From Melaminivora suipulveris (GTDB lineage: Bacteria > Pseudomonadota > Gammaproteobacteria > Burkholderiales > Burkholderiaceae_C): DNA of 64,000 nucleotides. The notes under the pieces are model-generated. The model did not search any database. It was not told where the DNA came from and was given only the letters and a program-made list of their open reading frames with translations. The stretch's first letter is position 1, and every line of letters starts with the position of its first letter. Location of the stretch: positions 3,690,021-3,754,020 of the forward strand of contig NZ_CP027667.1 in the NCBI RefSeq assembly GCF_003008575.1. The letters run 5' to 3'. Position numbers and translations under genes: made by a program. Of the stretch, positions 1 to 64,000 are shown in pieces.

Positions 1-1790
1 GCGCGCTCGGCCTGGCGTGCGGCCTGCTCCTCGGCCAGGCGGCGCGGGGTGATGTCGGTGGCGATCACCATCTGCGCCAGACGGCCGTCGACCCAGTTCA
101 GGTAGCGCGAGCGCACCTCCAGCCACTTGCCCAGCTCCGGGAGGAAGATCTCGGCGTTCTCCGAGCGCGCGCTGGTCAGCGGGTCGATGGGCAGACCCAT
201 CAGTTCGTCTTCACCCTGGGTGTCGTCGCTGGCGCGGCGCAGGGGCAGCCGGCCGGCCTGCGCCACCAGCTGCAGGTGTCCGCTGGTCTGCGATCCGAAC
301 CACTGGCGATACAGGCGGTTGGCGAAAAGCAGTTCCTCGCTGCCCAGTGGCGCCACGGAGACGGATGCGTCCAGCGCCTCCAGCACGATGGTGAAGCGCT
401 CGTGCGAGGCGGTGAGCTGCTCGCGCACGCGGTTGGGCTCGGTGATGTCGGTCATCGAGGTCATCCAGCCGGTCTGCTGCCCGCGCGCGTCGACCAGCGG
501 CGAGACATAAAGCCGCGCGTCGAAGGCCGCGCCGTTCTTGCGCTGCACGCGCACCTGAAAGCCCCCTGGTGCGACCTTGCCCGACAGCTCCTCGCGCAGC
601 CGGGCGTGCAGGTTGTCGTGCTCCTCGGGCGGCCAGTAGCTGTAGGGCGGCAGCTGCCCGACCAGTTCGGCCTCGCTCCAGCCTGTCATCTGGCAAAACG
701 CCGCGTTCACATAGGTGATACGGCCGTGCAGGTCCAGCGCGCGCATGCCAGTCAGGATGGAGTTCTCCATGGTCCGGCGAAAGTTGGTCTCGGCGATCAG
801 CGCCTGCTGCGCCTGCATACGTCGGCGCGTGTGGCGCCAGGTGGCGATCAGCATCCAGGTGGTCATGACGCTCAAGCTGCCGACCAGCCAAAACAGGCCG
901 CTGCCCACAATCCCCAGGGAGGTACGGTAGGCCTGCGCGCGCAGCACCAGGCCGTTGCCCACGGGGGAGACCGGGATCTGGTAGGCATTGGCCTTGGTGG
1001 TCCAGGGCAGCAAGGCGTTGCTGCGCGGCGGCAGCGCCGTGCCGGCCAGCACGTGGTTGCTGCCATCCAGCAGGGTGACGGCATAGCGCGCCAGCACTTC
1101 GGTGGGTGTGCCGTAGCGCAGCAGGCTGTCGATGGAGTATTCGGCCATCACCACGCCGCCAAAGCGCCCCTGCGGCGCCAGCGGCACCTGCAGCTGCAGC
1201 AGCGGCACGGCCTCGCCGCTGGTGATGACCGGCTGCGAATACACCGGCTGCAGCGTGTCGCGCGCCAGGCCGAACAGGTCGGCCGCGTCGCCGGTGCGCA
1301 GCACCTCGCCGCTCACGCGCAACTGGCTGCTGGTCACCGTGGGCGCGGCATGGCTGGCGCGGATGCGCCGGCGCTCGTCGATCCAGGTGATGGCCTGCAG
1401 TTCCGGGTATTGGCTGATCAGGGCGTCGGCGCGGGCCACGAAGTCGCCGCGCTCCATCTCCTGGTTGGACAGATCGCGCGCCAGGCGCATGATCTGCTCC
1501 TGACGCTCCAGCAGGCGCAGCCGCACGCGCTGCTGGGCGTATTCCACGTCGCGGCGCAGGGCCTCGCGCTCGCGCTCGATTTCCTCGGCACGCAAATACC
1601 AAAAGGACACGACGATGGCAGTGAGAAACATCATCACCGCGACCAGCGGCGCCAGGGCCGCGAACCGGTCCTGCCGCGTCGGCGACAAGCTGCGCCACCA
1701 CGAACGCCACCAGTGCGCGGGCTTCTTGACGGCGGGCAGCGAGGGGGCGGCGCGAACTGGCATGCACGAAGTGTAAGAGGCAGTTTTCAT
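1..1790 (-). CDS. PAS-domain membrane sensor protein, N-terminal part (probable histidine kinase)
   Basis: The frame is open from an ATG at 1790 to the left edge of the window, giving 596 codons with no stop, so the C-terminus is missing. A hydrophobic helix lies at about residues 44-66, followed by a charged coiled-coil stretch (67-105), a roughly 190-residue extracytoplasmic sensor region and a second helix at about 292-317. This is the usual layout of a periplasmic-sensing two-component kinase. Two PAS-like domains follow (about 333-450 and 458-575); the first contains the typical segments ITYVNAAFCQMTGWSEAEL and GWMTSMTDITE, and a heptad-like linker (EEQAARQAERA) runs to the edge. The kinase core is not visible, so a diguanylate cyclase output is also possible. 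A second in-frame ATG lies at 1763, and neither start has a clear Shine-Dalgarno sequence. The gene is divergent from aceE. Confidence 0.8.
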   Translation of the reverse strand, partial: MKTASYTSCMPVRAAPSLPAVKKPAHWWRSWWRSLSPTRQDRFAALAPLVAVMMFLTAIVVSFWYLRAEEIEREREALRRDVEYAQQRVRLRLLERQEQIMRLARDLSNQEMERGDFVARADALISQYPELQAITWIDERRRIRASHAAPTVTSSQLRVSGEVLRTGDAADLFGLARDTLQPVYSQPVITSGEAVPLLQLQVPLAPQGRFGGVVMAEYSIDSLLRYGTPTEVLARYAVTLLDGSNHVLAGTALPPRSNALLPWTTKANAYQIPVSPVGNGLVLRAQAYRTSLGIVGSGLFWLVGSLSVMTTWMLIATWRHTRRRMQAQQALIAETNFRRTMENSILTGMRALDLHGRITYVNAAFCQMTGWSEAELVGQLPPYSYWPPEEHDNLHARLREELSGKVAPGGFQVRVQRKNGAAFDARLYVSPLVDARGQQTGWMTSMTDITEPNRVREQLTASHERFTIVLEALDASVSVAPLGSEELLFANRLYRQWFGSQTSGHLQLVAQAGRLPLRRASDDTQGEDELMGLPIDPLTSARSENAEIFLPELGKWLEVRSRYLNWVDGRLAQMVIATDITPRRLAEEQAARQAER

Positions 1791-1922
1791 CAAGAGAAAT
1801 TATGTGCGAATGCAACAAAATTTCATAATAAGAAAACAGGATGCGTCATTTGAAATCAAAGAAATCTGTGCGAAACTCGACGCCACCACCCCCCTTATAG
1901 CCTTCATAAAAGGAGACTGGCC
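1791..1922. other. AT-rich divergent intergenic region upstream of aceE
   Basis: This 132-bp spacer between the PAS sensor gene and aceE is clearly AT-rich (for example around 1810-1875) compared with the GC-rich genes on both sides. It must carry both divergent promoters. I cannot assign a convincing -35/-10 pair or a PdhR-like operator. The aceE ribosome-binding site AAGGAGA lies just before the ATG at 1923. Confidence 0.5.
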
Positions 1923-4628
1923 ATGCCCGACCCGACCAAGAACCTGGCTCCGGCCGACACCGACCAGCAGGAGACCCGCGAATGGCTGGACGCGCTATCC
2001 GCCGTCATCGACAAGGAGGGGGCTGAGCGGGCGCACTTCCTGATCGAGCAGTTGCTGGAGCATGCCCGGCAAAACAGCATCGACCTGCCGTTCTCGGCCA
2101 ATACCGGCTACGTCAACACCATCGAGCCCGAGCAGGAGGCACGCTGCCCCGGCAACATCGCCATCGAAAAGCGCCTGCGCGCCTTCATGCGCTGGAACGC
2201 CATGGCCATGGTGGTGCGCGCCAACCGCCTGCACCCGCATGACGGCGGCGACCTGGGCGGTCACATCGGCTCGTTCGCCTCGCTGGCATCCATGTGGGGC
2301 GCCGGCTTCAACCACTTCTGGCACGCCGAGAGCGAAAAGCACGGCGGCGACTGCATCTACTTCCAGGGCCACAGCGCGCCCGGCATCTACGCGCGCGCCT
2401 ACCTGGAAGGTCGCATCACCGAGGAGCAGCTGGAGAACTTCCGCCAGGAGGTCGACGGCCACGGCCTGTCCAGCTACCCGCACCCCAAGCTGATGCCGGG
2501 CTTCTGGCAGTTCCCCACGGTGTCCATGGGCCTGGGGCCGATGATGGCCATCTACCAGGCGCGCTTTCTCAAGTACCTGCACGCCCGCGGCATCGCCGAC
2601 ACGGCCAAGCGCAAAGTGTGGATCTTCCTGGGCGACGGCGAGATGGACGAGCCCGAGAGCAAGGGCGCCATCAGCCTGGCGGCGCGCGAGAACCTGGACA
2701 ACCTGATCTTCGTCATCAACTGCAACCTGCAGCGCCTCGATGGCCCCGTGCGCGGCAACGGCAAGATCATCCAGGAGCTGGAGGGGGATTTTCGCGGCGC
2801 CGGCTGGCACGTCATCAAGCTGCTGTGGGGCAAGGGCTGGGACGAACTGCTGCGCCGCGACAAGAGCGGCAAGCTCCGGCAGCTCATGATGGAGACGCTG
2901 GACGGCGACTACCAGACCTACCGCGCCATGGATGGCGCCTACCTGCGCGAGCACTTCTTCGGCCGCTATCCCGAGACGGCCAAACTGGTCGAGCACATGA
3001 CCGACGACGACCTGTGGGAGCTGCGCCGCGGCGGCCACGACCCGGAGAAGGTCTACGCCGCCTTCCACGCCGCCAACGAGCACCAGGGCGAGCCCACGGT
3101 GCTGCTCATCAAGACCGTCAAGGGCTACGGCATGGGCAAGGCCGGCGAGGCCAAGAACACCGTGCACCAGACCAAGAAGCTGGCCGACGAGGACATCCGC
3201 TACATCCGCGACCGCTTCAACATCCCCATTCCCGACAGCCAGCTGGAGGAACTCCCCTACTACAAGCCGGCCGACGACACGCCGGAGATGACCTACCTGC
3301 ACGAGCGCCGCCAGGCCCTGGGTGGCTATCTCCCCAAGCGCCGCGAGAAGGCCGACGAGAGCTTCACCGTGCCGTCGCTGGAGACCTTCAAGGCGGTGCT
3401 GGAGCCCACGGCCGAGGGCCGCGAGATCAGCACCACCCAGGCCTATGTGCGTTTTCTGACGCAGCTCTTGCGCGACAAGGCCCTGGGCCCGCGCGTCGTG
3501 CCCATCCTGGTCGATGAGGCGCGCACCTTCGGCATGGAGGGCTTGTTCCGCCAGATCGGCATCTACAACCCCAAGGGCCAGCAGTACACCCCGGTCGACC
3601 GCGACCAGGTCATGTACTACAAGGAGGACAAGGCCGGGCAGATCCTGCAGGAGGGCATCAACGAGGCGGGCGGCATGTGCTCGTGGATCGCGGCGGCGAC
3701 GTCGTACTCGACGAACAACCGGATCATGATCCCGTTCTACGTGTACTACTCGATGTTCGGCTTCCAGCGCTTTGGCGACTTTGCCTGGGCCGCCGGCGAC
3801 ATGCAGGCGCGCGGCTTCCTGCTGGGCGGCACCAGCGGCCGCACCACGCTCAACGGCGAAGGCCTGCAGCACGAGGACGGCCACAGCCACATCCTGGCCA
3901 ATACGGTTCCCAACTGCGTGAGCTACGACCCGACCTTCGCGCATGAGGTGGCGGTGATCATGCAGCAGGGCTTGAAGCGCATGGTCGAGCGCCAGGAGAA
4001 CGTCTACTACTACATCACGCTGCTCAACGAGAACTACGCCATGCCGGGCCTGCAGCCGGGCACCGAGGAGCAGATCCTCAAGGGCATGTACCTGTGCAAG
4101 GCCGCGCCGCCCATGGTCGAAGGGGCGCCCACGGTGCAGTTGCTGGGCAGCGGCTCCATCCTGCGCGAGTCGCTGGCGGCGCAGGAGCTGCTGGAAAAGG
4201 ACTGGGGCGTCGCCGCTGGCGTGTGGAGCTGCCCGAGCTTCAACGAACTCACGCGCGACGGCCAGGACGCCGACCGCTGGAACCTGCTGCACCCCACCGA
4301 GGAGCCGCGCCAGTCCTTCGTCGAGCAGCAATTGGGCCGCACCGGAGGGCCGGTGGTGGCCTCGACCGATTACATGAAGGCCTACGCCGAGCAGATCCGT
4401 CCCTTCATCCCCAAGGGCCGTAGCTACCGCGTGCTGGGCACCGACGGCTTCGGCCGCTCGGACTTCCGCTACAAGCTGCGCGAGCACTTCGAGATCAACC
4501 GCCACTACATCGTCGTCGCCGCCTTGAAGGCGCTGGCCGATGACGGCGCGCTGCCGGCGGCCAAGGCGGCCGAGGCGATCGCCAAATACGGCATCGACGC
4601 CGACAAGATCAACCCGCTGTACGCCTGA
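1923..4628 (+). CDS. aceE: Pyruvate dehydrogenase E1 component, homodimeric type
   Basis: This 901-residue protein is the thiamine-diphosphate-dependent E1 subunit, which decarboxylates pyruvate and reductively acetylates the lipoyl groups of E2. Its length and single-chain organisation match the E. coli-type homodimeric E1 (about 887 residues). The cofactor-binding motif starts at GDGEMDEPES (about residue 237) and ends near NCNLQRLDGP about 28 residues later. The N-terminal HIGSFASLA and the later GLQHEDGHSH segments are typical active-site regions of AceE. The ATG at 1923 follows a good AAGGAGA Shine-Dalgarno. It is the first gene of an aceE-aceF-lpdA operon, with only 17 bases between aceE and aceF. 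Confidence 0.98.
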   Translation: MPDPTKNLAPADTDQQETREWLDALSAVIDKEGAERAHFLIEQLLEHARQNSIDLPFSANTGYVNTIEPEQEARCPGNIAIEKRLRAFMRWNAMAMVVRANRLHPHDGGDLGGHIGSFASLASMWGAGFNHFWHAESEKHGGDCIYFQGHSAPGIYARAYLEGRITEEQLENFRQEVDGHGLSSYPHPKLMPGFWQFPTVSMGLGPMMAIYQARFLKYLHARGIADTAKRKVWIFLGDGEMDEPESKGAISLAARENLDNLIFVINCNLQRLDGPVRGNGKIIQELEGDFRGAGWHVIKLLWGKGWDELLRRDKSGKLRQLMMETLDGDYQTYRAMDGAYLREHFFGRYPETAKLVEHMTDDDLWELRRGGHDPEKVYAAFHAANEHQGEPTVLLIKTVKGYGMGKAGEAKNTVHQTKKLADEDIRYIRDRFNIPIPDSQLEELPYYKPADDTPEMTYLHERRQALGGYLPKRREKADESFTVPSLETFKAVLEPTAEGREISTTQAYVRFLTQLLRDKALGPRVVPILVDEARTFGMEGLFRQIGIYNPKGQQYTPVDRDQVMYYKEDKAGQILQEGINEAGGMCSWIAAATSYSTNNRIMIPFYVYYSMFGFQRFGDFAWAAGDMQARGFLLGGTSGRTTLNGEGLQHEDGHSHILANTVPNCVSYDPTFAHEVAVIMQQGLKRMVERQENVYYYITLLNENYAMPGLQPGTEEQILKGMYLCKAAPPMVEGAPTVQLLGSGSILRESLAAQELLEKDWGVAAGVWSCPSFNELTRDGQDADRWNLLHPTEEPRQSFVEQQLGRTGGPVVASTDYMKAYAEQIRPFIPKGRSYRVLGTDGFGRSDFRYKLREHFEINRHYIVVAALKALADDGALPAAKAAEAIAKYGIDADKINPLYA

Positions 4629-4645
4629 AGAAACCGGAGGCTGAC

Positions 4646-6385
4646 ATGGCATTGGTAGACATCAAGGTCCCGGACATCGGGGATTTCGACGAAGTCGGCG
4701 TGATCGAGGTGCTGGTCGCGCCCGGCGACAAGGTGCGCGTGGAGCAGTCGCTGATCACCGTGGAGTCGGACAAGGCTTCGATGGAGATTCCATCGAGCCA
4801 GGCCGGCGTGGTGCGCGAACTGAAAGTGCAGCTGGGCGACAAGGTCCGGGAGGGCTCGGTCATCCTGACGCTGGAGGTGGAAGGCGCCGATTCTGAACAA
4901 AAAGCCGCTTCAGCCGGCGAGAATCAAGCGCAGGATGCTATGAACGATGTAGCAAGTGAAGCTCCCGCATCCGCACCACAACCCGCCGCCAGCCCGGCGC
5001 CTGCGCCCGACGCCGCGCCTGCGCTGCTCGAGGTGCGCGTGCCCGACATCGGCGATTTCAAGGACGTGGCTGTCATCGAGATGCTGGTCGCCGTGGGCGA
5101 CACGGTGACGCTGGAGCAGTCGCTCTTTACCGTCGAGTCCGACAAGGCATCGATGGAAATCCCCAGCTCGGCCGAGGGCGTGATCCGCGAGATCCGCGTG
5201 GCCATCGGCGACAAGCTCAACACCGGCGATCTGGTGGCCATGGTCGAGGGTAAGCGCGAGCGCGGCGCGGCGCCGGCCGCAGCAGTGCAGTCGCCCGCTG
5301 CCGCGCCGCCTGCTCCGGCTGCTGCGCCTGCGCCGTCCGCCGCTGCCGCATCGGCCCAGGCTCCGGCTGCTGACCAGCCCGCGGCGCCGCCACCTGCTGC
5401 TGCGCCGCACCAGCCCGGCAGCCCAAGCGCCGGCTTGCCGCACGCCAGCCCCTCGGTGCGCAAGTTCGCGCGCGAGCTGGGCGTGCCGCTGGCGGAGGTC
5501 AAGGGCACGGGCGCCAAGGGCCGCATCACGCAGGAGGACGTGCAATCGTTCACCCGCGCGGTCATGGATGGCAGCACGCAGACGCAGGCCCAGGCGGCGC
5601 GCGCACCGGCGCCCGGCGCGGCATCCACCGGGGGCGCCGGGCTGGACCTGCTGCCCTGGCCCAAGGTGGACTTCGCCAAGTTCGGCCCCGTGGAGCGCAA
5701 GGAGCTTTCGCGCATCAAGAAGATCAGCGGCGCCAACCTGTCGCGCAACTGGGTCATGATCCCGCACGTCACCAACAACGACGAGGCGGACATCACCGAG
5801 CTGGAAGCCTTCCGCGTGCAGACCAACAAGGAAGGCGAGCGCGCCAAGAACCCCGTCAAGGTGACGATGCTGGCCTTCGTCATCAAGGCTGTCGTCTCCG
5901 CGTTGAAGAAGTTCCCCGAATTCAACGCCAGCCTCGATGGCGATGCGCTGGTCTACAAGCAGTACTTCCACGTCGGCTTTGCCGCCGACACACCCAATGG
6001 CCTGGTCGTGCCGGTGCTGAAAGACGCCGACCAAAAGGGCATCCTGCAAATCAGCCAGGAGATGGGCGAGCTGGCCAAGAAGGCGCGCGACGGCAAGCTG
6101 GGCATGGGCGACATGCAGGGCGGGTGCTTTTCGATCTCGTCGCTGGGCGGCATCGGTGGCACGCACTTCACGCCCATCATCAACGCGCCCGAGGTGGCCA
6201 TCCTGGGCCTTTCGCGCAGCGCCATGAAGCCCATCTGGAACGACGAGCGCGAGAAGTTCGAGCCGCGCCTGATGCTGCCGCTGTCGCTGTCGTACGACCA
6301 CCGCGTGATCGACGGCGCCGCCGCGGCGCGCTTCAACGCCTATCTGGGCCAGGTGCTGGCGGACTACCGCCGCATCCTGCTGTGA
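4646..6385 (+). CDS. aceF: Dihydrolipoamide acetyltransferase, E2 of pyruvate dehydrogenase
   Basis: This 579-residue E2 transfers acetyl groups from lipoamide to CoA and forms the core of the complex. Two lipoyl domains are seen, with lipoylated lysines at K43 and K167 in identical DKASMEIPSS motifs. They are followed by an Ala/Pro-rich linker, a peripheral-subunit-binding domain (about 267-304) and the catalytic domain (about 345-579). The catalytic motif DHRVIDG carries His552 and Asp556. The ATG at 4646 follows GGAGG. The linker between the two lipoyl domains (about residues 84-106) is unusual: it is encoded by a copy of the AT-rich dispersed repeat and has a composition (Gln, Asn, Ser, Met) unlike the adjoining Ala/Pro linker. 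The gene lies between aceE and lpdA in one operon. Confidence 0.98.
   Translation: MALVDIKVPDIGDFDEVGVIEVLVAPGDKVRVEQSLITVESDKASMEIPSSQAGVVRELKVQLGDKVREGSVILTLEVEGADSEQKAASAGENQAQDAMNDVASEAPASAPQPAASPAPAPDAAPALLEVRVPDIGDFKDVAVIEMLVAVGDTVTLEQSLFTVESDKASMEIPSSAEGVIREIRVAIGDKLNTGDLVAMVEGKRERGAAPAAAVQSPAAAPPAPAAAPAPSAAAASAQAPAADQPAAPPPAAAPHQPGSPSAGLPHASPSVRKFARELGVPLAEVKGTGAKGRITQEDVQSFTRAVMDGSTQTQAQAARAPAPGAASTGGAGLDLLPWPKVDFAKFGPVERKELSRIKKISGANLSRNWVMIPHVTNNDEADITELEAFRVQTNKEGERAKNPVKVTMLAFVIKAVVSALKKFPEFNASLDGDALVYKQYFHVGFAADTPNGLVVPVLKDADQKGILQISQEMGELAKKARDGKLGMGDMQGGCFSISSLGGIGGTHFTPIINAPEVAILGLSRSAMKPIWNDEREKFEPRLMLPLSLSYDHRVIDGAAAARFNAYLGQVLADYRRILL
4897..4953 (+). repeat. Dispersed AT-rich element, copy A (inside aceF)
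   Basis: The segment matches the family consensus used throughout this annotation: an A-run, then GCC, TTCAGYCGGCG, ATCAAGCGC, and GCTATnAA ending near a TAG. It is read in frame as part of the lipoyl-lipoyl linker of AceF. Frame: the codons run TCA-GCC-GGC ... CAA-GCG ... GCT-ATG. The second half (GATGTAGCAAG) is more diverged. Confidence 0.7.
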
Positions 6386-6405
6386 GCCACGAAGGGAGCA
6401 AGGAC

Positions 6406-8319
6406 ATGGCAGTGATCGACATCCAGGTGCCCGACATCGGCGACTTCGACGAGGTGGCGGTGATCGAAGTGCTGGTGCAGCCAGGCGACACCATCGAGGC
6501 AGAGCAGAGCCTGGTGACGGTGGAGAGCGACAAGGCTTCGATGGAAATTCCGTCCAGCCACGCCGGCGTGGTCAAGGAGTTGAAAGTCAAGCTGGGGGAC
6601 AAGGTGAAACAGGGCAGTGTGCTGCTGACGCTGGAGGCGGCTGAAGGGGCTGCGCCCTCATCCCAGCCTTCTCCCGCAAGCGGGCGAGGGAGCGAAAGCG
6701 CCGCGCCGCCTCCTTCTGCCTCTCCCGCCGGTGCAGGAGAGGGCAGAGGCGAGGGTGGGGCCGGCAGCGCTCCCCAACGCCCACCCTCACCCCGACCCTC
6801 TGCGGCAAGCGGGACAGGGAGCGAGTACAGCGGCGCGGTTGACGCGGACTGCGAAGTCCTGGTCCTCGGCGGCGGTCCCGGCGGCTATTCGGCCGCCTTT
6901 CGCGCCGCCGACCTGGGTCTGAAAGTCGTGCTGGTCGAGCGCTACGCCACGCTCGGCGGCGTGTGCCTGAACGTCGGCTGCATCCCCTCCAAGGCGCTGC
7001 TGCACGTCGCGGCGGTCATGGATGAAGTCAGCCACCTGAAAAGCGCAGGCATCGACTTCGGCGCGCCGCAGGTCAACGTGGACCAACTGCGCAGCCACAA
7101 GGACAAGGTCATCGGCAGGCTGACCGGGGGTCTGGCGCAAATGGCCAGGATGCGCAAGGTCACGGTGCTGCGCGGCGTGGGCCTGTTCGTCGGCAGCCAC
7201 CACCTGCAGGTCGAGGAGACCACCGGCGGTGGGCAGGACAGGACCGGTGCCAAGAAGGTCGTGCAGTTCCAGCGCGCCATCATCGCCGCCGGCAGCCAGG
7301 CCGTGCGCCTGCCCTTCATGCCCGACGATCCGCGCGTGGTCGACTCCACCGGCGCGCTGGCGCTCAAGGAAGTGCCCAAACGCATGCTGATCCTGGGCGG
7401 CGGCATCATCGGCCTGGAAATGGGCACGGTGTACTCCACGCTGGGCGCGCGCCTGGACGTGGTGGAGATGCTGGATGGCCTGATGCAGGGCGCTGACCGC
7501 GACCTGGTCAAGGTCTGGCAGAAGATGAATGCGCCGCGCTTCGACAACATCATGCTGAACACCAAGACGGTGGGCGCCGAGGCGACGGCGGAGGGCATCA
7601 AGGTGAGTTTCGCCGCGGCCCAGGAGGGCGGCAAAGCGCCCGAACCGCAGACCTACGACCTGGTGCTGCAGGCCGTGGGCCGCACGCCCAATGGCAGGAA
7701 AATCGGCGCCGAGGCGGCCGGCGTGGCGGTGAGCGAACGCGGCTTCATCGACGTGGACGTGCAGATGCGCACCAACGTGGCGCACATCTTCGCCATCGGC
7801 GACATCGTCGGCCAGCCCATGCTGGCGCACAAGGCGGTGCATGAGGCGCATGTCGCAGCCGAGGCCATCGCCGGCGAACTGAAGGGCGACGAGAAACTCG
7901 CCAGGTCCGCGTTCGACGCCCGCGTCATCCCCAGCGTGGCCTACACCGACCCCGAGGTCGCCTGGGTGGGACTCACCGAGGACCAGGCCAAGGCACAGGG
8001 CATCAAGGTCAAGAAGGGCCTGTTCCCCTGGGCCGCTTCCGGCCGGGCCATCGCCAATGGCCGCGACGAGGGCTTCACCAAGCTGCTGTTCGACGACTCG
8101 CCCGAGGCCGGCGGCCACGGCCGCATCCTGGGCGGCGGCATCGTCGGCACGCACGCCGGCGACATGATCGGCGAGATCGCCCTGGCCATCGAGATGGGCG
8201 CCGACAGCGTGGACATTGGCAAGACCATCCACCCGCATCCCACGCTGGGCGAGAGCATCGGCATGGCCGCCGAGGTGGCGCACGGCTCGTGCACCGACGT
8301 GCCGCCGCAGAGAAGGTAG
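6406..8319 (+). CDS. lpdA: Dihydrolipoyl dehydrogenase (E3) with N-terminal lipoyl domain
   Basis: This 637-residue flavoenzyme reoxidises dihydrolipoyl groups of the pyruvate dehydrogenase complex with NAD+. An N-terminal lipoyl domain (about 1-78, lipoyl Lys43 in DKASMEIPSS) is fused to the E3 core, an arrangement known in Neisseria and other betaproteobacteria. The core starts with the FAD motif GGGPGG (about 155-160), has the redox-active cysteines C187 and C192 in GGVCLNVGC, an NAD-binding GGGIIG motif, and the C-terminal active-site His611/Glu616 pair in HPTLGE. The ATG at 6406 is chosen because it follows AGGGAGCAAGG and begins the lipoyl domain. The linker (about 80-147) is very unusual because it is encoded by palindromic repeat DNA, described separately. 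Confidence 0.97.
   Translation: MAVIDIQVPDIGDFDEVAVIEVLVQPGDTIEAEQSLVTVESDKASMEIPSSHAGVVKELKVKLGDKVKQGSVLLTLEAAEGAAPSSQPSPASGRGSESAAPPPSASPAGAGEGRGEGGAGSAPQRPPSPRPSAASGTGSEYSGAVDADCEVLVLGGGPGGYSAAFRAADLGLKVVLVERYATLGGVCLNVGCIPSKALLHVAAVMDEVSHLKSAGIDFGAPQVNVDQLRSHKDKVIGRLTGGLAQMARMRKVTVLRGVGLFVGSHHLQVEETTGGGQDRTGAKKVVQFQRAIIAAGSQAVRLPFMPDDPRVVDSTGALALKEVPKRMLILGGGIIGLEMGTVYSTLGARLDVVEMLDGLMQGADRDLVKVWQKMNAPRFDNIMLNTKTVGAEATAEGIKVSFAAAQEGGKAPEPQTYDLVLQAVGRTPNGRKIGAEAAGVAVSERGFIDVDVQMRTNVAHIFAIGDIVGQPMLAHKAVHEAHVAAEAIAGELKGDEKLARSAFDARVIPSVAYTDPEVAWVGLTEDQAKAQGIKVKKGLFPWAASGRAIANGRDEGFTKLLFDDSPEAGGHGRILGGGIVGTHAGDMIGEIALAIEMGADSVDIGKTIHPHPTLGESIGMAAEVAHGSCTDVPPQRR
6655..6822. repeat. Three copies of a CCCTC-type palindromic repeat forming the lpdA linker
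   Basis: Three related units are visible: 6655-6693 (forward), 6717-6761 (inverted) and 6781-6822 (forward). Each has a CCCTCA/CACC arm, a CCCTCTCCCGC-like stem and a GCGGGnGAGGGAGC-like return arm, so each unit can fold into a hairpin. I know very similar units as intergenic repeats of proteobacteria. Here they lie wholly inside a reading frame and give the repeated peptide flavour PSPASGRGSE / PRPSAASGTGSE. Confidence 0.8.
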
Positions 8320-8349
8320 CCTTTGCTCGCGCTATGAAAAGCAGAGCGT

Positions 8350-8385
8350 GCCGCGCATGTTCCACCAGGGCTGCGCGGCTTTTTC
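8350..8385 (+). terminator. Rho-independent terminator of the aceE-aceF-lpdA operon
   Basis: A perfect 7-bp inverted repeat, GCCGCGC at 8350-8356 and GCGCGGC at 8373-8379, is followed directly by a run of five T. It lies 30 bases after the lpdA stop codon and before the next gene. Confidence 0.8.
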
Positions 8386-8415
8386 ATGCCTGAGGCAGTT
8401 TTTTCGAGAGGATTT

Positions 8416-9312
8416 ATGACGACTCCCCGCATCAGCCTGGTCGGCGTCGGCCTGATGGGCCACGGCATCGCGCTGAACCTGGCCCGCAAGGGCCATGCGC
8501 TGACCGTGCTGGAACATCCCGGCAACCAGCCGCTGGACGAACTGCAAGCGCTGGGCGTGGCCACCGCTGCTGACGTGCGGCAGCTCGCGTGCCAGTGCGA
8601 CGTGCTGATCCTGTGCGTGACTGGCTCGCCCCAGGTCGAGGCGGTGCTGCTCGGCAAAGCTGGCGCGCTGGCGGCGCTGCAGCCGGGCGCGGTAGTCATC
8701 GACTGCTCGACGGCGATTCCCTCGTCCACCGAGCGGGTGGCCGCGGCCTGCCGCGAGGCGGGCGTGCACTTCCTGGACGCGCCCATGACGCGCACGCCGC
8801 GCGAGGCGCGCGAGGGCCGGCTGAACCTGCTGGTCGGCGGCGACGAGGCGGTGCTGGCGCGCTGCCTGCCCATGCTGCAGGCTTTTGCCGAGAACGTCAC
8901 CCACACCGGCCCGGTTGGCACCGGCCACCGCATGAAGCTGCTGCACAACTACGTGTCGCTGGGCAGCGTGGCGCTGATTGCCGAGGCCGCCGCCTGCGCG
9001 CTGGACGCCCAGGTGGCGCCCGAGGTCTTTGTCGACGTGCTGGCCAAAGGGGGCGGGGCCGGTGTGGCGCTGGAGCGCCTGCGCCCCTATCTGGTGGCGC
9101 ACGATGCCTCGGCGCTGCGCTTCGCCATGGGCAATGCGCTCAAGGACCTGGGCTACTACACGACCATGGCGCACGACAGCCAGGCCGCCAGCCGCATCGC
9201 CGAGGCCGTGCACGACACCCTTGTCGCGGCGGTCGAGCAGGGCGGCGCCGACGCGCTGGTGCCCGAGCTGGTTCGCCTGCTGGCCCGCAGGACGGCGCCA
9301 CCGGCCGTCTGA
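8416..9312 (+). CDS. NAD(P)-dependent 3-hydroxyisobutyrate/tartronate-semialdehyde-type dehydrogenase
   Basis: The 298-residue protein belongs to the beta-hydroxyacid dehydrogenase family. The N-terminal Rossmann motif GVGLMG (residues 10-15) binds NAD(P), DAPMTRTP (about 121-128) corresponds to the family substrate loop (usually DAPVSGG), and the catalytic lysine is K174 with Asn178 in GTGHRMKLLHN. The all-alpha C-terminal domain completes the normal family length. The start at 8416 is preferred to an ATG 30 bases upstream because it follows GAGAGGA at good spacing. The substrate loop lacks the glycine pair of typical members, so the substrate is uncertain. The gene stands alone after the PDH terminator. 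Confidence 0.85.
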   Translation: MTTPRISLVGVGLMGHGIALNLARKGHALTVLEHPGNQPLDELQALGVATAADVRQLACQCDVLILCVTGSPQVEAVLLGKAGALAALQPGAVVIDCSTAIPSSTERVAAACREAGVHFLDAPMTRTPREAREGRLNLLVGGDEAVLARCLPMLQAFAENVTHTGPVGTGHRMKLLHNYVSLGSVALIAEAAACALDAQVAPEVFVDVLAKGGGAGVALERLRPYLVAHDASALRFAMGNALKDLGYYTTMAHDSQAASRIAEAVHDTLVAAVEQGGADALVPELVRLLARRTAPPAV

Positions 9313-9328
9313 AACGGCGTTTTCTAGG

Positions 9329-9383
9329 AAAAAGCGGTGTCAGTCGGCGTAGATCAATCGCAGGCAGCTATCAAAATAATAGT
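9329..9383 (+). repeat. Dispersed AT-rich element, copy B
   Basis: An intergenic copy between the convergent dehydrogenase (stop 9312) and M14 peptidase (stop 9393) genes. It shows the A-run, GTCAGTCGGCGTAGATCAA, a short GC segment, GGCAGCTATCAAAATAATAG. Confidence 0.85.
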
Positions 9384-9392
9384 GCCCGCGGC

Positions 9393-11174
9393 TCAATCGA
9401 GTTCTTCGAAGACCAGCGACGGGTTGCCCATGACGCGTGCCGTATCCGACAGGTGGCCGATCACGCGCTCGCTCAGGTAGCTGGCGTCGCTGTCCGGCTC
9501 CAGCGCCGCCACCGCCAGGTTGCCCAGGGGCTGGCCCAGCGGCACGTAGTAGCTCTGCGCCGGCACGTCGACCAGGCCGCGCCGCAGGGTCAGCTGCATC
9601 TGGTCGCCGGCGCCGGGCCCGGTCTGCTCGTACAGGTCGGCCAGCAGCGCGCCGGGCTCGGCCACGCTCAGCACCTGTACGCCCAGCATGCGCAGCCGCT
9701 CCACGGCAGCGGTGGCGCCGGGCGCCAGCCAATAGCCGCAGGGGCGCGGGCGCTTGATCACCGCGCGCAACTGCTGGGGTGACACGCCCTGCACATGGAG
9801 CGCGCGGTCCTGGCCGGTGGCCGGATCGACGACCAGCAGCTCGCGCTGCAGCGCCGTGCCCTGGGCACGCACCACCAGCTCGCCGCGGCAGGCCTGCGAC
9901 GCCGCCTCGCGCACGTCGTACGAGCGCACCGATTCCAGGTCGGCTGCGCGCGCCACGGTGCTGCGCAGCACGCTGCTGAGCGCCGTGACCAGCGCATGCA
10001 CCCGCCGCTGCACCTGTCGGCGCTCCAGGTCGGCGCCGCGGCTGGCGATCATCAGGCTCACGGCGTTCTTCAGGCCATTGACGTTGCGCGCGCTGTCGGC
10101 TTGCGTGCCGCCAAGGGTCAGGCCCGCAGTGCCACCGGGCGCTGCCGCATGCCACCAATCCTGCGTCAGCCCGGCCGTCCTGAGCGCCTGTGCCATGGGC
10201 TGCTCGAACCACTCGCGCGCGGCGCGCGTCATGAACTCCGGCTGGTTCGGCGTGGTGGCGTGGGCGTACATCAGGTCGGCGCGCGGCAGGCCGCCGAACT
10301 GGTCCAGAAAAGGCCCGGCGATGGCGTACTCGTGCGCGTCGACCACGGCGATGGGGCGATAGTTGCGCACCAGCCGCGCCAGCGCCTGTGCCTCGGGGCT
10401 GCGCAGCGCCAGGTGGTCGCGGTTCAGGTCAGTGCCGTCGGCCAGCAGGCGCTGGCCGGCCTCGGCACCGTCCGGGTTGGCGCGCGGCACGATGACCACG
10501 TTCAGGGCGCCGAGCATGGACGTGAGCAATCCGCCGGGCGCCAGTTCGCGCGCCATCACCAGCAACGCCTCGGCGCTCGCCGGCTCGTCGCCATGTTGCT
10601 GGCCCAGCAGCAGCACCGTGGGACGCTGGCTGCTGTCCAGCGCGCCAGGGTCGGTGCCGCTTGCGCGTGTCAGCACCAGCGCCTGCAAGGGCGTGCCGCG
10701 CTGCGAGCGGCCAAATTCAAGCACCTGGGCGCGCACGCCGCCGCTGCGCGCGCCGGCCGCGTGGTGCAGCCACTGGCTCAGCTCGGCGTTGGTGGTGAAC
10801 GCGCGCCGCCCCTCGGCCAGGCCGGGAGTCTCGTAGCGCACCGACGGATCGGAAAAGCGCGCGTCGGCAGGCGATTGCGCGGCAGGCAGCGGCGCGATCT
10901 GGCCCGGCAGCACGCTGGGATCGATGGGAGTGACGGTGACCGGCGTGTTGCCGTCCGGCCCGCGCGGGGGCGGCTGGCTGCCCAGGGGAGGCGGCACAAC
11001 GCGTGCCGGTCGGGGCGCTGCGCCGTCGGCAGGCGGCGGGTTCCAGGGGGGCAGGGGGGTGCTGGAACAGGCCGCCAGCGCCAGCGCCGCCAGAGGGGGC
11101 GCCAGGCGCGAGGTCCAGGCGAGCGGGCGCAGCGCGCGGGCGCGGCGGCGGTCGGTCAAAGGTCGAATCAGCAT
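9393..11174 (-). CDS. M14-family zinc carboxypeptidase-like lipoprotein
   Basis: The frame gives 593 residues from the ATG at 11174. The N-terminus has Arg-rich residues, a hydrophobic stretch and a lipobox LALAAC with Cys36, so export and lipidation are likely. Residues 41-90 are a Pro/Gly-rich tether. The catalytic domain shows the M14 zinc ligands H194 and E197 in QQHGDEPASAE and H281 in VDAHEY, together with the substrate-binding ANPDGAE (about 232-238) and DLNRDH (about 249-254) segments. A further C-terminal region of about 200 residues (from about 390) has no motif I recognise. An upstream in-frame extension exists but has no signal-peptide sense. The probable role is cleavage of C-terminal residues from peptides or murein peptides in the periplasm; the substrate is unknown. 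Confidence 0.85.
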   Translation of the reverse strand: MLIRPLTDRRRARALRPLAWTSRLAPPLAALALAACSSTPLPPWNPPPADGAAPRPARVVPPPLGSQPPPRGPDGNTPVTVTPIDPSVLPGQIAPLPAAQSPADARFSDPSVRYETPGLAEGRRAFTTNAELSQWLHHAAGARSGGVRAQVLEFGRSQRGTPLQALVLTRASGTDPGALDSSQRPTVLLLGQQHGDEPASAEALLVMARELAPGGLLTSMLGALNVVIVPRANPDGAEAGQRLLADGTDLNRDHLALRSPEAQALARLVRNYRPIAVVDAHEYAIAGPFLDQFGGLPRADLMYAHATTPNQPEFMTRAAREWFEQPMAQALRTAGLTQDWWHAAAPGGTAGLTLGGTQADSARNVNGLKNAVSLMIASRGADLERRQVQRRVHALVTALSSVLRSTVARAADLESVRSYDVREAASQACRGELVVRAQGTALQRELLVVDPATGQDRALHVQGVSPQQLRAVIKRPRPCGYWLAPGATAAVERLRMLGVQVLSVAEPGALLADLYEQTGPGAGDQMQLTLRRGLVDVPAQSYYVPLGQPLGNLAVAALEPDSDASYLSERVIGHLSDTARVMGNPSLVFEELD

Positions 11175-11238
11175 GGCGTGCAAGCTTGAATGGTCCCGCG
11201 CGCAATGGTAGTCGGCGCAGGGCGGGCTCCCTTGCAAG

Positions 11239-11262
11239 AAAAAAGCCCGGCGCAGGCCGGGC
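11239..11262 (-). terminator. Rho-independent terminator of rhlE
   Basis: On the minus strand a GCCCGGC / GCCGGGC inverted repeat (11245-11251 and 11256-11262, four-base loop) is followed by six T. It lies about 45 bases after the rhlE stop and upstream of the M14 peptidase start, so it separates the two co-directional genes. Confidence 0.85.
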
Positions 11263-11307
11263 GGGAAGGTGGGCGGGGGCCGCGTCGGCAGTCCCGCCAG
11301 GGTGGCG

Positions 11308-13053
11308 TCAGCGGCCGAAGCCGCCGCCGCGCGGGCCGCGCCCGCCGCCGCCACCGCTGCCGCCGCGATAGCCGCCGCCGCCGCGACGGCCGCTGCCAGC
11401 CATCATGTCCACGCTGGTGCGCATCGGATCGGGCTGGCCGCCGCCGCCGGGACGACGCGGCATCAGGGAATGGCCGGTCTGCGTCAGCATGTGGGCGTTC
11501 TCGCTGCGCGGCTGGCTGTCGTCGTGGCGGCGCGGGCTGCCTTCGCCCATGCCGCGGCTGCCGCCGCCAGCGCCGCCACCGCCGCTGCGTCGGCGCGCGC
11601 CGCCGTTGCCGGGCTGCTGCTGGGCCTGAGGGGGCCGCGCGCCGGAGCGGCCGGCGCCGTGGCCGCCATTGTTGCGGCCGCGGCTGCCGCCGCCTTCAAC
11701 GCCTTCCTTGCGCGGCTGGCCGCCCTCCGAAGCGGCCTGGCGGCCGCGCTGGCCGCCGCCTTGCGCCCCCTTGTTGGTGCGGATGCGCTCCATCATCTCC
11801 TGGCGCGCAGCCTTGGCCGCAGCCTGCATGACTTCGCGGCTGGGCGGGCGGCCGGCGCCGCCCCAGATGGTCTGGCGGCCCATGGCGATGGGCTCGGCCT
11901 GCTCGCCCTCGTCGGGGCCGAAGCCGTCGATGACCTGCACCGGGATCTCCTGCTTGGTGAAGCGCTCGATCTCCATCATGAAGCCTTCCTCGTCCATGCA
12001 GACCAGGCTGACGGCATGGCCTTCGCGCCCGGCGCGGCCGGTGCGGCCGATGCGGTGCACGTAGTCCTCGGAGACGTTGGGGATCTCGTAGTTCACGACG
12101 TGCGGCAGGTCGTCGATATCGATGCCGCGGGCGGCGATGTCAGTGGCCACCAGGGCGCGGATCTGTCCGGTCTTGAAGCCCTCCAGCGCCTGCGTGCGGG
12201 CGCTCTGGCTCTTGTTGCCGTGCAGCGCCATGGCCGTGACGCCGTTCTTGGTGAGGTAATCGGCCACGTTGTTGGCGCCGAACTTGGTGCGCGTGAAGAC
12301 CAGCACCTGGCTCCAGTCGTGCTCCTGGATGATGTGCAGCAGCACCTGCTTTTTCTTGGCCCGGCCCACCGGATGGATGACCTGGCTGATGCGCTGCACC
12401 GTGGTGTTGCGCGGCGTGACCTGGATGCTTTGCGGGTCTTTGAGCAGATTGCCGGCCAGCTCGCGGATCTCGTCGCTGAAGGTGGCGGAAAACAGCAGGC
12501 TCTGCTTGGAGGCCGGCAGCAGGGCGAGGATCTTCTTCACGTCGTGAATGAAGCCCATGTCCAGCATGCGGTCGGCCTCGTCCAGCACCAGGATCTGGAC
12601 CGTGGACAGGTCCAGGAAGCCCTGCTGCTGCAGGTCCAGCAGGCGGCCGGGGGTGGCCACCAGGATGTCCACGCCGCGCTTGATGCGCTCGATCTGCGGG
12701 TTCATGCCGACGCCGCCGAAGATCACGGTGGACTTGACGTCGAGGTGCTTGCCGTAGCCGCGCACCGATTCCTCGACCTGCGCGGCGAGTTCGCGCGTGG
12801 GGGTCAGCACCAGGGCGCGCACGCCGCGATTGCCGAACTTGGAGGTGGCGCCCTCGCCCTCGCTCAGGCGCTGCAGCAGCGGCAGCGTGAAGGCGGCGGT
12901 CTTGCCGGTGCCGGTCTGCGCGCCGGCCAGCAGGTCGTGTCCTGCGAGCACGGCGGGAATGGCCTGGGCCTGGATGGGGGTGGGGCTGTCATAGCCCTGT
13001 TCCTGCACGGCGCGCAAGATGGCGGGTGCGAGATTCAGATCGTCAAATGTCAT
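11308..13053 (-). CDS. rhlE: DEAD-box ATP-dependent RNA helicase RhlE
   Basis: The 581-residue protein begins MTFDDLNL, very like E. coli RhlE. Helicase motifs are in order: the Q-motif GYDSPTPIQ (about 20-28), Walker A AQTGTGKT (45-52), PTREL (86-90), DEAD (159-162), SAT (190-192) and HRIGRTGR (334-341). The C-terminal 130 residues are a low-complexity Arg/Gly/Ser tail with many RG and GGG runs, typical of RNA-binding extensions of RhlE-like proteins in this group. The start at 13053 is chosen by homology; a longer in-frame N-terminus exists but does not match the family. RhlE acts in ribosome assembly and RNA turnover. A long leader with a strong hairpin precedes it. Confidence 0.95.
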
Positions 13054-13088
13054 GTGGATGGATGCGCCCGTCCGGGGCGCCGGGTTCC

Positions 13089-13122
13089 GGTCCGTCGCCG
13101 GCAACAAAGGCGTTGCCGGACC
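13089..13122 (-). promoter_or_regulatory. Strong hairpin in the rhlE 5' leader region
   Basis: CCGGCAAC and GTTGCCGG form a perfect 8-bp stem around a six-base loop, with outer GGTCC/GGACC arms that can extend it. It lies 36 bases upstream of the rhlE ATG on the minus strand. There is no T-run, so it is not an ordinary terminator. A leader structure controlling helicase translation or mRNA stability is possible but is inference. Confidence 0.4.
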
Positions 13123-13329
13123 AGTGCTTGAGGGATCGGTGATTGCAAGGGCGGGAGCCTGGATGAGCGGTGCATCCTTCGTCCCCAGCTTGACTGCTGC
13201 TGCCAGGGAGACTGGAGCGCCTGGCGACCGCAATTGTCGCATGACCCGATAATCATGGGTTGCGCGCGCCATGCCCGGCGCCACTTTTTTGCTATTTTTT
13301 TCATTTAAACCTCCCGGAAGCGACGCTCC

Positions 13330-14991
13330 ATGGCCCAGTACGTTTTTTCGATGAACCGCGTCAGCAAGACCGTGCCGCCCAAGCGGCAGATCTTGAAGGA
13401 CATCTCCCTGTCGTTTTTTCCCGGCGCCAAGATCGGCGTGCTGGGCCTGAACGGATCGGGCAAGTCGTCGCTTTTGAAGATCATGGCCGGTGTGGACAAG
13501 GAGTTCGAGGGCGAGGCCATCCCCATGCCCGGCCTATCCATCGGCTACCTGCCGCAGGAGCCGCAGCTCGATCCGACGCGCACCGTGCGCGAGGAGGTCG
13601 AGGACGCCATGGCCGAGGTCAACGCCGCGCGCAAGCGCCTCGACGAGGTCTACGCCGCCTATGCCGAGGAGGACGCCGATTTCGATGCCCTGGCCGCCGA
13701 GCAGGGCCAGCTGGAGGCCATCATCGCCGCCGCTGGCACGGATTCGGAGCACCAGCTGGAGATTGCCGCCGACGCCCTTCGCCTGCCGCCCTGGGATGCC
13801 GTGATCGGCCAGCTGTCGGGCGGCGAAAAGCGCCGCGTGGCGCTGTGCAAGCTGCTCTTGTCCAAGCCCGACATGCTGCTGCTGGACGAGCCCACCAACC
13901 ACCTGGACGCCGAATCGGTCGAATGGCTCGAGCAGTTCCTGCACCGCTTCACCGGCACCGTGGTGGCCATCACCCACGACCGCTACTTCCTCGACAACGT
14001 GGCCGAGTGGATCCTGGAGCTGGACCGCGGCCATGGCATTCCCTACAAGGGCAACTACTCGGACTGGCTGCTGCAAAAGCAAAACCGCCTGGAGGCCGAG
14101 CAAAAGGGCGAGGAAGCGCGCGCCAAGGCCCTGAAGAAGGAGCTGGAGTGGGTGCGCCAGAACGCCAAGGCGCGCCAGACCAAGTCCAAGGCGCGTATCG
14201 CCCGCTTCGAGGAGCTGTCCGACTACGAATACCAGCGTCGCAACGAGACGCAGGAGATCTTCATCCCCGTGGCCGAGCGCCTGGGCACGCAAGTCATCGA
14301 GTTCAAGCACGTCACCAAGAGCTTTGGCGACCGGGTGCTGATCGATGACCTCAGCATGAACATCCCGGCGGGCGCCATCGTCGGCATCATCGGCCCCAAC
14401 GGCGCGGGCAAGTCCACGCTGTTCAAGATGATCGCCGGGCGCGAGCAGCCCGACAGCGGCGAGGTCATCGTCGGCCAGACCGTGAAGATGGCCTACGTGG
14501 AGCAGTCGCGCGACGTGCTGGCCGACGAAAAGACCGTGTGGGAGGACATCTCCGGGGGCCTGGACATCATCAACGTCGGCAAGTTCCAGATGGCTTCGCG
14601 GGCGTATGCAGGACGCTTCAACTTCAACGGCCAGGACCAGCAAAAGAAGGTCGGCAACCTCTCGGGCGGCGAGCGCGGGCGCCTGCACCTGGCCAAGACG
14701 CTGATCCAGGGCGGCAACGTGCTGCTGCTGGACGAGCCCTCCAACGACCTGGACGTGGAAACCCTGCGCGCGCTGGAAGACGCCCTGCTGGAATACGCCG
14801 GCACGGTGCTGGTGATTTCCCACGATCGCTGGTTCCTGGACCGCATCGCCACGCACATCCTGGCCGCGGAAGGCGACAGCCAGTGGGTGTACTTCGACGG
14901 CAACTACCAGGAGTACGAGGCCGACAAGAAGAAGCGCCTGGGCGAGGAGGGCGCGGCGCCCAAGCGCATGCGCTACAAGGCGCTCAAGTAA
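13330..14991 (+). CDS. ettA: Energy-dependent translational throttle protein EttA (ABC-F)
   Basis: This 553-residue ABC-F ATPase binds the ribosomal E site and gates early elongation according to the ATP/ADP ratio. It has two nucleotide-binding domains: Walker [10 protein letters not shown] (39-47) with signature LSGGEKRR (about 163) and DEPTNHLD, then Walker [10 protein letters not shown] (about 356) with signature LSGGERGR (about 445) and DEPSNDLD. Between them is the charged helical linker (about 240-300) that contacts tRNA. The start [13 protein letters not shown] and the size match EttA. It is divergent from rhlE across a 276-bp region that carries T-runs shortly before the ATG. Confidence 0.96.
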
Positions 14992-15092
14992 AGCGCGAAC
15001 AGGGGGCGCAACCGGGCGCTGTGCCCGGCAGCGCGCCGCAAGGGCGGTAGTACCATCGGACGACTGCCGCCGACTTCTCCCCGCCACGTGCC

Positions 15093-17378
15093 ATGAGCCT
15101 GCCAGCGTCCCGCGCCAGAACGGTTTTTCGCGCCTGCGTCGTCAACGCCATACGCGAGGGCGAGTCCTTGATGCAGCAGCTCGCCGGCGCGGCGCAGGTG
15201 GCGCTGGCCGAGCAGGAATCGGCCAGCCGCGACTACCACCAGCGCAACCTGGCGGCAGACGCGCTGCGCGAGCTGACCCGCCGCGAGCCCGAACTGGTGC
15301 GCGCCTATCCCCTGGCGCTGCTGGAGGCCTTTGCCGACGGCCCGGCCCAGGCACGCGCGCCGGTGGCCGCCGGCGCGCAGGACTCGGGCATCGACTTCGG
15401 CGACCTGGCGCTGGTCGAGGAGGACGACGTGCTGGCCCAGGTCGAGCTGGCGCGCGCCCAGCAGGTGGCCGAGCACGCCACCGAGGCGGCGCTGGCCGAA
15501 CTCAACGCACTGGTCAGCTCGGCCCAGGGCCTGCCCAGCGTGCAGCCCGAGCGCAACCCACTGCGCCCCGACAACTACATCCGCGCGCTGCAACAGGTCA
15601 TCGCCGCCCAGGGCGTCGCCGCTCCCGTGCGCCAGCTGTGGATGACGCACATGCGCGACCTGCTGGGCCGTCAGCTGGTGGACGTCTACCAGCGCGCCGC
15701 GCGCGAATTGCGCGAGCACGGCGTGCAACCGGTCGGCTACGCCGTGGCCGGGGTGGCGGGCGCGGCACGCATCGCCGCCGGCGCGCACTACGGCGCGAGC
15801 GGCTACATGGGCGAGGATGCGCCGCATCCGCAGCACTCCATGTCCGGCGCCCTCGCCGGGCATTACGGCGCGCACGCCGCGGGCGCCAGCTCGGTGTGGG
15901 GCGCCACCTCGGCCGGCGCGCCGCTGAACGCGCAGGCCCAGGAGGCGCTGCTCACGGTGGGCATGCTGCAGCAGATGCTGGCAGGCGGCGGCGATCCCTA
16001 CGGCTGGCCGGCCCAGGCGCTGGATCACGGCGCATCCGCTCCCCTGCCGGCGCACGCCGCCGAGGCGCTGGACGATCTGGCGCAGCTGGAGCAACTGGTC
16101 GGCCGTCTTGCCGCGGGCGGCGTCCCGACCAGCGGCGCCTGGAGCGAGCCCGCACCGGCGCAGTCGGCGCGCCCCGGCGCACCTGCCGCCGACGACGGCG
16201 CCCCCGGCGTGGTCACGCGCATGATGGACAACATCGCGCGCGACGCGCGCCTGCTGCCCCCGGTGCAGCGCGCCATGCAGGAGCTGGCGCCAGCGCTGCG
16301 CCAACTGGTGCGCCACGACACCGCCTTCTTCTCCGACGAGCAGCACCCCGCGCGCCGGCTGCTGGACGAGTTGACGCAGCGCAGCCTGGCTTTCGACAGC
16401 GAGGGCGCTGCGGGCTTCAGCCGCTTCATGCGCCTGGTCGACGAGGCGGTGCTGTATCTGGCGGGAGCGAGCATCGAGAGCGCCAAACCCTTCGCCCGCG
16501 TCATGCGCGCGCTGGAAAAGGCCTGGGAGACGCAGGAGCGCCAGCTGCGCGAGCGCCGCGAGGCGCGCCAGCGCGAGCAGCAGCTGCGCGAGCGCTGCGC
16601 CCTGCTGGCCGAGCGCGTGGCGGCGCAGCTGCGCCGCCTGCCCGAAGCGCAGGGCGCGACGCCCGACGCGCTGGCTTTCGTCACCGGCCCGTGGGCCCAG
16701 ATCGTCGCCCGCGCGCAAGCCAGCGACGACCCCGAGGCGGCGAACGGCTACCTGGCGCTGGCGCCACTGCTGCTGGGCCTGGACCGCCCGCTGCCCACTG
16801 GCGCCGACCTGCGGGCGGCCGCACAGGCCATCGCGCAGGCCCTGGCGTTGGTCGAGCGCGGGCTGGACCATATCGACCACCCCCAGCAGGCGCGTGTCGC
16901 GTTCGTCGGGCGGCTGGAGCAGTGGCAGGCGCAGTTGCTGGAGCTGGCGCAGCAAGGCCCCGCGGCGGGCGAAACACCCCCCGCGATGCAGGAGTTGCAG
17001 GAGGCAGAGGAGGAAAGCGCCCCATCTCCGGCCGCTGGCGATGACGACACGGCGATGACTGCCCCGCAGCCGGAGGCGCTACCCAAGGAGATTTCTCAAG
17101 CGTCCGCGCCTGCACCGGCGGCGCCGGCCCCCCCACCCGAGCCGGCACGGCAGGGCGAGGCAGGCGAGCCTCAGGAGCAAGGCTTGCGCCTTGCGCTGGG
17201 CCTGTGGTTCGAGATCGCCGGCGAGCAGGCCAGCGTCCTGCGCCAGCTGACCTGGGCCAGCCCCAACGCGACCCTGTTCCTGTTCACCGGCAGCGACGGC
17301 AGCAGCCAGTCCATGACGCGGCGCATGATCGACCGCCTGGCGGCGCAGGGCCGTTTTCGCGCGCTGCCAGACGCCTGA
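15093..17378 (+). CDS. DUF1631 family protein
   Basis: The 761-residue protein matches what I know of DUF1631 proteins of Beta- and Gammaproteobacteria. It has an N-terminal helical region with FRACVVNAIREGESLMQQL and a regular DALREL repeat, a large alpha-rich middle, and a conserved C-terminal region (about 690-761) with GLWFEI, LRQLTWASPNATLFLFT and SMTRRMIDRL. That last module resembles a PilZ-like beta domain. An Ala/Pro/Glu-rich linker (about 625-690) precedes it. No signal peptide or membrane segment is present, so it is cytoplasmic. The biochemical function is unknown; some relatives carry the misleading label thymidine phosphorylase. It follows ettA but is separated from it by about 100 bases. 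Confidence 0.8.
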   Translation: MSLPASRARTVFRACVVNAIREGESLMQQLAGAAQVALAEQESASRDYHQRNLAADALRELTRREPELVRAYPLALLEAFADGPAQARAPVAAGAQDSGIDFGDLALVEEDDVLAQVELARAQQVAEHATEAALAELNALVSSAQGLPSVQPERNPLRPDNYIRALQQVIAAQGVAAPVRQLWMTHMRDLLGRQLVDVYQRAARELREHGVQPVGYAVAGVAGAARIAAGAHYGASGYMGEDAPHPQHSMSGALAGHYGAHAAGASSVWGATSAGAPLNAQAQEALLTVGMLQQMLAGGGDPYGWPAQALDHGASAPLPAHAAEALDDLAQLEQLVGRLAAGGVPTSGAWSEPAPAQSARPGAPAADDGAPGVVTRMMDNIARDARLLPPVQRAMQELAPALRQLVRHDTAFFSDEQHPARRLLDELTQRSLAFDSEGAAGFSRFMRLVDEAVLYLAGASIESAKPFARVMRALEKAWETQERQLRERREARQREQQLRERCALLAERVAAQLRRLPEAQGATPDALAFVTGPWAQIVARAQASDDPEAANGYLALAPLLLGLDRPLPTGADLRAAAQAIAQALALVERGLDHIDHPQQARVAFVGRLEQWQAQLLELAQQGPAAGETPPAMQELQEAEEESAPSPAAGDDDTAMTAPQPEALPKEISQASAPAPAAPAPPPEPARQGEAGEPQEQGLRLALGLWFEIAGEQASVLRQLTWASPNATLFLFTGSDGSSQSMTRRMIDRLAAQGRFRALPDA

Positions 17379-17395
17379 GCGCCAGCCGCTGGCGC
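17379..17395. terminator. Hairpin between convergent genes
   Basis: GCGCCAG and CTGGCGC form a perfect 7-bp stem with a three-base loop, immediately after the DUF1631 stop and 17 bases before the stop of the convergent peptidase gene. There is no T-run, so intrinsic termination is uncertain. Confidence 0.4.
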
Positions 17396-17411
17396 GGACG
17401 CCAAGAAGAAT

Positions 17412-18431
17412 TCACCCCAAACCGTGCAGATCGGCATGCGCCGGCAGCGCGCTGCCGTCCGCCAGCTGCACCGCACGCGCCGCCAGCACGGCGTTGACCG
17501 TGGCGCGCGCCACGGCCTCGGCCGCCATGGTCGCCAGGACCATCATCCCAGGGTGCTGCGCGGCGCGGCCCGTGGCCAGGGCGAACAGCGTGTCGCCATC
17601 GCTCATGGTGTGCACCGGGTTGATGCTGCGCGCCAGGCCGTCGTGGCCGGACATGGCCAGGCGCTTGGCCTGCACCTTGGTCAGGCGCGCATCGGTGGCG
17701 ATGACGCCGATGGTGGTGTTGCTGCCGGCCAGCAGCGGGTGCGGCGGCTCGCCGGCCAGCAGCGCCAGCCGCGTGTCGCGCAAACCGCGGCCGTCCGCGC
17801 TGCGCGCGCCGGCAAGCGGCAGGCCGGTGGCAGGGTCGACCACGTCGCCCACGGCGTTGCAGGCGATGAGCGCTCCCACCGTCACCCCGGCCACGCGCAC
17901 GCTGGCGCTGCCGATGCCGCCCTTCATGGCGTGCTGCATGCCGAACATCTTGCCGACTGCCGCGCCCGCGCCGGCGCCCACGCTGCCCTGCGCTGGCGCC
18001 TGGCTGCTGGCTGCGGCGCAGGCGGCGTAGCCGGCGGCGGCATCGGGGCGGATGCGCGCGTCGCCCACGGGCAGGTCGAACAGCACGGCGGCGGGCACCA
18101 GCGGCAGGCGCGCAACGCCCACGTCCAGGCCCACGCCTTGCTCCTCCAGCCATCGCACGGCGCCGCTGGCCGCGTCCAGCCCCCAGGCGCTGCCGCCGGC
18201 GAGCATGATGGCGTGCACCTCGCTGACCAGGTTTTCCGGCGCCAGCAGATCGGTCTCGCGCGTACCGGGCGCGGCGCCGCGCACGTCCACGCCGGCCACC
18301 GCGCCGGCGCGGGCGATGACCACGCTGCAGCCGGTGGGCCGGCGCACGTCGGTGAAATGGCCGACCTCGATGCCGGCTACCTGGGTGATGGCGCCGGGGT
18401 GCAGCGGCGTGGGAGCGGTGGTGTTGAGCAT
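17412..18431 (-). CDS. P1/S58 family self-processing peptidase (DmpA-like)
   Basis: The 339-residue protein fits the DmpA/NylC fold of N-terminal-nucleophile hydrolases, which are made as a single chain and cleave themselves into alpha and beta chains. The cleavage site is probably before the first Thr of GSNTTIGV (N238/T239), and this is followed by the typical segments ATDARLTK, GHDGLARSI and PVHTMSDGDTLFAL. The N-terminal part has the family regions VGHFTD, LLAPENLV and LAGGSAWGLDAA. No signal peptide is seen. The substrate may be beta-peptides, D-peptides or amides and cannot be told from sequence. It is convergent with the DUF1631 gene. Confidence 0.88.
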   Translation of the reverse strand: MLNTTAPTPLHPGAITQVAGIEVGHFTDVRRPTGCSVVIARAGAVAGVDVRGAAPGTRETDLLAPENLVSEVHAIMLAGGSAWGLDAASGAVRWLEEQGVGLDVGVARLPLVPAAVLFDLPVGDARIRPDAAAGYAACAAASSQAPAQGSVGAGAGAAVGKMFGMQHAMKGGIGSASVRVAGVTVGALIACNAVGDVVDPATGLPLAGARSADGRGLRDTRLALLAGEPPHPLLAGSNTTIGVIATDARLTKVQAKRLAMSGHDGLARSINPVHTMSDGDTLFALATGRAAQHPGMMVLATMAAEAVARATVNAVLAARAVQLADGSALPAHADLHGLG

Positions 18432-18471
18432 GGCCCGGCCATTATGGGAGGACGGCCGGGCGTGCGCGCTT

Positions 18472-18963
18472 TCAGCGGTAGCTGGTGAAGACGCTGGTGG
18501 AGACGTCGCTGTTCATCAGGTTCCTGGTCACCAGCAGCACGTCGTACGGGTCCTTGCGGCCGCCGTACTCGGGGCCGTCCATGCCGGGGCTGCCCACCGG
18601 CATGCCGGGCACCGTCAGGCCCAGCGCCTTGGGTTTTTGCTGCAGCAGCTTCCTGACGTCGGAGGCCGGCACGTGGCCTTCCAGCAGATAGCCGCCGACC
18701 AGCGCCGTGTGGCACGAGCCCAGGCGCTGCGGAAGGCCCAGCTTGGCGCGCACGGCGGCGTTGCCGCTATCGTGCACGGCGATGCTGAAGCCGGCCTGCT
18801 TCATGTGCGTGATCCAGTCGTTGCAGCAGCCGCAGCTGGGGTCCTTCCAGACCTCCACGGCGCTCGCGGCGGGCGCGGCCGCCCAGGCGGGCAGGGCAGT
18901 GGTGGCGAGCAAGGTGGCGCTGGCGGCCAGCCAGTGGCGGCGGGGGCGGGGCGGGGAATTCAT
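18472..18963 (-). CDS. DUF411 family secreted metal-binding protein
   Basis: The 163-residue protein has an N-terminal signal sequence with an RPRRHWL start and a hydrophobic core ending near AWAAA (about 29). The mature part carries the DUF411 hallmarks: DPSCGCC (Cys44, Cys46, Cys47), GSCHTALVGGYLLEGHVPA (Cys84, His85) and GMPVGSPGM. DUF411 proteins are often found beside copper and silver resistance genes and are thought to bind metal in the periplasm. The gene lies 28 bases downstream of the truncated cupredoxin gene on the same strand, after AGGAGCC, so the two were probably one copper operon. Confidence 0.85.
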   Translation of the reverse strand: MNSPPRPRRHWLAASATLLATTALPAWAAAPAASAVEVWKDPSCGCCNDWITHMKQAGFSIAVHDSGNAAVRAKLGLPQRLGSCHTALVGGYLLEGHVPASDVRKLLQQKPKALGLTVPGMPVGSPGMDGPEYGGRKDPYDVLLVTRNLMNSDVSTSVFTSYR

Positions 18964-18991
18964 GGCGTAGGGCTCCTCGGGTTCAAGAAAT

Positions 18992-19165
18992 TCAGGGGTT
19001 CACTGTGACGGTGCCGCGTATGCCGGCCTGGTAGTGGCCGGCGATGCCCCAGGGCTGTTGCAAGGCCGGGGTGCCGGCGCCGTGGTGGCCGGTAGCGCCG
19101 TGGGCAAAAGAGGCGCCAGCGCCCGCCAGCAGGGCGCTGGCTGCTATCCATTGGAAAGCGTTCAT
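18992..19165 (-). pseudogene. Truncated cupredoxin-family protein
   Basis: The frame gives 57 residues from MNAFQWIAAS. It has a signal peptide, the HGATGHHGAG start of the mature protein and a PWGIAG segment followed by GTVTV, which is how small periplasmic cupredoxins of proteobacterial copper operons begin. In such proteins about 90 more residues follow and hold all copper ligands (His, Cys, His, Met). Here a stop comes after VTVNP and the DUF411 gene begins 28 bases later. The copper-binding half is therefore missing, most simply by an internal deletion. It could still be expressed as a tiny His-rich secreted peptide. Confidence 0.6.
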
Positions 19166-19267
19166 GGTGGAATAAATCGTTGCCGTGATGCCTGCGGCGC
19201 GGCTGCGCGGCAGGGTGGAGGAAAGCAATGGTGCGGCGAGCCCGGCACAGGGGCGCGCCGCTGGCGT

Positions 19268-19660
19268 TCAGACGATCGGCGGCCGGATGGCGCGCGCCGC
19301 GGGGGCGCTGGCAAAGCGCTCGCTGTGCGCCGCCGGCGCGCTGGCGGTGAGGGCGGCGGGACCGCCCAACGCCAGCGGTGCGGCAAGAGGGCCGGCGGCG
19401 TGGCACAGACCGCAGGCGGCGCAGGCAGCGCTGCCGTGCGCCTGGCCGCTGGCGCAATCGGATGTGGCGGCCTCGCCCGCGCGGTGTTGCCGCTGCGCGT
19501 GCGGCACGGGCGCTGCGTCCGCCGCGTGATCGGCGTGCGCCGCGGCCACGGCCGGCGGCGCGCTCGCCGGCTTCCCCATGCCCAGCGCCATGGCGTCGCC
19601 CAGCAGGCCGCGCGCGATGAGCAGCAAGGCCAGGAAGGAGAAAAGAAAGCGCCGGCGCAT
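19268..19660 (-). CDS. Small secreted Cys/His-rich protein, copper-locus type
   Basis: From the ATG at 19660 the frame gives 130 residues beginning MRRRFLFSFLALLLIARGLL, a signal peptide or membrane anchor. The mature part is rich in Ala and His (HADHAADAA, PHAQRQHR) and contains four cysteines at about 69, 80, 83 and 86 in ACAACGLCHAAG. The organisation resembles CopL-like and DUF2946-type small proteins found next to copper resistance genes, but I cannot confirm the family. An ATG further upstream is in frame but would spoil the signal peptide. It lies about 100 bases upstream of the truncated cupredoxin gene. Confidence 0.55.
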   Translation of the reverse strand: MRRRFLFSFLALLLIARGLLGDAMALGMGKPASAPPAVAAAHADHAADAAPVPHAQRQHRAGEAATSDCASGQAHGSAACAACGLCHAAGPLAAPLALGGPAALTASAPAAHSERFASAPAARAIRPPIV

Positions 19661-19722
19661 GGGCTCAAATGATACGCACGGCAGCCCGCGAGTTCCCCGC
19701 ACGGCCAGCGCGCGCGAGGCGA

Positions 19723-20343
19723 TCACGCGACCAGGTAGCGCCCCGGCCGGTGGTTCATGGCCAGCACCAGATTCAGCGCGACGGCGCCCAGCACCGACCA
19801 GGCCACGCGCGCCGGCTCCATGGTGACCAGCGCCGCGGCGACGATGCAGCAGTCGATGGCCATCTGCACTTTGCCCGCGCGCCAGCCATGGCGGTCCTGC
19901 AGGAACAGGGCCAGGATGCCCACGCCGCCCAGGCTGCTACGGTGGCGAAACAGCACCAGGAAACCCATGCCCATGATCAGCCCGCCGGTCAGCGCGGCGT
20001 ACAGCGGCTGCAGCTGGTCGATGTGCAGCAGCCGCGCCTGGGCTTCGGTCAGCAGCGACAGCAGCGCCACGGCGGCAAAGGTCTTGGCGGTGAAGGCCAG
20101 GCCCATGCGGCGCAGCGCCAGCCAGTAAAACGGCAGGTTGAGCAGGAAGAACAGCTTGCCGAAGCCGATGCCCGTGGCGTAGTGCAGCACGAAGGCCAGG
20201 CCCGCCATGCCGCCGGTCAAAAGGCCGGCGCTGCCCAGGAAGGCGATGCCCACGGACACCAGCGTCACCCCGGTCAGCAGGGCGACGGCGTCCTCGACGC
20301 GGGAGTGGGCGACGGGCGGGTGAACGGCAGCGGCGGGCGTCAT
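19723..20343 (-). CDS. YitT family membrane protein
   Basis: The 206-residue integral membrane protein has five to six hydrophobic helices. The segments GLLTGGMAGLAFVL, GFGKLFFLLNLPFYWLA and FRHRSSLGGVGILALFLQ are the conserved glycine-rich parts of the YitT/DUF161 fold. It lacks the C-terminal DUF2179 domain of longer Bacillus members, as proteobacterial members usually do. The function is unknown and a transport role is assumed. It is on the same strand as the copper-associated genes, 62 bases upstream of the Cys/His-rich gene. Confidence 0.88.
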   Translation of the reverse strand: MTPAAAVHPPVAHSRVEDAVALLTGVTLVSVGIAFLGSAGLLTGGMAGLAFVLHYATGIGFGKLFFLLNLPFYWLALRRMGLAFTAKTFAAVALLSLLTEAQARLLHIDQLQPLYAALTGGLIMGMGFLVLFRHRSSLGGVGILALFLQDRHGWRAGKVQMAIDCCIVAAALVTMEPARVAWSVLGAVALNLVLAMNHRPGRYLVA

Positions 20344-20431
20344 GGCGTTGGGCGGGTGGCAGAGGCCGATTGCACCGCGCGCGCCATGCCCACGTCTTGA
20401 GCTGCATCAAGCATCGGCGCTTTGCCTCGTA

Positions 20432-20485
20432 CTATCAAAAAAATAGCTAGAGGCGATTGATGCACGCCGGATCAGGCCGTTTTTC
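20432..20485 (-). repeat. Dispersed AT-rich element, copy C
   Basis: Reverse orientation: CTATCAAAAAAATAGCTAG, then GCGATTGATGCACGCCGG, then AGGCCG and a T-run. It lies between the YitT gene and the DUF3703 stop codon; the stop (20484-20486) falls at the T-run edge of the element. Confidence 0.85.
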
Positions 20486-20912
20486 AATGGATTTCGTCGC
20501 TGGCGGCGGGCTCAGCGCCCTGGCCGACCGCCGCCAGCGCCTGGCTGATGCGCTCGCGCACCGCCGCGCTGGGCACCATGGCGCGGAACGCCGGCACGAT
20601 GGCGCGGCCGGTGTTGCCCTGCGGCATGCGGCGCACCAGGTGGCCCAGCGGGGTGAGGCCCAGACGCGCCCATTGCCCGCGCGTCTCGAAGCCGTCCCGC
20701 AGTTGGCGCGCGAAGGCCAGCATGCGCCAGTGCGCACGCCAGTGCAGCGCCAGGCGGTTCTGGCCAATCACGTGCGCCGCCTCCAGGTACAGCCAGCGCT
20801 CCAGCGGCGGCTGGTGCGCGCTGGCGTCGAAGGCGGCCAGCAGGTGCTCGAAGGCCAGGCGCTGTCGCTCGCGGCCGGCCGGGTTGGCGGGGGTCTTCAC
20901 ATACTGGGTCAT
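20484..20912 (-). CDS. DUF3703 family protein
   Basis: The 142-residue soluble protein shows the DUF3703 pattern: an N-terminal LAFEHLLAAFD helix, LYLEAAHVIGQ, HWRAHWRML, FETRGQWARLGLTPLGHL and RMPQGNTGRA. Members are typically encoded next to cation-efflux P-type ATPases and similar metal resistance genes. Here the ATG overlaps the ATPase stop by four bases (ATGA), so translation is coupled. The conserved His residues (in AAHVIGQ, ALHW and RAHW) could bind metal or a diiron centre; that is inference. The function is not established. Confidence 0.85.
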   Translation of the reverse strand: MTQYVKTPANPAGRERQRLAFEHLLAAFDASAHQPPLERWLYLEAAHVIGQNRLALHWRAHWRMLAFARQLRDGFETRGQWARLGLTPLGHLVRRMPQGNTGRAIVPAFRAMVPSAAVRERISQALAAVGQGAEPAASDEIH

Positions 20913-22945
20913 GCGGCATCTCCAGGGCGAGGCGGCGCGGTGCCGCTGCCCGCGCGCAGGCGCAGGCCGTTGGCCACCACCGCCAGGCTCACGCCCATGT
21001 CGGCGACGACGGCCATCCACATGGTCGCCAGGCCCATCACCGCCAGGGCGAAGAACACCGCCTTCACGCCCAGCGCCAGGATGATGTTCTGCCACAGCAC
21101 GCGATGCGCGCGCCGCGCCAGGACGATGGTGTCCGGGATGCGGCGCAGGTCGTCGTTCATCAGCACCACGTCGGCCGTTTCCATGGCCATGCCGGTGCTG
21201 TGCGCGCCGCCCATGGCAAAACCCACGTCGGCGCGCGCCAGCGCCGGCGCGTCGTTGATGCCGTCGCCCGTCATGGCCGTGGGGCCGACTCGCGCCTGCA
21301 GCTCGGCCAGCGCATCCAGCTTGTCCTGCGGCAGCAGGCTGCCGCGCGCGTCCTCGATGCCGGCCTCGCGCGCCACGGCCTGCACGGTGGCGGTGTTGTC
21401 GCCGCTGAGCACCAGCGGCTGCACGCCGATGGCCTTCAGTTGCGCCACGCCTTCGGCGGCGTGCGCGCGCAGCGGGTCGGCGACGGCGAACAGGGCGTGC
21501 ACGGCTTCGTCGGTGGCCAGCAGGGTGACGGTGCGGCCCTGCTGCTCGTGCGTGGCCAGCAGGGTGGTCAGCGCATCGCCCGCCAGGCCCATCTCGCGCA
21601 CCAGGCGCAGGTTGCCCAGCACCCAGCGCTGGCCGCCGCTGCTGCCCTCCACCCCGCGGCCGGGCAGGGCGCGCACGTCCTCGAAGGCACCGGGGGCGCC
21701 TGGCGCCAGCCCGGCGGCGATGGCGCGCGAGACCGGGTGGTCCGAGCGGCTGGCGAGCTGCCATGCGGCGCTGGCGGCGCTCACCGCGTCCGCGCTGCCC
21801 AGCGCCTGCCAGTGCACCAGGGCGGGGCTTCCCGTGGTCAGCGTGCCGGTCTTGTCCAGGGCGATGGCCTTCAGGCCACGCGCCGCCTCCAGCGCGCTGC
21901 CGCCCTTGATCAGGATGCCGCGGCGCGCAGCGGCCGTCAGCGCGCTGACCACTGTGACCGGCGTGGAAATGACCAGCGCGCAGGGGCAGGCGATGACCAG
22001 CAGCGCCAGCGCCTGGTAGGCCGCCTGGTGCCAGCTCCAGCCCATCAGGAACGGCGCCAGCACGCCCAGCGCCAGGGCGGCGACAAAGACGATGGGCGTG
22101 TAGACGGCGGCGAAACGGTCGACAAAGCGCTGGGTGGGCGCGCGGCTGGCCTGCGCCTGCTCCACTGCGTGGACGATGCGCGCCAAGAGCGTGCTGCCGG
22201 GCGCAGCGGTGACCTGCATGAACAGCTCGCCGTGCTGGTTCACGCTGCCGGCGTAAAGCGCATCGCCCGGCCCCTTGTCGGCCAGCTGGCTCTCGCCGGT
22301 GATGGGCGCCTGGTTCACCGCGCTCATCCCGCGCGTCACGGTGCCGTCCAGCGGCACGCGCGCACCAGCGGCGATGCGCACGATGCCGCCCAGCGCCACA
22401 CCGGCCGCCGGCACGCGGGCGGTGCTGCCATCCTCCTGCACCACGTCGGCAGTCTCGGGCGCCAGGTCCAGCAAGCCGCGGATGGCGTTGCGTGCGCGGT
22501 CCATGGCGGCGTGTTCGATGCGCTCGGCGGCCACGTACAGCGCCATGACCATGGCCGCCTCGGGCCACTGGCCGATCAGCACGGCGCCGGTCACGGCCAC
22601 GGCCATCAGGGCGTTGATGCCCAGGCGCAGGCGCGCCAGGTCCTTGAGGCCCGCCTGGTACACGCCCAGGCCGGACAGGGCGATCGCCACCACCGCCAGG
22701 GCCATGCCGGGCACGTCGTACTGCAGCCAGTGCGCCACCTCGGCGCCAGCGGCCAGCACCAGCGCGGCGCTGATGCGCGGCCAGCCGGGCAGGGCGCCGT
22801 GGTCGTGCTCGTGGTCATCGTGGCCGCAGGGCGCGCAGGCGGCCGCGGCGCCTTGGCCGTGCGCGGCCGGGGCTTCGCGTGCGTGGTCGTGTTCGTGCCT
22901 GTGCGCTGCGCGGGGCGCGTGGGCAGGGGAGTGTGCTTGGCTCAT
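20909..22945 (-). CDS. Zn/Cd/Pb-type heavy-metal-translocating P-type ATPase
   Basis: The 678-residue P1B-ATPase exports soft divalent cations from the cytoplasm. Motifs present are TGES (216-219), the membrane CPC motif (320-322), the phosphorylated Asp364 in DKTGTLT, the His403-Pro404 dipeptide and GDGIND (560-565). There is no folded HMA domain with GMxCxxC. Instead the first 50 residues are a disordered His-rich tail with clusters such as HRHEHDHA and CAPCGHDDHEHDHG, so metal may be caught by CAPC and His. The CPC motif and the divergent CadR-like regulator argue for Cd/Zn/Pb rather than copper. It starts at the MerR operator and is followed without a gap by the DUF3703 gene. Confidence 0.93.
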   Translation of the reverse strand: MSQAHSPAHAPRAAHRHEHDHAREAPAAHGQGAAAACAPCGHDDHEHDHGALPGWPRISAALVLAAGAEVAHWLQYDVPGMALAVVAIALSGLGVYQAGLKDLARLRLGINALMAVAVTGAVLIGQWPEAAMVMALYVAAERIEHAAMDRARNAIRGLLDLAPETADVVQEDGSTARVPAAGVALGGIVRIAAGARVPLDGTVTRGMSAVNQAPITGESQLADKGPGDALYAGSVNQHGELFMQVTAAPGSTLLARIVHAVEQAQASRAPTQRFVDRFAAVYTPIVFVAALALGVLAPFLMGWSWHQAAYQALALLVIACPCALVISTPVTVVSALTAAARRGILIKGGSALEAARGLKAIALDKTGTLTTGSPALVHWQALGSADAVSAASAAWQLASRSDHPVSRAIAAGLAPGAPGAFEDVRALPGRGVEGSSGGQRWVLGNLRLVREMGLAGDALTTLLATHEQQGRTVTLLATDEAVHALFAVADPLRAHAAEGVAQLKAIGVQPLVLSGDNTATVQAVAREAGIEDARGSLLPQDKLDALAELQARVGPTAMTGDGINDAPALARADVGFAMGGAHSTGMAMETADVVLMNDDLRRIPDTIVLARRAHRVLWQNIILALGVKAVFFALAVMGLATMWMAVVADMGVSLAVVANGLRLRAGSGTAPPRPGDAA

Positions 22946-22951
22946 GCGATG

Positions 22952-22982
22952 ATTGGAAACCTTGAAGTCACTTCAATGTCAA
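22952..22982 (-). promoter_or_regulatory. MerR-type operator-promoter of the metal ATPase operon
   Basis: On the minus strand a perfect -35 hexamer TTGACA (22977-22982) and a TCCAAT -10 (22952-22957) are separated by 19 bases, the stretched spacing of MerR-controlled promoters. The spacer contains a perfect inverted repeat, TTGAAGT-C-ACTTCAA (22962-22976). The predicted transcription start falls at or next to the ATPase ATG (22945), suggesting a leaderless mRNA. Confidence 0.75.
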
Positions 22983-22984
22983 GC

Positions 22985-23452
22985 ATGAGTACGCAAAGCC
23001 CCCGCCACCGCATCGGCGATGCCGCCCGCCTGTCGGGCGTGCCGCCGGCCAACATCCGCTACTACGAAAAGGAAGGCCTGCTCAGCGGCCGCACGCGCGC
23101 CGAGAACCGCTACCGCCTGTACAGCGACGAGGAGGTGCACCGCCTGCGCTTCGTGCGCCTGTGCCGCGCCATGGACATGTCGCTGCAGGAGGTGCGCGCC
23201 CTGTTGCAACTGGACACCCGCGCCGTGCACGATGATGGCGCCGACCACGCCGCCTGCGCTACGCTGGACGAGCACCTGCTCCATGTGCGAACGCGGCTGG
23301 ACGAGCTGCGCGTGCTGGAGCAGGAGCTGCAGGCGCTGCGCGGGCGCTGCGCCGGCTCGGGCGGGCAGTGCCAGGTCATCGAGGCGCTGCACCAGCGCGC
23401 CGATGCCGAGCCGGTGCCGCCGCCTGCGACGGCGGCCAGGCGGCACGTATGA
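22985..23452 (+). CDS. MerR family metal-responsive regulator, CadR/PbrR-like
   Basis: The 155-residue protein has the N-terminal winged helix (IRYYEKEGLLSGRTRAENRYRLY), a long dimerisation helix, and cysteines C91, C122 and C129. The C122-x6-C129 metal loop (LRGRC...QC) is the CadR/ZntR-type arrangement that binds Cd, Pb or Zn. The first cysteine, within DHAACATLDEH, is about four residues closer to the dimer helix than in CadR as I recall it. ATG 22985 is chosen; another in-frame ATG (22976) overlaps the operator. It is divergent from the ATPase gene and very likely activates it. Confidence 0.9.
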   Translation: MSTQSPRHRIGDAARLSGVPPANIRYYEKEGLLSGRTRAENRYRLYSDEEVHRLRFVRLCRAMDMSLQEVRALLQLDTRAVHDDGADHAACATLDEHLLHVRTRLDELRVLEQELQALRGRCAGSGGQCQVIEALHQRADAEPVPPPATAARRHV

Positions 23453-23458
23453 GCTGCG

Positions 23459-23514
23459 CTATTGTGTTGATAGCTACACACGCATGATCCACGGTGACTG
23501 AAGCCGTTTTTTGC
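23459..23514 (-). repeat. Dispersed AT-rich element, copy D
   Basis: Reverse orientation: CTATTGTGTTGATAGCTAC, then GCATGATCCACGGTGACTGAAG, then CCG and a run of six T. It begins about six bases after the merR stop and ends before the MlaE-like gene, so it could terminate merR transcription. Confidence 0.85.
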
Positions 23515-23542
23515 CACAATCTGGCCCGTTTTTGAGCCCATC

Positions 23543-24355
23543 ATGGATGCCCTGAATGCGACCTTGCGCCAGCCCGCGCGACTGGCGTTTACCGCGCGCC
23601 GCTGGGGCCTGGCGTGGGCGCGCATCCTGTACCTGGGTGCGGTGGTGCTGGTGCTGATGTTCTCGCCGTCGAGCTACTCGCGCGGCACGCGCTGGCGCCT
23701 GGCGCGGCACATGTACCACGACACCGCGCCCATCCTGCTGGGCTTCACGCTGCTGGCGGCGCTCCTGTCGCTGGTCATCACGCGCATCGTGGTGGTCACG
23801 GCCGAGAGCTACGGTCTGACGCGCTATGCGCTGGAGATGGTCATCCGCGTGCTGGTGCTGGAGCTGATCCCGCTGACCGCCGCATTGTTCGTCGCCATGC
23901 GCGCCACCATCCCCAACGGCACGCAGCTGGCGCTGATGCGTGAATCCGGCCATCTGGATGCCCTGCGCGCACGCGGCGCCGATCCGGTGCGCATGGAGCT
24001 GCTGCCGCGCGTGGTTGCCGGCATGTACGCCAGCGTCACGCTGGCGGCGCTGTCGTGCGTGGTGGCGCTGGTCATGGCGTATCTGGGCGTCTACGGGCTA
24101 ACGCCGGCCGGGCTGCCCGGCTACACGCGCATGTTCGGCCACGTCTTCACGCCGCAGATCACGCTGGTGTTCGCGCTGCGCACGCTGTTTTTCAGCATGG
24201 CCATCGCGCTGATCCCCATGGCCTCGGGCCTGTACGAGACCGGCCGGCCGGGCCGCGCGCAGCAGCCCGACTCCGAGATCGGCGGGCTGGCGCGCATGTT
24301 CGCCGTGCTGCTGCTGATCGAGGTCGTCTCACTGATGAGCAACTACTACTACTGA
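23543..24355 (+). CDS. MlaE-type ABC transporter permease
   Basis: The 270-residue membrane protein has the features of MlaE/YrbE permeases: an N-terminal amphipathic region, five to six hydrophobic helices, and the cytoplasmic segment MRESGHLDALRARGADPVRMELLPRVVAG, which docks onto the ATPase. These permeases move phospholipids or related hydrophobic compounds between inner membrane and MCE proteins. The MCE gene follows after 13 bases. No ATPase gene is adjacent on either side in this window, although the permease needs one. Confidence 0.9.
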   Translation: MDALNATLRQPARLAFTARRWGLAWARILYLGAVVLVLMFSPSSYSRGTRWRLARHMYHDTAPILLGFTLLAALLSLVITRIVVVTAESYGLTRYALEMVIRVLVLELIPLTAALFVAMRATIPNGTQLALMRESGHLDALRARGADPVRMELLPRVVAGMYASVTLAALSCVVALVMAYLGVYGLTPAGLPGYTRMFGHVFTPQITLVFALRTLFFSMAIALIPMASGLYETGRPGRAQQPDSEIGGLARMFAVLLLIEVVSLMSNYYY

Positions 24356-24368
24356 CCGCTGCCGCACC

Positions 24369-25373
24369 ATGGCCGAACCACCCCTGCCACACCCCGACGA
24401 CGAACTGCTGCGCCCCGTCGCCCACCTGCGCGCCAAGGCCGCCGCGCTGCTGCTGTTCACGCTGACTCTGGTCGTCGGCTCGGCGCTGTACCTGATGTAT
24501 GCGCGCGGCGTGTTCGAGCCCACGCAGCGCCTGGTGCTGGTGGCCGACGACTCCGAGGGCGTCGGCGTGGGCATGGACGTGACGTTTTCCGGCTTTCCCA
24601 TCGGCCGCGTGCGCTCGCTCGGCCTGGCCGAGGGCGGCGAGGTGCGCATCGTGGTCGACGTGGCGCGGCGCGACGCGCACTGGCTGCGCGAGTCCAGCGT
24701 CTTCACCCTCGTGCGCGGCATCGTCGGCGGCACGACCATCAAGGCCTACAGCGGCGTGTTGACCGATCCGCCGCTGCCCGACGGCGCCGTGCGCCCGGTG
24801 CTGCGCGGCGACGCGACGGCGGAGATCCCGCGCCTGATGTCCGATGCCCGGCAGTTGCTGGAAAACCTGAACGAGCTCACCGCCGCCAACTCGGCCCTGG
24901 GCGGCGCTCTGGGCAACGCCCGCACCTTCACCGAGCGGCTGAACGCGCCGGGAGGCGTGCTGTCGGTGCTCACCGGCAGCGATGCGGAGGGCGAGCAGGT
25001 GCAGCTCACCCTGCAGCGCACCAACCAACTGCTGGCGCGCCTGGACGGCATGGCGCAGCGCCTGGACGGCGTGGTGGCGCGCGCCGACAGGCAGGTCTTC
25101 GGCAGCGCTGGCGATGCCGGCCTGGTGCCCGAAGTGCGCGCCGCCGTGGTGCAGCTCAACGCCCTGTTGGGTGATGCGCGCCGCAGCATGGTCAAGGTCG
25201 ACGCGGTGCTGGCCGAGGCACAGGCCGTGGGCGCCAACGCGCGCGAGGCGACCACCGATCTGGGCGAGCTGCGCGCCGAGGTCGAGGCCAGCCTGCGCAA
25301 GGCCGAAAGCCTGCTGGCCGAGATCAACCGCAAGTGGCCGTTCGCGCGCGACACGGAGTTGAAGCTGCCATGA
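24369..25373 (+). CDS. MlaD-type MCE domain protein
   Basis: The 334-residue protein has one N-terminal membrane helix (about 24-44) and then an MCE domain (about 51-128) with VGVGMDVTFSGFPIGRVRSLGL. It continues with a long helical region (about 150-330) typical of MCE subunits that form a tunnel across the periplasm. It should act with the preceding permease in lipid transport between the membranes. Its stop overlaps the start of the following lipoprotein gene (ATGA), showing translational coupling. Confidence 0.9.
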   Translation: MAEPPLPHPDDELLRPVAHLRAKAAALLLFTLTLVVGSALYLMYARGVFEPTQRLVLVADDSEGVGVGMDVTFSGFPIGRVRSLGLAEGGEVRIVVDVARRDAHWLRESSVFTLVRGIVGGTTIKAYSGVLTDPPLPDGAVRPVLRGDATAEIPRLMSDARQLLENLNELTAANSALGGALGNARTFTERLNAPGGVLSVLTGSDAEGEQVQLTLQRTNQLLARLDGMAQRLDGVVARADRQVFGSAGDAGLVPEVRAAVVQLNALLGDARRSMVKVDAVLAEAQAVGANAREATTDLGELRAEVEASLRKAESLLAEINRKWPFARDTELKLP

Positions 25374-26062
25374 CATCCCGCCTCGTCCACGCCCTGCGCC
25401 TGGCCCTGTTGCCGCTCGCCCTGCTGCTGGCCGCCTGCGCGGCCAGGCCGCCGCAGCCGGACTGGCAGATCAACGCCCACGACGCCGCCGAGCGCGCCAC
25501 GCGCGCCTGGCTGGCGGGCGACAGCCGCGTCGCCGATCAGGAATGGAGGCGCGCCCGCGCCGAGGTGGCGCGCACCGGCAGCCCGGCGCTGCTGGCGCGG
25601 CTGGAGCTGATGCGCTGCGCCGCCCAGGTCGCGAGCCTGGAGCCGGGCGCCTGCCCGGCGTTCGAGGCGCTGCGCGGCGCCGCCGAGCCGGCCGAGCGCA
25701 GCTACGCCGACTACCTGGCCGGACGCACGGCGCAGGTCGACGTGGCTCTGTTGCCGCCTGCGCAGCGAGCGGCGTTGGCCAACCCGGCCGCCATCGGCGC
25801 GATCGAGGATCCCCTGGCCCGCCTGGTCGCCGCCGGCGCCGCGCTACAGGGCAATCGCGCCGCGCCCGAGACGCTGGTGGTCGCTACCGATACGGCCTCA
25901 AGCCAGGGCTGGAGCCGGCCGCTGCTGGCCTGGCTGCTGCTGCGCGCCGAGCGCGCGCGCGAGGTGGGCGATGAAGCGCTGGCCCAGGCCCTGCTGCGCC
26001 GCGCGGCGCTGGTGCAGTCGCGCGGCAAGCCTGCCCAGACCGCGCCGCGAGCGCCCGGCTGA
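25370..26062 (+). CDS. Lipoprotein of the Mla-like transport operon
   Basis: The 230-residue protein has a clean lipoprotein signal, LLPLALLLAACAARPP, with the modified Cys at about residue 22. The mature part is alpha-helical and Ala/Arg-rich, with a WRRARAEVARTG-type helical hairpin pattern that could be TPR- or SEL1-like. It is not the usual PqiC/ABC-auxiliary lipoprotein as far as I can tell. The ATG lies inside the MCE gene end (ATGA), so it belongs to the same operon. The function is unknown; an outer-membrane partner is possible. Confidence 0.75.
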   Translation: MTSRLVHALRLALLPLALLLAACAARPPQPDWQINAHDAAERATRAWLAGDSRVADQEWRRARAEVARTGSPALLARLELMRCAAQVASLEPGACPAFEALRGAAEPAERSYADYLAGRTAQVDVALLPPAQRAALANPAAIGAIEDPLARLVAAGAALQGNRAAPETLVVATDTASSQGWSRPLLAWLLLRAERAREVGDEALAQALLRRAALVQSRGKPAQTAPRAPG

Positions 26063-26074
26063 TCGGCTCGTCTT

Positions 26075-26674
<600 letters not shown>

Positions 26675-26709
26675 GGTTCTTCTCCCGGTGGACGGGCTGG
26701 GCGGCGGTG

Positions 26710-26735
26710 AAAAAAACCGCCGGGGCGGCGGTTTT
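26710..26735. terminator. Bidirectional rho-independent terminator
   Basis: ACCGCC and GGCGGT arms around a GGGG-type loop are flanked by an A-run on the left and a T-run on the right. On the minus strand it follows the 57-residue protein gene and precedes wrbA, so wrbA needs its own promoter. Confidence 0.8.
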
Positions 26736-26761
26736 CCTGGGTGAGCCGGTCCTGTCCCGGC

Positions 26762-26935
26762 TCAGTCGAGCAGTCCGGCAGGCAGCAGCTGTTCGATCTG
26801 CATGTGCACCTGCGAATCAGCCACCTGTGCCGTCTGGTGCGGCAGCAGGGCCAGAACGCCTGCGACCACGGCCAGCAGCACGGTGGCCACGAAGACGGCG
26901 AATGCGGGAGTGCTGGAGTGGTGGCGGCGTTTCAT
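26762..26935 (-). CDS. Small single-pass membrane protein, 57 residues
   Basis: The frame starts MKRRHHSSTPAFAV, continues with a hydrophobic helix (about 12-31, FAVFVATVLLAVVAGVLALL) and ends with a short polar tail QLLPAGLLD. The basic N-terminus and helix predict an inner-membrane protein with the C-terminus in the periplasm. A strong terminator follows its stop, which supports it being expressed. No family is recognised. Confidence 0.5.
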   Translation of the reverse strand: MKRRHHSSTPAFAVFVATVLLAVVAGVLALLPHQTAQVADSQVHMQIEQLLPAGLLD

Positions 26936-27048
26936 GGCGGTGACCTCTGGCGGTAATGCGAAACGTTGCGGGTTGACAGATGCGGAAAAGCTCGATAGCT
27001 CCAATTGGAGCGCAAACGCCAGGGGCTGCGGTGTCGGACAAGGGCTTG

Positions 27049-28566
27049 TCACGCCACGGGAGTCAGGGAACGCGCGAGCCTCAGCGCAGTCAGCGCGCGC
27101 TCGGGCGGCCACGCATCGGCTGCGGCGCCGTGCTGCCAGCACGCCGCAGCCGCGGCCGCGCGTGCGCCGTGGCCTGCTGCCAGGCACGCGCCGATCAGGC
27201 CGGCCAGCACGTCGCCGGTGCCTGCGGTCGCCAGCCGCGCATTGCCGGTGGGGTTGATGAGCGGCGCCTGCTCGGGCGCAGCGGTCACGCTGCCCGAGCC
27301 TTTGAGCACCACCGTGCAGCCCGCCCACTGCGCCAGCTCGCGTGCGGCGGCCAGGCGGTCGGCCTGCACTGCCTGCGTGCTGGCGCCCAGCAAGCGCGCC
27401 GCCTCCAGGGGATGCGGGGTGAGCACCGTGGCCTGGTGCCCGGTTGTCTGGCGGGCGCGCAACTGGTGCGCCAGGCCAGTCTCAGCGGCGATGGCGTTGA
27501 GCGCATCGGCATCCAGCACCAGGCGCGGCGCGCGCTCCAGGATGGAGCCGAGCGCCGGCGCGATGGCGGCGCCGCCGCCGCAACCGGCGACCACGGTCAG
27601 GCTCTCCAGCGCCAGCGCGTCCAGGCGCCGGGGCATGGCTTCGGGCAGAGCGGCCGCCAGGGCTGCTGCGCTGGCCCCATGCTCATCCAACAGGCTGACC
27701 AGCACGCGTCCGGCGCCGGCATGCACGGCGGCGCTGGCGGCCAGCAGCGCCGCCCCCGTCATGCCCATGCCGCGCGCGGCAAAGCCTTCGCCGCCCACGA
27801 TGGCGACGTCGCCAAAGCTGCCTTTGTGGCTTGCATGCAGGCGTGCCGACGGGGCCGGCGAGCCACGCAGCCAGGCGCACGGGGTGGCCGCTGGATCGAC
27901 GCCCAGAGCGTCAAACCAGACGCTGCCCGCCGCGTCGCGTCCGTGCGCCGTGAACAGGCCGGGCTTCAGGGTCAACAGCGCCAGCGTGTGCCGCGCTGCG
28001 GTGGGCGGCGCTTGCGGTGCCAGGCCGGGGGCGTATTGCCCGCTGTCGGCCAGCAGGCCCGAAGGCAGGTCCACGCACAGCACCGGCGCGCGGCTTGCCT
28101 GCACGGCGGCCAGGCACTGCGGCAGGCGCTCGTCGTGCGACCGGTTGCGTGCTGCGGCGCTCAGGCCCGCGCCGAGCAGGGCGTCCACGCACAGGTCCTG
28201 TGGGCTCAGCGTTGGCGGCGTGTCGGTGAAAGGCACACCGGCGCACATCGCCTTGTTCCAGGAAGCGCGCGCGTCGGCGGGCAGCCGCTGGGGGCCCGCC
28301 CCCAGGCAGGTGACCAGCACGCGGCGGCCTTGCGCGTGCAATACGGCAGCGGCCTCCAGCCCGTCGCCGCCGTTGTTGCCACCGCCGCAGGCGATCCACA
28401 CGGTGCGCGCATGCGGCGCCAGCGCCAGCGCCAGGCGCGCCGTGGCGGCGCCGGCGCGCTGCATCAGGGTGTGCGGCGGCAGCTGCGCCGCGGCCGCCGC
28501 CTCGACGTCTCGCGTGGCCTGGGCGCTGAACAGCGGGTACGTTGAATGGGCGGTGATGCGCTGCAT
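27049..28566 (-). CDS. nnr: Bifunctional NAD(P)H-hydrate epimerase / ADP-dependent dehydratase
   Basis: The roughly 505-residue protein repairs hydrated NADH and NADPH. The N-terminal YjeF epimerase domain (about 1-220) has GGGNNGGDGLEAA, CVDALLGAGL and VDLPSGLLADSG. The C-terminal ribokinase-like dehydratase domain contains KGSFGDVAIVGG, VLTPHPLEAARLLG, VLKGSGSV and NARLATAGTGDVLAG. The ATG at 28566 is preferred; another lies three codons upstream. It runs on the same strand as, and is 21-30 bases from, the dadA-like gene. Confidence 0.94.
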   Translation of the reverse strand: MQRITAHSTYPLFSAQATRDVEAAAAAQLPPHTLMQRAGAATARLALALAPHARTVWIACGGGNNGGDGLEAAAVLHAQGRRVLVTCLGAGPQRLPADARASWNKAMCAGVPFTDTPPTLSPQDLCVDALLGAGLSAAARNRSHDERLPQCLAAVQASRAPVLCVDLPSGLLADSGQYAPGLAPQAPPTAARHTLALLTLKPGLFTAHGRDAAGSVWFDALGVDPAATPCAWLRGSPAPSARLHASHKGSFGDVAIVGGEGFAARGMGMTGAALLAASAAVHAGAGRVLVSLLDEHGASAAALAAALPEAMPRRLDALALESLTVVAGCGGGAAIAPALGSILERAPRLVLDADALNAIAAETGLAHQLRARQTTGHQATVLTPHPLEAARLLGASTQAVQADRLAAARELAQWAGCTVVLKGSGSVTAAPEQAPLINPTGNARLATAGTGDVLAGLIGACLAAGHGARAAAAAACWQHGAAADAWPPERALTALRLARSLTPVA

Positions 28567-28595
28567 GGCGCCCATTGTCGGGCGCAGTCAGGCAC

Positions 28596-29852
28596 TCAGA
28601 AACGCGCTGGGTCGAAGGGCGCGAGGTCCACCTGCGGCGCACGGCCGGCAATCAGGTCGGCGATGGCGCGCGCACTGCCGCAGGCCTGGGCCCAGCCGCT
28701 GGCGCCATGCCCGGCGTTGAGCCACAGGCCGCGCGCAGGGCCGGCGCCGAGCAGCGGCGCGCCATCGGGCAGGCTGGGGCGCGCGCCGCGCCAGACCTGC
28801 ACCTGCGGCGACGAGGTCAGCACCCCGCCGGGAAACCACCCCGACAGTGCCAGATACAGCGTGCGCAGCGTGGCCTCGTCGTGCGCGCCGCGCGCATGGC
28901 CCAGCTCGGCGCCGCCGCAGACGCGCACACGCTGGCCCAGGCGCGCAATGGTGATGCGGTGGCGCGGATCGATCACGGCGCCCTGCGGCGCGTGCATCTC
29001 GTCGCGCACCGGCGCGGTGACGGTGTAGCCGTGCACGGCGGCCATGGGCACGCGCAGGCCCAGCGGGCGCAGCAGCGCGGCGCTGCCCAGTCCCGCGCAC
29101 AGCACCAGCGCGTCGGCGCGCAGCGGCTCGCCCTGGCCTGCCAGCACCACGCCCGGCTGGGCCGTGCCTTCTCGCGCCAACGCCAGCACGCGCGTCTGGA
29201 AGACGAAACGCGCGCCGAGCTCCTGCGCCGCCTGGCGCAGGATCTGCGCGAACAGCCGGCAGTTGGCGCTGGCGCCATCGAGCGCGTGCAGGGCGCCGGC
29301 CAGGGGGACGTCCACCGCCAGCCCAGGCTCGATCAGCCGCGCTGTGTCGGCGTCCACTTCGCGCAGCGGCGCGCCTGCGGTCTGCATGGCGTCGAGCCCG
29401 GCGCGCAGCAGTTGCGCATCGGCCTGGCTCCTGAGCAGCACCAGCGTGCCGCGGCTGGCTTCGACGTCCACGTCCAGCGCCCGTGCGATGGCCTGGGTGC
29501 GTTGCAGGCTGGCGTGGCCCAGCGCGGCCAGCGCCTGCCAGCGCGCGCCGGCTTGTGCCTGCCGGCCGGCGCGCAGCCAGCGCCACAGCCAGTACAGGCC
29601 CTCCAGGCCGGCGCCCCGTGCCAGTCGCAGACCCGCTCGCCGGCCCAGCAGCCGCCGCGCCAGGCGGCTGTCGGCGCTGGGGGCGGCCCAGGGGATCAGC
29701 GCGCTGGGCGCCAGCAGCCCGGCATTGGCGAAGCTGGCCTGCTCGGCTGCGGCGGCGTGCTGCTCCAGCACGGTGACCTCGTGGCCGTCGCCGGCCAGCT
29801 CATAGGCGGTGGCGGCGCCGACGATGCCGGCTCCGACGATCAAGATGCGCAT
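28596..29852 (-). CDS. dadA: D-amino-acid dehydrogenase / FAD-dependent oxidoreductase, DadA type
   Basis: The 418-residue protein starts with the FAD dinucleotide motif MRILIVGAGIVGAATA (GxGxxG at about 7-12) and has the DAO-fold segments FANAGLLAPS, YTVTAPV and LNAGHGASGWAQACGSA near the C-terminus. It probably oxidises D-alanine or other D-amino acids to the keto acid and passes electrons to the respiratory chain. The size and start match DadA of Betaproteobacteria. A related glycine- or sarcosine-type oxidase cannot be excluded. The start at 29852 follows a leader that contains repeat copy E. Confidence 0.85.
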   Translation of the reverse strand: MRILIVGAGIVGAATAYELAGDGHEVTVLEQHAAAAEQASFANAGLLAPSALIPWAAPSADSRLARRLLGRRAGLRLARGAGLEGLYWLWRWLRAGRQAQAGARWQALAALGHASLQRTQAIARALDVDVEASRGTLVLLRSQADAQLLRAGLDAMQTAGAPLREVDADTARLIEPGLAVDVPLAGALHALDGASANCRLFAQILRQAAQELGARFVFQTRVLALAREGTAQPGVVLAGQGEPLRADALVLCAGLGSAALLRPLGLRVPMAAVHGYTVTAPVRDEMHAPQGAVIDPRHRITIARLGQRVRVCGGAELGHARGAHDEATLRTLYLALSGWFPGGVLTSSPQVQVWRGARPSLPDGAPLLGAGPARGLWLNAGHGASGWAQACGSARAIADLIAGRAPQVDLAPFDPARF

Positions 29853-29863
29853 GAATTTGGAAC

Positions 29864-29915
29864 GAAAAACCGCTTCAGTCGGCGTCAATCAAGCGCCGAG
29901 TGCTATGAATAAAGG
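29864..29915 (+). repeat. Dispersed AT-rich element, copy E
   Basis: Intergenic, between the dadA-like start and the rpsB promoter: AAAAACCGCTTCAGTCGGCG, then TCAATCAAGCGCC, then TGCTATGAATAAAG. Confidence 0.85.
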
Positions 29916-29978
29916 AGGGAAAAGTGGGCAGCCAGGCGGCCGTCTGGCCGGGCTGCCAGGGTTTGCCGGGGGCGGCTA

Positions 29979-29987
29979 TGGTAGAAT
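29979..29987 (+). promoter_or_regulatory. Probable extended -10 promoter of rpsB
   Basis: TGGTAGAAT matches the extended -10 pattern TGn-TATAAT with one mismatch and lies about 130 bases before the rpsB ATG. No good -35 is seen at 17 bases. Just upstream (29927-29957) a nested perfect hairpin, GGCAGCC/GGCTGCC around CGGCC/GGCCG, may insulate the operon. The long leader could bind S2 for autoregulation. Confidence 0.5.
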
Positions 29988-30118
29988 CCCTGGGTTTTGC
30001 CAAATGCAGGCAAGACAAATAGCGAACCCGGCCCATTCGAGGTGTCGCGCCACATTTCTGAATATGTGCGGTGCGATGTTCGGGCTGGATTTTAGACCCA
30101 ACCTTCGGAGTAACTTTC

Positions 30119-30871
30119 ATGTCCGTGACCATGCGCGAAATGCTGGAAGCCGGTGTCCACTTCGGCCACCAGACCCGCTTCTGGAACCCCAAGATGGCCC
30201 CCTTCATCTTCGGCCATCGCAACAAGATCCACATCATCAACCTGGAAAAATCGCTGCCGATGTTCCAGGAGGCGCAGAAGTTCGCCAAGCAACTGGCCGC
30301 CAACCGCGGCACCATCCTGATGGTCGGCACCAAGCGCCAGGCGCGCGAGATGGTGGCCGAGCAGGCGCAGCGCGCCGGCATGCCCTACGTCGACCAGCGC
30401 TGGCTGGGCGGCATGCTGACCAACTTCAAGACCGTCAAGACCTCCATCAAGCGCCTCAAAGACATGAAGGCCCAGCAGGAAGCCGGCCTGGAGTCCATGA
30501 GCAAGAAAGAACAGCTGATGTTCACCCGCGAGCTGGACAAGCTCGAAAAGGACATCGGCGGCATCCAGGACATGAACGCCCTGCCGGACGCCATCTTCGT
30601 GATCGACGTGGGCTTTCACAAGATCGCCGTGGCCGAGGCCAAGAAGCTGGGCATCCCGCTGATCGGCGTGGTGGACTCCAACCACTCGCCCGAGGGCATC
30701 GACTACGTCATACCCGGCAACGACGACTCGGCCAAGGCCGTGGCGCTGTATGCCCGCGGCATCGCCGACGCCATCGTTGACGGCCGCGAGAACGCCGTGA
30801 ACGAAGTGCTCACCGCCGCGGCGCCCGAGGGCGACGACGAGTTCGTGGAAGTCCAGGAATCCGCTGCCTGA
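30119..30871 (+). CDS. rpsB: 30S ribosomal protein S2
   Basis: The 250-residue protein is the ribosomal protein bS2/uS2, with [19 protein letters not shown] at the start and the conserved segments [21 protein letters not shown] and [26 protein letters not shown]. The ATG follows GGAG at 30107-30110. It heads the rpsB-tsf-pyrH-frr block, with a terminator-like hairpin between rpsB and tsf that would reduce downstream transcription. Confidence 0.98.
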
Positions 30872-30910
30872 CCTTGTATTGAAGGCCGCGCGCCGCGTCG
30901 CAGAAAAAGC

Positions 30911-30938
30911 GGGGCTTCTGGTGAGCCCCCTTTTTTTT
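30911..30938 (+). terminator. Intrinsic terminator/attenuator between rpsB and tsf
   Basis: GGGGCT and AGCCCC arms with a seven-base loop are followed by eight T. It sits about 40 bases after rpsB and 48 before tsf, so it should partly separate expression of the two genes. Confidence 0.85.
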
Positions 30939-30985
30939 AGCTTTGCACCTTTGCAACGAATCACACAGACACAGGAGAAATAACG

Positions 30986-31909
30986 ATGGCTGCTATTACC
31001 GCAAGCATGGTCGCCGAACTGCGCGCCAAGACCGACGCCCCCATGATGGAGTGCAAGAAGGCCCTGACCGAGGCCGAAGGCGACATGGCCAAGGCCGAGG
31101 AGCTGCTGCGCGTCAAGCTGGGCACCAAGGCCGGCAAGGCCGCCTCGCGCGTGACGGCCGAGGGCGTCATCGCCGCCAGCATCGAAGGCCAGCGCGGCGC
31201 CATGATCGAAGTCAACAGCGAGACCGACTTCGTCTCCAAGAACGACAGCTTCATCGCCATGGCCAATGCCGCCGCCAAGCTGGTGGCCGAGCACAAGCCG
31301 GCGGACGTCGACGCGCTGGGCCAGCTGGCTTACGAGCAGGACGGCTTCGGCCCCACGCTGGAAGACGTGCGCAAGGGCCTGATCGGCAAGATCGGCGAGA
31401 ACATGTCCTTCCGCCGCTTCAAGCACTTCGAGGGCACGCAGCTGGCGCACTACCTGCACGGCACGCGCATCGGGGTAGTGGTGCAGTACGAAGGTGACGC
31501 CACCGCAGCCAAGGACGTCGCCATGCACGTGGCCGCCATGAAGCCGGTGTCCGTGACCAGCGCCGACGTGCCCGCCGAGCTGATCGCCAAGGAGCGCGCC
31601 GTGGCCGAAGGCAAGGCCGACGAAGCCAACAAGGAACTGATCGCCGCCGGCAAGCCCGCCCAGAGCGCCGAGATCACTGCCAAGCGCATCGACGGCGCGG
31701 TGCAGAAGTACCTCAAGGAGGTGTCGCTTTCCGACCAGGTCTTCGTGAAGGCCGCCGACGGCAAGCAGACCGTGGGCCAGATGCTCAAGGACAAGGCTAC
31801 CCGCGTGCTGGGCTTCACCTTGTACGTGGTGGGCGAGGGCATCGAGAAGAAGACCGACGATTTCGCCGCCGAAGTGGCCGCGCAGGTCGCTGCCGCCAAG
31901 GCCGGCTGA
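30986..31909 (+). CDS. tsf: Elongation factor Ts
   Basis: The 307-residue protein is the guanine nucleotide exchange factor for EF-Tu. The N-terminal region carries the EF-Tu-binding motif [33 protein letters not shown] and [13 protein letters not shown] follow as in all EF-Ts. The C-terminal coiled-coil and dimerisation parts complete the normal length. ACAGGAGAAATAACG precedes the ATG. Next gene: pyrH, 54 bases on. Confidence 0.98.
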
Positions 31910-31963
31910 TTGCCTGCCGCCGCATTCGTCCACCCCCTCATCACGCCTTACGGAGAACTGCCC

Positions 31964-32689
31964 ATGACCACCGCCGCCCAGCCAGCCCACACGCGCATCC
32001 TGCTCAAGCTGTCTGGCGAGGCGCTCATGGGCGATGACGCCTTCGGCATCAACCGCTCGACCATCGAGCGCATGGTGTCCGAGATTGCCGAGGTGGTCGG
32101 GTTGGGCGTGCAGGTGGCGGTGGTCATCGGCGGCGGCAACATCTTTCGCGGCGTGGCCGGCGGCGCTGAGGGCATGGACCGGGCCACGGCCGACTACATG
32201 GGCATGCTGGCCACGGTGATGAACTCGCTGGCGCTGGCCGACGCCATGAACCGCCAGGGCCTGACGGCGCGCGTGATGTCGGCCATCGACATCCAGCAGG
32301 TGGTCGAGCCCTACGTGCGCCCCAAGGCCTTGCAGTACCTGGAAGAGGGCAAGGTCATCGTCTTTGCCGCGGGTACCGGCAATCCGTTTTTCACTACCGA
32401 CACCGCCGCCGCGCTGCGCGGCGCGGAGATCGGCGCGCAGGTCGTGCTCAAGGCCACCAAGGTTGACGGCGTCTATACGGCCGACCCCATGAAGGACCCG
32501 ACCGCCACGCGCTACGCCCAGCTCAGCTTCGACGAGGCCATGGTGCGCAACCTGGGCATCATGGACGCCACGGCCTTTGCGCTGTGCCGCGACCAGAAGC
32601 TGCCCATCCGGGTGTTTTCCATCGCCCGCCCCGGCGCGCTCAAGCGCGTGGTCATGGGCGAGGACGAGGGGACCTTGGTGTACGCTTGA
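31964..32689 (+). CDS. pyrH: Uridylate kinase
   Basis: The 241-residue amino-acid-kinase-fold enzyme phosphorylates UMP to UDP. The conserved segments are [41 protein letters not shown] and [19 protein letters not shown]. The ATG at 31964 follows GGAG. It has the usual bacterial place between tsf and frr. Confidence 0.98.
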
Positions 32690-32756
32690 GCGCTTTGCGC
32701 GAGCGCCTGTTTCCCGTAAAGCGGCCAGCGCCGCGAGCTGTGTTGAAGGAGTCACC

Positions 32757-33317
32757 ATGACCATCGCCGACATCAAGAAAAACACCGAAGGCAAGATGGA
32801 GCAGTCCATCGCCGCGCTGAAGAACAACCTGTCCAAAATCCGCACCGGCCGGGCGAACCCGCAGCTGCTGGACACCATCCACGTCGAGTACTACGGCTCC
32901 ATGGTGCCGCTGTCGCAGGTGGCCAACGTGTCGCTGCTGGACGCGCGCACCATCAGCGTGCAGCCATGGGAAAAGAACATGTCGGCGAAGATCGAGAAGG
33001 CCATCCGCGAGAGCGACCTGGGTCTGAACCCGGCGTCGCTCGGCGAGCTGATCCGCGTGCCCATGCCGCCCATGAGCGAGGAGCGCCGCAAGGAGATGAC
33101 CAAGCTGGCGCGCAGCGAAGGCGAGGGCGCCAAGGTGGCGATCCGCAACCTGCGCCGCGACGCCAACGAGGGCGTCAAGAAGCTGGTCAAGGACAAGCTC
33201 GCCTCCGAGGACGATCAGAAGCGCTCCGAAGCCGACATCCAGAAAACGACCGACAGGCACATCGTCGAGATCGACGCCCTGGTGGCGTCCAAGGAACAGG
33301 ACATCATGGCGATCTGA
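32757..33317 (+). CDS. frr: Ribosome recycling factor
   Basis: The 186-residue protein splits post-termination ribosomes together with EF-G. It has the typical [33 protein letters not shown] and [15 protein letters not shown] segments and the exact family length. The ATG follows GAAGGAG. uppS follows after 43 bases. Confidence 0.98.
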
Positions 33318-33360
33318 CGCGCCGCCGTCTCCCTTTTCCTGCCCTGTTCCCTCGTTGCAC

Positions 33361-34101
33361 ATGCCTTCGGCGCCGCCCTCCGTCCCGCTGCACATCGCCA
33401 TCGTCATGGATGGCAACGGCCGCTGGGCGCGCCAGCGCTTTCTGCCGCGCCTGGCCGGGCATGCGCAGGGCGTGGAGTCGCTGCGCCGCTGCGTGCGCGC
33501 CTGCGTCGCACGCGGCGTGCAGGTGTTGACGGTGTTCGCGTTCTCGTCGGAGAACTGGAGCCGCCCGCAGGAAGAGGTTTCGGGCCTGATGGGCCTGCTG
33601 GCCAAGGCGCTGGCGCGCGAAGTGCCCGAGCTCAGCCGCGATGGCGTCTGCGTGCGCTTTGTCGGCGAAAAATCCAGCCTGTCGGACGGCATGCGCAAAG
33701 GCCTGGAGCAGGCCGAGCGGCTCACCGTCGGCAACACCCGGCTGGTGCTCAACGTGTGCTTCAACTACGGCGGCCGCTGGGACATCACCCAGGCCGCGGC
33801 GCAACTGGCCGCGCGCGGCGAGGTGATCACCGAGGCCAGCCTGCACGCTGCCATGGGCCTGGCGCACGTGCCCGACCCGGATCTGGTCATCCGCACCGGC
33901 GGCGAGATGCGCATCAGCAATTTCCTGCTGTGGCAGGCGGCCTACAGCGAATTTTTCTTCAGCGAGCGCTTCTGGCCCGACTTCGACGAAGCCGCGCTGG
34001 ACGAGGCGATCGCCTGCTACGGCGCGCGCGAGCGGCGCTTCGGGCGCACCTCCGAGCAGGTGCGACAGGCCGGCGCCCAGCCCGAAGCCTTGCGCGCCTG
34101 A
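33361..34101 (+). CDS. uppS: Isoprenyl transferase (undecaprenyl diphosphate synthase)
   Basis: The 246-residue cis-prenyltransferase makes the C55 lipid carrier for peptidoglycan and LPS. The catalytic Asp17 lies in IVMDGNGRWARQR; FAFSSENWSRP, FNYGGRWD and DLVIRTGGEMRISNFLLWQ are the further conserved regions. The ATG at 33361 is used; a TTG two codons upstream is in frame but not needed. No strong Shine-Dalgarno is visible. It is followed by cdsA and dxr, so lipid-carrier and isoprenoid supply genes are grouped. Confidence 0.97.
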   Translation: MPSAPPSVPLHIAIVMDGNGRWARQRFLPRLAGHAQGVESLRRCVRACVARGVQVLTVFAFSSENWSRPQEEVSGLMGLLAKALAREVPELSRDGVCVRFVGEKSSLSDGMRKGLEQAERLTVGNTRLVLNVCFNYGGRWDITQAAAQLAARGEVITEASLHAAMGLAHVPDPDLVIRTGGEMRISNFLLWQAAYSEFFFSERFWPDFDEAALDEAIACYGARERRFGRTSEQVRQAGAQPEALRA

Positions 34102-34152
34102 CTTCTCGTTCGATCCACTGCCGGCCAAGCCGGCGAATGAAGGGGCCTACGG

Positions 34153-35016
34153 GTGCTCAAGCAACGTGTCATCACCGCCCTGATCCTGCTGGCCATCGTC
34201 ATCGCGGCGCTGGTGTATCCGTCGCCGGTGCCCTTCATCGCGCTGGCGCTGGTCATGATGACCGCCGCCGCCTGGGAGTGGGGCCGCCTGAACGGCCTGA
34301 GTGATGGCGTGAGCGTCGGCGTGGGCGCCGCCTGCCTGGCGCTGTGTGGCGCCAGCTGGGCCGCCGGCTGGCTGGCGCTGCCGCTGACCGGCCTGTGGAT
34401 GGCTGCGGGCCTGGCCTGGGTGCTGGGCGGCGCGGCGTTGCTGCGCGCTGGCGTGGCGGGTTGGCCCGCCGTGCCGCGCGGTCTGCGGCTGGCAGGCGGC
34501 GTGCTGGCGCTGTGGCTGGCCTGGCTGGCCGTGGCGCAGGCGCGGCTGGTCGGCATCAACTTCTTGCTGTCGGCCATGGCGCTGGTCTGGGCGGCGGACA
34601 CTTTTGCTTATTTCTCCGGCCGGGCTTTCGGCCTGCGCTTTTCCAAGGGCAAGCTGGCGCCATCGATCAGTCCCGGTAAGAGCTGGGAGGGCGTCTGGGG
34701 CGGCATGGTCGGCGTGCTGGTGCTGGCCCTGGGGTGGATCGCGCTGGACCGGTGGCGCGGCGCCGATGTGCCCAGCCTTTATTCGACGCTGGCCGCAGCC
34801 GGCTGGTGGCTTTTGCTGCTGGCCTGCATTTTCTTGGCAGCGATGAGCGTCGTCGGGGATCTGGTCGAATCGCTGGTCAAGCGCAGCGCCGGCGCCAAGG
34901 ATTCCAGCCAGCTGCTGCCCGGCCACGGCGGCGTGCTCGACCGCATCGATGCGCTGCTGCCCACACTGCCGCTGGCCATGATGCTTGCCCGGCTGGTTTC
35001 CACGACTTCTGCATGA
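34153..35016 (+). CDS. cdsA: Phosphatidate cytidylyltransferase
   Basis: The 287-residue membrane enzyme makes CDP-diacylglycerol for phospholipid synthesis. It starts with GTG (34153) after AAGGGG and has about seven to eight hydrophobic helices. The CdsA signature at the C-terminus is complete: SVVGDLVESLVKRSAGAKD followed by LPGHGGVLDRIDALL. Its stop overlaps the dxr start by four bases (ATGA). Confidence 0.97.
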   Translation: MLKQRVITALILLAIVIAALVYPSPVPFIALALVMMTAAAWEWGRLNGLSDGVSVGVGAACLALCGASWAAGWLALPLTGLWMAAGLAWVLGGAALLRAGVAGWPAVPRGLRLAGGVLALWLAWLAVAQARLVGINFLLSAMALVWAADTFAYFSGRAFGLRFSKGKLAPSISPGKSWEGVWGGMVGVLVLALGWIALDRWRGADVPSLYSTLAAAGWWLLLLACIFLAAMSVVGDLVESLVKRSAGAKDSSQLLPGHGGVLDRIDALLPTLPLAMMLARLVSTTSA

Positions 35017-36188
35017 CTCAGAACCTCACGGTCCTCGGCTCCACGGGCTCCATCGGCAAGAACACCCTGGACGTGGTGGCGCGCCACCCGGATCGCTACC
35101 GTGTCTTCGCCCTGAGCGCGGCCACGCAAGTGGATCTGCTGCTGGCGCAGTGCGCGGCTTTCGCGCCGCGCTATGCGGTCATGAGCAGCGCTGCGCACGC
35201 GCGCGAGCTGGCGCAAAAAATCAAGGCAAATAGCCTCTCAGTCGAAGTGTTGCAAGCGCCTGATGCTCTTGAAACAATAGCATCACACGACGAGGTGGAT
35301 GCCGTCATGGGCGCCATCGTCGGCGCCGCTGGCCTCAGCCCCTGCCTGGCGGCCGCGCGCGCCGGCAAGCGCCTGCTGCTGGCCAACAAGGAGGCGCTGG
35401 TGGTGGGCGGCGAGGTCTTCATGGCGGCGGTGCGCGAGGGCGGCGCCACCCTGCTGCCCATCGACAGCGAGCACTCGGCCATCTTCCAGAGCCTGCCCGA
35501 AGACCCGGCGACCTGGCCGCGGCGCGTGCAGCACGTGCTGCTGACGGCGTCCGGCGGGCCGTTTCGCACGCGCGCGCCGGACACGCTGCGCGACGTGACG
35601 CCGGCCGAGGCCTGCGCGCACCCCAATTTCTCCATGGGCCGCAAGATTTCCATCGATTCGGCCACCATGATGAACAAGGCGCTGGAGGTCATCGAGGCGC
35701 GCTGGCTGTTCGATCTGGCGCCCGAGCAAATCAAGGTCGTCATCCACCCGCAGCAGATCATCCATTCGATGGTGCAGTTCGTGGATGCCTCCGTCATCGC
35801 CCAGCTCGGCACGCCCGACATGCGCGTGCCCATCGCCTGCGGCCTGGCCTGGCCCGAGCGCGTGGCCAGCGGCGCCGCGGCGCTGGATTTCACGCAGCTG
35901 GCCGCGCTGACCTTCGAGGAGGCGGATGCGACGCGCTTTCCGGGCCTGCACCTGTCGTGGCAGGCGCTTCGCGCCGCGCCGGGCACGACGGCCGTACTCA
36001 ACGCCGCCAACGAAGTGGCCGTGGCGGCCTTTCTGGATGGCCGCATCCGCTTCGACCAGATCCACGGCGTGAACCTTGCAACTTTGGAGGCCGTGGTGCC
36101 GTCCAAGCCTGACAGCGTCCTGGCCCTGCTGGCGCTGGACGCGCAGGCGCGCGCTGCGGCCGACGGGCTGGTGCGGCGCCTGCAATAG
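35013..36188 (+). CDS. dxr: 1-deoxy-D-xylulose 5-phosphate reductoisomerase
   Basis: The 391-residue enzyme catalyses the second step of the MEP isoprenoid pathway. The NADPH loop LGSTGSIGKNTLDVV (about 8-22), LLANKEALVVGG, PIDSEHSAIFQ, LTASGGPFR and SMGRKISIDSATMMNKALE are all present. Residues about 68-90 are encoded by repeat copy F and use AT-rich codons unlike the rest of the gene, although the length agrees with E. coli Dxr at this point. The start is coupled to cdsA. Confidence 0.97.
   Translation: MTQNLTVLGSTGSIGKNTLDVVARHPDRYRVFALSAATQVDLLLAQCAAFAPRYAVMSSAAHARELAQKIKANSLSVEVLQAPDALETIASHDEVDAVMGAIVGAAGLSPCLAAARAGKRLLLANKEALVVGGEVFMAAVREGGATLLPIDSEHSAIFQSLPEDPATWPRRVQHVLLTASGGPFRTRAPDTLRDVTPAEACAHPNFSMGRKISIDSATMMNKALEVIEARWLFDLAPEQIKVVIHPQQIIHSMVQFVDASVIAQLGTPDMRVPIACGLAWPERVASGAAALDFTQLAALTFEEADATRFPGLHLSWQALRAAPGTTAVLNAANEVAVAAFLDGRIRFDQIHGVNLATLEAVVPSKPDSVLALLALDAQARAAADGLVRRLQ
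35214..35282 (+). repeat. Dispersed AT-rich element, copy F (inside dxr)
   Basis: The segment reads CAAAAAATCAAGG, AATAGCCTCTCAGTCGAAGTG, TTGCAAGCGCCTGATGCT and AAACAATAGC in order, with local base composition near 45% GC inside a gene of about 67%. It is in frame and gives the peptide NSLSVEVLQAPDALETIA. Confidence 0.75.
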
Positions 36189-36213
36189 ACGGCGGATGAG
36201 GCCGTACCGGGCA

Positions 36214-36276
36214 ACTTTTAGCCAAATCGGCCTTCAGCCGGCGTGGAACAAGCGCCGGCAGCTATGATTTTTATAG
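36214..36276 (+). repeat. Dispersed AT-rich element, copy G
   Basis: An intergenic copy between dxr and rseP. It is close to consensus: CTTTTAGCCAAATCGGCC, TTCAGCCGGCGTGGA, ACAAGCGCCGG and CAGCTATGATTTTTATAG. It ends 10 bases before the rseP ATG, so it occupies the rseP ribosome-binding region. Confidence 0.9.
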
Positions 36277-36286
36277 GGACGGCATC

Positions 36287-37651
36287 ATGCTGTTGACCAT
36301 CGTTGCCTTCATCGTCGCGCTCGGGCTGCTGATCGCGGTGCACGAATACGGCCACTACCGTGTGGCCGTGGCCTGCGGCGTGAAGGTGCTGCGTTTCTCC
36401 GTGGGTTTTGGCAAACCGCTGCTGCGCTGGCAGCGGCGCGGCTCGCCGACCGAGTTCGTCATCGGCGCCTTCCCGCTGGGCGGCTATGTGCGCATGCTCG
36501 ACGAGCGCGAGGCACCCGTGCCCGCGGCCGAGCGCCACCTGGCCTTCAACAACCAGCGCCTGGGCAAGCGCGCGGCCATCGTCGCCGCCGGTCCGCTGGC
36601 CAACCTGGCGCTGGCGGTGCTGCTGTATGCGCTGGTCAACTGGAGCGGCGTGCAGGAGCCGCGCGCGCTGCTGGCCAGCCCGGTGGCCGGCTCCGTCGCC
36701 CAGCAGGCCGGCCTGCGCGGTGGCGAACTGGTGCTGGCGCAGGCCATCGGCGATGACGAGAGCGCGCCGGTGCGCTCGTTCGAGGAGCTGCGCTGGGCGC
36801 TCACGCGCGGTGCGCTGGACGGCGACGACGTCACCCTCACGGTGCAAACCCGTCCCGGCGCCGGCGAACGCCAGGTGCGTCTGCCGCTGGCCGGCATGGA
36901 CGTGCGCGACGCTGATGCCTCGCTGTTTCGCAAGATCGGCATCGCCGGGCCGTGGACGCGGCCGGTGCTGGGCGGCCTGGTCGCCGGAGGCGCGGCCGAG
37001 CGCGGCGGCCTGAAGGAAGGCGATCTGGTGCTGCGCGTGGGCACCACGGACATCGTCGACGGCCAGCAGCTGCGCCAAACCATCCGCAACTCGCTGCAGG
37101 GCGGCCAGGCAGTGTCCACGCTCTGGCGCATCGAGCGCGCCGGCAAGTTGCTGGAGCTGCCCGTGACGCCCGATGTGGCGCAAGAGCAGGGCGCCGCCGT
37201 GGGCCGCATTGGCGCCTATGTGGGAGCGCCGCCGGAGATGGTCGAGGTGCGCTATGGCCCGCTGGAAGGTCTGGCGCTGGGCGCGCGCCGCACCTGGGAG
37301 GTCTCGGTGCTGACGCTGCGCATGATGGGCCGCATGCTGATCGGCGAGGCCTCGCTGAAAAATCTCAGCGGGCCGCTGACCATTGCCGACTATGCCGGCC
37401 GCTCGGCCAGCATGGGCCTGGCGCAATACCTGACCTTTCTGGCCCTCATCAGCGTTAGCCTGGGTGTGCTGAACCTGCTGCCGCTGCCGGTCCTCGATGG
37501 GGGACACCTGATGTATTATCTTTGGGAGGCGGTCACCGGGCGGGGTGTGCCCGAAGCCTGGATGGAGCGGCTGCAGCGCGGCGGCGTGGCGGCCCTCCTG
37601 CTGATGATGACCATCGCCCTCTTCAACGACATCACCCGGCTCATTGGCTGA
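36287..37651 (+). CDS. rseP: Site-2 protease RseP
   Basis: The 454-residue membrane metalloprotease cleaves anti-sigma factors and signal-peptide remnants inside the membrane. The zinc motif HEYGH (His19, Glu20, His23) is in the first helix and the LDGGH motif (about 403-407) in a C-terminal helix; two PDZ-like regions lie between (about 110-290). The ATG has only a weak GGGAC upstream, which lies at the edge of repeat copy G. Position between dxr and bamA is the standard one. Confidence 0.97.
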   Translation: MLLTIVAFIVALGLLIAVHEYGHYRVAVACGVKVLRFSVGFGKPLLRWQRRGSPTEFVIGAFPLGGYVRMLDEREAPVPAAERHLAFNNQRLGKRAAIVAAGPLANLALAVLLYALVNWSGVQEPRALLASPVAGSVAQQAGLRGGELVLAQAIGDDESAPVRSFEELRWALTRGALDGDDVTLTVQTRPGAGERQVRLPLAGMDVRDADASLFRKIGIAGPWTRPVLGGLVAGGAAERGGLKEGDLVLRVGTTDIVDGQQLRQTIRNSLQGGQAVSTLWRIERAGKLLELPVTPDVAQEQGAAVGRIGAYVGAPPEMVEVRYGPLEGLALGARRTWEVSVLTLRMMGRMLIGEASLKNLSGPLTIADYAGRSASMGLAQYLTFLALISVSLGVLNLLPLPVLDGGHLMYYLWEAVTGRGVPEAWMERLQRGGVAALLLMMTIALFNDITRLIG

Positions 37652-37702
37652 TCCTTTTTGCCGTATCTGCCGCGCAGTGCCGGCGCCAGCTTCCATTCAC
37701 AC

Positions 37703-40000
37703 ATGAGAACCACCATCACTCGCCTGGGCGTGCGCACCGCAATGGCCACGGCCGCTTTCGCCATGGTCGCCAACGCAGCCTGGGCCCTGGCGCCCTTCAA
37801 GGTGCAGGACATCCGCGTGGAAGGCCTGCAGCGCGTCGAGCCCGGCACCATCTTCGCCTCGCTGCCGCTGCGCGTGGGCGACGAGTACAACGACGACAAG
37901 GGCGCTGCCGCCATCCGCGCGCTGTTTGCGCTGGGCCTGTTCAAGGACGTGCGGCTGGAGGCTTCCGGCAACGTGCTGGTGGTGGTCGTGGAAGAGCGCC
38001 CGACCATTGCCGACGTGAACTTCGCCGGCACCAAGGAGTTCGAGAAGGACACGCTCAAAAAAGCCATGCGCGACGTCGGCCTGACCGAGGGCCGCCCCTT
38101 CGACAAGGCCCTGGCCGACCGCGCCGAGCAGGAACTCAAGCGCCAGTACATCAACCGCAGCTTGTACGGCGCCGAGGTGGTCACCACCGTGACGCCCATC
38201 GAGCGCAACCGCGTCAATCTCACCTTCACCGTGACCGAGGGCGAGCCGGCCAAGATCCGCGAGATCCGCATCGTCGGCAACCAGGCCTTCAGCGAATCCA
38301 CGCTCAAGGGCCTGTTCGACCAGGACACCGGTGGCTGGCTCAGCTGGTACACCAAGAGCAACCGCTACTCGCGCGCCAAGCTCAACGCAGATCTTGAGAC
38401 GCTGCGCTCGTACTACCTGGCGCGCGGTTACCTGGAGTTCCGCATCGACTCCACGCAGGTCGCCATCTCGCCGGACAAGCAGGACATCTCGATCACCGTC
38501 AACGTGACCGAAGGGCCCAGCTACGTGGTTTCGGGCATCAAGCTGGAGGGCAACTACCTGGACCGCGACGACGAGTTCAAGTCCCTGGTCACCATCCGTC
38601 CGGGCGAGCCCTACAACGCCGACAAGGTGGCCGAGACCACCAAGGCCTTCAGCGACCACTTCGGCAACTTTGGCTTCGCCTTCGCCCGTGTCGAAGCCGT
38701 GCCGGAAATCGACCGCGAGCACAACCGCGTGGCCATCGCCCTGCGCGCCGAGCCGGCGCGCAGGGCCTATGTGCGCCGCATCAACGTGTCGGGCAACAAC
38801 CGCACGCGCGACGAAGTCATCCGCCGCGAGTTCCGCCAATTCGAGGCCTCCTGGTACGACGGCGACAAGATCAAGCTCTCGCGCGATCGCGTGGACCGCC
38901 TGGGCTACTTCACCGAAGTCAACGTAGAGACGCAGGAAGTGCCCGGTGCGCCCGACCAGGTGGACATCGTGGTGAACGTGCAAGAGAAACCCACTGGCTC
39001 GCTGCAGCTGGGCGCGGGTTTTTCCAGCGCCGAGAAGGTCTCGCTGTCGTTCGGCATCAAGCAGGAGAACGTCTTCGGCTCGGGCAACTACCTGGGCGTG
39101 GACGTCAATACCAGCAAATACCGCCGCACGCTGGTGCTGTCCACGACGGATCCGTACTTCACCAAGGACGGCGTGTCGCGCACGCTGGACCTGTACTACC
39201 GCACCGCGCGGCCCTACGAGGACCAGGGTGGCAACTATCAGCTGGTAACCGCCGGCGCCAGCGTGCGCTTTGGCGTGCCGTTCAGCGAGACCGACACGGT
39301 GTTCTTCGGCGGCGGCGCCGAGCAGACCAAGATCAAGGCCGGCACCAACATCCCGGCGGCCTACCTGTCGTATGCCGAGAAGTTCGGCGCCACCAGTGTC
39401 GCCGTGCCACTGACCATCGGCTGGTCGCGCGATGATCGCGACAGCGCTTTGGCACCCAACTCGGGCCGTTACCAGCGCCTGAACTCGGAATGGTCCATCG
39501 CCGGCGATGCGCGTTACGTCCGCGCCAACTACCAGTACCAGCAGTACATCCCGCTGACCAAGCAGTTCACGCTGGCCTTCAACGGCGAGCTGGGCGCGGG
39601 CAAGGGCATGAACGGGCGGCCGTTCCCGGTGTTCAAGAACTTCTACTCGGGCGGCCTGGGCTCGGTGCGCGGCTTCGACCAGGGCACGCTGGGCCCGCGC
39701 GACGTGACCGGCGCGTCGCTGGGCGGCCCCAAGAAGATCACGCTGAACGCCGAGCTGATAGCACCCTTCCCAGGGGCCGGCAACGACCGCACGCTGCGCT
39801 GGTTCGCTTTCGTCGACGCCGGCAACGTCTACGGCGAAAACGAGAAGTGGGAGCTCAGCGAGATGCGCGCCTCCGCGGGCCTGGGCCTGAGCTGGATCTC
39901 GCCGCTGGGCCCGCTGCGCCTGGCCTTCGCCCAGCCGGTGCGCAAGTTCGCCGGCGATAGAATCCAGAAACTGCAATTCCAGATCGGAACGTCCTTCTAA
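37703..40000 (+). CDS. bamA: Outer membrane assembly factor BamA
   Basis: The 765-residue protein has a signal peptide (to about residue 29, ending AAWALA), five POTRA domains (about 30-425) beginning FKVQDIRVEGLQRVEPG, and a 16-strand beta barrel with VRGFDQGTLGPRD (loop 6 VRGF motif). It ends LQFQIGTSF, the C-terminal aromatic signature of outer-membrane proteins. It inserts outer-membrane proteins as the core of the BAM complex. Start 37703 is chosen because it begins the signal peptide. Its stop overlaps the skp start by one base. Confidence 0.98.
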   Translation: MRTTITRLGVRTAMATAAFAMVANAAWALAPFKVQDIRVEGLQRVEPGTIFASLPLRVGDEYNDDKGAAAIRALFALGLFKDVRLEASGNVLVVVVEERPTIADVNFAGTKEFEKDTLKKAMRDVGLTEGRPFDKALADRAEQELKRQYINRSLYGAEVVTTVTPIERNRVNLTFTVTEGEPAKIREIRIVGNQAFSESTLKGLFDQDTGGWLSWYTKSNRYSRAKLNADLETLRSYYLARGYLEFRIDSTQVAISPDKQDISITVNVTEGPSYVVSGIKLEGNYLDRDDEFKSLVTIRPGEPYNADKVAETTKAFSDHFGNFGFAFARVEAVPEIDREHNRVAIALRAEPARRAYVRRINVSGNNRTRDEVIRREFRQFEASWYDGDKIKLSRDRVDRLGYFTEVNVETQEVPGAPDQVDIVVNVQEKPTGSLQLGAGFSSAEKVSLSFGIKQENVFGSGNYLGVDVNTSKYRRTLVLSTTDPYFTKDGVSRTLDLYYRTARPYEDQGGNYQLVTAGASVRFGVPFSETDTVFFGGGAEQTKIKAGTNIPAAYLSYAEKFGATSVAVPLTIGWSRDDRDSALAPNSGRYQRLNSEWSIAGDARYVRANYQYQQYIPLTKQFTLAFNGELGAGKGMNGRPFPVFKNFYSGGLGSVRGFDQGTLGPRDVTGASLGGPKKITLNAELIAPFPGAGNDRTLRWFAFVDAGNVYGENEKWELSEMRASAGLGLSWISPLGPLRLAFAQPVRKFAGDRIQKLQFQIGTSF

Positions 40001-40530
40001 TGAAATCGTTTGCTCGTCATCTGCCCGTAGCCCTGCTGCTGGGCGCCATGGCCATCGCCGCACCCGCGCAGGCCCAGGAATTCAAGGCCGGCTTCGTCAA
40101 CACCGACCGCGTCTTCCGCGAAGCCAATTCGGCCAAGGCCGCGCAGGCCAAGCTGGAGCAGGAGTTCTCGCGCCGCGAGAAGGAACTCGTCGACCAGGGC
40201 AACGCCCTGAAGAGCGCCACCGAGAAGTTCGAACGCGAGGCGCCCACCATGGCCGAGAGCCAGCGCACCACGCGCCAGCGCCAGCTGGTCGACCAGGACC
40301 GTGACTTCCAGAGGAAGCGCCGCGAGTTCCAGGAAGACCTGACCGCGCGCAAGAACGAAGAGTTGAGCCAGGTGCTGGAACGCGCCAACCGGGTCGTCAA
40401 GCAGGTGGCCGAGGCCGAGAAGTACGACGTCATCCTGCAGGAAGCCGTGTACATCAACCCCAGGCACGACATCACCGACAAGGTCATCAAGGCCATGAAC
40501 GCGGCCGCCACCGGCGGCAACGGCAAGTAA
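40000..40530 (+). CDS. skp: OmpH/Skp family periplasmic chaperone
   Basis: The 176-residue protein has a signal peptide ending at APAQAQ (about 26) and a mature part dominated by two long charged helices (LEQEFSRREKEL ... DRDFQRKRREFQEDL), the tentacle arms of Skp. It starts with GFVNTDRVFRE, typical of OmpH. It holds unfolded outer-membrane proteins for delivery to BamA, whose gene it overlaps (TAATG). Confidence 0.95.
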   Translation: MKSFARHLPVALLLGAMAIAAPAQAQEFKAGFVNTDRVFREANSAKAAQAKLEQEFSRREKELVDQGNALKSATEKFEREAPTMAESQRTTRQRQLVDQDRDFQRKRREFQEDLTARKNEELSQVLERANRVVKQVAEAEKYDVILQEAVYINPRHDITDKVIKAMNAAATGGNGK

Positions 40531-40572
40531 GACGGCTTTTTCCAGCGCGGTGCAGCAGATGGGTGACGACGC

Positions 40573-41571
40573 GTGAGCGTGCGGCTCGGGCAGGTCGTCG
40601 ATGCGCTGGGCGGCGAGCTCCATGGAGCAGGCAGGGACACCGAGATCGCCCGCATCGCGCCGCTGGACAGCGCCGGCCCTGACGCGCTGTCCTTCCTGAA
40701 CAACCCGCGCTACCAGTCGCAGCTCGCCACCTCGCAGGCGGCCTGCGTGATCGTGGCGCCCGCCCTGCGCGAAGCGGCACTGGCGCGCGGCGCCTGCATC
40801 GTCACTCCCGACCCTTATGTCTACTTCGCGCGCGTGACGCAGCTCTGGGCGCGCCTGCACGGCCGCGGCGCGGCGCCCGGCGTGCACCCCAGCGCCGTGG
40901 TACACGAGAGCGCGCAGGTCCATCCCACCGCCAGCGTCGGCCCGCTGTGCGTGGTCGAGCGCGGCGCAGTGATCGGCGCGCACACCCGGCTGGCGTCGCG
41001 CGTCACCGTGGGCGCCGATTGCGCCATCGGCGAGCGCTGCATCCTGCACCCCGGCGTGGTCATCGGCGCCGACGGCTTCGGCTTTGCCAACGAGGGCGGC
41101 GTGTGGATCAAGATCGAGCAGCTGGGCGCCGTGCGCATCGGCGACGACGTGGAGATCGGCGCCAATACCTGCATCGACCGCGGCGCGCTGGGCGACACCG
41201 TGATCGAGGATGGCGTCAAGCTCGACAACCTGATCCAGATCGCGCACAACGTGCACATCGGCAAGAACACCGCCATGGCTGGCTGCTCAGCCGTGGCTGG
41301 CAGCACCACGATCGGCGCGCACTGCACCATCGCCGGGGCGGCTTCCATCGTCGGCCACCTGCAATTGGCGGACAATGTGCATGTCTCCACCAACACGGTG
41401 GTCACGCACTCGATCTCGCGTCCCGGTCACTACACCGGGGTGTTTCCCATGGACGAGAATGCCCAGTGGGAAAAGAACGCCGCCACGCTGCGCCAGCTCT
41501 ATCGCCTGCGCGAGCGCATCAAGGCTCTCGAACGCAAAAACCAGGACGGCCCGGCCGCGACACAACAATGA
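40573..41571 (+). CDS. lpxD: UDP-3-O-(3-hydroxyacyl)glucosamine N-acyltransferase
   Basis: The 332-residue trimeric acyltransferase adds the second 3-hydroxyacyl chain in lipid A synthesis. It has an N-terminal uridine-binding domain (LSFLNNPRY) and a left-handed beta helix of hexapeptide repeats ([45 protein letters not shown]), then a C-terminal helix. The start is GTG at 40573. Its stop overlaps fabZ (ATGA). Confidence 0.97.
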
Positions 41572-42008
41572 TGGACATCCACCAAATCCTCAAGCTCCTC
41601 CCGCACCGCTATCCCTTTTTGCTGGTGGACCGCGTGGTGGAGCTCGAGCGCGGCAAACGTATCCAGGCGATCAAGAACGTGACCATCAACGAGCCGTTCT
41701 TCACCGGGCACTTCCCGGCGCGGCCTGTGATGCCTGGCGTGCTGATGCTCGAAGCGCTGGCGCAGGTGGCGGGCTTGTTGTCGTTTGACATGATGGGCGA
41801 GGCGCCGGGCGACGACAAAGTGTTCTATTTCGTCGGCATCGACGGCGCTCGTTTCAAGCGGCCGGTGGAGCCGGGCGATCAGCTGATTCTGGAGATCGAG
41901 CTGGATCGCATCAAGGGCGGCATCTACAAGTTCAAGGGCTGCGCGCGCGTGGGCGACAGCATGGCCTGCGAGGCCGAGATCATGTGCACCATGCGCACCG
42001 TGGCCTGA
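41568..42008 (+). CDS. fabZ: 3-hydroxyacyl-[acyl-carrier-protein] dehydratase FabZ
   Basis: The 146-residue hot-dog-fold enzyme dehydrates 3-hydroxyacyl-ACP. The catalytic His48 lies in [14 protein letters not shown] and Glu62 in LMLEALAQ. It starts [21 protein letters not shown], typical of the family. Two consecutive ATG codons are possible (41568 and 41571); the first overlaps the lpxD stop. It sits between lpxD and lpxA, which share its acyl-ACP substrate. Confidence 0.97.
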
Positions 42009-42033
42009 CGCGTTGGCACGGGCAGGGCGCCGC

Positions 42034-42834
42034 GTGAGCTCCAGCAGCCTCATCCACCCCACCGCCATCGTCGACCGCGCCGCCGAGCTGGACGGCTCGG
42101 TCGCGGTGGGACCGTACGCCGTCATCGGCCCGCACGTACGCATCGGCGCGCGCACGCGCATTGGCGCGCATTGCGTGATCGAAGGGCGCACGACCATCGG
42201 CGCGGACAACCGCATCCACCAGTTCGCCTCGCTGGGCGCCGCGCCGCAGGACAAGAAATACGCCGGCGAGCCCACGCGCCTGGTCATCGGCGAGCGCAAC
42301 ACCATCCGCGAGTTCTGCACTTTCAACACTGGCACCGTGCAGGACTGCGGCGAGACCCGCATCGGCGACGACAACTGGATCATGGCCTACGTGCACATCG
42401 CGCACGACTGCGTGGTGGGCTGCCAGACGGTGCTGGCCAACAACGCCACGCTGGCCGGGCACGTGCACGTGGGCGACCACGTCATCATCGGCGGGCTGAC
42501 CGGCATCCACCAGTTCTGCCACGTCGGCGCGCACGCCATGGCCGGCTTTGCCAGCCACGTGTCGCAGGACGTGCCGCCCTTCATGATGGTCGACGGCAAC
42601 CCGCTGGCCGTGCGCGGGTTGAACACCGAGGGGTTGCGCCGCCGGGGCTTTTCCGCGGCGCGCGTCGCCGCGCTCAAGCAGGCCTACCGCCTGCTGTATC
42701 GCCAGGGCCTGACGCTGGAGGCGGCGCTGGCCGCCATGCAAGCCCAGGTGCGCGATCTGCCCGCCGAAGACGCCGCCGACGTGCAGCTGCTGCGCGACTT
42801 CGTCGCCGCGTCGCGGCGCGGCATCGCCCGCTGA
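42034..42834 (+). CDS. lpxA: UDP-N-acetylglucosamine acyltransferase
   Basis: The 266-residue enzyme starts lipid A synthesis by acylating UDP-GlcNAc. It is a left-handed beta helix with [15 protein letters not shown] at the start, and the catalytic His (about 124) in [10 protein letters not shown]. The GTG at 42034 is chosen because it begins just before IHPTAIV, as in E. coli; a TTG seven codons earlier is in frame. It lies 25 bases after fabZ. Confidence 0.97.
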
Positions 42835-42856
42835 CACGGGGCCATAGGCGCTTGCC

Positions 42857-44017
42857 ATGCACAGCCCACCGCGCATCGCCCTGGTGGCCGGCGAGACGTC
42901 CGGCGACCTTCTCGCAGGCCTGCTGCTGGACGGGCTGCATGTCCAGTGGCCGCAGCTTGCCAGCTTCGGCATAGGCGGCCCGCGCATGACCGAGCGCGGC
43001 TTTGACGCCTGGTGGTCCAGCGAGCGCCTGGCCGTGCACGGCTACAGCGTTGAACTCGTGCGGCGGCTGTTGGGCATCGTGCAGATCCGCAAGCGGCTGC
43101 GCGCGCGGCTGCTGAGCGCCGACCGACCTCACGTCTTCATCGGCGTGGACGCCCCCGATTTCAACCTCGGCCTGGAGGCCGACCTGCGCCGCGCCGGCGT
43201 CAAGACGGTGCACTTCGTCTGCCCGTCCATCTGGGCCTGGCGCCCTGAGCGCGTGCACAAGATCCGCGCGGCGTGCGATCACGTGCTGTGCATCTTTCCC
43301 TTCGAGCCCGAACTGCTGGCGCGCCACGGCATCGCCGCCAGCTACGTCGGCCATCCGCTGGCGAACGTCATCCCCATGCAGCCCGACCGCGCGGGTGCGC
43401 GGCGCGCCCTGGGCCTGGATGGCGATGACGAGGTGCTGGCCATCCTGCCCGGCAGCCGCTCCGCCGAGGTGGCTTACCTGGCATCCACGTTCTTTCAGGC
43501 CGCAGCCCTGGTGAAACAAGCGCGTCCAGCTATCAAAATAGTAGTTCCAGCGGTGCCCGCGCTGCGCACGCGGCTGGAGCGCGCGGCGCGCGACTGCGGC
43601 ATGCAGGAGGCGATCACCCTTGTGGACGGCCAGTCGCACACTGTTCTCGCCGCCTGCGACGCGACGCTGATCGCCAGCGGCACGGCGACGCTGGAAGCAG
43701 CCTTGTTCAAGCGCCCCATGGTCATCGCCTACCGCATGCATCCGTGGAGCTGGCGCCTGATGCGCGGCAAGCAGTTGCAGCCCTGGGTGGGCCTGCCCAA
43801 CATCCTGTGCCGCGACTTCATTGTTCCCGAGCTGCTGCAGGACGCGGCCACGCCGCAGGCCCTGGCTGCCGCGGCGCTCGACTGGCTGGACGCCGCGCAG
43901 AGCGATCCGGCGCGGCTGGCCGCGCTGCACGACCGCTTCGCCGCGCTGCACGGGAGCCTGCGGCGCGACACCCCACGCCTTGCCGCCGATGCCGTGCGCA
44001 CACTTTTGGAGGCCTGA
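42857..44017 (+). CDS. lpxB: Lipid A disaccharide synthase
   Basis: The 386-residue glycosyltransferase joins UDP-2,3-diacylglucosamine and lipid X. Conserved parts are [18 protein letters not shown]-like [48 protein letters not shown] and [16 protein letters not shown] [12 protein letters not shown]. Residues about 214-230 come from repeat copy H and use the rare codons ATA and GTA, yet they align without any gap to a normal helix-strand of LpxB. rnhB follows at once. Confidence 0.97.
43498..43545 (+). repeat. Dispersed AT-rich element, copy H (inside lpxB)
   Basis: GGCCGCAGCCCTGGTGAAAC, then AAGCGCGTCCAGC, then TATCAAAATAGTAG. The right half is almost identical to the intergenic copies. 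It is in frame and gives [12 protein letters not shown]. Confidence 0.75.
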
Positions 44018-44021
44018 ACAG

Positions 44022-44624
44022 ATGAGCCTGGACTGGTTCAAACCCGGCCTGCTGGCGGGCGTGGACGAGGCCGGCCGCGGTCCCCTGGCCGGCCCGGTGG
44101 TGGCGGCCGCAGTCATCCTCGATGACGCGCGCCCCATCGCCGGCCTGGCCGACTCCAAGGCCCTCAGCGTCGCGCGCCGCGAGCGGCTGTACGACGACAT
44201 CTGCGCGCACGCGCTGTGCGTGAGCATCGCGCAGGCCAGCGTCCACGAGATCGACGAGCTGAACATCCTGCAGGCGACGCTGCTGGCCATGCGCCGCGCC
44301 GTCGCCGGCTTGCGCCTGAAACCCGCGCGCGTGCAGGTCGACGGCAACCGCCTGCCGGTGCTGGACGTGCCGGCCGAGGCCATCGTGCGCGGCGACGCGC
44401 GCGTGGCCGCCATCTCGGCGGCATCCATCCTGGCCAAAGTCACGCGCGACCGCTGGTGCCGGCAGCTGCACGACCAATACCCGCACTACGGTTTTGCCAG
44501 CCACAAGGGTTACGGCACAGCCGAGCATCTGGCGGCGCTGGCCCGGCACGGCGCCTGCCCCGAGCATCGGCGCTCCTTTGCCCCGGTGGCGCGCACCCTA
44601 CAACAAGCCTCCCTCTGCGCCTGA
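44022..44624 (+). CDS. rnhB: Ribonuclease HII
   Basis: The 200-residue nuclease removes ribonucleotides from DNA. The active-site acids are in [12 protein letters not shown] (Asp15, Glu16) near the start, and [13 protein letters not shown] and [11 protein letters not shown] are further conserved segments. The ATG at 44022 follows GGAGG. Its stop overlaps the next start by one base (TGATG). Confidence 0.97.
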
Positions 44625-45454
44625 TGCCCACGCCCGCGCCGTTCATCCTCGTGCAGTCAGCCGGCAACGCGCTGGTCAAGGAGCTGCGCCGCCTCGCGCA
44701 CGACAGCACCGCCTATCGCAAGGCGGGCCGTGTCTGGGTCGAGGGAGACCACCTGTGCAGCGCGGCCCTGGCGCGTGGCCGCAAACCAGCCTTGGCGGTG
44801 TTTTCTGAGTCTTATTGGCCTCGGGTCGGCGTGGAATATACGCAAGCAGCTATGAAAAACATAGTGATTGCCGACGCGCTGTGGGCGGCCATCACCGCGC
44901 TGGAGTCGCCCGCCCATATGGGCTTCGTGCTCGATCTGCCGGGCGACGCGCGCCTTGTGCCCGATGCGCCCACCGTGGTGCTGGATCGGCTGCAGGACGC
45001 CGGCAACGTCGGCTCCATCCTGCGCAGCGCGGCAGCGTTCGGCTTTACACAGATAGCGGCCATCAAGGGCACGGCGGCGCTGTGGTCGCCCAAAGTGCTG
45101 CGCGCGGGCATGGGTGCGCACTTTGGGCTGCGGCTGGTGGAAGCGCTGGACGAGACGGCGCTGGCCGAGCAACTGCAGGTGCCGCTGCTGGCCACCAGCT
45201 CGCACCAGGGCGACCACCTGCACCGTGCAAAGCTGCCCTGGCCCTGCGGCTGGGTCCTGGGCCACGAGGGACAGGGCGTCTCGCCCACCCTGGAAGGGCG
45301 CGCGGCCCAGCGCATCCGCATCACGCAGCCGGGCGGCGAAGAGTCGCTGAACGTGGCGGCCGCCGCCGCCATCTGCCTGCACGCGAGCACGGCGGCACGC
45401 GCAGGCGCATCCGCAGGCCCGGCGTCCGGATGCGAAAGCGCCGCGCCGCCCTGA
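44624..45454 (+). CDS. TrmH/SpoU family RNA 2'-O-methyltransferase
   Basis: The 276-residue protein has an N-terminal L30e-like substrate-binding region (about 1-95) and a C-terminal SPOUT domain with a trefoil knot. The motifs are LDRLQDAGNVGSILRSAAAFG (motif 1, about 122), GWVLGHEGQGVS (motif 2) and GGEESLNVAAAAAI (motif 3). It is likely to methylate rRNA or tRNA; the exact nucleotide cannot be told. Residues about 60-81 in the linker between the domains are encoded by repeat copy I. It is the last gene of the lpx-rnhB run and is translationally coupled to rnhB. Confidence 0.9.
   Translation: MPTPAPFILVQSAGNALVKELRRLAHDSTAYRKAGRVWVEGDHLCSAALARGRKPALAVFSESYWPRVGVEYTQAAMKNIVIADALWAAITALESPAHMGFVLDLPGDARLVPDAPTVVLDRLQDAGNVGSILRSAAAFGFTQIAAIKGTAALWSPKVLRAGMGAHFGLRLVEALDETALAEQLQVPLLATSSHQGDHLHRAKLPWPCGWVLGHEGQGVSPTLEGRAAQRIRITQPGGEESLNVAAAAAICLHASTAARAGASAGPASGCESAAPP
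44801..44864 (+). repeat. Dispersed AT-rich element, copy I (inside the TrmH-family gene)
   Basis: TTTTCTGAGTCTTATTGGCC, then GGTCGGCGTGGAATATACGC, then AAGCAGCTATGAAAAACATAG. It is in frame and read as WPRVGVEYTQAAMKNIV, the same reading frame as in aceF, dxr and lpxB. Confidence 0.8.
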
Positions 45455-45469
45455 GCGTGTGGCGCTCCC

Positions 45470-46401
45470 TCAGTAGCGATAGATTGCCGCCAGCCCGCTC
45501 TTGGTCGGCATCCGGTCAGTCGGTACCACGACCACCTCGCCGCCGTTTTTCATGACCAGCTCGGCCACGTCGTCCAGCAGGTCGTCGATCTCCGGGTTGG
45601 CCAACTCGTCGAACTCGATACGCCCGGTCTGCCGATCCATACGCCCGGGAATGTGCTTTTCGGCTTCGACCAACAGCGTCGCCACGCGGCCTTCGCCCGC
45701 AGCGCGCGCGACTCCTGCCAGATCGCTCTCAGCCTCGCCGCGCGCCTGTGCCGCGCCAAAGGTGTCGACCAGGCCAGCCAGCCGCTCCAGATACAAGGGC
45801 TCGACCAGTTGCCAGGCGCGCTTGCTCAGCTCCTCGATCAGCCCCCGATCCAGCGCACGCAGGAATTTTTCCGCGTCGCTGTCGAGGATGTTGGAGTTGT
45901 CCGTGCGCAGCGCATCGGCGCTGACCTGCGGCACCGCCGGGTGTAGCTCCACCGGCATCAGGCCATAGCGGTTGCCCTCATACAGCGTCACGCTGTCGCG
46001 GCTCAGGCTCAGCACCTGGTAGTCGCCGGCCGACTGCAAGGTGCGCAGCAGCGGCTTGAGGTGAAACCTGTCCGCCACGATGGCCAGGTCGGGCATGGGG
46101 CGGTTGACGTGGTAGATGCGGAAAAACCCCGGCGCACTCAGGCAAACCAGGCCATCGGCCGTGTGCTGCCAGAAATCGTAGTCATCGGCCAGCTTGCGCA
46201 GCGGCGCCAGCAGCGGCTCGGAGTCGTGCTGGAATACTGCTGCGCCAGCGACGCCTCCAGCTCCTTGAGCAGATTGCCGAACTGGATCGGATGGCCGGCA
46301 TTGTCCGGATGCGAGCGGTGCGTGCGCTGGTACAGCGACAGGCAGGGCGGCTGGGCGTCAAACAGTTTTTTGGTCAAGAAATCCGACTGCAGTGTGTCCA
46401 T
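45470..46401 (-). pseudogene. baeRF (archaeo-eukaryotic release factor-like) family protein, frameshifted
   Basis: The start MDTLQSDFLTKKLFDAQPP at 46401 and the remainder (to YGLMPVEL ... SGLAAIYRY, stop 45470) are in different frames. Reading switches at about 46228-46233: after QQYS the first frame becomes Arg/Trp-rich nonsense, while the other frame continues sensibly as HDSEPLLAPLRKLADDYDFW. One missing base explains it, and the repaired protein would be 310 residues. CLSLYQRTHRS, LADDYDF and the C-terminal VVPTDRMPTKSGLAAIYRY resemble the baeRF family 3, thought to work on ribosomes or RNA. Either a real mutation or a sequencing error is possible. It is convergent with the methyltransferase gene. 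Confidence 0.7.
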
Positions 46402-46576
46402 GGGGGTCCTCCTTCGTGTCAATCGATGAACATCGGGGACCGTAACATCCACAGCATGGGCAGAGATGTAGGCCGGGCGCGTCATTGTCCGCAGCCACTC
46501 GCCGCATGACCGGAACGCGCCTGGGCGGTCACAAAGATATCGACGGCAGCAAGCCCTCGCCGCGCCTGAAAAAGCA

Positions 46577-46608
46577 AAAACCCCGCTATTCTTTGAATAG
46601 CAGGGTTT
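46577..46608 (-). terminator. Terminator downstream of tRNA-Thr
   Basis: AAACCC-c-GCTATTC and GAATAGC-a-GGGTTT form a long imperfect stem; on the minus strand it is followed by a T-run (complement of the A-run at about 46574-46580). It lies 12 bases after the 3' end of the tRNA gene. Confidence 0.85.
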
Positions 46609-46620
46609 AGTTGTATGCCT

Positions 46621-46696
46621 TGGTGCCGGAGAGAGGAATCGAACCCCCGACCTTCTCATTACGAATGAGCTGCTCTACCGACTGAGCTACTCCGGC
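46621..46696 (-). tRNA. tRNA-Thr(CGT)
   Basis: The 76-base cloverleaf on the minus strand has the acceptor stem GCCGGAG/CTCCGGC with an encoded CCA, a D arm AGCTCAGTCGGTAGAGC, an anticodon arm CTCATTCGTAATGAG with anticodon CGT, and the T arm GTCGGGGGTTCGATTCC. It reads ACG threonine codons. It lies between fbp and its own terminator. Confidence 0.97.
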
Positions 46697-46731
46697 CAAG
46701 ACCGCGATTATATATCGCTTTGCTGGCCGTC

Positions 46732-47751
46732 TCAGGCGTTGCTGCCGGCCTCGCCGTGGTAGCTCGTTACCCGCTCGACCTCGTTCTTCGAGCCCAGGAT
46801 CACGCTCACGCGCTGGTGCAATTGGGTGGGTTGCACATCCAGGATGCGCTCGCATCCATTGGTGGCGCTGCCGCCGGCCTGCTCGACCAGCCAACCCATG
46901 GGATTGGCCTCGTACATCAGGCGCAGCTTGCCCGGCTTGTTTGGCTCGCGCTTGTCCCAGGGGTACATGAAGATGCCGCCGCGCATCAGGATGCGGTGCA
47001 CGTCGGCCACCATGCTGGCGATCCAGCGCATGTTGAAGTTCTTGCCGCGTGGACCGGTCTCGCCTGCCAGGCACTCGTCGATGTAGCGGCGCACCGGAGC
47101 ATCCCAGTGGCGCATGTTGCTCATGTTGATGGCGAACTCCTTGGTGTCCTCGGGGATGCGGATGTTCTCGCGCGTCAGCACGAAGGAGCCTTGCTCGCGG
47201 TCCAGCGTGAACATGGCCACGCCGTCGCCCACCGTGAGCACCAGCGTGGTCTGCGGGCCGTAGATGCAATAGCCCGCCGCCACCTGCGCCGAGCCCGGCT
47301 GCAGGAAGTCGCTCTCGTGTACGCCGGGGTGGCCCTCGGGTTTTTTGAGCACGCTGAAGATGGTGCCGATGCTGACGTTGACGTCGATGTTGGAAGAGCC
47401 ATCCAGCGGGTCGAACAGCAGCAGGTATTCGCCCTGCGGGTAGCGGTTGGGCACCAGGTAGATGCCCTCCATCTCCTCGCTGGCCATGGCGGCCAGGTGG
47501 CCGCCCCACTCGTTGGCCTCGATCAACGTCTCGTTGGCGATGATGTCCAGCTTCTTTTGCACCTCACCCTGCACGTTCTCGGTGCTGGCCGTGCCCATCA
47601 CGTCGCCCAGGTCGCCCTTGTTCACGGCCAGGGCGATGCGCTTGCAGGCGCGCGCCACGACTTCCAGCAGCAGGCGCAGCTGCGGCGGGATGCGGCCGTG
47701 GTCGCGCTGCTGCTCGACCAGGTAGCGGGTGAAGCTGATGCGTTCGGTCAT
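46732..47751 (-). CDS. fbp: Fructose-1,6-bisphosphatase class I
   Basis: The 339-residue gluconeogenic enzyme removes the 1-phosphate of fructose 1,6-bisphosphate. The metal-binding motif [11 protein letters not shown] (Asp114, Asp117) and ASEEME are present, and [23 protein letters not shown] is the conserved substrate-binding region. It is 35 bases upstream of the tRNA gene on the same strand and 31 bases downstream of pepN. Confidence 0.97.
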
Positions 47752-47782
47752 TGCGGTCTCCCTCCTCGGTATCGTTGAACGG

Positions 47783-50500
47783 TCAGTCGGCCAGGGCGCG
47801 TGTCACGACTTCGCGCACGTCATTGGACAGGCTGCCGGCGGCGGCCACGCGCGCCACGGCCTCGCGCGCTGCGCTGCGGTAGGGCTCGGCCAGTTTGCGC
47901 CAGCGGTCCAGCGAGCGCGCCAGGCGCGCCGCCACCTGGGCGTTGATGGCGTCGAGCTGCAACACCTGCTCGGCCCAGAAGGCGTAGCCGGCGCCATCGG
48001 CGCGGTGCAGGCCGGCCGGGTTGCCATTGCAGTAGCTGAAGATCACGCTGCGCGCACGGTTGGGGTTGTGCAGCGAGAAATCCGGGTGCTGCATCAGCTG
48101 GCGCACGACGGGCAGGACGTCACCGCCGCGGTCGGGCGCCATGGCCTGCAGGGCAAACCATTTGTCGATGACCAGCGCGTCGCCCTTGAACTGGGTGTGA
48201 AAGCGCTCCAGTGCCGGCTGCGCCAGATCGCTGCCGCTGCCCACCAGGGCGGACAGGGCGTTGATGCGGTCGGTCATGTTGCCCGCCACCTTGAAACGCT
48301 GGTAGGCCTTGCCTGGCCAGACCGCGTCGCCCTGCGCCTGCGCGGCCAAGCACAGCATGGCCAGCGCCGTGCCGGCCAGTGCGCGACGGCCGGCGCTGGC
48401 GGCATCGGGGCTGTAGGCGCCACTGTCCTGGTGCGCCTCGAAGGCCCATTGCCAGTCCGGCTGCAAGGCGACGGCCAACTCCAGGCGCAGCGCTTCGCGC
48501 ACGGCGTGCACGCGCTGGGGATCGACCTCGTCCAGCTGCTCGGCGATGTAGGCCTCGGAAGGCAGCGTCAGCACCAGATCCTTGAAAGCCGCATCGAGCT
48601 GCGGATGGCGCAGCACGCCGCGCAGTGCCTGTACCAGCGCCGGAGAGAGCAATTTCTGGCCAGAAGCGGCTTCAGTCGACGTGGATGAATGAGAGTCAGC
48701 TATATGTTTTGTAGCAACCCGCAGCATCAGCCGCTGCCCTGCTTCCCAGCGGTTGAAGGGGTCGCTGTCGTGGGCCAGCAGAAGCAGCAGATCCTCGTCG
48801 CTGTACTCGCAATCCAGGCAGACCGGAGCGCTGAAGGCGCGCAGCAGCGACGGCACGGGCGGCTGCGCCACGCCGGTGAAGGTCAGCGTCTGGCTGGCTT
48901 CGTGCAGCACGATGGTGCGCTCCGGGCCGCTCGCCTGAGCCTCACCGGCCAGCTGCAGGGGCAGGGCGCTGCCATCGCGCCCCAGCAGGCCCAGAGCCAC
49001 CGGGATGACGAAAGGCTGCTTGTCCGGCTGGCCGGGCGTGGGCGCGCAGCTTTGCGACAAGGTCAGGGTATAGGTCTGCGCAACGGCGTCGTAGTGCCCC
49101 TCGGCCTTGACGCGCGGCGTGCCGGCCTGTGAATACCAGCGTTTGAATTGCTCCAGGCGGTTGCCGAGCTCACTGCCCGGGTTGGCGTCCGCCATGGCCT
49201 GGGCGAAATCGTCGCAGGTCACGGCCTGGCCGTCGTGGCGCTCGAAGTACAGCTGCATGCCGCGCGCGAAGCCTTCACGCCCGACCAGGTTGTGCTGCAT
49301 GCGCACCACCTCGGCGCCCTTTTCGTAGATGGTGACGGTGTAGAAGTTGTTGATCTCGACGTAGCTGTCGGGCCGCACCGGGTGCGCCATGGGGCCGGCG
49401 TCCTCGGGGAACTGCACGGTGCGCAGCACGCGCACGTCCTCGATGCGCTTGACCGCGCGCGCCGATGCGCTGCCGGCCATGTCCATCGAGAACTCCTGAT
49501 CGCGGAACACCGTCAGCCCCTCCTTCAGGCTGAGCTGGAACCAGTCGCGGCAGGTGACGCGGTTGCCCGTCCAGTTGTGGAAGTACTCGTGCCCCACCAC
49601 CGATTCGACGTTGGCAAAATCCACGTCGGTGGCCGTCGCCTGGCTGGCCAGCACGTACTTGGTGTTGAAGACGTTCAGGCCCTTGTTCTCCATCGCGCCC
49701 ATGTTGAAGTCGCTGGTGGCGACGATCATGAAGCGTTCAAGGTCCAGCGGAAGGTTGAAGCGTGCCTCGTCCCAGGCGATGGACGCCATGAGCGAGTTCA
49801 TGGCGTGCTCGGTCTTTTGCAGGTCGCCCGCGCGCACCCAGACCTGCAGCAGGTGCTCGCCGCCGTTGCGGCTTTTGATCTTTTGCTCGCGCGCGACCAG
49901 CTTGCCGGCGACCAGGGCAAACAGATAGCTGGGCTTCTTGTGCGGGTCGTGCCAGCGGGCGAAGTGGCGGCCACCGTCGAGCTCGCCGGACTCCACCAGG
50001 TTGCCGTTGGATAGCAGCACCGGATACGCGGCCTTGTCCGCGCGCAGCAGCACGCTGTAGCTTGCCATGACGTCCGGGCGGTCCAGGAAGTAGGTGATGC
50101 GTCGAAAACCCTGCGCCTCGCACTGCGTGAAGAAGGTGCCCTCGCTCACGTACAAGCCCGACAGCTGCGTGTTCTTGACCGGCTGGCAGGTGGTGAAGAT
50201 CTCCAGCTCGAACGGCTCATGCCCCTCGGGCAGGTTCTCCAGCACCAGCTGGCCGCCGTCCATCTTGAACGAGGTGCCGGCGCCGTTGACCTGCACGCGC
50301 GCCAGATTCAGCTCCTCGCCATCCAGGCGCAGCGGCTGGGCCGGCACGTCGGGGTTGCGGCGCAGGCGCATCTTGCTCAGCACGCGCGTCTTGGCCGGGT
50401 CCAGATCGAAGGTGAGTTCCACCGTGTCGATCCAGTAGGCCGGCGGGCAGTAGTCCAGCCGATGCACGGCCGTGGCCGTCTGTCCTTCTCTCATCATCAT
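47783..50500 (-). CDS. pepN: Aminopeptidase N
   Basis: The roughly 905-residue M1 zinc aminopeptidase removes N-terminal residues from peptides. GAMENKG (about 268) binds the substrate N-terminus, and the zinc ligands are in HEYFHNW (about 304-310) with Glu327 in KEGLT. The length and the four-domain layout match E. coli PepN. Three adjacent ATG codons (50500, 50497, 50494) and one five codons upstream (50515) are possible starts. Residues about 594-616 in the C-terminal domain, rich in Ser, Thr and His, come from repeat copy J in antisense orientation. Confidence 0.96.
48651..48715 (+). repeat. Dispersed AT-rich element, copy J (inside pepN, antisense)
   Basis: On the plus strand: AATTTCTGGCCAGAAGCGGC, TTCAGTCGACGTGGATGAAT, GAGAGTCAGCTATATG and TTTTGTAGC. 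pepN is read on the other strand, giving [21 protein letters not shown], a segment rich in Ser/Thr/His and unlike the surrounding helices. Confidence 0.8.
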
Positions 50501-50546
50501 GGCAAATGCTTTCATCCAGGCCGCGCGCCCAGCGCGCGGGTGGGGG

Positions 50547-51651
50547 TTACAGGCCCTGCTTGAGGGAGGCTTCGATGAACGGGTCCAGGTCGCCGTCCAG
50601 CACCTTTTGCGTGGCCGAGATTTCGACGTTGGTGCGCAGATCCTTGATGCGGCTGTTGTCCAGCACGTAAGAGCGGATCTGGTGGCCCCAGCCGACGTCG
50701 GTCTTGGTGTCTTCCAGCTTTTGCTGCTCTTCCATGCGCTTGTGCATCTCCAGCTCATACAGCTTGGAGCGCAGGCGCTGCCAGGCCACGTCGCGGTTGC
50801 TGTGCTGGCTGCGGCCGTCCTGGCACTGCACCACGATGCCCGTGGGAATGTGCGTCAGGCGCACGGCCGAATCGGTCTTGTTGATGTGCTGGCCGCCAGC
50901 GCCGGAGGCGCGGAAGGTGTCGGTGCGCACGTCGGCCGGGTTGATGTCGATCTCGATGGAGTCGTCGATCTCCGGGTAGACGAACAGCGAGGCAAACGAA
51001 GTGTGGCGCCCGCCGGACGAATCAAAGGGCGACTTGCGCACCAGGCGGTGCACCCCCGTTTCGGTGCGCAGCAGGCCGTAGGCGTACTCGCCCTCGATGT
51101 GGATGGTCGCGCCCTTGATGCCGGCGATGTCGCCCGGCGTTTCATCGTCGACCGTGGCCTTGAAGCCCTTGCGCTCGGCGTAGCGCAAATATTGGCGCAG
51201 CAGCATGCCGGCCCAGTCGCAGGCTTCGGTGCCGCCGGCACCGGCCTGGATGTCGATGTAGCAGTTCAGCGGGTCGGCCTCGCGGCCGAACATGCGGCGG
51301 AACTCCAGCTCCTCGATCAGCGGCTGCAGCTTGGCTGCCTCGGCTTCGATGGCGGACAGGCCGGCGTCATCGTCCTCGTCGCGGCTCATCTCGAAGAGCT
51401 CGCTGTTGTCGGCCAGTTCGCTGGTCAGCTTTTGCAGCGTCAGCACCACGGCGTCGAGCGACTTCTTCTCCTTACCCAGCTCCTGCGCCTTCTTCGGGTC
51501 GTTCCAGACGGCCGGGTCTTCCAGCGACGCGTTTACCGTGCGCAGGCGTTCGTATTTGGCATCGTAGTCAAAGATACCTCCGTAATTCCTGAGTGCGCTC
51601 GCTCAGGTCTTCGAGGGTGTTTTCGATCTGGTTGATGCGTTCTGCTTCCAT
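50547..51651 (-). CDS. prfB: Peptide chain release factor 2 (programmed +1 frameshift)
   Basis: The first 27 codons (51651-51571) run from ATG to CTT and then meet TGA at 51570-51568. Slipping forward by one base (continuing with GAC at 51569) gives 367 residues in total. The main frame has the RF2 domain with [21 protein letters not shown] and the catalytic GGQ in [20 protein letters not shown]2 reads UGA and UAA, so its own UGA senses RF2 scarcity. The frameshift site is fully conserved compared with E. coli. The gene is 46 bases upstream of pepN. Confidence 0.97.
51567..51582 (-). promoter_or_regulatory. prfB +1 programmed frameshift site
   Basis: On the minus strand: the internal Shine-Dalgarno-like CGGAGG (51577-51582), then TAT, CTT, TGA and C. 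This is the classical arrangement, with the SD-like motif three bases before the slippery CTT-TGA-C. Confidence 0.97.
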
Positions 51652-51874
51652 GGTGTTTCTGTCCTGTGTGTTTTGCGGGAATAACCGGCGATTTTCTCAT
51701 GGCCCACCCGGCGCGGCTGTCGCAAGGGATTGGCGGCGCGGCTTTGCTCGGGGCTCCGTGTTTACCCCATGCGGCCCAGGCGCCACGCCGAGCAGCAAGC
51801 AAAAAGGGTAGTGCGCGTGCGCCGAGCGGCTTACAGTGCACCGGCATCAGCCACATTGCAAAGGAGACAAACAC

Positions 51875-53200
51875 ATGCAACGCAAGATTGCAGCCATCGC
51901 CCTCGCGGCGGGCTTGGCGGGACTGGCAGGCTTTGCCAGCGCGGGCACGGTCACGGTGATCACCTCGTTCCCGAAGGAGCTCACGACGGCCTACCAGAAG
52001 GCTTTTGAGGCCGCCAACCCCGGCATCAAGATCGAGATCCTGAACAAGAACACCACCGCCTCGGTGGCCTACATCCGCGAGCTGCCCGAGGGCCAGCGCC
52101 CGGATGTCATGTGGGCGAGCGCCCCCGACGCCTTCGAGGTGCTGGCCAGCTACAAGCTGCTGCAGAGCGCGCCCGAGGTGGTCAACAAGAGCGCGCCGGC
52201 AAAAATCGGCAACTACCCGCTCAACGACCCCAAGGGCATGTACTACGGCCAGGCGCTGGCCGGCTACGGCATCGAGTGGAACACGCGCTACCTGAAGGCG
52301 CACAAGCTCACCGCCCCGAAGCAATGGAGCGACCTGACGCGGCCCCAATATTTCGGCCACATCGCCATCTCCTCGCCCTCGCGCTCGGGCACGACGCAGC
52401 TCACCGTGGAGACCATCCTGCAGGGCGAGGGCTGGGACAAGGGCTGGTCGCAACTGCTGCAGATGATGGGCAACGCCGCCGCCGTCACCGACCGCAGCTT
52501 CGCCGTGCCCGATGGCGTGAACAACGGGCAGTACGGCATCGGCATCGTGATCGACTTCCTGGCGCTGGCGGGCAAATATTCGGGCTACCCGGTGGAGTTC
52601 ACCTACCCGAGCATGACGGCGGTGGTGCCGGCCAACATCGCGCTGATCGCCGGCGCCAAGAACCCCGACGAGGCCAAGAAGTTCATGGCCTGGACCATGT
52701 CGGTGCCGGGCCAGCAGCTGCTGTTCGACAACAAGATCGCGCGCCTGCCCATCCTGCCGTACAGCCAGCTCAAGGCGCCCGCCGGCTACCCCGTGCCGCA
52801 GGACATCGCCGCGCACGCCAAGGTGCAGTTCGACAGCGAACTCTCGGGCCAGCGCTATCCGGTGGTCATCAGCCTGTTCGATCAGATGATCACCTTCCGC
52901 CTGAAAGAGCTGCAGGCCGCGACCAAGTCCATCCACGAGGCGACCGCCGCGCTCAAGGCCAAACCCAACGCCAAGGGCAACGAGCTGCTGGCGCAGGCGC
53001 GCAGCCTGGCCTACACGCCGCTGGTGGGCGCGGAGAACGTCAAGAACCCCGAGTTCCTGGAGCTGTTCCGCAAGAGCCGGCGCGACGTGGCCGTTTCCAA
53101 GGAGCTGACCGGCATGGAGCAGATGTGGTCGGAAAAGGCGCGCGCCAATTACGAGCGCGCCAGGCAGCTGGCCGACGAAGCGCGCGCCCTGGCCAAGTAA
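51875..53200 (+). CDS. ABC transporter periplasmic substrate-binding protein
   Basis: The 441-residue protein has a signal peptide (MQRKIAAIALAAGLAGLAGFASA) and the type-2 periplasmic binding fold of family-1 solute-binding proteins: VTVITSFPKELTTAYQKAFE, MWASAPDAFEVL, YGQALAGYGIEWNT, FTYPSMTAVVPANIALIAGAKNPDEAKKFMAWT. Such proteins serve Fe(III), polyamine, or phosphonate/thiamine importers. The extended C-terminal region (about 350-441) is longer than in iron-binding FbpA. AAGGAGA precedes the ATG. The permease and ATPase genes follow, so this is a complete importer; the ligand is not known. Confidence 0.9.
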   Translation: MQRKIAAIALAAGLAGLAGFASAGTVTVITSFPKELTTAYQKAFEAANPGIKIEILNKNTTASVAYIRELPEGQRPDVMWASAPDAFEVLASYKLLQSAPEVVNKSAPAKIGNYPLNDPKGMYYGQALAGYGIEWNTRYLKAHKLTAPKQWSDLTRPQYFGHIAISSPSRSGTTQLTVETILQGEGWDKGWSQLLQMMGNAAAVTDRSFAVPDGVNNGQYGIGIVIDFLALAGKYSGYPVEFTYPSMTAVVPANIALIAGAKNPDEAKKFMAWTMSVPGQQLLFDNKIARLPILPYSQLKAPAGYPVPQDIAAHAKVQFDSELSGQRYPVVISLFDQMITFRLKELQAATKSIHEATAALKAKPNAKGNELLAQARSLAYTPLVGAENVKNPEFLELFRKSRRDVAVSKELTGMEQMWSEKARANYERARQLADEARALAK

Positions 53201-53267
53201 GCCGGCCACCTCCGCAGACCTCGCCCGCCCGTGCCTGTTGGCCGGCGGGCGCTCCTGGAACCACCCC

Positions 53268-55010
53268 ATGTCCGCAATTGCTGCGCCACCAGCGGCGCCC
53301 CAGGCACGCGCGACGCGCGCGGGCGCGCTCGTCGGCTTCGGGCCCTGGCTGGCCTTCGGGCTGATCCTGGCCTTCTTGCTGGTCTTCCTGGTCCTGCCCG
53401 TAGGCACGGTGATCTACACCGCCTTCGTCAACCAGGGCGGTGCGCTCACCTTCGGTCACTTCGAGAACTTCTTCGCGCAGCTCGTCTTTCGCGAGTCCTT
53501 CTTCAACAGCCTGAAGGTGGCGCTGGCCAGCACCTTCTTCGCCAGCGTGCTGGCGGTGCCGCTGGCGTATCTGACGGTGCGTTTCGAGTTCCGCGGCGCG
53601 CTCTTGATCCAGACGCTGGGCGTGCTGCCGCTGATCATGCCGCCCTTCGTCGGCGCGGTGGCGCTGCAGCTGATCTTCGGGCGCAGCGGCTCGGTCAATC
53701 TGCTGCTGGACGACTGGCTCGGCTTCACCATTCCCCTCATGGACGGGCTGATCGGCGTGACCTTCGTCGAGAGCATCCACTACTTCCCGTTCATCCTGCT
53801 GAACCTGGTCGCCGCCATGCGCAACATCGACGGTGCGATGGAGGAATCGGCCTTGAACCTGGGCGCGCGCGGCTGGCGGCTGTTTCGGCGCGTGATCTTT
53901 CCGCTGGCCATGCCGGGCTATCTGGCGGGCGCGGCGCTGGTTTTTGTCAAGGTGTTCGACGACCTGGGCACGCCCCTGGTCATGGGCGTGACCAACATGC
54001 TGGCGCCGCAGGCCTATCTGCGCATCACCTCGGTGGGCGTGGACGATCCGCTGGGCTACGTCATCAGCGTGATCATGATCGCGTTCTCCATCCTGGCGCT
54101 GTGGCTGGCCGCGCGCGTCATGAAGGGACGCGACTACGCCACCTTGCAAAAGGGCGGCAGCGCGCTGCAAAAACGCCGGCTGACGCCCTGGCAGGCCTTG
54201 CTGGCCTATGGCTGGATAGGCCTGGTGCTGCTCATCACGCTGGCGCCGCATATCGGCATCCTCCTGATGTCGTTCGCCAAGGTCTGGAGCTTTTCGGTGC
54301 TGCCCGACGCCTACACGCTCGAGCACTACGCCACCGTGTTCACCGACGCGCGCGGCATGGTCGGCAACACGCTGTTGTATTGCGTGCTGGCTGCCGGCCT
54401 GGACGTGGTCATCGGCACCGCCATCGCCTACCTGATCCTGCGCACGCGGCTGCCGGCGCGCCAGTGGCTGGACTGGCTGGCATCCGCCGCGCTGGCCATC
54501 CCCGGCCTGGTGCTGGCGATCGGCTACCTGCGGCTGTTTCGCGGCATGCATGTGCCGTTTTCGGACACGCTGATCGTCAACACCTGGGTGCTGATCATGC
54601 TGGCCTATGCCGTGCGGCGCCTGCCGTATGCGCTGCGCTCGTGCATGGCGGCGCTGCAGCAGGTGCACGTGTCGCTGGAGGAGGCGGCGCAGAGCCTGGG
54701 CGCCTCGCGCCTGTCGACCATCCGCCGCGTCACTGTGCCGCTGATGGCGGGCGGCATCCTGGCGGGCTTCGTCACCAGCTTCATCACCGCAGCGGTCGAG
54801 CTGTCGGCCACGCTGGTGCTGGTCTCCAGCGAAAGCCAGGCGCCCATGAGTCTGGGCATCTACCTGTACATGCAAAGCATCGCCGGGCGCGGGCCGGGCG
54901 CGGCACTGGGCGTGCTGGCCGTGCTGGTGGTGGGACTGGGCACGTATTTCTCGCACCGTTTCGTCGAGCGCTCACGCGCCGTGGCCGCACCAACCAAGGC
55001 ATCCGCATGA
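53268..55010 (+). CDS. ABC transporter permease, fused two-domain type
   Basis: The 580-residue membrane protein has about 12 hydrophobic helices arranged as two copies of the binding-protein-dependent transport fold, as in FbpB/SfuB. Each half has an EAA loop that contacts the ATPase: EESALNLGARGWRLFRRVIFPLAMPG (first half) and EEAAQSLGASRLSTIRRVTVPLMAGG (second half). It works with the binding protein upstream and the ATPase downstream. The stop overlaps the ATPase start (ATGA). Confidence 0.92.
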   Translation: MSAIAAPPAAPQARATRAGALVGFGPWLAFGLILAFLLVFLVLPVGTVIYTAFVNQGGALTFGHFENFFAQLVFRESFFNSLKVALASTFFASVLAVPLAYLTVRFEFRGALLIQTLGVLPLIMPPFVGAVALQLIFGRSGSVNLLLDDWLGFTIPLMDGLIGVTFVESIHYFPFILLNLVAAMRNIDGAMEESALNLGARGWRLFRRVIFPLAMPGYLAGAALVFVKVFDDLGTPLVMGVTNMLAPQAYLRITSVGVDDPLGYVISVIMIAFSILALWLAARVMKGRDYATLQKGGSALQKRRLTPWQALLAYGWIGLVLLITLAPHIGILLMSFAKVWSFSVLPDAYTLEHYATVFTDARGMVGNTLLYCVLAAGLDVVIGTAIAYLILRTRLPARQWLDWLASAALAIPGLVLAIGYLRLFRGMHVPFSDTLIVNTWVLIMLAYAVRRLPYALRSCMAALQQVHVSLEEAAQSLGASRLSTIRRVTVPLMAGGILAGFVTSFITAAVELSATLVLVSSESQAPMSLGIYLYMQSIAGRGPGAALGVLAVLVVGLGTYFSHRFVERSRAVAAPTKASA

Positions 55011-56098
55011 ACCCACAAGTCTCCCTGGAGTGCCGGGACATCAACCTGAGCTACGGCACCACGCCTGTGCTGCGCGGCGTGAGCCTGAAGGTCGAGCCGG
55101 GCGAATTCTTCGCGCTGCTGGGCCCGTCGGGTTCCGGAAAATCGACGCTGCTGCGGCTGATCGCCGGCTTCAACCGGCACCAGAGCGGCGCGCTGCTGAT
55201 CGGCGGACAGGACGTGAGCGCCGTGCCGCCGCACGCGCGCAACGTGGGCATGGTGTTCCAGAACTACGCGCTGTGGCCGCACATGAACGTCTGGGACAAC
55301 GTGGCCTTCGGCCTGGTCGAGCGGCGTGAGAGCCGGGACGCCATCCGCCGCAAAGTGGGCGCCGCGCTCGAGCTGGTGGGTCTGCAGCAGTACGCGCAGC
55401 GCCGTCCCGGCCAGCTGTCGGGCGGGCAGCAGCAGCGCGTGGCGCTGGCGCGCACCATCGTCATCGAACCCAAGCTGCTGCTGCTGGACGAGCCCCTGTC
55501 CAACCTGGACAAGCAGCTGCGCGTGCAGATGCGCGACGAACTCAAAAGCCTGCAGCGCAAGCTGGGCCTGACGACCCTGTTCGTCACGCACGACCAGGAA
55601 GAGGCCATGACCACCGCCGACCGCATGGCCGTGCTGGACAAGGGCGTGCTGCAGCAGGTGGGCGCGGCGGCCGATCTCTACGACCGGCCGGTGAACCGTT
55701 TCGTCGCCGGCTTCGTCGGCACGGCCAATATGGTCGAAGGCGAGGTGATGAGGGCTGGAGCCGGGCAGATCGCCTTCCGTGCGCCCGGCCTGGGCGACAT
55801 CGCGCTGCCGCTGCAGGACGGCGATGCGCCGCTGCCTGGCCCGGCGGCGCTCGCCTTTCGGCCGCACCAGGTGGTGCTGGCCGAGGCAGGCGCGGCCAGC
55901 GACGCCTCGCGCATCTGGATGCAGGGGGAGGTGGAGAGCGCGGAGTTCCTGGGTGAGTTCTCGCGCTACCGCGTGCGCGTGGGCGGCCTTGCCTTGCTGG
56001 CCGACCAGCCGCACTACGCCGGCCTGGCCATGTACCCGCCCGGCGCGCAGGTGCGCGTGGGCATGGCGCCGGCGCAGCTGCGCGTGCTGGCGCGCTGA
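55007..56098 (+). CDS. ABC transporter ATP-binding protein
   Basis: The 363-residue ATPase has Walker A GPSGSGKST (about 38-46), signature LSGGQQQRVALAR (about 140), LLLDEPLSNLD and a switch His in THDQEEAMTTADR. A C-terminal TOBE-like domain follows (about 280-363), as in FbpC/PotA-type ATPases. It completes the importer operon and is followed directly by repeat copy K. Confidence 0.95.
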   Translation: MNPQVSLECRDINLSYGTTPVLRGVSLKVEPGEFFALLGPSGSGKSTLLRLIAGFNRHQSGALLIGGQDVSAVPPHARNVGMVFQNYALWPHMNVWDNVAFGLVERRESRDAIRRKVGAALELVGLQQYAQRRPGQLSGGQQQRVALARTIVIEPKLLLLDEPLSNLDKQLRVQMRDELKSLQRKLGLTTLFVTHDQEEAMTTADRMAVLDKGVLQQVGAAADLYDRPVNRFVAGFVGTANMVEGEVMRAGAGQIAFRAPGLGDIALPLQDGDAPLPGPAALAFRPHQVVLAEAGAASDASRIWMQGEVESAEFLGEFSRYRVRVGGLALLADQPHYAGLAMYPPGAQVRVGMAPAQLRVLAR

Positions 56099-56107
56099 GC
56101 GTCTCGA

Positions 56108-56163
56108 ACTACAAAAACAATAGCTAGAGACGCTTTAAATAAGCCGACTGAAGGCTGTTTTTA
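56108..56163 (-). repeat. Dispersed AT-rich element, copy K
   Basis: Reverse orientation: CTACAAAAACAATAGCTAG, then GCTTTAAATAAGCCGACTG, then AAGGC and a T-run. Overlapping it is a perfect GCGTCTC/GAGACGC dyad (56099-56105 and 56127-56133). It lies between two convergent genes and the hydrolase stop (56161-56163) is inside its T-run. Confidence 0.85.
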
Positions 56164-57078
56164 TTCTGAAACGAAGTCTTCGATCAGCTTGGCCACCACC
56201 TGCGGCTGGTCGTGGTGCAGCATGTGGCCGGCATCCTGCACCTGCACCGTTCGCGCACCGCGCACGTGCGCCAGGCGCCGGTGGTACTCGGCCAGGGTGA
56301 ACTTGTCCTTCCAGTGCGCCAGGCTCCCGCCCTCGGCTTCGACCGACAGCACGGGCGCCTCGATGGCCGCGTACAGGGCATTGGCCTCGTCCACGCGGTA
56401 CAGGTAGGGGTTGACGACCTTGTGCGCCGCATCGCCCAGGATGGCCCAGCGGCCATCCGCGTCCGGCGCAGCCCAGTGGCGCGCCAGCCAGGCGGCCTTG
56501 TCGGCACCGATGCGCGGGTTGGTCTTCATCAGGCGCTGCGCCACGCCTTCGACGTCGCCATAGGTCTTGAGATCCAGCTCGCCGCGCTCCAGCTGGCGCA
56601 GCTCGTCCATCCACTGCGCGTAGCGCTTGCCGGCCTGCGTCGCCTTGGTGGCGGGCAGGCCGAAGCCCTCCAGGTTCACCAGCCGGCGGATGCGTTGCGG
56701 GCGCACGCCGGCATACAGCATCGCTATGTTGCCGCCCATGCTGTGGCCGACCAGATCGACCGGCTGGTCGCCGGCGTAGTGCTGCAGCAGCTGGTCCAGA
56801 TCGCCCAGGTAGTCGGCGAACACGTAGGTGTCCACCGGCGCCGCAAGGCGTGTGTGGCCGAAGCCGCGCCAGTCCGGCGCGATGGTGGTGCGCCGGCCCG
56901 CAAAGGCGGCGCTGAACGCATCGACGGCGAACTGCCACGACGCGCCCACGTCCATCCAGCCGTGCAGCAGCACCAGCGGTGGCGTATCGCCCTGCGCGTC
57001 GCCCCACAGGCGCACGTGGTAGTCGAGCGTTCGGATGCGCACGCTCTCGGTGCGCGCGGTGCGTTGGGGTTGGTACAT
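56161..57078 (-). CDS. Alpha/beta hydrolase
   Basis: The 305-residue protein has the alpha/beta hydrolase fold: oxyanion HG (about 39-40 in LLHGWMD), APDWRGFGHT, nucleophile Ser113 in GHSMGG, and a C-terminal catalytic His (about 285) in DAGHMLHHDQP. The acid position seems to be Glu rather than Asp (SVEAEGG). It lacks a signal peptide. It is probably an esterase or epoxide/haloalkane-type hydrolase; the substrate is unknown. It is convergent with the ABC importer. Confidence 0.88.
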   Translation of the reverse strand: MYQPQRTARTESVRIRTLDYHVRLWGDAQGDTPPLVLLHGWMDVGASWQFAVDAFSAAFAGRRTTIAPDWRGFGHTRLAAPVDTYVFADYLGDLDQLLQHYAGDQPVDLVGHSMGGNIAMLYAGVRPQRIRRLVNLEGFGLPATKATQAGKRYAQWMDELRQLERGELDLKTYGDVEGVAQRLMKTNPRIGADKAAWLARHWAAPDADGRWAILGDAAHKVVNPYLYRVDEANALYAAIEAPVLSVEAEGGSLAHWKDKFTLAEYHRRLAHVRGARTVQVQDAGHMLHHDQPQVVAKLIEDFVSE

Positions 57079-57143
57079 GAGGCGATTATTCGCGCACCGT
57101 GGCCGCGCATTCAGTCAAGCCTGGGACAGCAAGGGCGCGCTAT

Positions 57144-57761
57144 TCAGCGGGCGGCGGCGCGTTCTGCCTGCTCCTCGACGTCGCGCAAACGGTCCTTGCC
57201 AAAGAACATCTCGCTGCCAACGAAGAAGGTCGGGATGCCGAAGGCGCCGCGCTCGTAGGCGTGCTGGGTGGCGTGCTGCAGCTCCTGCTTGACCTCGGGC
57301 GTCTGGCTGGCGGCCAGCAGCGCCTGGGCGTCCAGGCCGGCGCCGTCCAGCTCGGCGGCGATGACCTGCACGTCGGCCATGTCGCGCCCCCGCTCCCACA
57401 TGCTGGCGAATACCGTGTCCACGTAGCGCTCGAAGCAGCCCAGAGTGCGCGCCGCCACCGCGCCGCGCATGATCTGCAGGGTGTTGACCGGGAAGTGCGG
57501 GTTCATGCGGAACTCCTGCAGACCGTGCCGCGCGATGAAGCGGCGCATCTCCAGCCGCTCGTAGGCCAGCTTGTGCGGGATCTGCGCGTACGCCTCCATG
57601 GGCGAGCGGTTGTTGGCCTGCTTGAACAGGCCGCCCAGCAGCACCGGCACGTAGTCGAACCTGGCGCCCAGGCGCGCTTCGACCTGCGGCAGCACCTTGT
57701 GCACCAGATAAGCGTTGGGGCTGCCGAAGTCGAACAAAAATTCCAGAGTCTTGTCGGTCAT
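57144..57761 (-). CDS. 2-hydroxychromene-2-carboxylate isomerase-like (kappa-class GST fold)
   Basis: The 205-residue protein has the DsbA-like thioredoxin fold of the HCCA isomerase/kappa GST group: FLFDFGSPNAYLVHKVL with catalytic Ser14 instead of a CxxC, NPHFPVNTLQIMRGA, and FGIPTFFVGSEMFFGKDRL near the end. HCCA isomerase acts in naphthalene catabolism using glutathione, but no other catabolic gene of that pathway is near, so a general GSH-dependent isomerase role is as likely. It lies 34 bases downstream of the SDR gene on the same strand. Confidence 0.88.
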   Translation of the reverse strand: MTDKTLEFLFDFGSPNAYLVHKVLPQVEARLGARFDYVPVLLGGLFKQANNRSPMEAYAQIPHKLAYERLEMRRFIARHGLQEFRMNPHFPVNTLQIMRGAVAARTLGCFERYVDTVFASMWERGRDMADVQVIAAELDGAGLDAQALLAASQTPEVKQELQHATQHAYERGAFGIPTFFVGSEMFFGKDRLRDVEEQAERAAAR

Positions 57762-57795
57762 GGTGGTCCTTGTAGTGGATGAACAAAGCAGGCGC

Positions 57796-58524
57796 TTACC
57801 AGGGCTCCAACCAGGGGCGCACCTCGGTCTCGTGCGTCCAGGCGTCGCGCGGCTGGCGGTGCAGCTGCCAGTACAGCTCGGCGATGTGCTCGGGATCGAC
57901 GATGCCGCCCTGGTCGCGCAGCGCGTAGCGCTCGGGAAAGGTGTTGCGGATGAACTCGGTGTCGATGGCGCCGTCGATGATGGGATGCGCCACATGGATG
58001 CCCTTGGGCCACAGCTCGCGTGCCATGCTCTGCGCCAGCGCCCGCAGCGCGTGCTTGGCGCCGGCGAACGCGGCAAAGCCCTCGCGCCCGCGCAAGCTGG
58101 CCGTGGCCCCGGTGAAGACGATGGTGCCGCGCCCGCGCGGCAGCATGACGCGGGCGGCTTCCCGGCCCATCAGAAAGCCGGCAAAGCAGGCCATCTCCCA
58201 GACCTTGAAGTACACCCGCGCCGTGGTCTCGGTGATGGGGAAGCGCACGTTGGCGCCGATGTTGAACACCGCCACCTCGATGGGCGCGATCTCGGCTTCA
58301 ATGCGCTGCACCAGGGCGACCATCTCGTCCTCCTTGCGCGCGTCGCTGGCGAAGCCGTGCGCCTGCCCGCCTTCGCGGGTGATCTGGTCCAGCAGCGGCT
58401 GCAGCTTGTCGGCGCTGCGTCGCGTCACGCAGGCGATGTAGCCCTCGCGTGCGAAACGCCGGGCGATGGCGCCGCCGGTGGCATCGCCGGCGCCGATGAC
58501 GAGGATGGCTTTTTTGTCGGTCAT
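57796..58524 (-). CDS. Short-chain dehydrogenase-like protein lacking the catalytic Tyr
   Basis: The 242-residue protein has an SDR Rossmann fold with LVIGAGDATGGAIARRFA at the start (an altered glycine motif) and VFNIGANVRF (the NNAG region). The catalytic YxxxK is FAGAK here (Phe153, Lys157) and the usual Ser, 13 residues before, is Ala140. Relatives that I recall in Burkholderiales share this. It may have lost the dehydrogenase reaction or act on another substrate. The HCCA isomerase-like gene follows on the same strand. Confidence 0.85.
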   Translation of the reverse strand: MTDKKAILVIGAGDATGGAIARRFAREGYIACVTRRSADKLQPLLDQITREGGQAHGFASDARKEDEMVALVQRIEAEIAPIEVAVFNIGANVRFPITETTARVYFKVWEMACFAGFLMGREAARVMLPRGRGTIVFTGATASLRGREGFAAFAGAKHALRALAQSMARELWPKGIHVAHPIIDGAIDTEFIRNTFPERYALRDQGGIVDPEHIAELYWQLHRQPRDAWTHETEVRPWLEPW

Positions 58525-58648
58525 GGGGGTCCTTCAGGGTCGTGTCTGCGCCTCAGCGGCCGGCGCAGTCTGGCACCTTGCACGGTGGCGCGGAAGTCTC
58601 GCATGCGTCACCTGCGAGGCGCGCAGCCTGCGCCTACACTTGCCCGCC

Positions 58649-59728
58649 ATGAATGAAATTGCCGCCTTCCCCCTCGTTCAGCTCGGCCAGAGCGACCTGC
58701 GCGTGACCCCGATTTGCCTGGGCACCATGACCTTCGGCGAGCAGGTGGACGAGCCCACCGCCCACGCCATCCTGGACCGCGCCGTCGAGCGCGGCGTGAA
58801 CTTCCTCGACACGGCCGAGATGTACGCCGTGCCGGCGCGCCGCGAGACCTGCGGCGCGACCGAGACCATCATCGGCCGCTGGCTCACCGCGCGTCCCGGC
58901 ATGCGCCAGCGGCTGGTGCTGGCCACCAAGGTCGCCGGCCCCTCGCGCGGCATGCCGTGGGTGCGAAACGGCCTGGGCATGACGGCGGCGGACATCGCAG
59001 CCTCTTGCGAAGGCAGCCTGCGGCGGCTGCGGACCGACGTCATCGACCTCTACCAGATCCATTGGCCCGAGCGGCATGTGCCGGCCTTCGGCCAGCTCTA
59101 CTACGACCCGGCCAAGGAGAAGAGCGAGACGCCGATCCACGAGCAGCTCCAAGCGCTGGGCCGCCTGGTGCGCGCCGGCAAGGTGCGCCACATCGGCCTG
59201 TCCAATGAGACACCCTGGGGCGTGCACGAGTTCGTGCGGCTGGCCGAGCAGCACGGCCTGCCGCGCGTGGCTACCGTGCAAAACCCGTATGGCCTGCTCA
59301 ACCGCAGTTGGGACAACGCCCTGGACGAGACCTGCCACCGGCTGGGCGTGTCGCTGCTGGCGTATTCGCCGCTGGGCTTTGGCTTGCTGACGGGCAAGTA
59401 CGACCAGCACGCGCCCACCGACCGTGGTGCGCAGCAGGACGCGCGCATCGCCAGGTTCGAGTCGGTGCGCAAGCAGCGCTGGGGCCGGCCCGAGGCGTTG
59501 GCCGGCGCGCGCCGCTACAACCAGCTGGCGCGGGACCATGGCCTGACGCCCACGCAACTGGCGCTGGCGTTTTGCTACCGCAGCTGGCGCGTGGCCAGCA
59601 CCATCATCGGCGTGACCACGCTGGCCCAGCTCGACGAGAACCTGGACGCCTGGAGCGTGCAACTGGTGCCCGAGCTGCTGGCCGAGATCGACGCCATCCG
59701 CTGGCAATGGCGCGACCCGGCGCAGTGA
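58649..59728 (+). CDS. Aldo/keto reductase, Tas-like
   Basis: The 359-residue NADP(H)-dependent enzyme has the AKR tetrad: Asp and Tyr in NFLDTAEMY, Lys in LATKVAG and His in YQIHWPER. The nucleotide-binding segment IGVTTLAQLDENL lies near the C-terminus. Length, the MYAVP and YYDP insertions, and EMYAVPARRET match E. coli Tas. It is divergent from the SDR gene and is followed by repeat copy L. Confidence 0.93.
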   Translation: MNEIAAFPLVQLGQSDLRVTPICLGTMTFGEQVDEPTAHAILDRAVERGVNFLDTAEMYAVPARRETCGATETIIGRWLTARPGMRQRLVLATKVAGPSRGMPWVRNGLGMTAADIAASCEGSLRRLRTDVIDLYQIHWPERHVPAFGQLYYDPAKEKSETPIHEQLQALGRLVRAGKVRHIGLSNETPWGVHEFVRLAEQHGLPRVATVQNPYGLLNRSWDNALDETCHRLGVSLLAYSPLGFGLLTGKYDQHAPTDRGAQQDARIARFESVRKQRWGRPEALAGARRYNQLARDHGLTPTQLALAFCYRSWRVASTIIGVTTLAQLDENLDAWSVQLVPELLAEIDAIRWQWRDPAQ

Positions 59729-59734
59729 GTTTTC

Positions 59735-59793
59735 AGGCAAAAAGTGCCTTCAGCCGGCGTGGATCAAGCGCGGGCAGCTATCAAATTTGATGT
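59735..59793 (+). repeat. Dispersed AT-rich element, copy L
   Basis: The most consensus-like intergenic copy: CAAAAAGTGCC, TTCAGCCGGCGTGGATC, AAGCGCGGGCAGC and TATCAAATTTGATG. It fills almost the whole gap between the aldo/keto reductase stop and the ybaK start. Confidence 0.92.
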
Positions 59794-59802
59794 TTGCGCG
59801 AG

Positions 59803-60321
59803 ATGGCCAAGAAAGATAAAGCCGCCCACGTCAGCGAAACCCCGGCCACGCAGATGCTGCGCGCGCACGGCGTGTCGTTCACCGAACATCCGTACGACTA
59901 CGTCGAGCATGGCGGCTCGGCCGAATCGGCGCGTCAGCTCGGGCTTCATGAACACACAGTCGTCAAGACGCTGGTCATGCAGGACCAGGACGCACGCCCG
60001 CTCATCGTGCTGATGCACGGCGACTGCACGGTGTCCACCAAGAACCTGGCGCGCCAGATCGGCGCCAAGAGCGTGCAGCCCTGCACGCCGGACGTGGCGC
60101 AGCGCCACAGCGGCTACCAGGTCGGCGGCACCTCGCCCTTCGGCACGCGCAAGGCGATGCCGGTCTACGTCGAAGAAAGCATCCTGCAACTGCCGCGCAT
60201 CGCCATCAATGGCGGGCGGCGTGGCTACCTGGTGCAGCTCGATCCGCAGGCCTGCGTGCGCCTGCTGCAGGCCCGGCCGGTGCAGTGCGCACTGGCGGAC
60301 GGGCCATCCGCTCGCGAGTAA
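59803..60321 (+). CDS. ybaK: Cys-tRNA(Pro) deacylase YbaK
   Basis: The 172-residue protein hydrolyses Cys-tRNA(Pro) made by mistake by ProRS. It contains the YbaK/EbsC fold: TPATQMLRAHGVSFTEHPYDY, a Lys in VVKTLV, and GYQVGGTSPFGTRKAMPVYV, the GTSPFG-type substrate loop. ATG 59803 is used; an in-frame TTG lies three codons before. The ribosome-binding site lies at the edge of repeat copy L. Confidence 0.94.
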   Translation: MAKKDKAAHVSETPATQMLRAHGVSFTEHPYDYVEHGGSAESARQLGLHEHTVVKTLVMQDQDARPLIVLMHGDCTVSTKNLARQIGAKSVQPCTPDVAQRHSGYQVGGTSPFGTRKAMPVYVEESILQLPRIAINGGRRGYLVQLDPQACVRLLQARPVQCALADGPSARE

Positions 60322-60335
60322 GCTGGCGCGCCGCC

Positions 60336-61535
60336 ATGACCGCAACCGTCATCGTCGGCATGCTCTGCGTGCACCTGCTGTGCTTCGGGGCCATGTTCTG
60401 GCTGATCAGCAGACGGCTGCAGGGCGACGGGCTGGGCATGGACATGTTCGCGCTGGGCAACGCCATGCTGGGCCTGGCCTACGTGCTGCAGCTGCTGGGT
60501 GGAGCGCCTGGCTGGAGCGCGCAGAGCGTCCTCAACCACACACTCACGCTGTGCACGCCGCTGGTCTATGCGGTGGGCGGGCTGCGCTTCTTCGGCCGGC
60601 CCGCGCCCCTGCTGCGACCGCTGCTCACGCTGGCGCTGGTCTACACGGCGGCGCAGGGGCTGGCGCACTGGCTGCTGGGCCCAGTGGCGCGCTACGCCAT
60701 GCTGGCGCTGGGCATGGCACTGATGTTTGCGGCAATGGTCTGGGCGTTGGTACGGGTCATGCGCGGCGTGGGCAGGGATCTGCGTGTGGAGATGGCGCTG
60801 TTCGCATTGCTCATCGCCGGGTTGGGCGTGTTGAACGCCATCAAGTTCGTGCGTCTGCTGCAGGATGGATTGCCGGCGTTGGACATGACGCTGCGCTTTC
60901 AGAGCGTCTTTTATATCTACATGTCCTTCCTCGCCACGGTGCTGGCGCCGGCCATGATCTGGCTGGTACTGCGCCGCCTGACCGACGCCTTGCGAGCGGC
61001 GGCCGAGCATGATCCGCTCACGCAGCTGTTGAACCGGCGTGGTCTGCTGGCCGGGCTGGAGGCGCACTTTCGCTCGCGGTCGGCGGGGCCGGCGCGCCTG
61101 TTGCTGCTCGATATCGACCACTTCAAGCGCATCAACGACGGCCATGGCCACAAGGCGGGCGACCTGGTGCTGCAGCGGGCGGCCGAGGCGCTGCGCCTGG
61201 CGCTGCGGCGCGGCGACCTGTGCAGCCGTACCGGCGGCGAGGAGTTCGTCGTCGTCTGCTTCGATGCCAGCGACGAGGGCGCGGCCCTGCTGGCCGAGCG
61301 CCTGCGCGCGGTCATCGAGCGACATCAAGTGGAGCTGCCGGGTGCGAAGACGGCGCTGCGCTGCACCGTGACGATCGGGGTCTCGCAGCCCTTTCACGAC
61401 GCAGGCGGATTCGACCCCGCCATGCAGGAGGCCGACGCCGCGCTCTACCGTGGCAAGGCTGCCGGACGCAACCGGATCGAGTGGAGCCTGGGAAGAGGCG
61501 GGGCCACCGAAGCCGGCACGCTTCAGCCGGCTTGA
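60336..61535 (+). CDS. Membrane-bound diguanylate cyclase (GGDEF)
   Basis: The 399-residue protein has about seven N-terminal hydrophobic helices (about 5-205) and a GGDEF domain (about 225-390). The active site is GGEEF (about 299-303) and an inhibitory RxxD site (RRGD) lies five residues before it, so a feedback-controlled active cyclase is predicted. DPLTQLLNRRGL and LLLDIDHFKRINDGHGHKAGD are the first half of the domain. It is 14 bases after ybaK. Confidence 0.94.
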   Translation: MTATVIVGMLCVHLLCFGAMFWLISRRLQGDGLGMDMFALGNAMLGLAYVLQLLGGAPGWSAQSVLNHTLTLCTPLVYAVGGLRFFGRPAPLLRPLLTLALVYTAAQGLAHWLLGPVARYAMLALGMALMFAAMVWALVRVMRGVGRDLRVEMALFALLIAGLGVLNAIKFVRLLQDGLPALDMTLRFQSVFYIYMSFLATVLAPAMIWLVLRRLTDALRAAAEHDPLTQLLNRRGLLAGLEAHFRSRSAGPARLLLLDIDHFKRINDGHGHKAGDLVLQRAAEALRLALRRGDLCSRTGGEEFVVVCFDASDEGAALLAERLRAVIERHQVELPGAKTALRCTVTIGVSQPFHDAGGFDPAMQEADAALYRGKAAGRNRIEWSLGRGGATEAGTLQPA

Positions 61536-61630
61536 GCCGGGCCCTCCGCGCAAAGGCGAATGGCAAAATGCGGCGCCGCGCCTGATCCCGGCTGCCCTCC
61601 CATCCGCTCCGCTTTTGAGAAAGCCCGTTC

Positions 61631-62272
61631 GTGACCCTCGTTTACTGTGTCCTCGCGACCGTCGCCGCCTACCTGCTGGGCTCGCTGTCGTTTGCCGTCA
61701 TCGTCAGCCGCGTCATGGGCCTGTCGGACCCGCGCACCTATGGCAGCAAGAACCCTGGGGCGACCAATGTGCTGCGCTCGGGCTCCAAGGCCGCCGCCGT
61801 GGTCACACTGCTGCTGGACGCCGCCAAGGGCTGGCTGCCGGTGGCGCTGGTGCGCTGGTTCGGCGCGCCCTATGGGCTGGAGGAGGGCACCATGGCCGCA
61901 GTGGGACTGGCGGCGTTCGCCGGCCATCTGTGGCCGGTGTTCTTTCGCTTTGAAGGCGGCAAGGGCGTGGCCACCGCCGCTGGCGTGCTGCTGGGTATCA
62001 ATATCTGGCTTGGTGTGGCGACGCTGGCCACCTGGATCATCATCGCCGCGTTCTTTCGCTACTCGTCGCTGGCGTCCCTGGTGGCGGCGGTATTCGCGCC
62101 GTTCTTCTACATCCTGGGCGCGGGCATGGCGTGGTATTCGGATGCGCGCGTAGGTCTGGCGATCGCCGTCATGGGCGCGCTGCTGATCTGGCGGCACAAG
62201 GAAAACATCCGCCGCCTGCTGGCGGGCACCGAATCGCGTCTGGGCGCCAGGAAGAAAAAGCCCGGGGCCTGA
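61631..62272 (+). CDS. plsY: Glycerol-3-phosphate acyltransferase PlsY
   Basis: The 213-residue membrane enzyme transfers acyl chains from acyl-phosphate to glycerol 3-phosphate. The three conserved loops are [36 protein letters not shown] and [16 protein letters not shown]. Five hydrophobic helices are seen. The start is GTG at 61631. Confidence 0.96.
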
Positions 62273-62276
62273 GAGA

Positions 62277-63275
62277 TCAGCCGCGCAGCGTGATGCTGCG
62301 CTGCGCCGCGAACAGGCCCAGGCGCACCATGACACGGTGGTTCAGGTCCAGCGCCACGGCCGAGCGTGCCAGCGCTGATTGAATGCGCGGCGCGCCCCGC
62401 CCGGCGTGGTACAGGCGCGGCGCGGCCAGCGGCGTGCCGCGCGCATCGACTACGCTGGCCACCAGGGGCGAATCCGCCTGCAGGCCGCGGCGCAGCACGG
62501 CGCCGATTTCGCCGTTGTCCAGCCGCACGAAGGTGCCGGGCGGGCACAGGCCCACGGTGCGCGTCAGCGTCAGGCCGACCTCGTCGCGCTGCTGCTGACC
62601 CTGGCCCAGCAGCGTGCGCACCGAGTCGGTGGCGCTGCGGCCGGCACGCGATTTGCGCGGGCTGATCATGGCGGCATAGCGGTCGATGGTGCTCAGCACG
62701 CGCGCCAGGCGCGCGGCGGGCGCCTGGCGGGCCAGCGGTGGCGGGTCGACGGGCAGTGGGTGATGGTCGGCCACCACATCCAGCCACAGCGCCTCACGCA
62801 CGCCCAGTGTTTGCAACAGGTCGCGGCCCCTTTGTGCATGCTGTTCCACGGCCTGCTGCTGCTCGGCGCTGAGCGGTTCGTGCTGCAGCGCCAGCGCGTC
62901 CTGCAGCGCCGTCATGCCGATGTTCATGGTGAAGGCCGCGCGCACCAGGGTCGAGCGCTCGGGCGCGGGCAGCTGCAGCTGCGGGGCCAGCACATGGCAC
63001 AGGGCGGCGCAAACCAGCGCGTGCGCGGCGCTGTAGCCCACCGCCGAAGTCGCGGCGAGCTGGAACATCAGATACAGCGCGGCATCCACGTCGTGCGCCA
63101 CCAGATCGGCCAGCCACAGCTCGCATTGGCGCACCTTGGGCACGAAGCCCTGCACGCTGGCCGGGCGCGCCAGCAGGGTGGAGGCAAAGGCTTCCAGATC
63201 CAGCCATTGGCCCAGCAGGTCCTCGTACTCGCTGTCGGGCGGCTGGGCGGCGCTGGAGCGGGGCAGGGCAGACAT
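62277..63275 (-). CDS. Degenerate HD-GYP/HDOD-like phosphohydrolase-fold protein
   Basis: The 332-residue soluble protein resembles an HD-GYP domain in layout: YSAAHALVCAALC (about 81), then FTMNIGMTALQD (about 116-125) where active proteins have LHDIGK, then ADHHPLP (about 169), and IDRYAAMISPRKSR (about 197). The HD pair is replaced by MN and the GYP motif is absent, so c-di-GMP hydrolysis is unlikely. The C-terminal part (about 230-332) is a beta-rich region (PPGTFVRLDNGEIGAVLRRG). A binding or scaffold role in c-di-GMP signalling is plausible. It is convergent with plsY. Confidence 0.7.
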   Translation of the reverse strand: MSALPRSSAAQPPDSEYEDLLGQWLDLEAFASTLLARPASVQGFVPKVRQCELWLADLVAHDVDAALYLMFQLAATSAVGYSAAHALVCAALCHVLAPQLQLPAPERSTLVRAAFTMNIGMTALQDALALQHEPLSAEQQQAVEQHAQRGRDLLQTLGVREALWLDVVADHHPLPVDPPPLARQAPAARLARVLSTIDRYAAMISPRKSRAGRSATDSVRTLLGQGQQQRDEVGLTLTRTVGLCPPGTFVRLDNGEIGAVLRRGLQADSPLVASVVDARGTPLAAPRLYHAGRGAPRIQSALARSAVALDLNHRVMVRLGLFAAQRSITLRG

Positions 63276-63331
63276 GGGAATGGTGGCAGCCGGGCCGCGC
63301 GCGTCTGACGGGCAGGCGGGGCTGCCTTTTT

Positions 63332-63817
63332 TCAGTCGCGGAAGTTGTCGAACGACAGCGGCAGGTCGGCCACGTCCTTGCGGATCAGCGCCATGGCGGC
63401 CTGCAGGTCGTCGCGCTTGGCGCCGGTGACGCGCACTTTTTCTTCCTGGATGGAGGCCTGCAGCTTCAGCTTGCTGTCCTTGATGAGCTTCTGGATCTTC
63501 TTGGCCTGTTCGCTGTCGATGCCGTTTCTCACCTTGACGATCTGTTTGACCTTGTCGCCGCCGATCTTTTGCGGCTTTTGCACGTCCAGAAAGCGCACGT
63601 CCACGCCGCGCTTGGCCAGCTTGCCGCGCAGCAGCTCCTCGACCTGCTGGAGCTGGAATTCGGCGTCGCCGAACAGGGTGATTTCCTTGTCCTTGAGCTC
63701 GACGGCGGCGGACGAGCCCTTGAAGTCGAAGCGCGTGGCTATCTCCTTGGCCGCGTTCTCCACGGCGTTCTTGACTTCGACGAAATTGGCTTCACAAACG
63801 GTATCGAAAGACGGCAT
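63332..63817 (-). CDS. yajQ: YajQ family cyclic-di-GMP/nucleotide-binding protein
   Basis: The 161-residue protein has the conserved start [36 protein letters not shown], and the C-terminal [20 protein letters not shown]. The two ferredoxin-like halves bind c-di-GMP or nucleotides in characterised members. The ATG at 63817 matches the family start; an upstream extension is not family-like. It is divergent from murB and next to the degenerate HD protein. Confidence 0.94.
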
Positions 63818-63882
63818 GGCTGCACCTCGGAAAACTGGGCTGGGCACCACGGCGCAAAAGCACGGGTGCGACAATCCGGGCA

Positions 63883-64000
63883 ATGGTAGTCGAGAAAAAT
63901 GTGTCCCTGCAGCGCTGCAACACCTTCGGCATCGCAGCGCGCGCGCAGGCCCTGGTGCGTGTGCGTTCAGTGGCGGACGTGCAGGACGTGCTGGCCGATC
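63883..64000 (+). CDS. murB: UDP-N-acetylenolpyruvoylglucosamine reductase, N-terminal part
   Basis: The frame begins at ATG 63883 and is open to the right edge. The 39 residues visible contain [21 protein letters not shown] and then [10 protein letters not shown], the typical start of the MurB FAD-binding domain (NTFGI). MurB reduces enolpyruvyl-UDP-GlcNAc in peptidoglycan synthesis. The rest is outside the window. Confidence 0.9.

What the first reader, a model, noticed from the sequence alone, without database searches (positions are those of the whole stretch)
4897..59793. A dispersed 55-65 bp AT-rich element occurs at least 12 times
One sequence family recurs at 4897, 9329, 20432 (-), 23459 (-), 29864, 35214, 36214, 43498, 44801, 48651, 56108 (-) and 59735, about one copy per 5 kb. 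The common order is A-run, GCC, TTCAGYCGGCGTGGAT, CAAGCGC, a 2-3 base GC gap, GCAGCTAT, AAAA and ATAG. In reverse orientation the right end becomes a T-run after a small GCC...GGC stem, so it looks like a mobile or expressed hairpin unit rather than chance. There are no transposase genes, so it is non-autonomous or not a transposon at all. I recall similar sequences in other Comamonadaceae; I do not know of a published family description.
Basis: partly seen in the sequence, partly recalled or inferred. Interest (0 to 1): 0.8.

Follow-up and report, generated by a model that had tools for sequence, protein, structure and literature searches.

The report
Candidate DNA-uptake tag in Comamonadaceae
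About 500 copies of a 65-base sequence sit at stable places around this bacterial chromosome, related species keep the same places in partly different spelling, and the pattern looks more like a self-recognition tag for taking up DNA than like a jumping element, although uptake itself has not been tested.

Summary
Confirmed: all 12 copies score 44-75 bits with a model trained outside the window; sampling gives 53 copies per 400 kb, about 500 in the genome, none in controls. It does not look like a mobile repeat: no two of 74 copies are 90% identical, the genome has no RAYT-type transposase, and copies inside lpxB, dxr and spoU sit at the same sites in other genera without insertion while forcing AT-ending codons. 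Five related genomes share 115 of 121 comparable site pairs, with genome-specific spelling around a constant AGCTAT core, clear in three of the five genomes tested. Copies are missing from two foreign-looking islands and thin in two relatives whose competence gene comEC is split or not found. These are hallmarks of DNA uptake sequences, stated to be known only in Neisseriaceae and Pasteurellaceae (PMC12616744). Best reading: an undescribed, unusually long uptake sequence of a Comamonadaceae group. Uptake is untested. Against: 65-bp length, mostly intergenic copies, one intergenic site that looks inserted, no clear copy at pilB, no receptor.

The parts
4889..4953 (+). copy 1, inside a dihydrolipoamide acyltransferase-type gene (4646-6385 +), sense
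   Evidence: 58.0 bits with the outside-trained matrix; context; Pfam 2-oxoacid_dh
8331..8395 (-). possible degraded 13th copy, not in the finding
   Evidence: 22.5 bits; 24.0 with the in-sample matrix
9319..9383 (+). copy 2, intergenic between convergent gene ends
   Evidence: 74.7 bits; context
20431..20495 (-). copy 3, overlaps a gene end by 12 bp
   Evidence: 63.5 bits; context; shared with G001 and G004, not G008
23458..23522 (-). copy 4, intergenic
   Evidence: 68.0 bits; same place in G001, G004 and G008
29854..29918 (+). copy 5, intergenic
   Evidence: 65.7 bits; same place in G001, G003 and G004
35217..35281 (+). copy 6, inside dxr, sense
   Evidence: 51.9 bits; Pfam DXP_reductoisom; same site in 12 of 67 named loci and 4 of 4 close genomes
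36213..36277 (+). copy 7, spacer between dxr and an rseP-like gene (named from its HEYGH motif and place, not searched)
   Evidence: 75.4 bits; spacer lengths
43481..43545 (+). copy 8, inside lpxB (42857-44017 +), sense
   Evidence: 44.5 bits; Pfam LpxB; same site in 13 of 75 named loci
44801..44865 (+). copy 9, inside a SpoU-family methylase gene, sense
   Evidence: 58.6 bits; Pfam SpoU_methylase; same site in 16 of 71 named loci
48651..48715 (+). copy 10, inside an M1 peptidase gene (47783-50758 -), antisense
   Evidence: 56.3 bits; Pfam Peptidase_M1; same place in G001 and G004
56108..56172 (-). copy 11, overlaps a gene end by 12 bp
   Evidence: 70.2 bits; context; no comparable flanks
59729..59793 (+). 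copy 12, fills the space right after an aldo/keto reductase-type gene (58466-59728 +)
   Evidence: 73.4 bits; Pfam Aldo_ket_red; same place in G001 and G004

Best explanation
The repeat is a DNA uptake sequence: a self-recognition tag spread over the chromosome. A surface DNA receptor of the type IV pilus/competence machinery is inferred to bind it, so that cells preferentially import DNA of their own kind. Imported tagged DNA recombines into the chromosome, which keeps the tags alive at fixed places and lets the whole set change spelling together when the receptor changes. Shown here: genome-wide excess, stable sites, conservation at DNA level inside genes, genome-specific dialects around a constant AGCTAT core, absence from two foreign-looking islands, and lower density in two genomes with a split or undetected comEC. 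Inferred: binding by an uptake receptor, and maintenance by biased uptake.
For: About 500 copies, no hit with controls. Even orientation. In-gene sites in lpxB, dxr and spoU shared across genera, all motif-bearing rows without indel, with GC3 dropping from 0.75-0.83 to 0.42-0.46 (13/13, 12/12 and 16/16 loci). Motif-less loci have the same length at those sites within 6 bp: dxr 36 of 36, lpxB 47 of 55, spoU 8 of 11. 115 of 121 site pairs shared among five close genomes. Dialects. Two copy-free runs of 96 and 54 kb with mobile-element genes. Strong copies 9 in 180 kb in G007 (comEC in three frames) and 2 in 47.6 kb in G002 (comEC and dprA not found), against 98 in 574 kb in six genomes with intact comEC. 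Competence and pilus genes in G000. Precedents: PMC1626085, PMC3630211, PMC7371117. Sequence-selective transformation reported in Acidovorax and Verminephrobacter (PMC4212676).
Against: No uptake experiment. The motif is about 65 bp, known ones have a 9-12 nt core. Only 10 of 65 copies lie wholly inside genes. The dxr-rseP copy goes with a spacer about 70 bp longer than in sister genera. No clear copy at 30 pilB loci, 4 with a weak 14-19 bit hit, so the pilBC donor of PMC4212676 may not carry it; V. eiseniae itself was not examined. ComP_DUS pilins occur in 54 of 60 genomes, motif or not. G008, with intact comEC, has only 9 strong copies per 100 kb. G003 and G008 are not separated by dialect.
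Confidence: 0.62

Rival explanations
1. It is the binding site of a chromosome-organising, segregation or nucleoid protein of this clade, spread over the chromosome and kept by selection at each site.
For: Stable sites, DNA-level conservation, A/T tracts and positions that accept A or T alike, absence from islands, all of which an old chromosomal site would also show.
Against: Dialects differ between species of one genus at sites that are shared; a site-by-site selected chromosomal signal has no obvious way to respell hundreds of sites. Lower density in the two genomes with split or undetected comEC is not predicted.
Confidence: 0.2
2. It is a non-autonomous mobile repeat (MITE or REP type) that spread by copying and decays in place.
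For: Sharp 65-70 bp edges; mostly intergenic; the dxr-rseP spacer is 98-344 bp in 7 loci with a copy and -10 to 83 bp in 64 without, although a spacer too short cannot hold a copy anyway; one of two empty sites among close genomes is 55 bp shorter.
Against: Best pair of 74 copies 83% identical; no Y1_Tnp match in G000; in-gene sites length-neutral and shared across genera; near-random positions between strongly kept ones; dialects at shared sites.
Confidence: 0.07
3. It is another kind of self-marking motif, for example a recombination or defence exemption signal that works like Chi.
For: Absence from foreign-looking islands; spread over the whole chromosome.
Against: No strand bias, which Chi-like signals are recalled to have; far longer than Chi (recalled).
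Confidence: 0.07
4. It is an expressed hairpin or transcription terminator.
For: Many copies follow stop codons closely; read in reverse it gives a short stem and a T-run.
Against: No consensus fold; no Rfam match in the window beyond one tRNA; no within-genome covariation of the right and left arms; 10 of 65 copies inside genes on both strands; 21 with and 15 against tandem genes.
Confidence: 0.04

Closest known systems
Uptake signal sequence (USS) of Pasteurellaceae, Hin and Apl types (PMC1626085: abstract, sections 7 and 9)
   Same: Core plus AT-rich tracts; arises in genes without insertion; clade-specific spelling; weak in H. ducreyi, which has broken competence genes.
   Different: 9-bp core and about 30 bp in all; 65% of H. 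influenzae USS are in coding regions; uptake demonstrated; no sequence likeness noted.
DNA uptake sequence (DUS) of Neisseriaceae and its dialects (PMC3630211: abstract, section 6)
   Same: Genome-wide excess; dialects around a constant inner core.
   Different: 10-12 nt, about 900-5900 copies; function and ComP receptor demonstrated.
REP elements with RAYT transposases
   Same: Small, many copies, mostly intergenic.
   Different: No RAYT-type match in G000, no supported hairpin, conserved in-gene sites.
Beta-proteobacterial repeat element BRE (PMC3110155: passages, section 14)
   Same: Dispersed repeat reported in Comamonadaceae and Bordetella, sometimes inside genes.
   Different: About 90 bp, 69% GC, often in tandem, at most 29 copies per genome listed; sequences not aligned here.
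VeiPR1 palindromic repeat of Verminephrobacter eiseniae (PMC3975124: passages)
   Same: Abundant repeat in a Comamonadaceae genome.
   Different: Described there as palindromic and unique to V. eiseniae; its sequence was not seen (thesis, Pinel 2009).

Membership tests
DNA uptake sequence (functional class) | Strong genome-wide excess, both orientations | tested here: met
   53 copies in 400 kb, 0 in controls; strands 15/15 and 16/15
DNA uptake sequence (functional class) | Arises by substitution, not insertion | tested here: inconclusive
   Met at three in-gene sites; the one intergenic site examined in depth fits a gain of about 70 bp
DNA uptake sequence (functional class) | Species dialects around a constant inner core | tested here: met
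   AGCTAT constant, middle differs; held-out or leave-one-out assignment G000 12/12, G004 11/14, G001 11/13; G003 7/16 and G008 5/10 not separated
DNA uptake sequence (functional class) | Depleted in integrated mobile elements | tested here: met
   Two islands, chosen after seeing the gaps
DNA uptake sequence (functional class) | Occurs in genomes with competence genes and decays when these are lost | tested here: inconclusive
   Two genomes with lower density; by R2 count G007 still reaches the cap; motif absent from many genomes with intact comEC
DNA uptake sequence (functional class) | Promotes uptake of DNA into competent cells | not testable with these tools
   Needs an experiment
Known DUS or USS families | 9-12 nt core of known sequence | tested here: not met
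   About 65 bp, different sequence; therefore not filed as DUS or USS
REP/RAYT | RAYT-type Y1 transposase in the genome | tested here: not met
   0 PF01797 matches in G000; 43 of 60 genomes searched have one
REP/RAYT | Imperfect palindromic hairpin | tested here: not met
   No consensus fold; no covariation of right and left arms in 6 genomes, weak for the middle in 2
MITE | Near-identical copies or clean empty sites | tested here: inconclusive
   0 of 2701 copy pairs reach 90% identity; in-gene sites length-neutral; dxr-rseP spacer longer with the copy
BRE | About 90 bp, about 69% GC | tested here: not met
   65-70 bp, 47% GC; description; sequences not aligned

The most novel reading that the evidence does not exclude
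A third bacterial family has evolved sequence-tagged DNA uptake on its own, with a 65-bp multi-part signal (T-tract and A-tract, a variable middle that carries the dialect, and a constant AGCTAT core with its mirrored ATAGC end) read partly as DNA shape. Its dialects split even species of one genus and would act as a recombination barrier that helps to define species.
Probability: 0.57. Interest if true: 0.93.

Novelty: new variant of a known kind. Interest (0 to 1): 0.85.

Why it matters
Sequence-tagged uptake is stated to be known only in Neisseriaceae and Pasteurellaceae (PMC12616744, passages). A third, independent case would make the convergence testable and would offer a molecular cause for the same-species-only transformation reported in Acidovorax temperans (PMC4212676, section 21). 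It would also give a simple in-genome marker of foreign islands and of gene flow in a common environmental family. Dialects that differ within one genus at shared sites would make the question of how a genome-wide motif and its reader change together directly testable.

Tried and rejected
Mobile element: rejected as the main account (see rivals); the dxr-rseP spacer stays unexplained. RNA hairpin or terminator: no fold, no covariation of right and left arms. ComP_DUS presence as a discriminator: 54 of 60 genomes have it, so it says nothing. A ComP-like pilin of the G008 type is found at 66-77% identity in G003, G004, G007, G014 and G019, but G000 and G001, whose dialects look most shifted to me, have only distant pilins (best 36% and 46%). 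pilB donor idea: no clear copy in 30 loci, 4 weak hits of 14-19 bits. Plasmid control: a 151-bp blastn found nothing and two recalled accessions were not held; dropped. Even spacing: not significant over all 20 stretches (P 0.07) nor against random intergenic placement (0.10 and 0.12); significant (P 0.001) only when the two island stretches are left out after the fact. comEC table: of 36 family genomes, 4 lack an intact comEC hit; counting full-strength motif as 0 of 4 against 16 of 32 gives Fisher P 0.11, and the 0 is soft because G007 reaches the cap with R2.

Dropped rows: 1 of 54 sample hits (below 15 bits); 2 dxr loci scoring 0-10 in the GC3 contrast, 3 of 12 window copies had no comparable flanks and one further pair with flanks 1.5 kb apart is left out of my 26 of 29. 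The pair counts are directional and include some overlapping bp apart at dxr-rseP.

Full report
What is there. The 12 listed places carry one 65-bp sequence. A matrix built from 61 copies in 400 kb elsewhere on the chromosome scores them 44.5-75.4 bits; twenty shuffled windows reach 10.8 at most; a weaker possible 13th copy lies at 8331-8395 on the minus strand. The window is the last 64 kb of a 3,754,020-bp single-contig genome, called G000 here. The 17-mer CGGCGTGGATCAAGCGC with up to 2 mismatches occurs 90+91 times there, and once when read backwards. Twenty evenly spaced 20-kb stretches held 54 copies above 8 bits, 53 above 15 and 51 above 30, against none for a reversed and five column-permuted matrices, so about 500 in the genome. 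R1, a sequence model of the 12 window copies, returned 150 matches in G000, the number that the tool scored out of 2635 first candidates.

Anatomy. From 53 aligned copies, information rises sharply at position 2 and fades by about 70; flanks show nothing conserved. Strong parts are T3-T5, an A4 tract at 12-15 that is T4 in some copies, GGCC, CAG, TCGGCGT, AA at 38-39, AGCTAT at 48-53, an A/T-only run at 56-58 and TAGC at 62-65. A few positions accept A or T almost equally, which suggests shape reading (inference). No RNA fold is supported: no consensus pairs, pairing only slightly above shuffles (38 of 500 reach it), and within genomes no covariation of the right and left arms; the middle arms give P 0.02 and 0.01 in 2 of 6 genomes.

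Where copies sit. With my own ab initio gene calls (coding fraction 0.85) over 464 kb, 65 copies split into 40 intergenic, 15 overlapping a gene end by 1-42 bases, and 10 wholly inside genes, all 10 in one phase, 6 sense and 4 antisense. In tandem spacers 21 point with the genes and 15 against; convergent spacers hold 13, divergent 4, and 2 copies had no right neighbour in the stretch.

Not insertions inside genes. Across 80 lpxA neighbourhoods from named records, the lpxB, dxr and spoU segments align without a gap in 68 of 79, 65 of 68 and 39 of 72 orthologues, motif-bearing and motif-less together. The motif stands at the same site and in the same orientation in 13 of 75, 12 of 67 and 16 of 71 loci scoring above 10 bits, none of them with an indel; record titles include Acidovorax, Comamonas, Paenacidovorax, Simplicispira and Polaromonas. 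Sixteen loci have at least one such site. Of the 56 loci in which all three genes could be read, 11 have all three sites, 4 one or two, and 41 none. Between G000 and motif-less loci the length is the same within 6 bp for dxr in 36 of 36, lpxB 47 of 55 and spoU 8 of 11 (flanks aligned to within 120 bp). The element's codons are AT-ending (mean GC3 0.42-0.46) in genes of GC3 0.75-0.83; motif-less loci show 0.79-0.81 against 0.70-0.79. The drop holds in 13/13, 12/12 and 16/16 motif-bearing loci. So the DNA, not the peptide, is being kept. The records titled Comamonas koreensis (L074, no hit) and Acidovorax sp. CF316 (L093, no site) lack it, so distribution is patchy even within genera.

Shared sites, own dialects. 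Against four close genomes, 9 of the 12 window copies could be compared; 26 of 29 site-genome pairs hold a copy above 12 bits in the relative's own dialect. All against all among five genomes, 115 of 121 pairs are shared, 4 ambiguous, 2 empty. Yet the middle of the motif differs by genome: TCGGCGT in G000, GCCCttat...AtgGGC in G001, ACCCTT...AAGCGC in G004, and GCGCtt...AAGCGC in G003, G008 and G019, while AGCTAT is constant. A classifier on the middle part, trained on other stretches, assigns G000 12/12 and G004 11/14; G001 gets 11/13 by leave-one-out. G003 (7/16, 7 going to G004) and G008 (5/10) are not separated. Fixed sites whose spelling shifts together imply one trans-acting reader (inference).

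Distribution. R1 matches 20 of 60 genomes, all within the own family's 36 genomes (17 with 10 or more matches), none in 24 genomes of 24 other families of the order. R2, built from 49 copies of several genomes, matches 64 of 150 family genomes: 43 with 20 or more of the 35 scored, 21 with 1-10. Two motif-less genomes gave 0 hits in 60 kb each. Families are the tool's; 'Comamonadaceae' rests on the named records.

Foreign DNA lacks it. The two sample stretches without copies have the lowest GC of the twenty (0.64, 0.58). The ten proteins searched there include DUF3363 (with a sub-threshold relaxase match), a replication initiator, a ParB-like protein, DUF932, a transposase, ArsA and Kdp proteins. 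Fine mapping, chosen after seeing the gaps, gives runs without a copy above 12 bits at 1155243-1251723 and 1381382-1435745, where 13.5 and 7.6 copies were expected.

Link to competence. G000 has matches to comEC, pilB and dprA and encodes a GspH/FimT-class pilin and a weak ComP_DUS-class pilin. Of 36 family genomes, comEC was not found in G002 (840 contigs), G012 (65% complete) and G020 and is split over three frames in G007, which could be a sequencing error. dprA is also not found in G002. Strong copies (above 30 bits) number 9 in 180 kb in G007 and 2 in 47.6 kb in G002, against 98 in 574 kb in six genomes with intact comEC (P 3e-5 and 0.015). Against only G006 and G014, which did not train the model, P is 0.0014 and 0.035.

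Mechanism. Best reading: an uptake sequence bound at the cell surface and kept by biased uptake and recombination. Receptor binding and uptake are not shown. Precedents: USS are not insertions, have AT-rich flanks, and H. ducreyi pairs weak USS with broken competence genes (PMC1626085: abstract, sections 7 and 9); DUS dialects (PMC3630211: abstract, section 6); ICEs found by atypical DUS distribution (PMC7371117: abstract). Davidson et al. report that A. temperans was transformed only by same-species DNA and that V. eiseniae uptake is selective, and give no motif in the parts I read (PMC4212676: abstract, passages, sections 21 and 23). [quoted passage not shown]).

Against. Length, intergenic preference, the dxr-rseP spacer (98-344 bp in 7 loci with a copy, -10 to 83 bp in 64 without), no clear copy at 30 pilB loci, ComP_DUS pilins in 54 of 60 genomes, and no experiment. 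Hence 0.62, with a chromosome-protein site as main rival.

Literature. No description of the motif was found in ten searches of the held open-access library; subscription papers and theses (Pinel 2009) were not seen. BRE (PMC3110155: passages, section 14) and VeiPR1 (PMC3975124: passages) are the nearest named repeats and differ as listed.

Noticed in passing
G007:C1:1836740-1837544 (-); loci L218-L221, L278-L282: comEC matches in three pieces in different frames. Several motif copies there end in GCTCC...GGAGC instead of GCTAT...ATAGC.
   Followed up: partly
L081 (record titled Variovorax sp. J22G73), dxr: A possible relic: only the right end of the motif remains at the dxr site (3.6 bits), which would fit loss of an older motif.
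   Followed up: no
G003, G004 and G008, dxr-rseP spacer: Two motif bp apart overlap in the spacer of each genome, possibly a double copy.
   Followed up: no
G000:C1:1155243-1251723 and 1381382-1435745: Two copy-free, lower-GC islands with mobile-element genes; the second carries kdp genes.
   Followed up: partly
L228:3378-4378 and L229:4254-5266: G000 and G001 carry an adjacent pair of pilin genes, ComP_DUS-class (weak) and, in G000 by Pfam, GspH/FimT-class; a G008-type ComP-like pilin is not seen there.
   Followed up: partly
window 46624-46696 (-): A tRNA gene, the only Rfam match in the window at gathering threshold; ordinary.
   Followed up: no
window 4667-4791, 5039-5163, 6427-6551: Direct repeats of 74-78% identity; the first two lie in a gene with two Biotin_lipoyl stretches, so probably repeated lipoyl domains, ordinary.
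   Followed up: no
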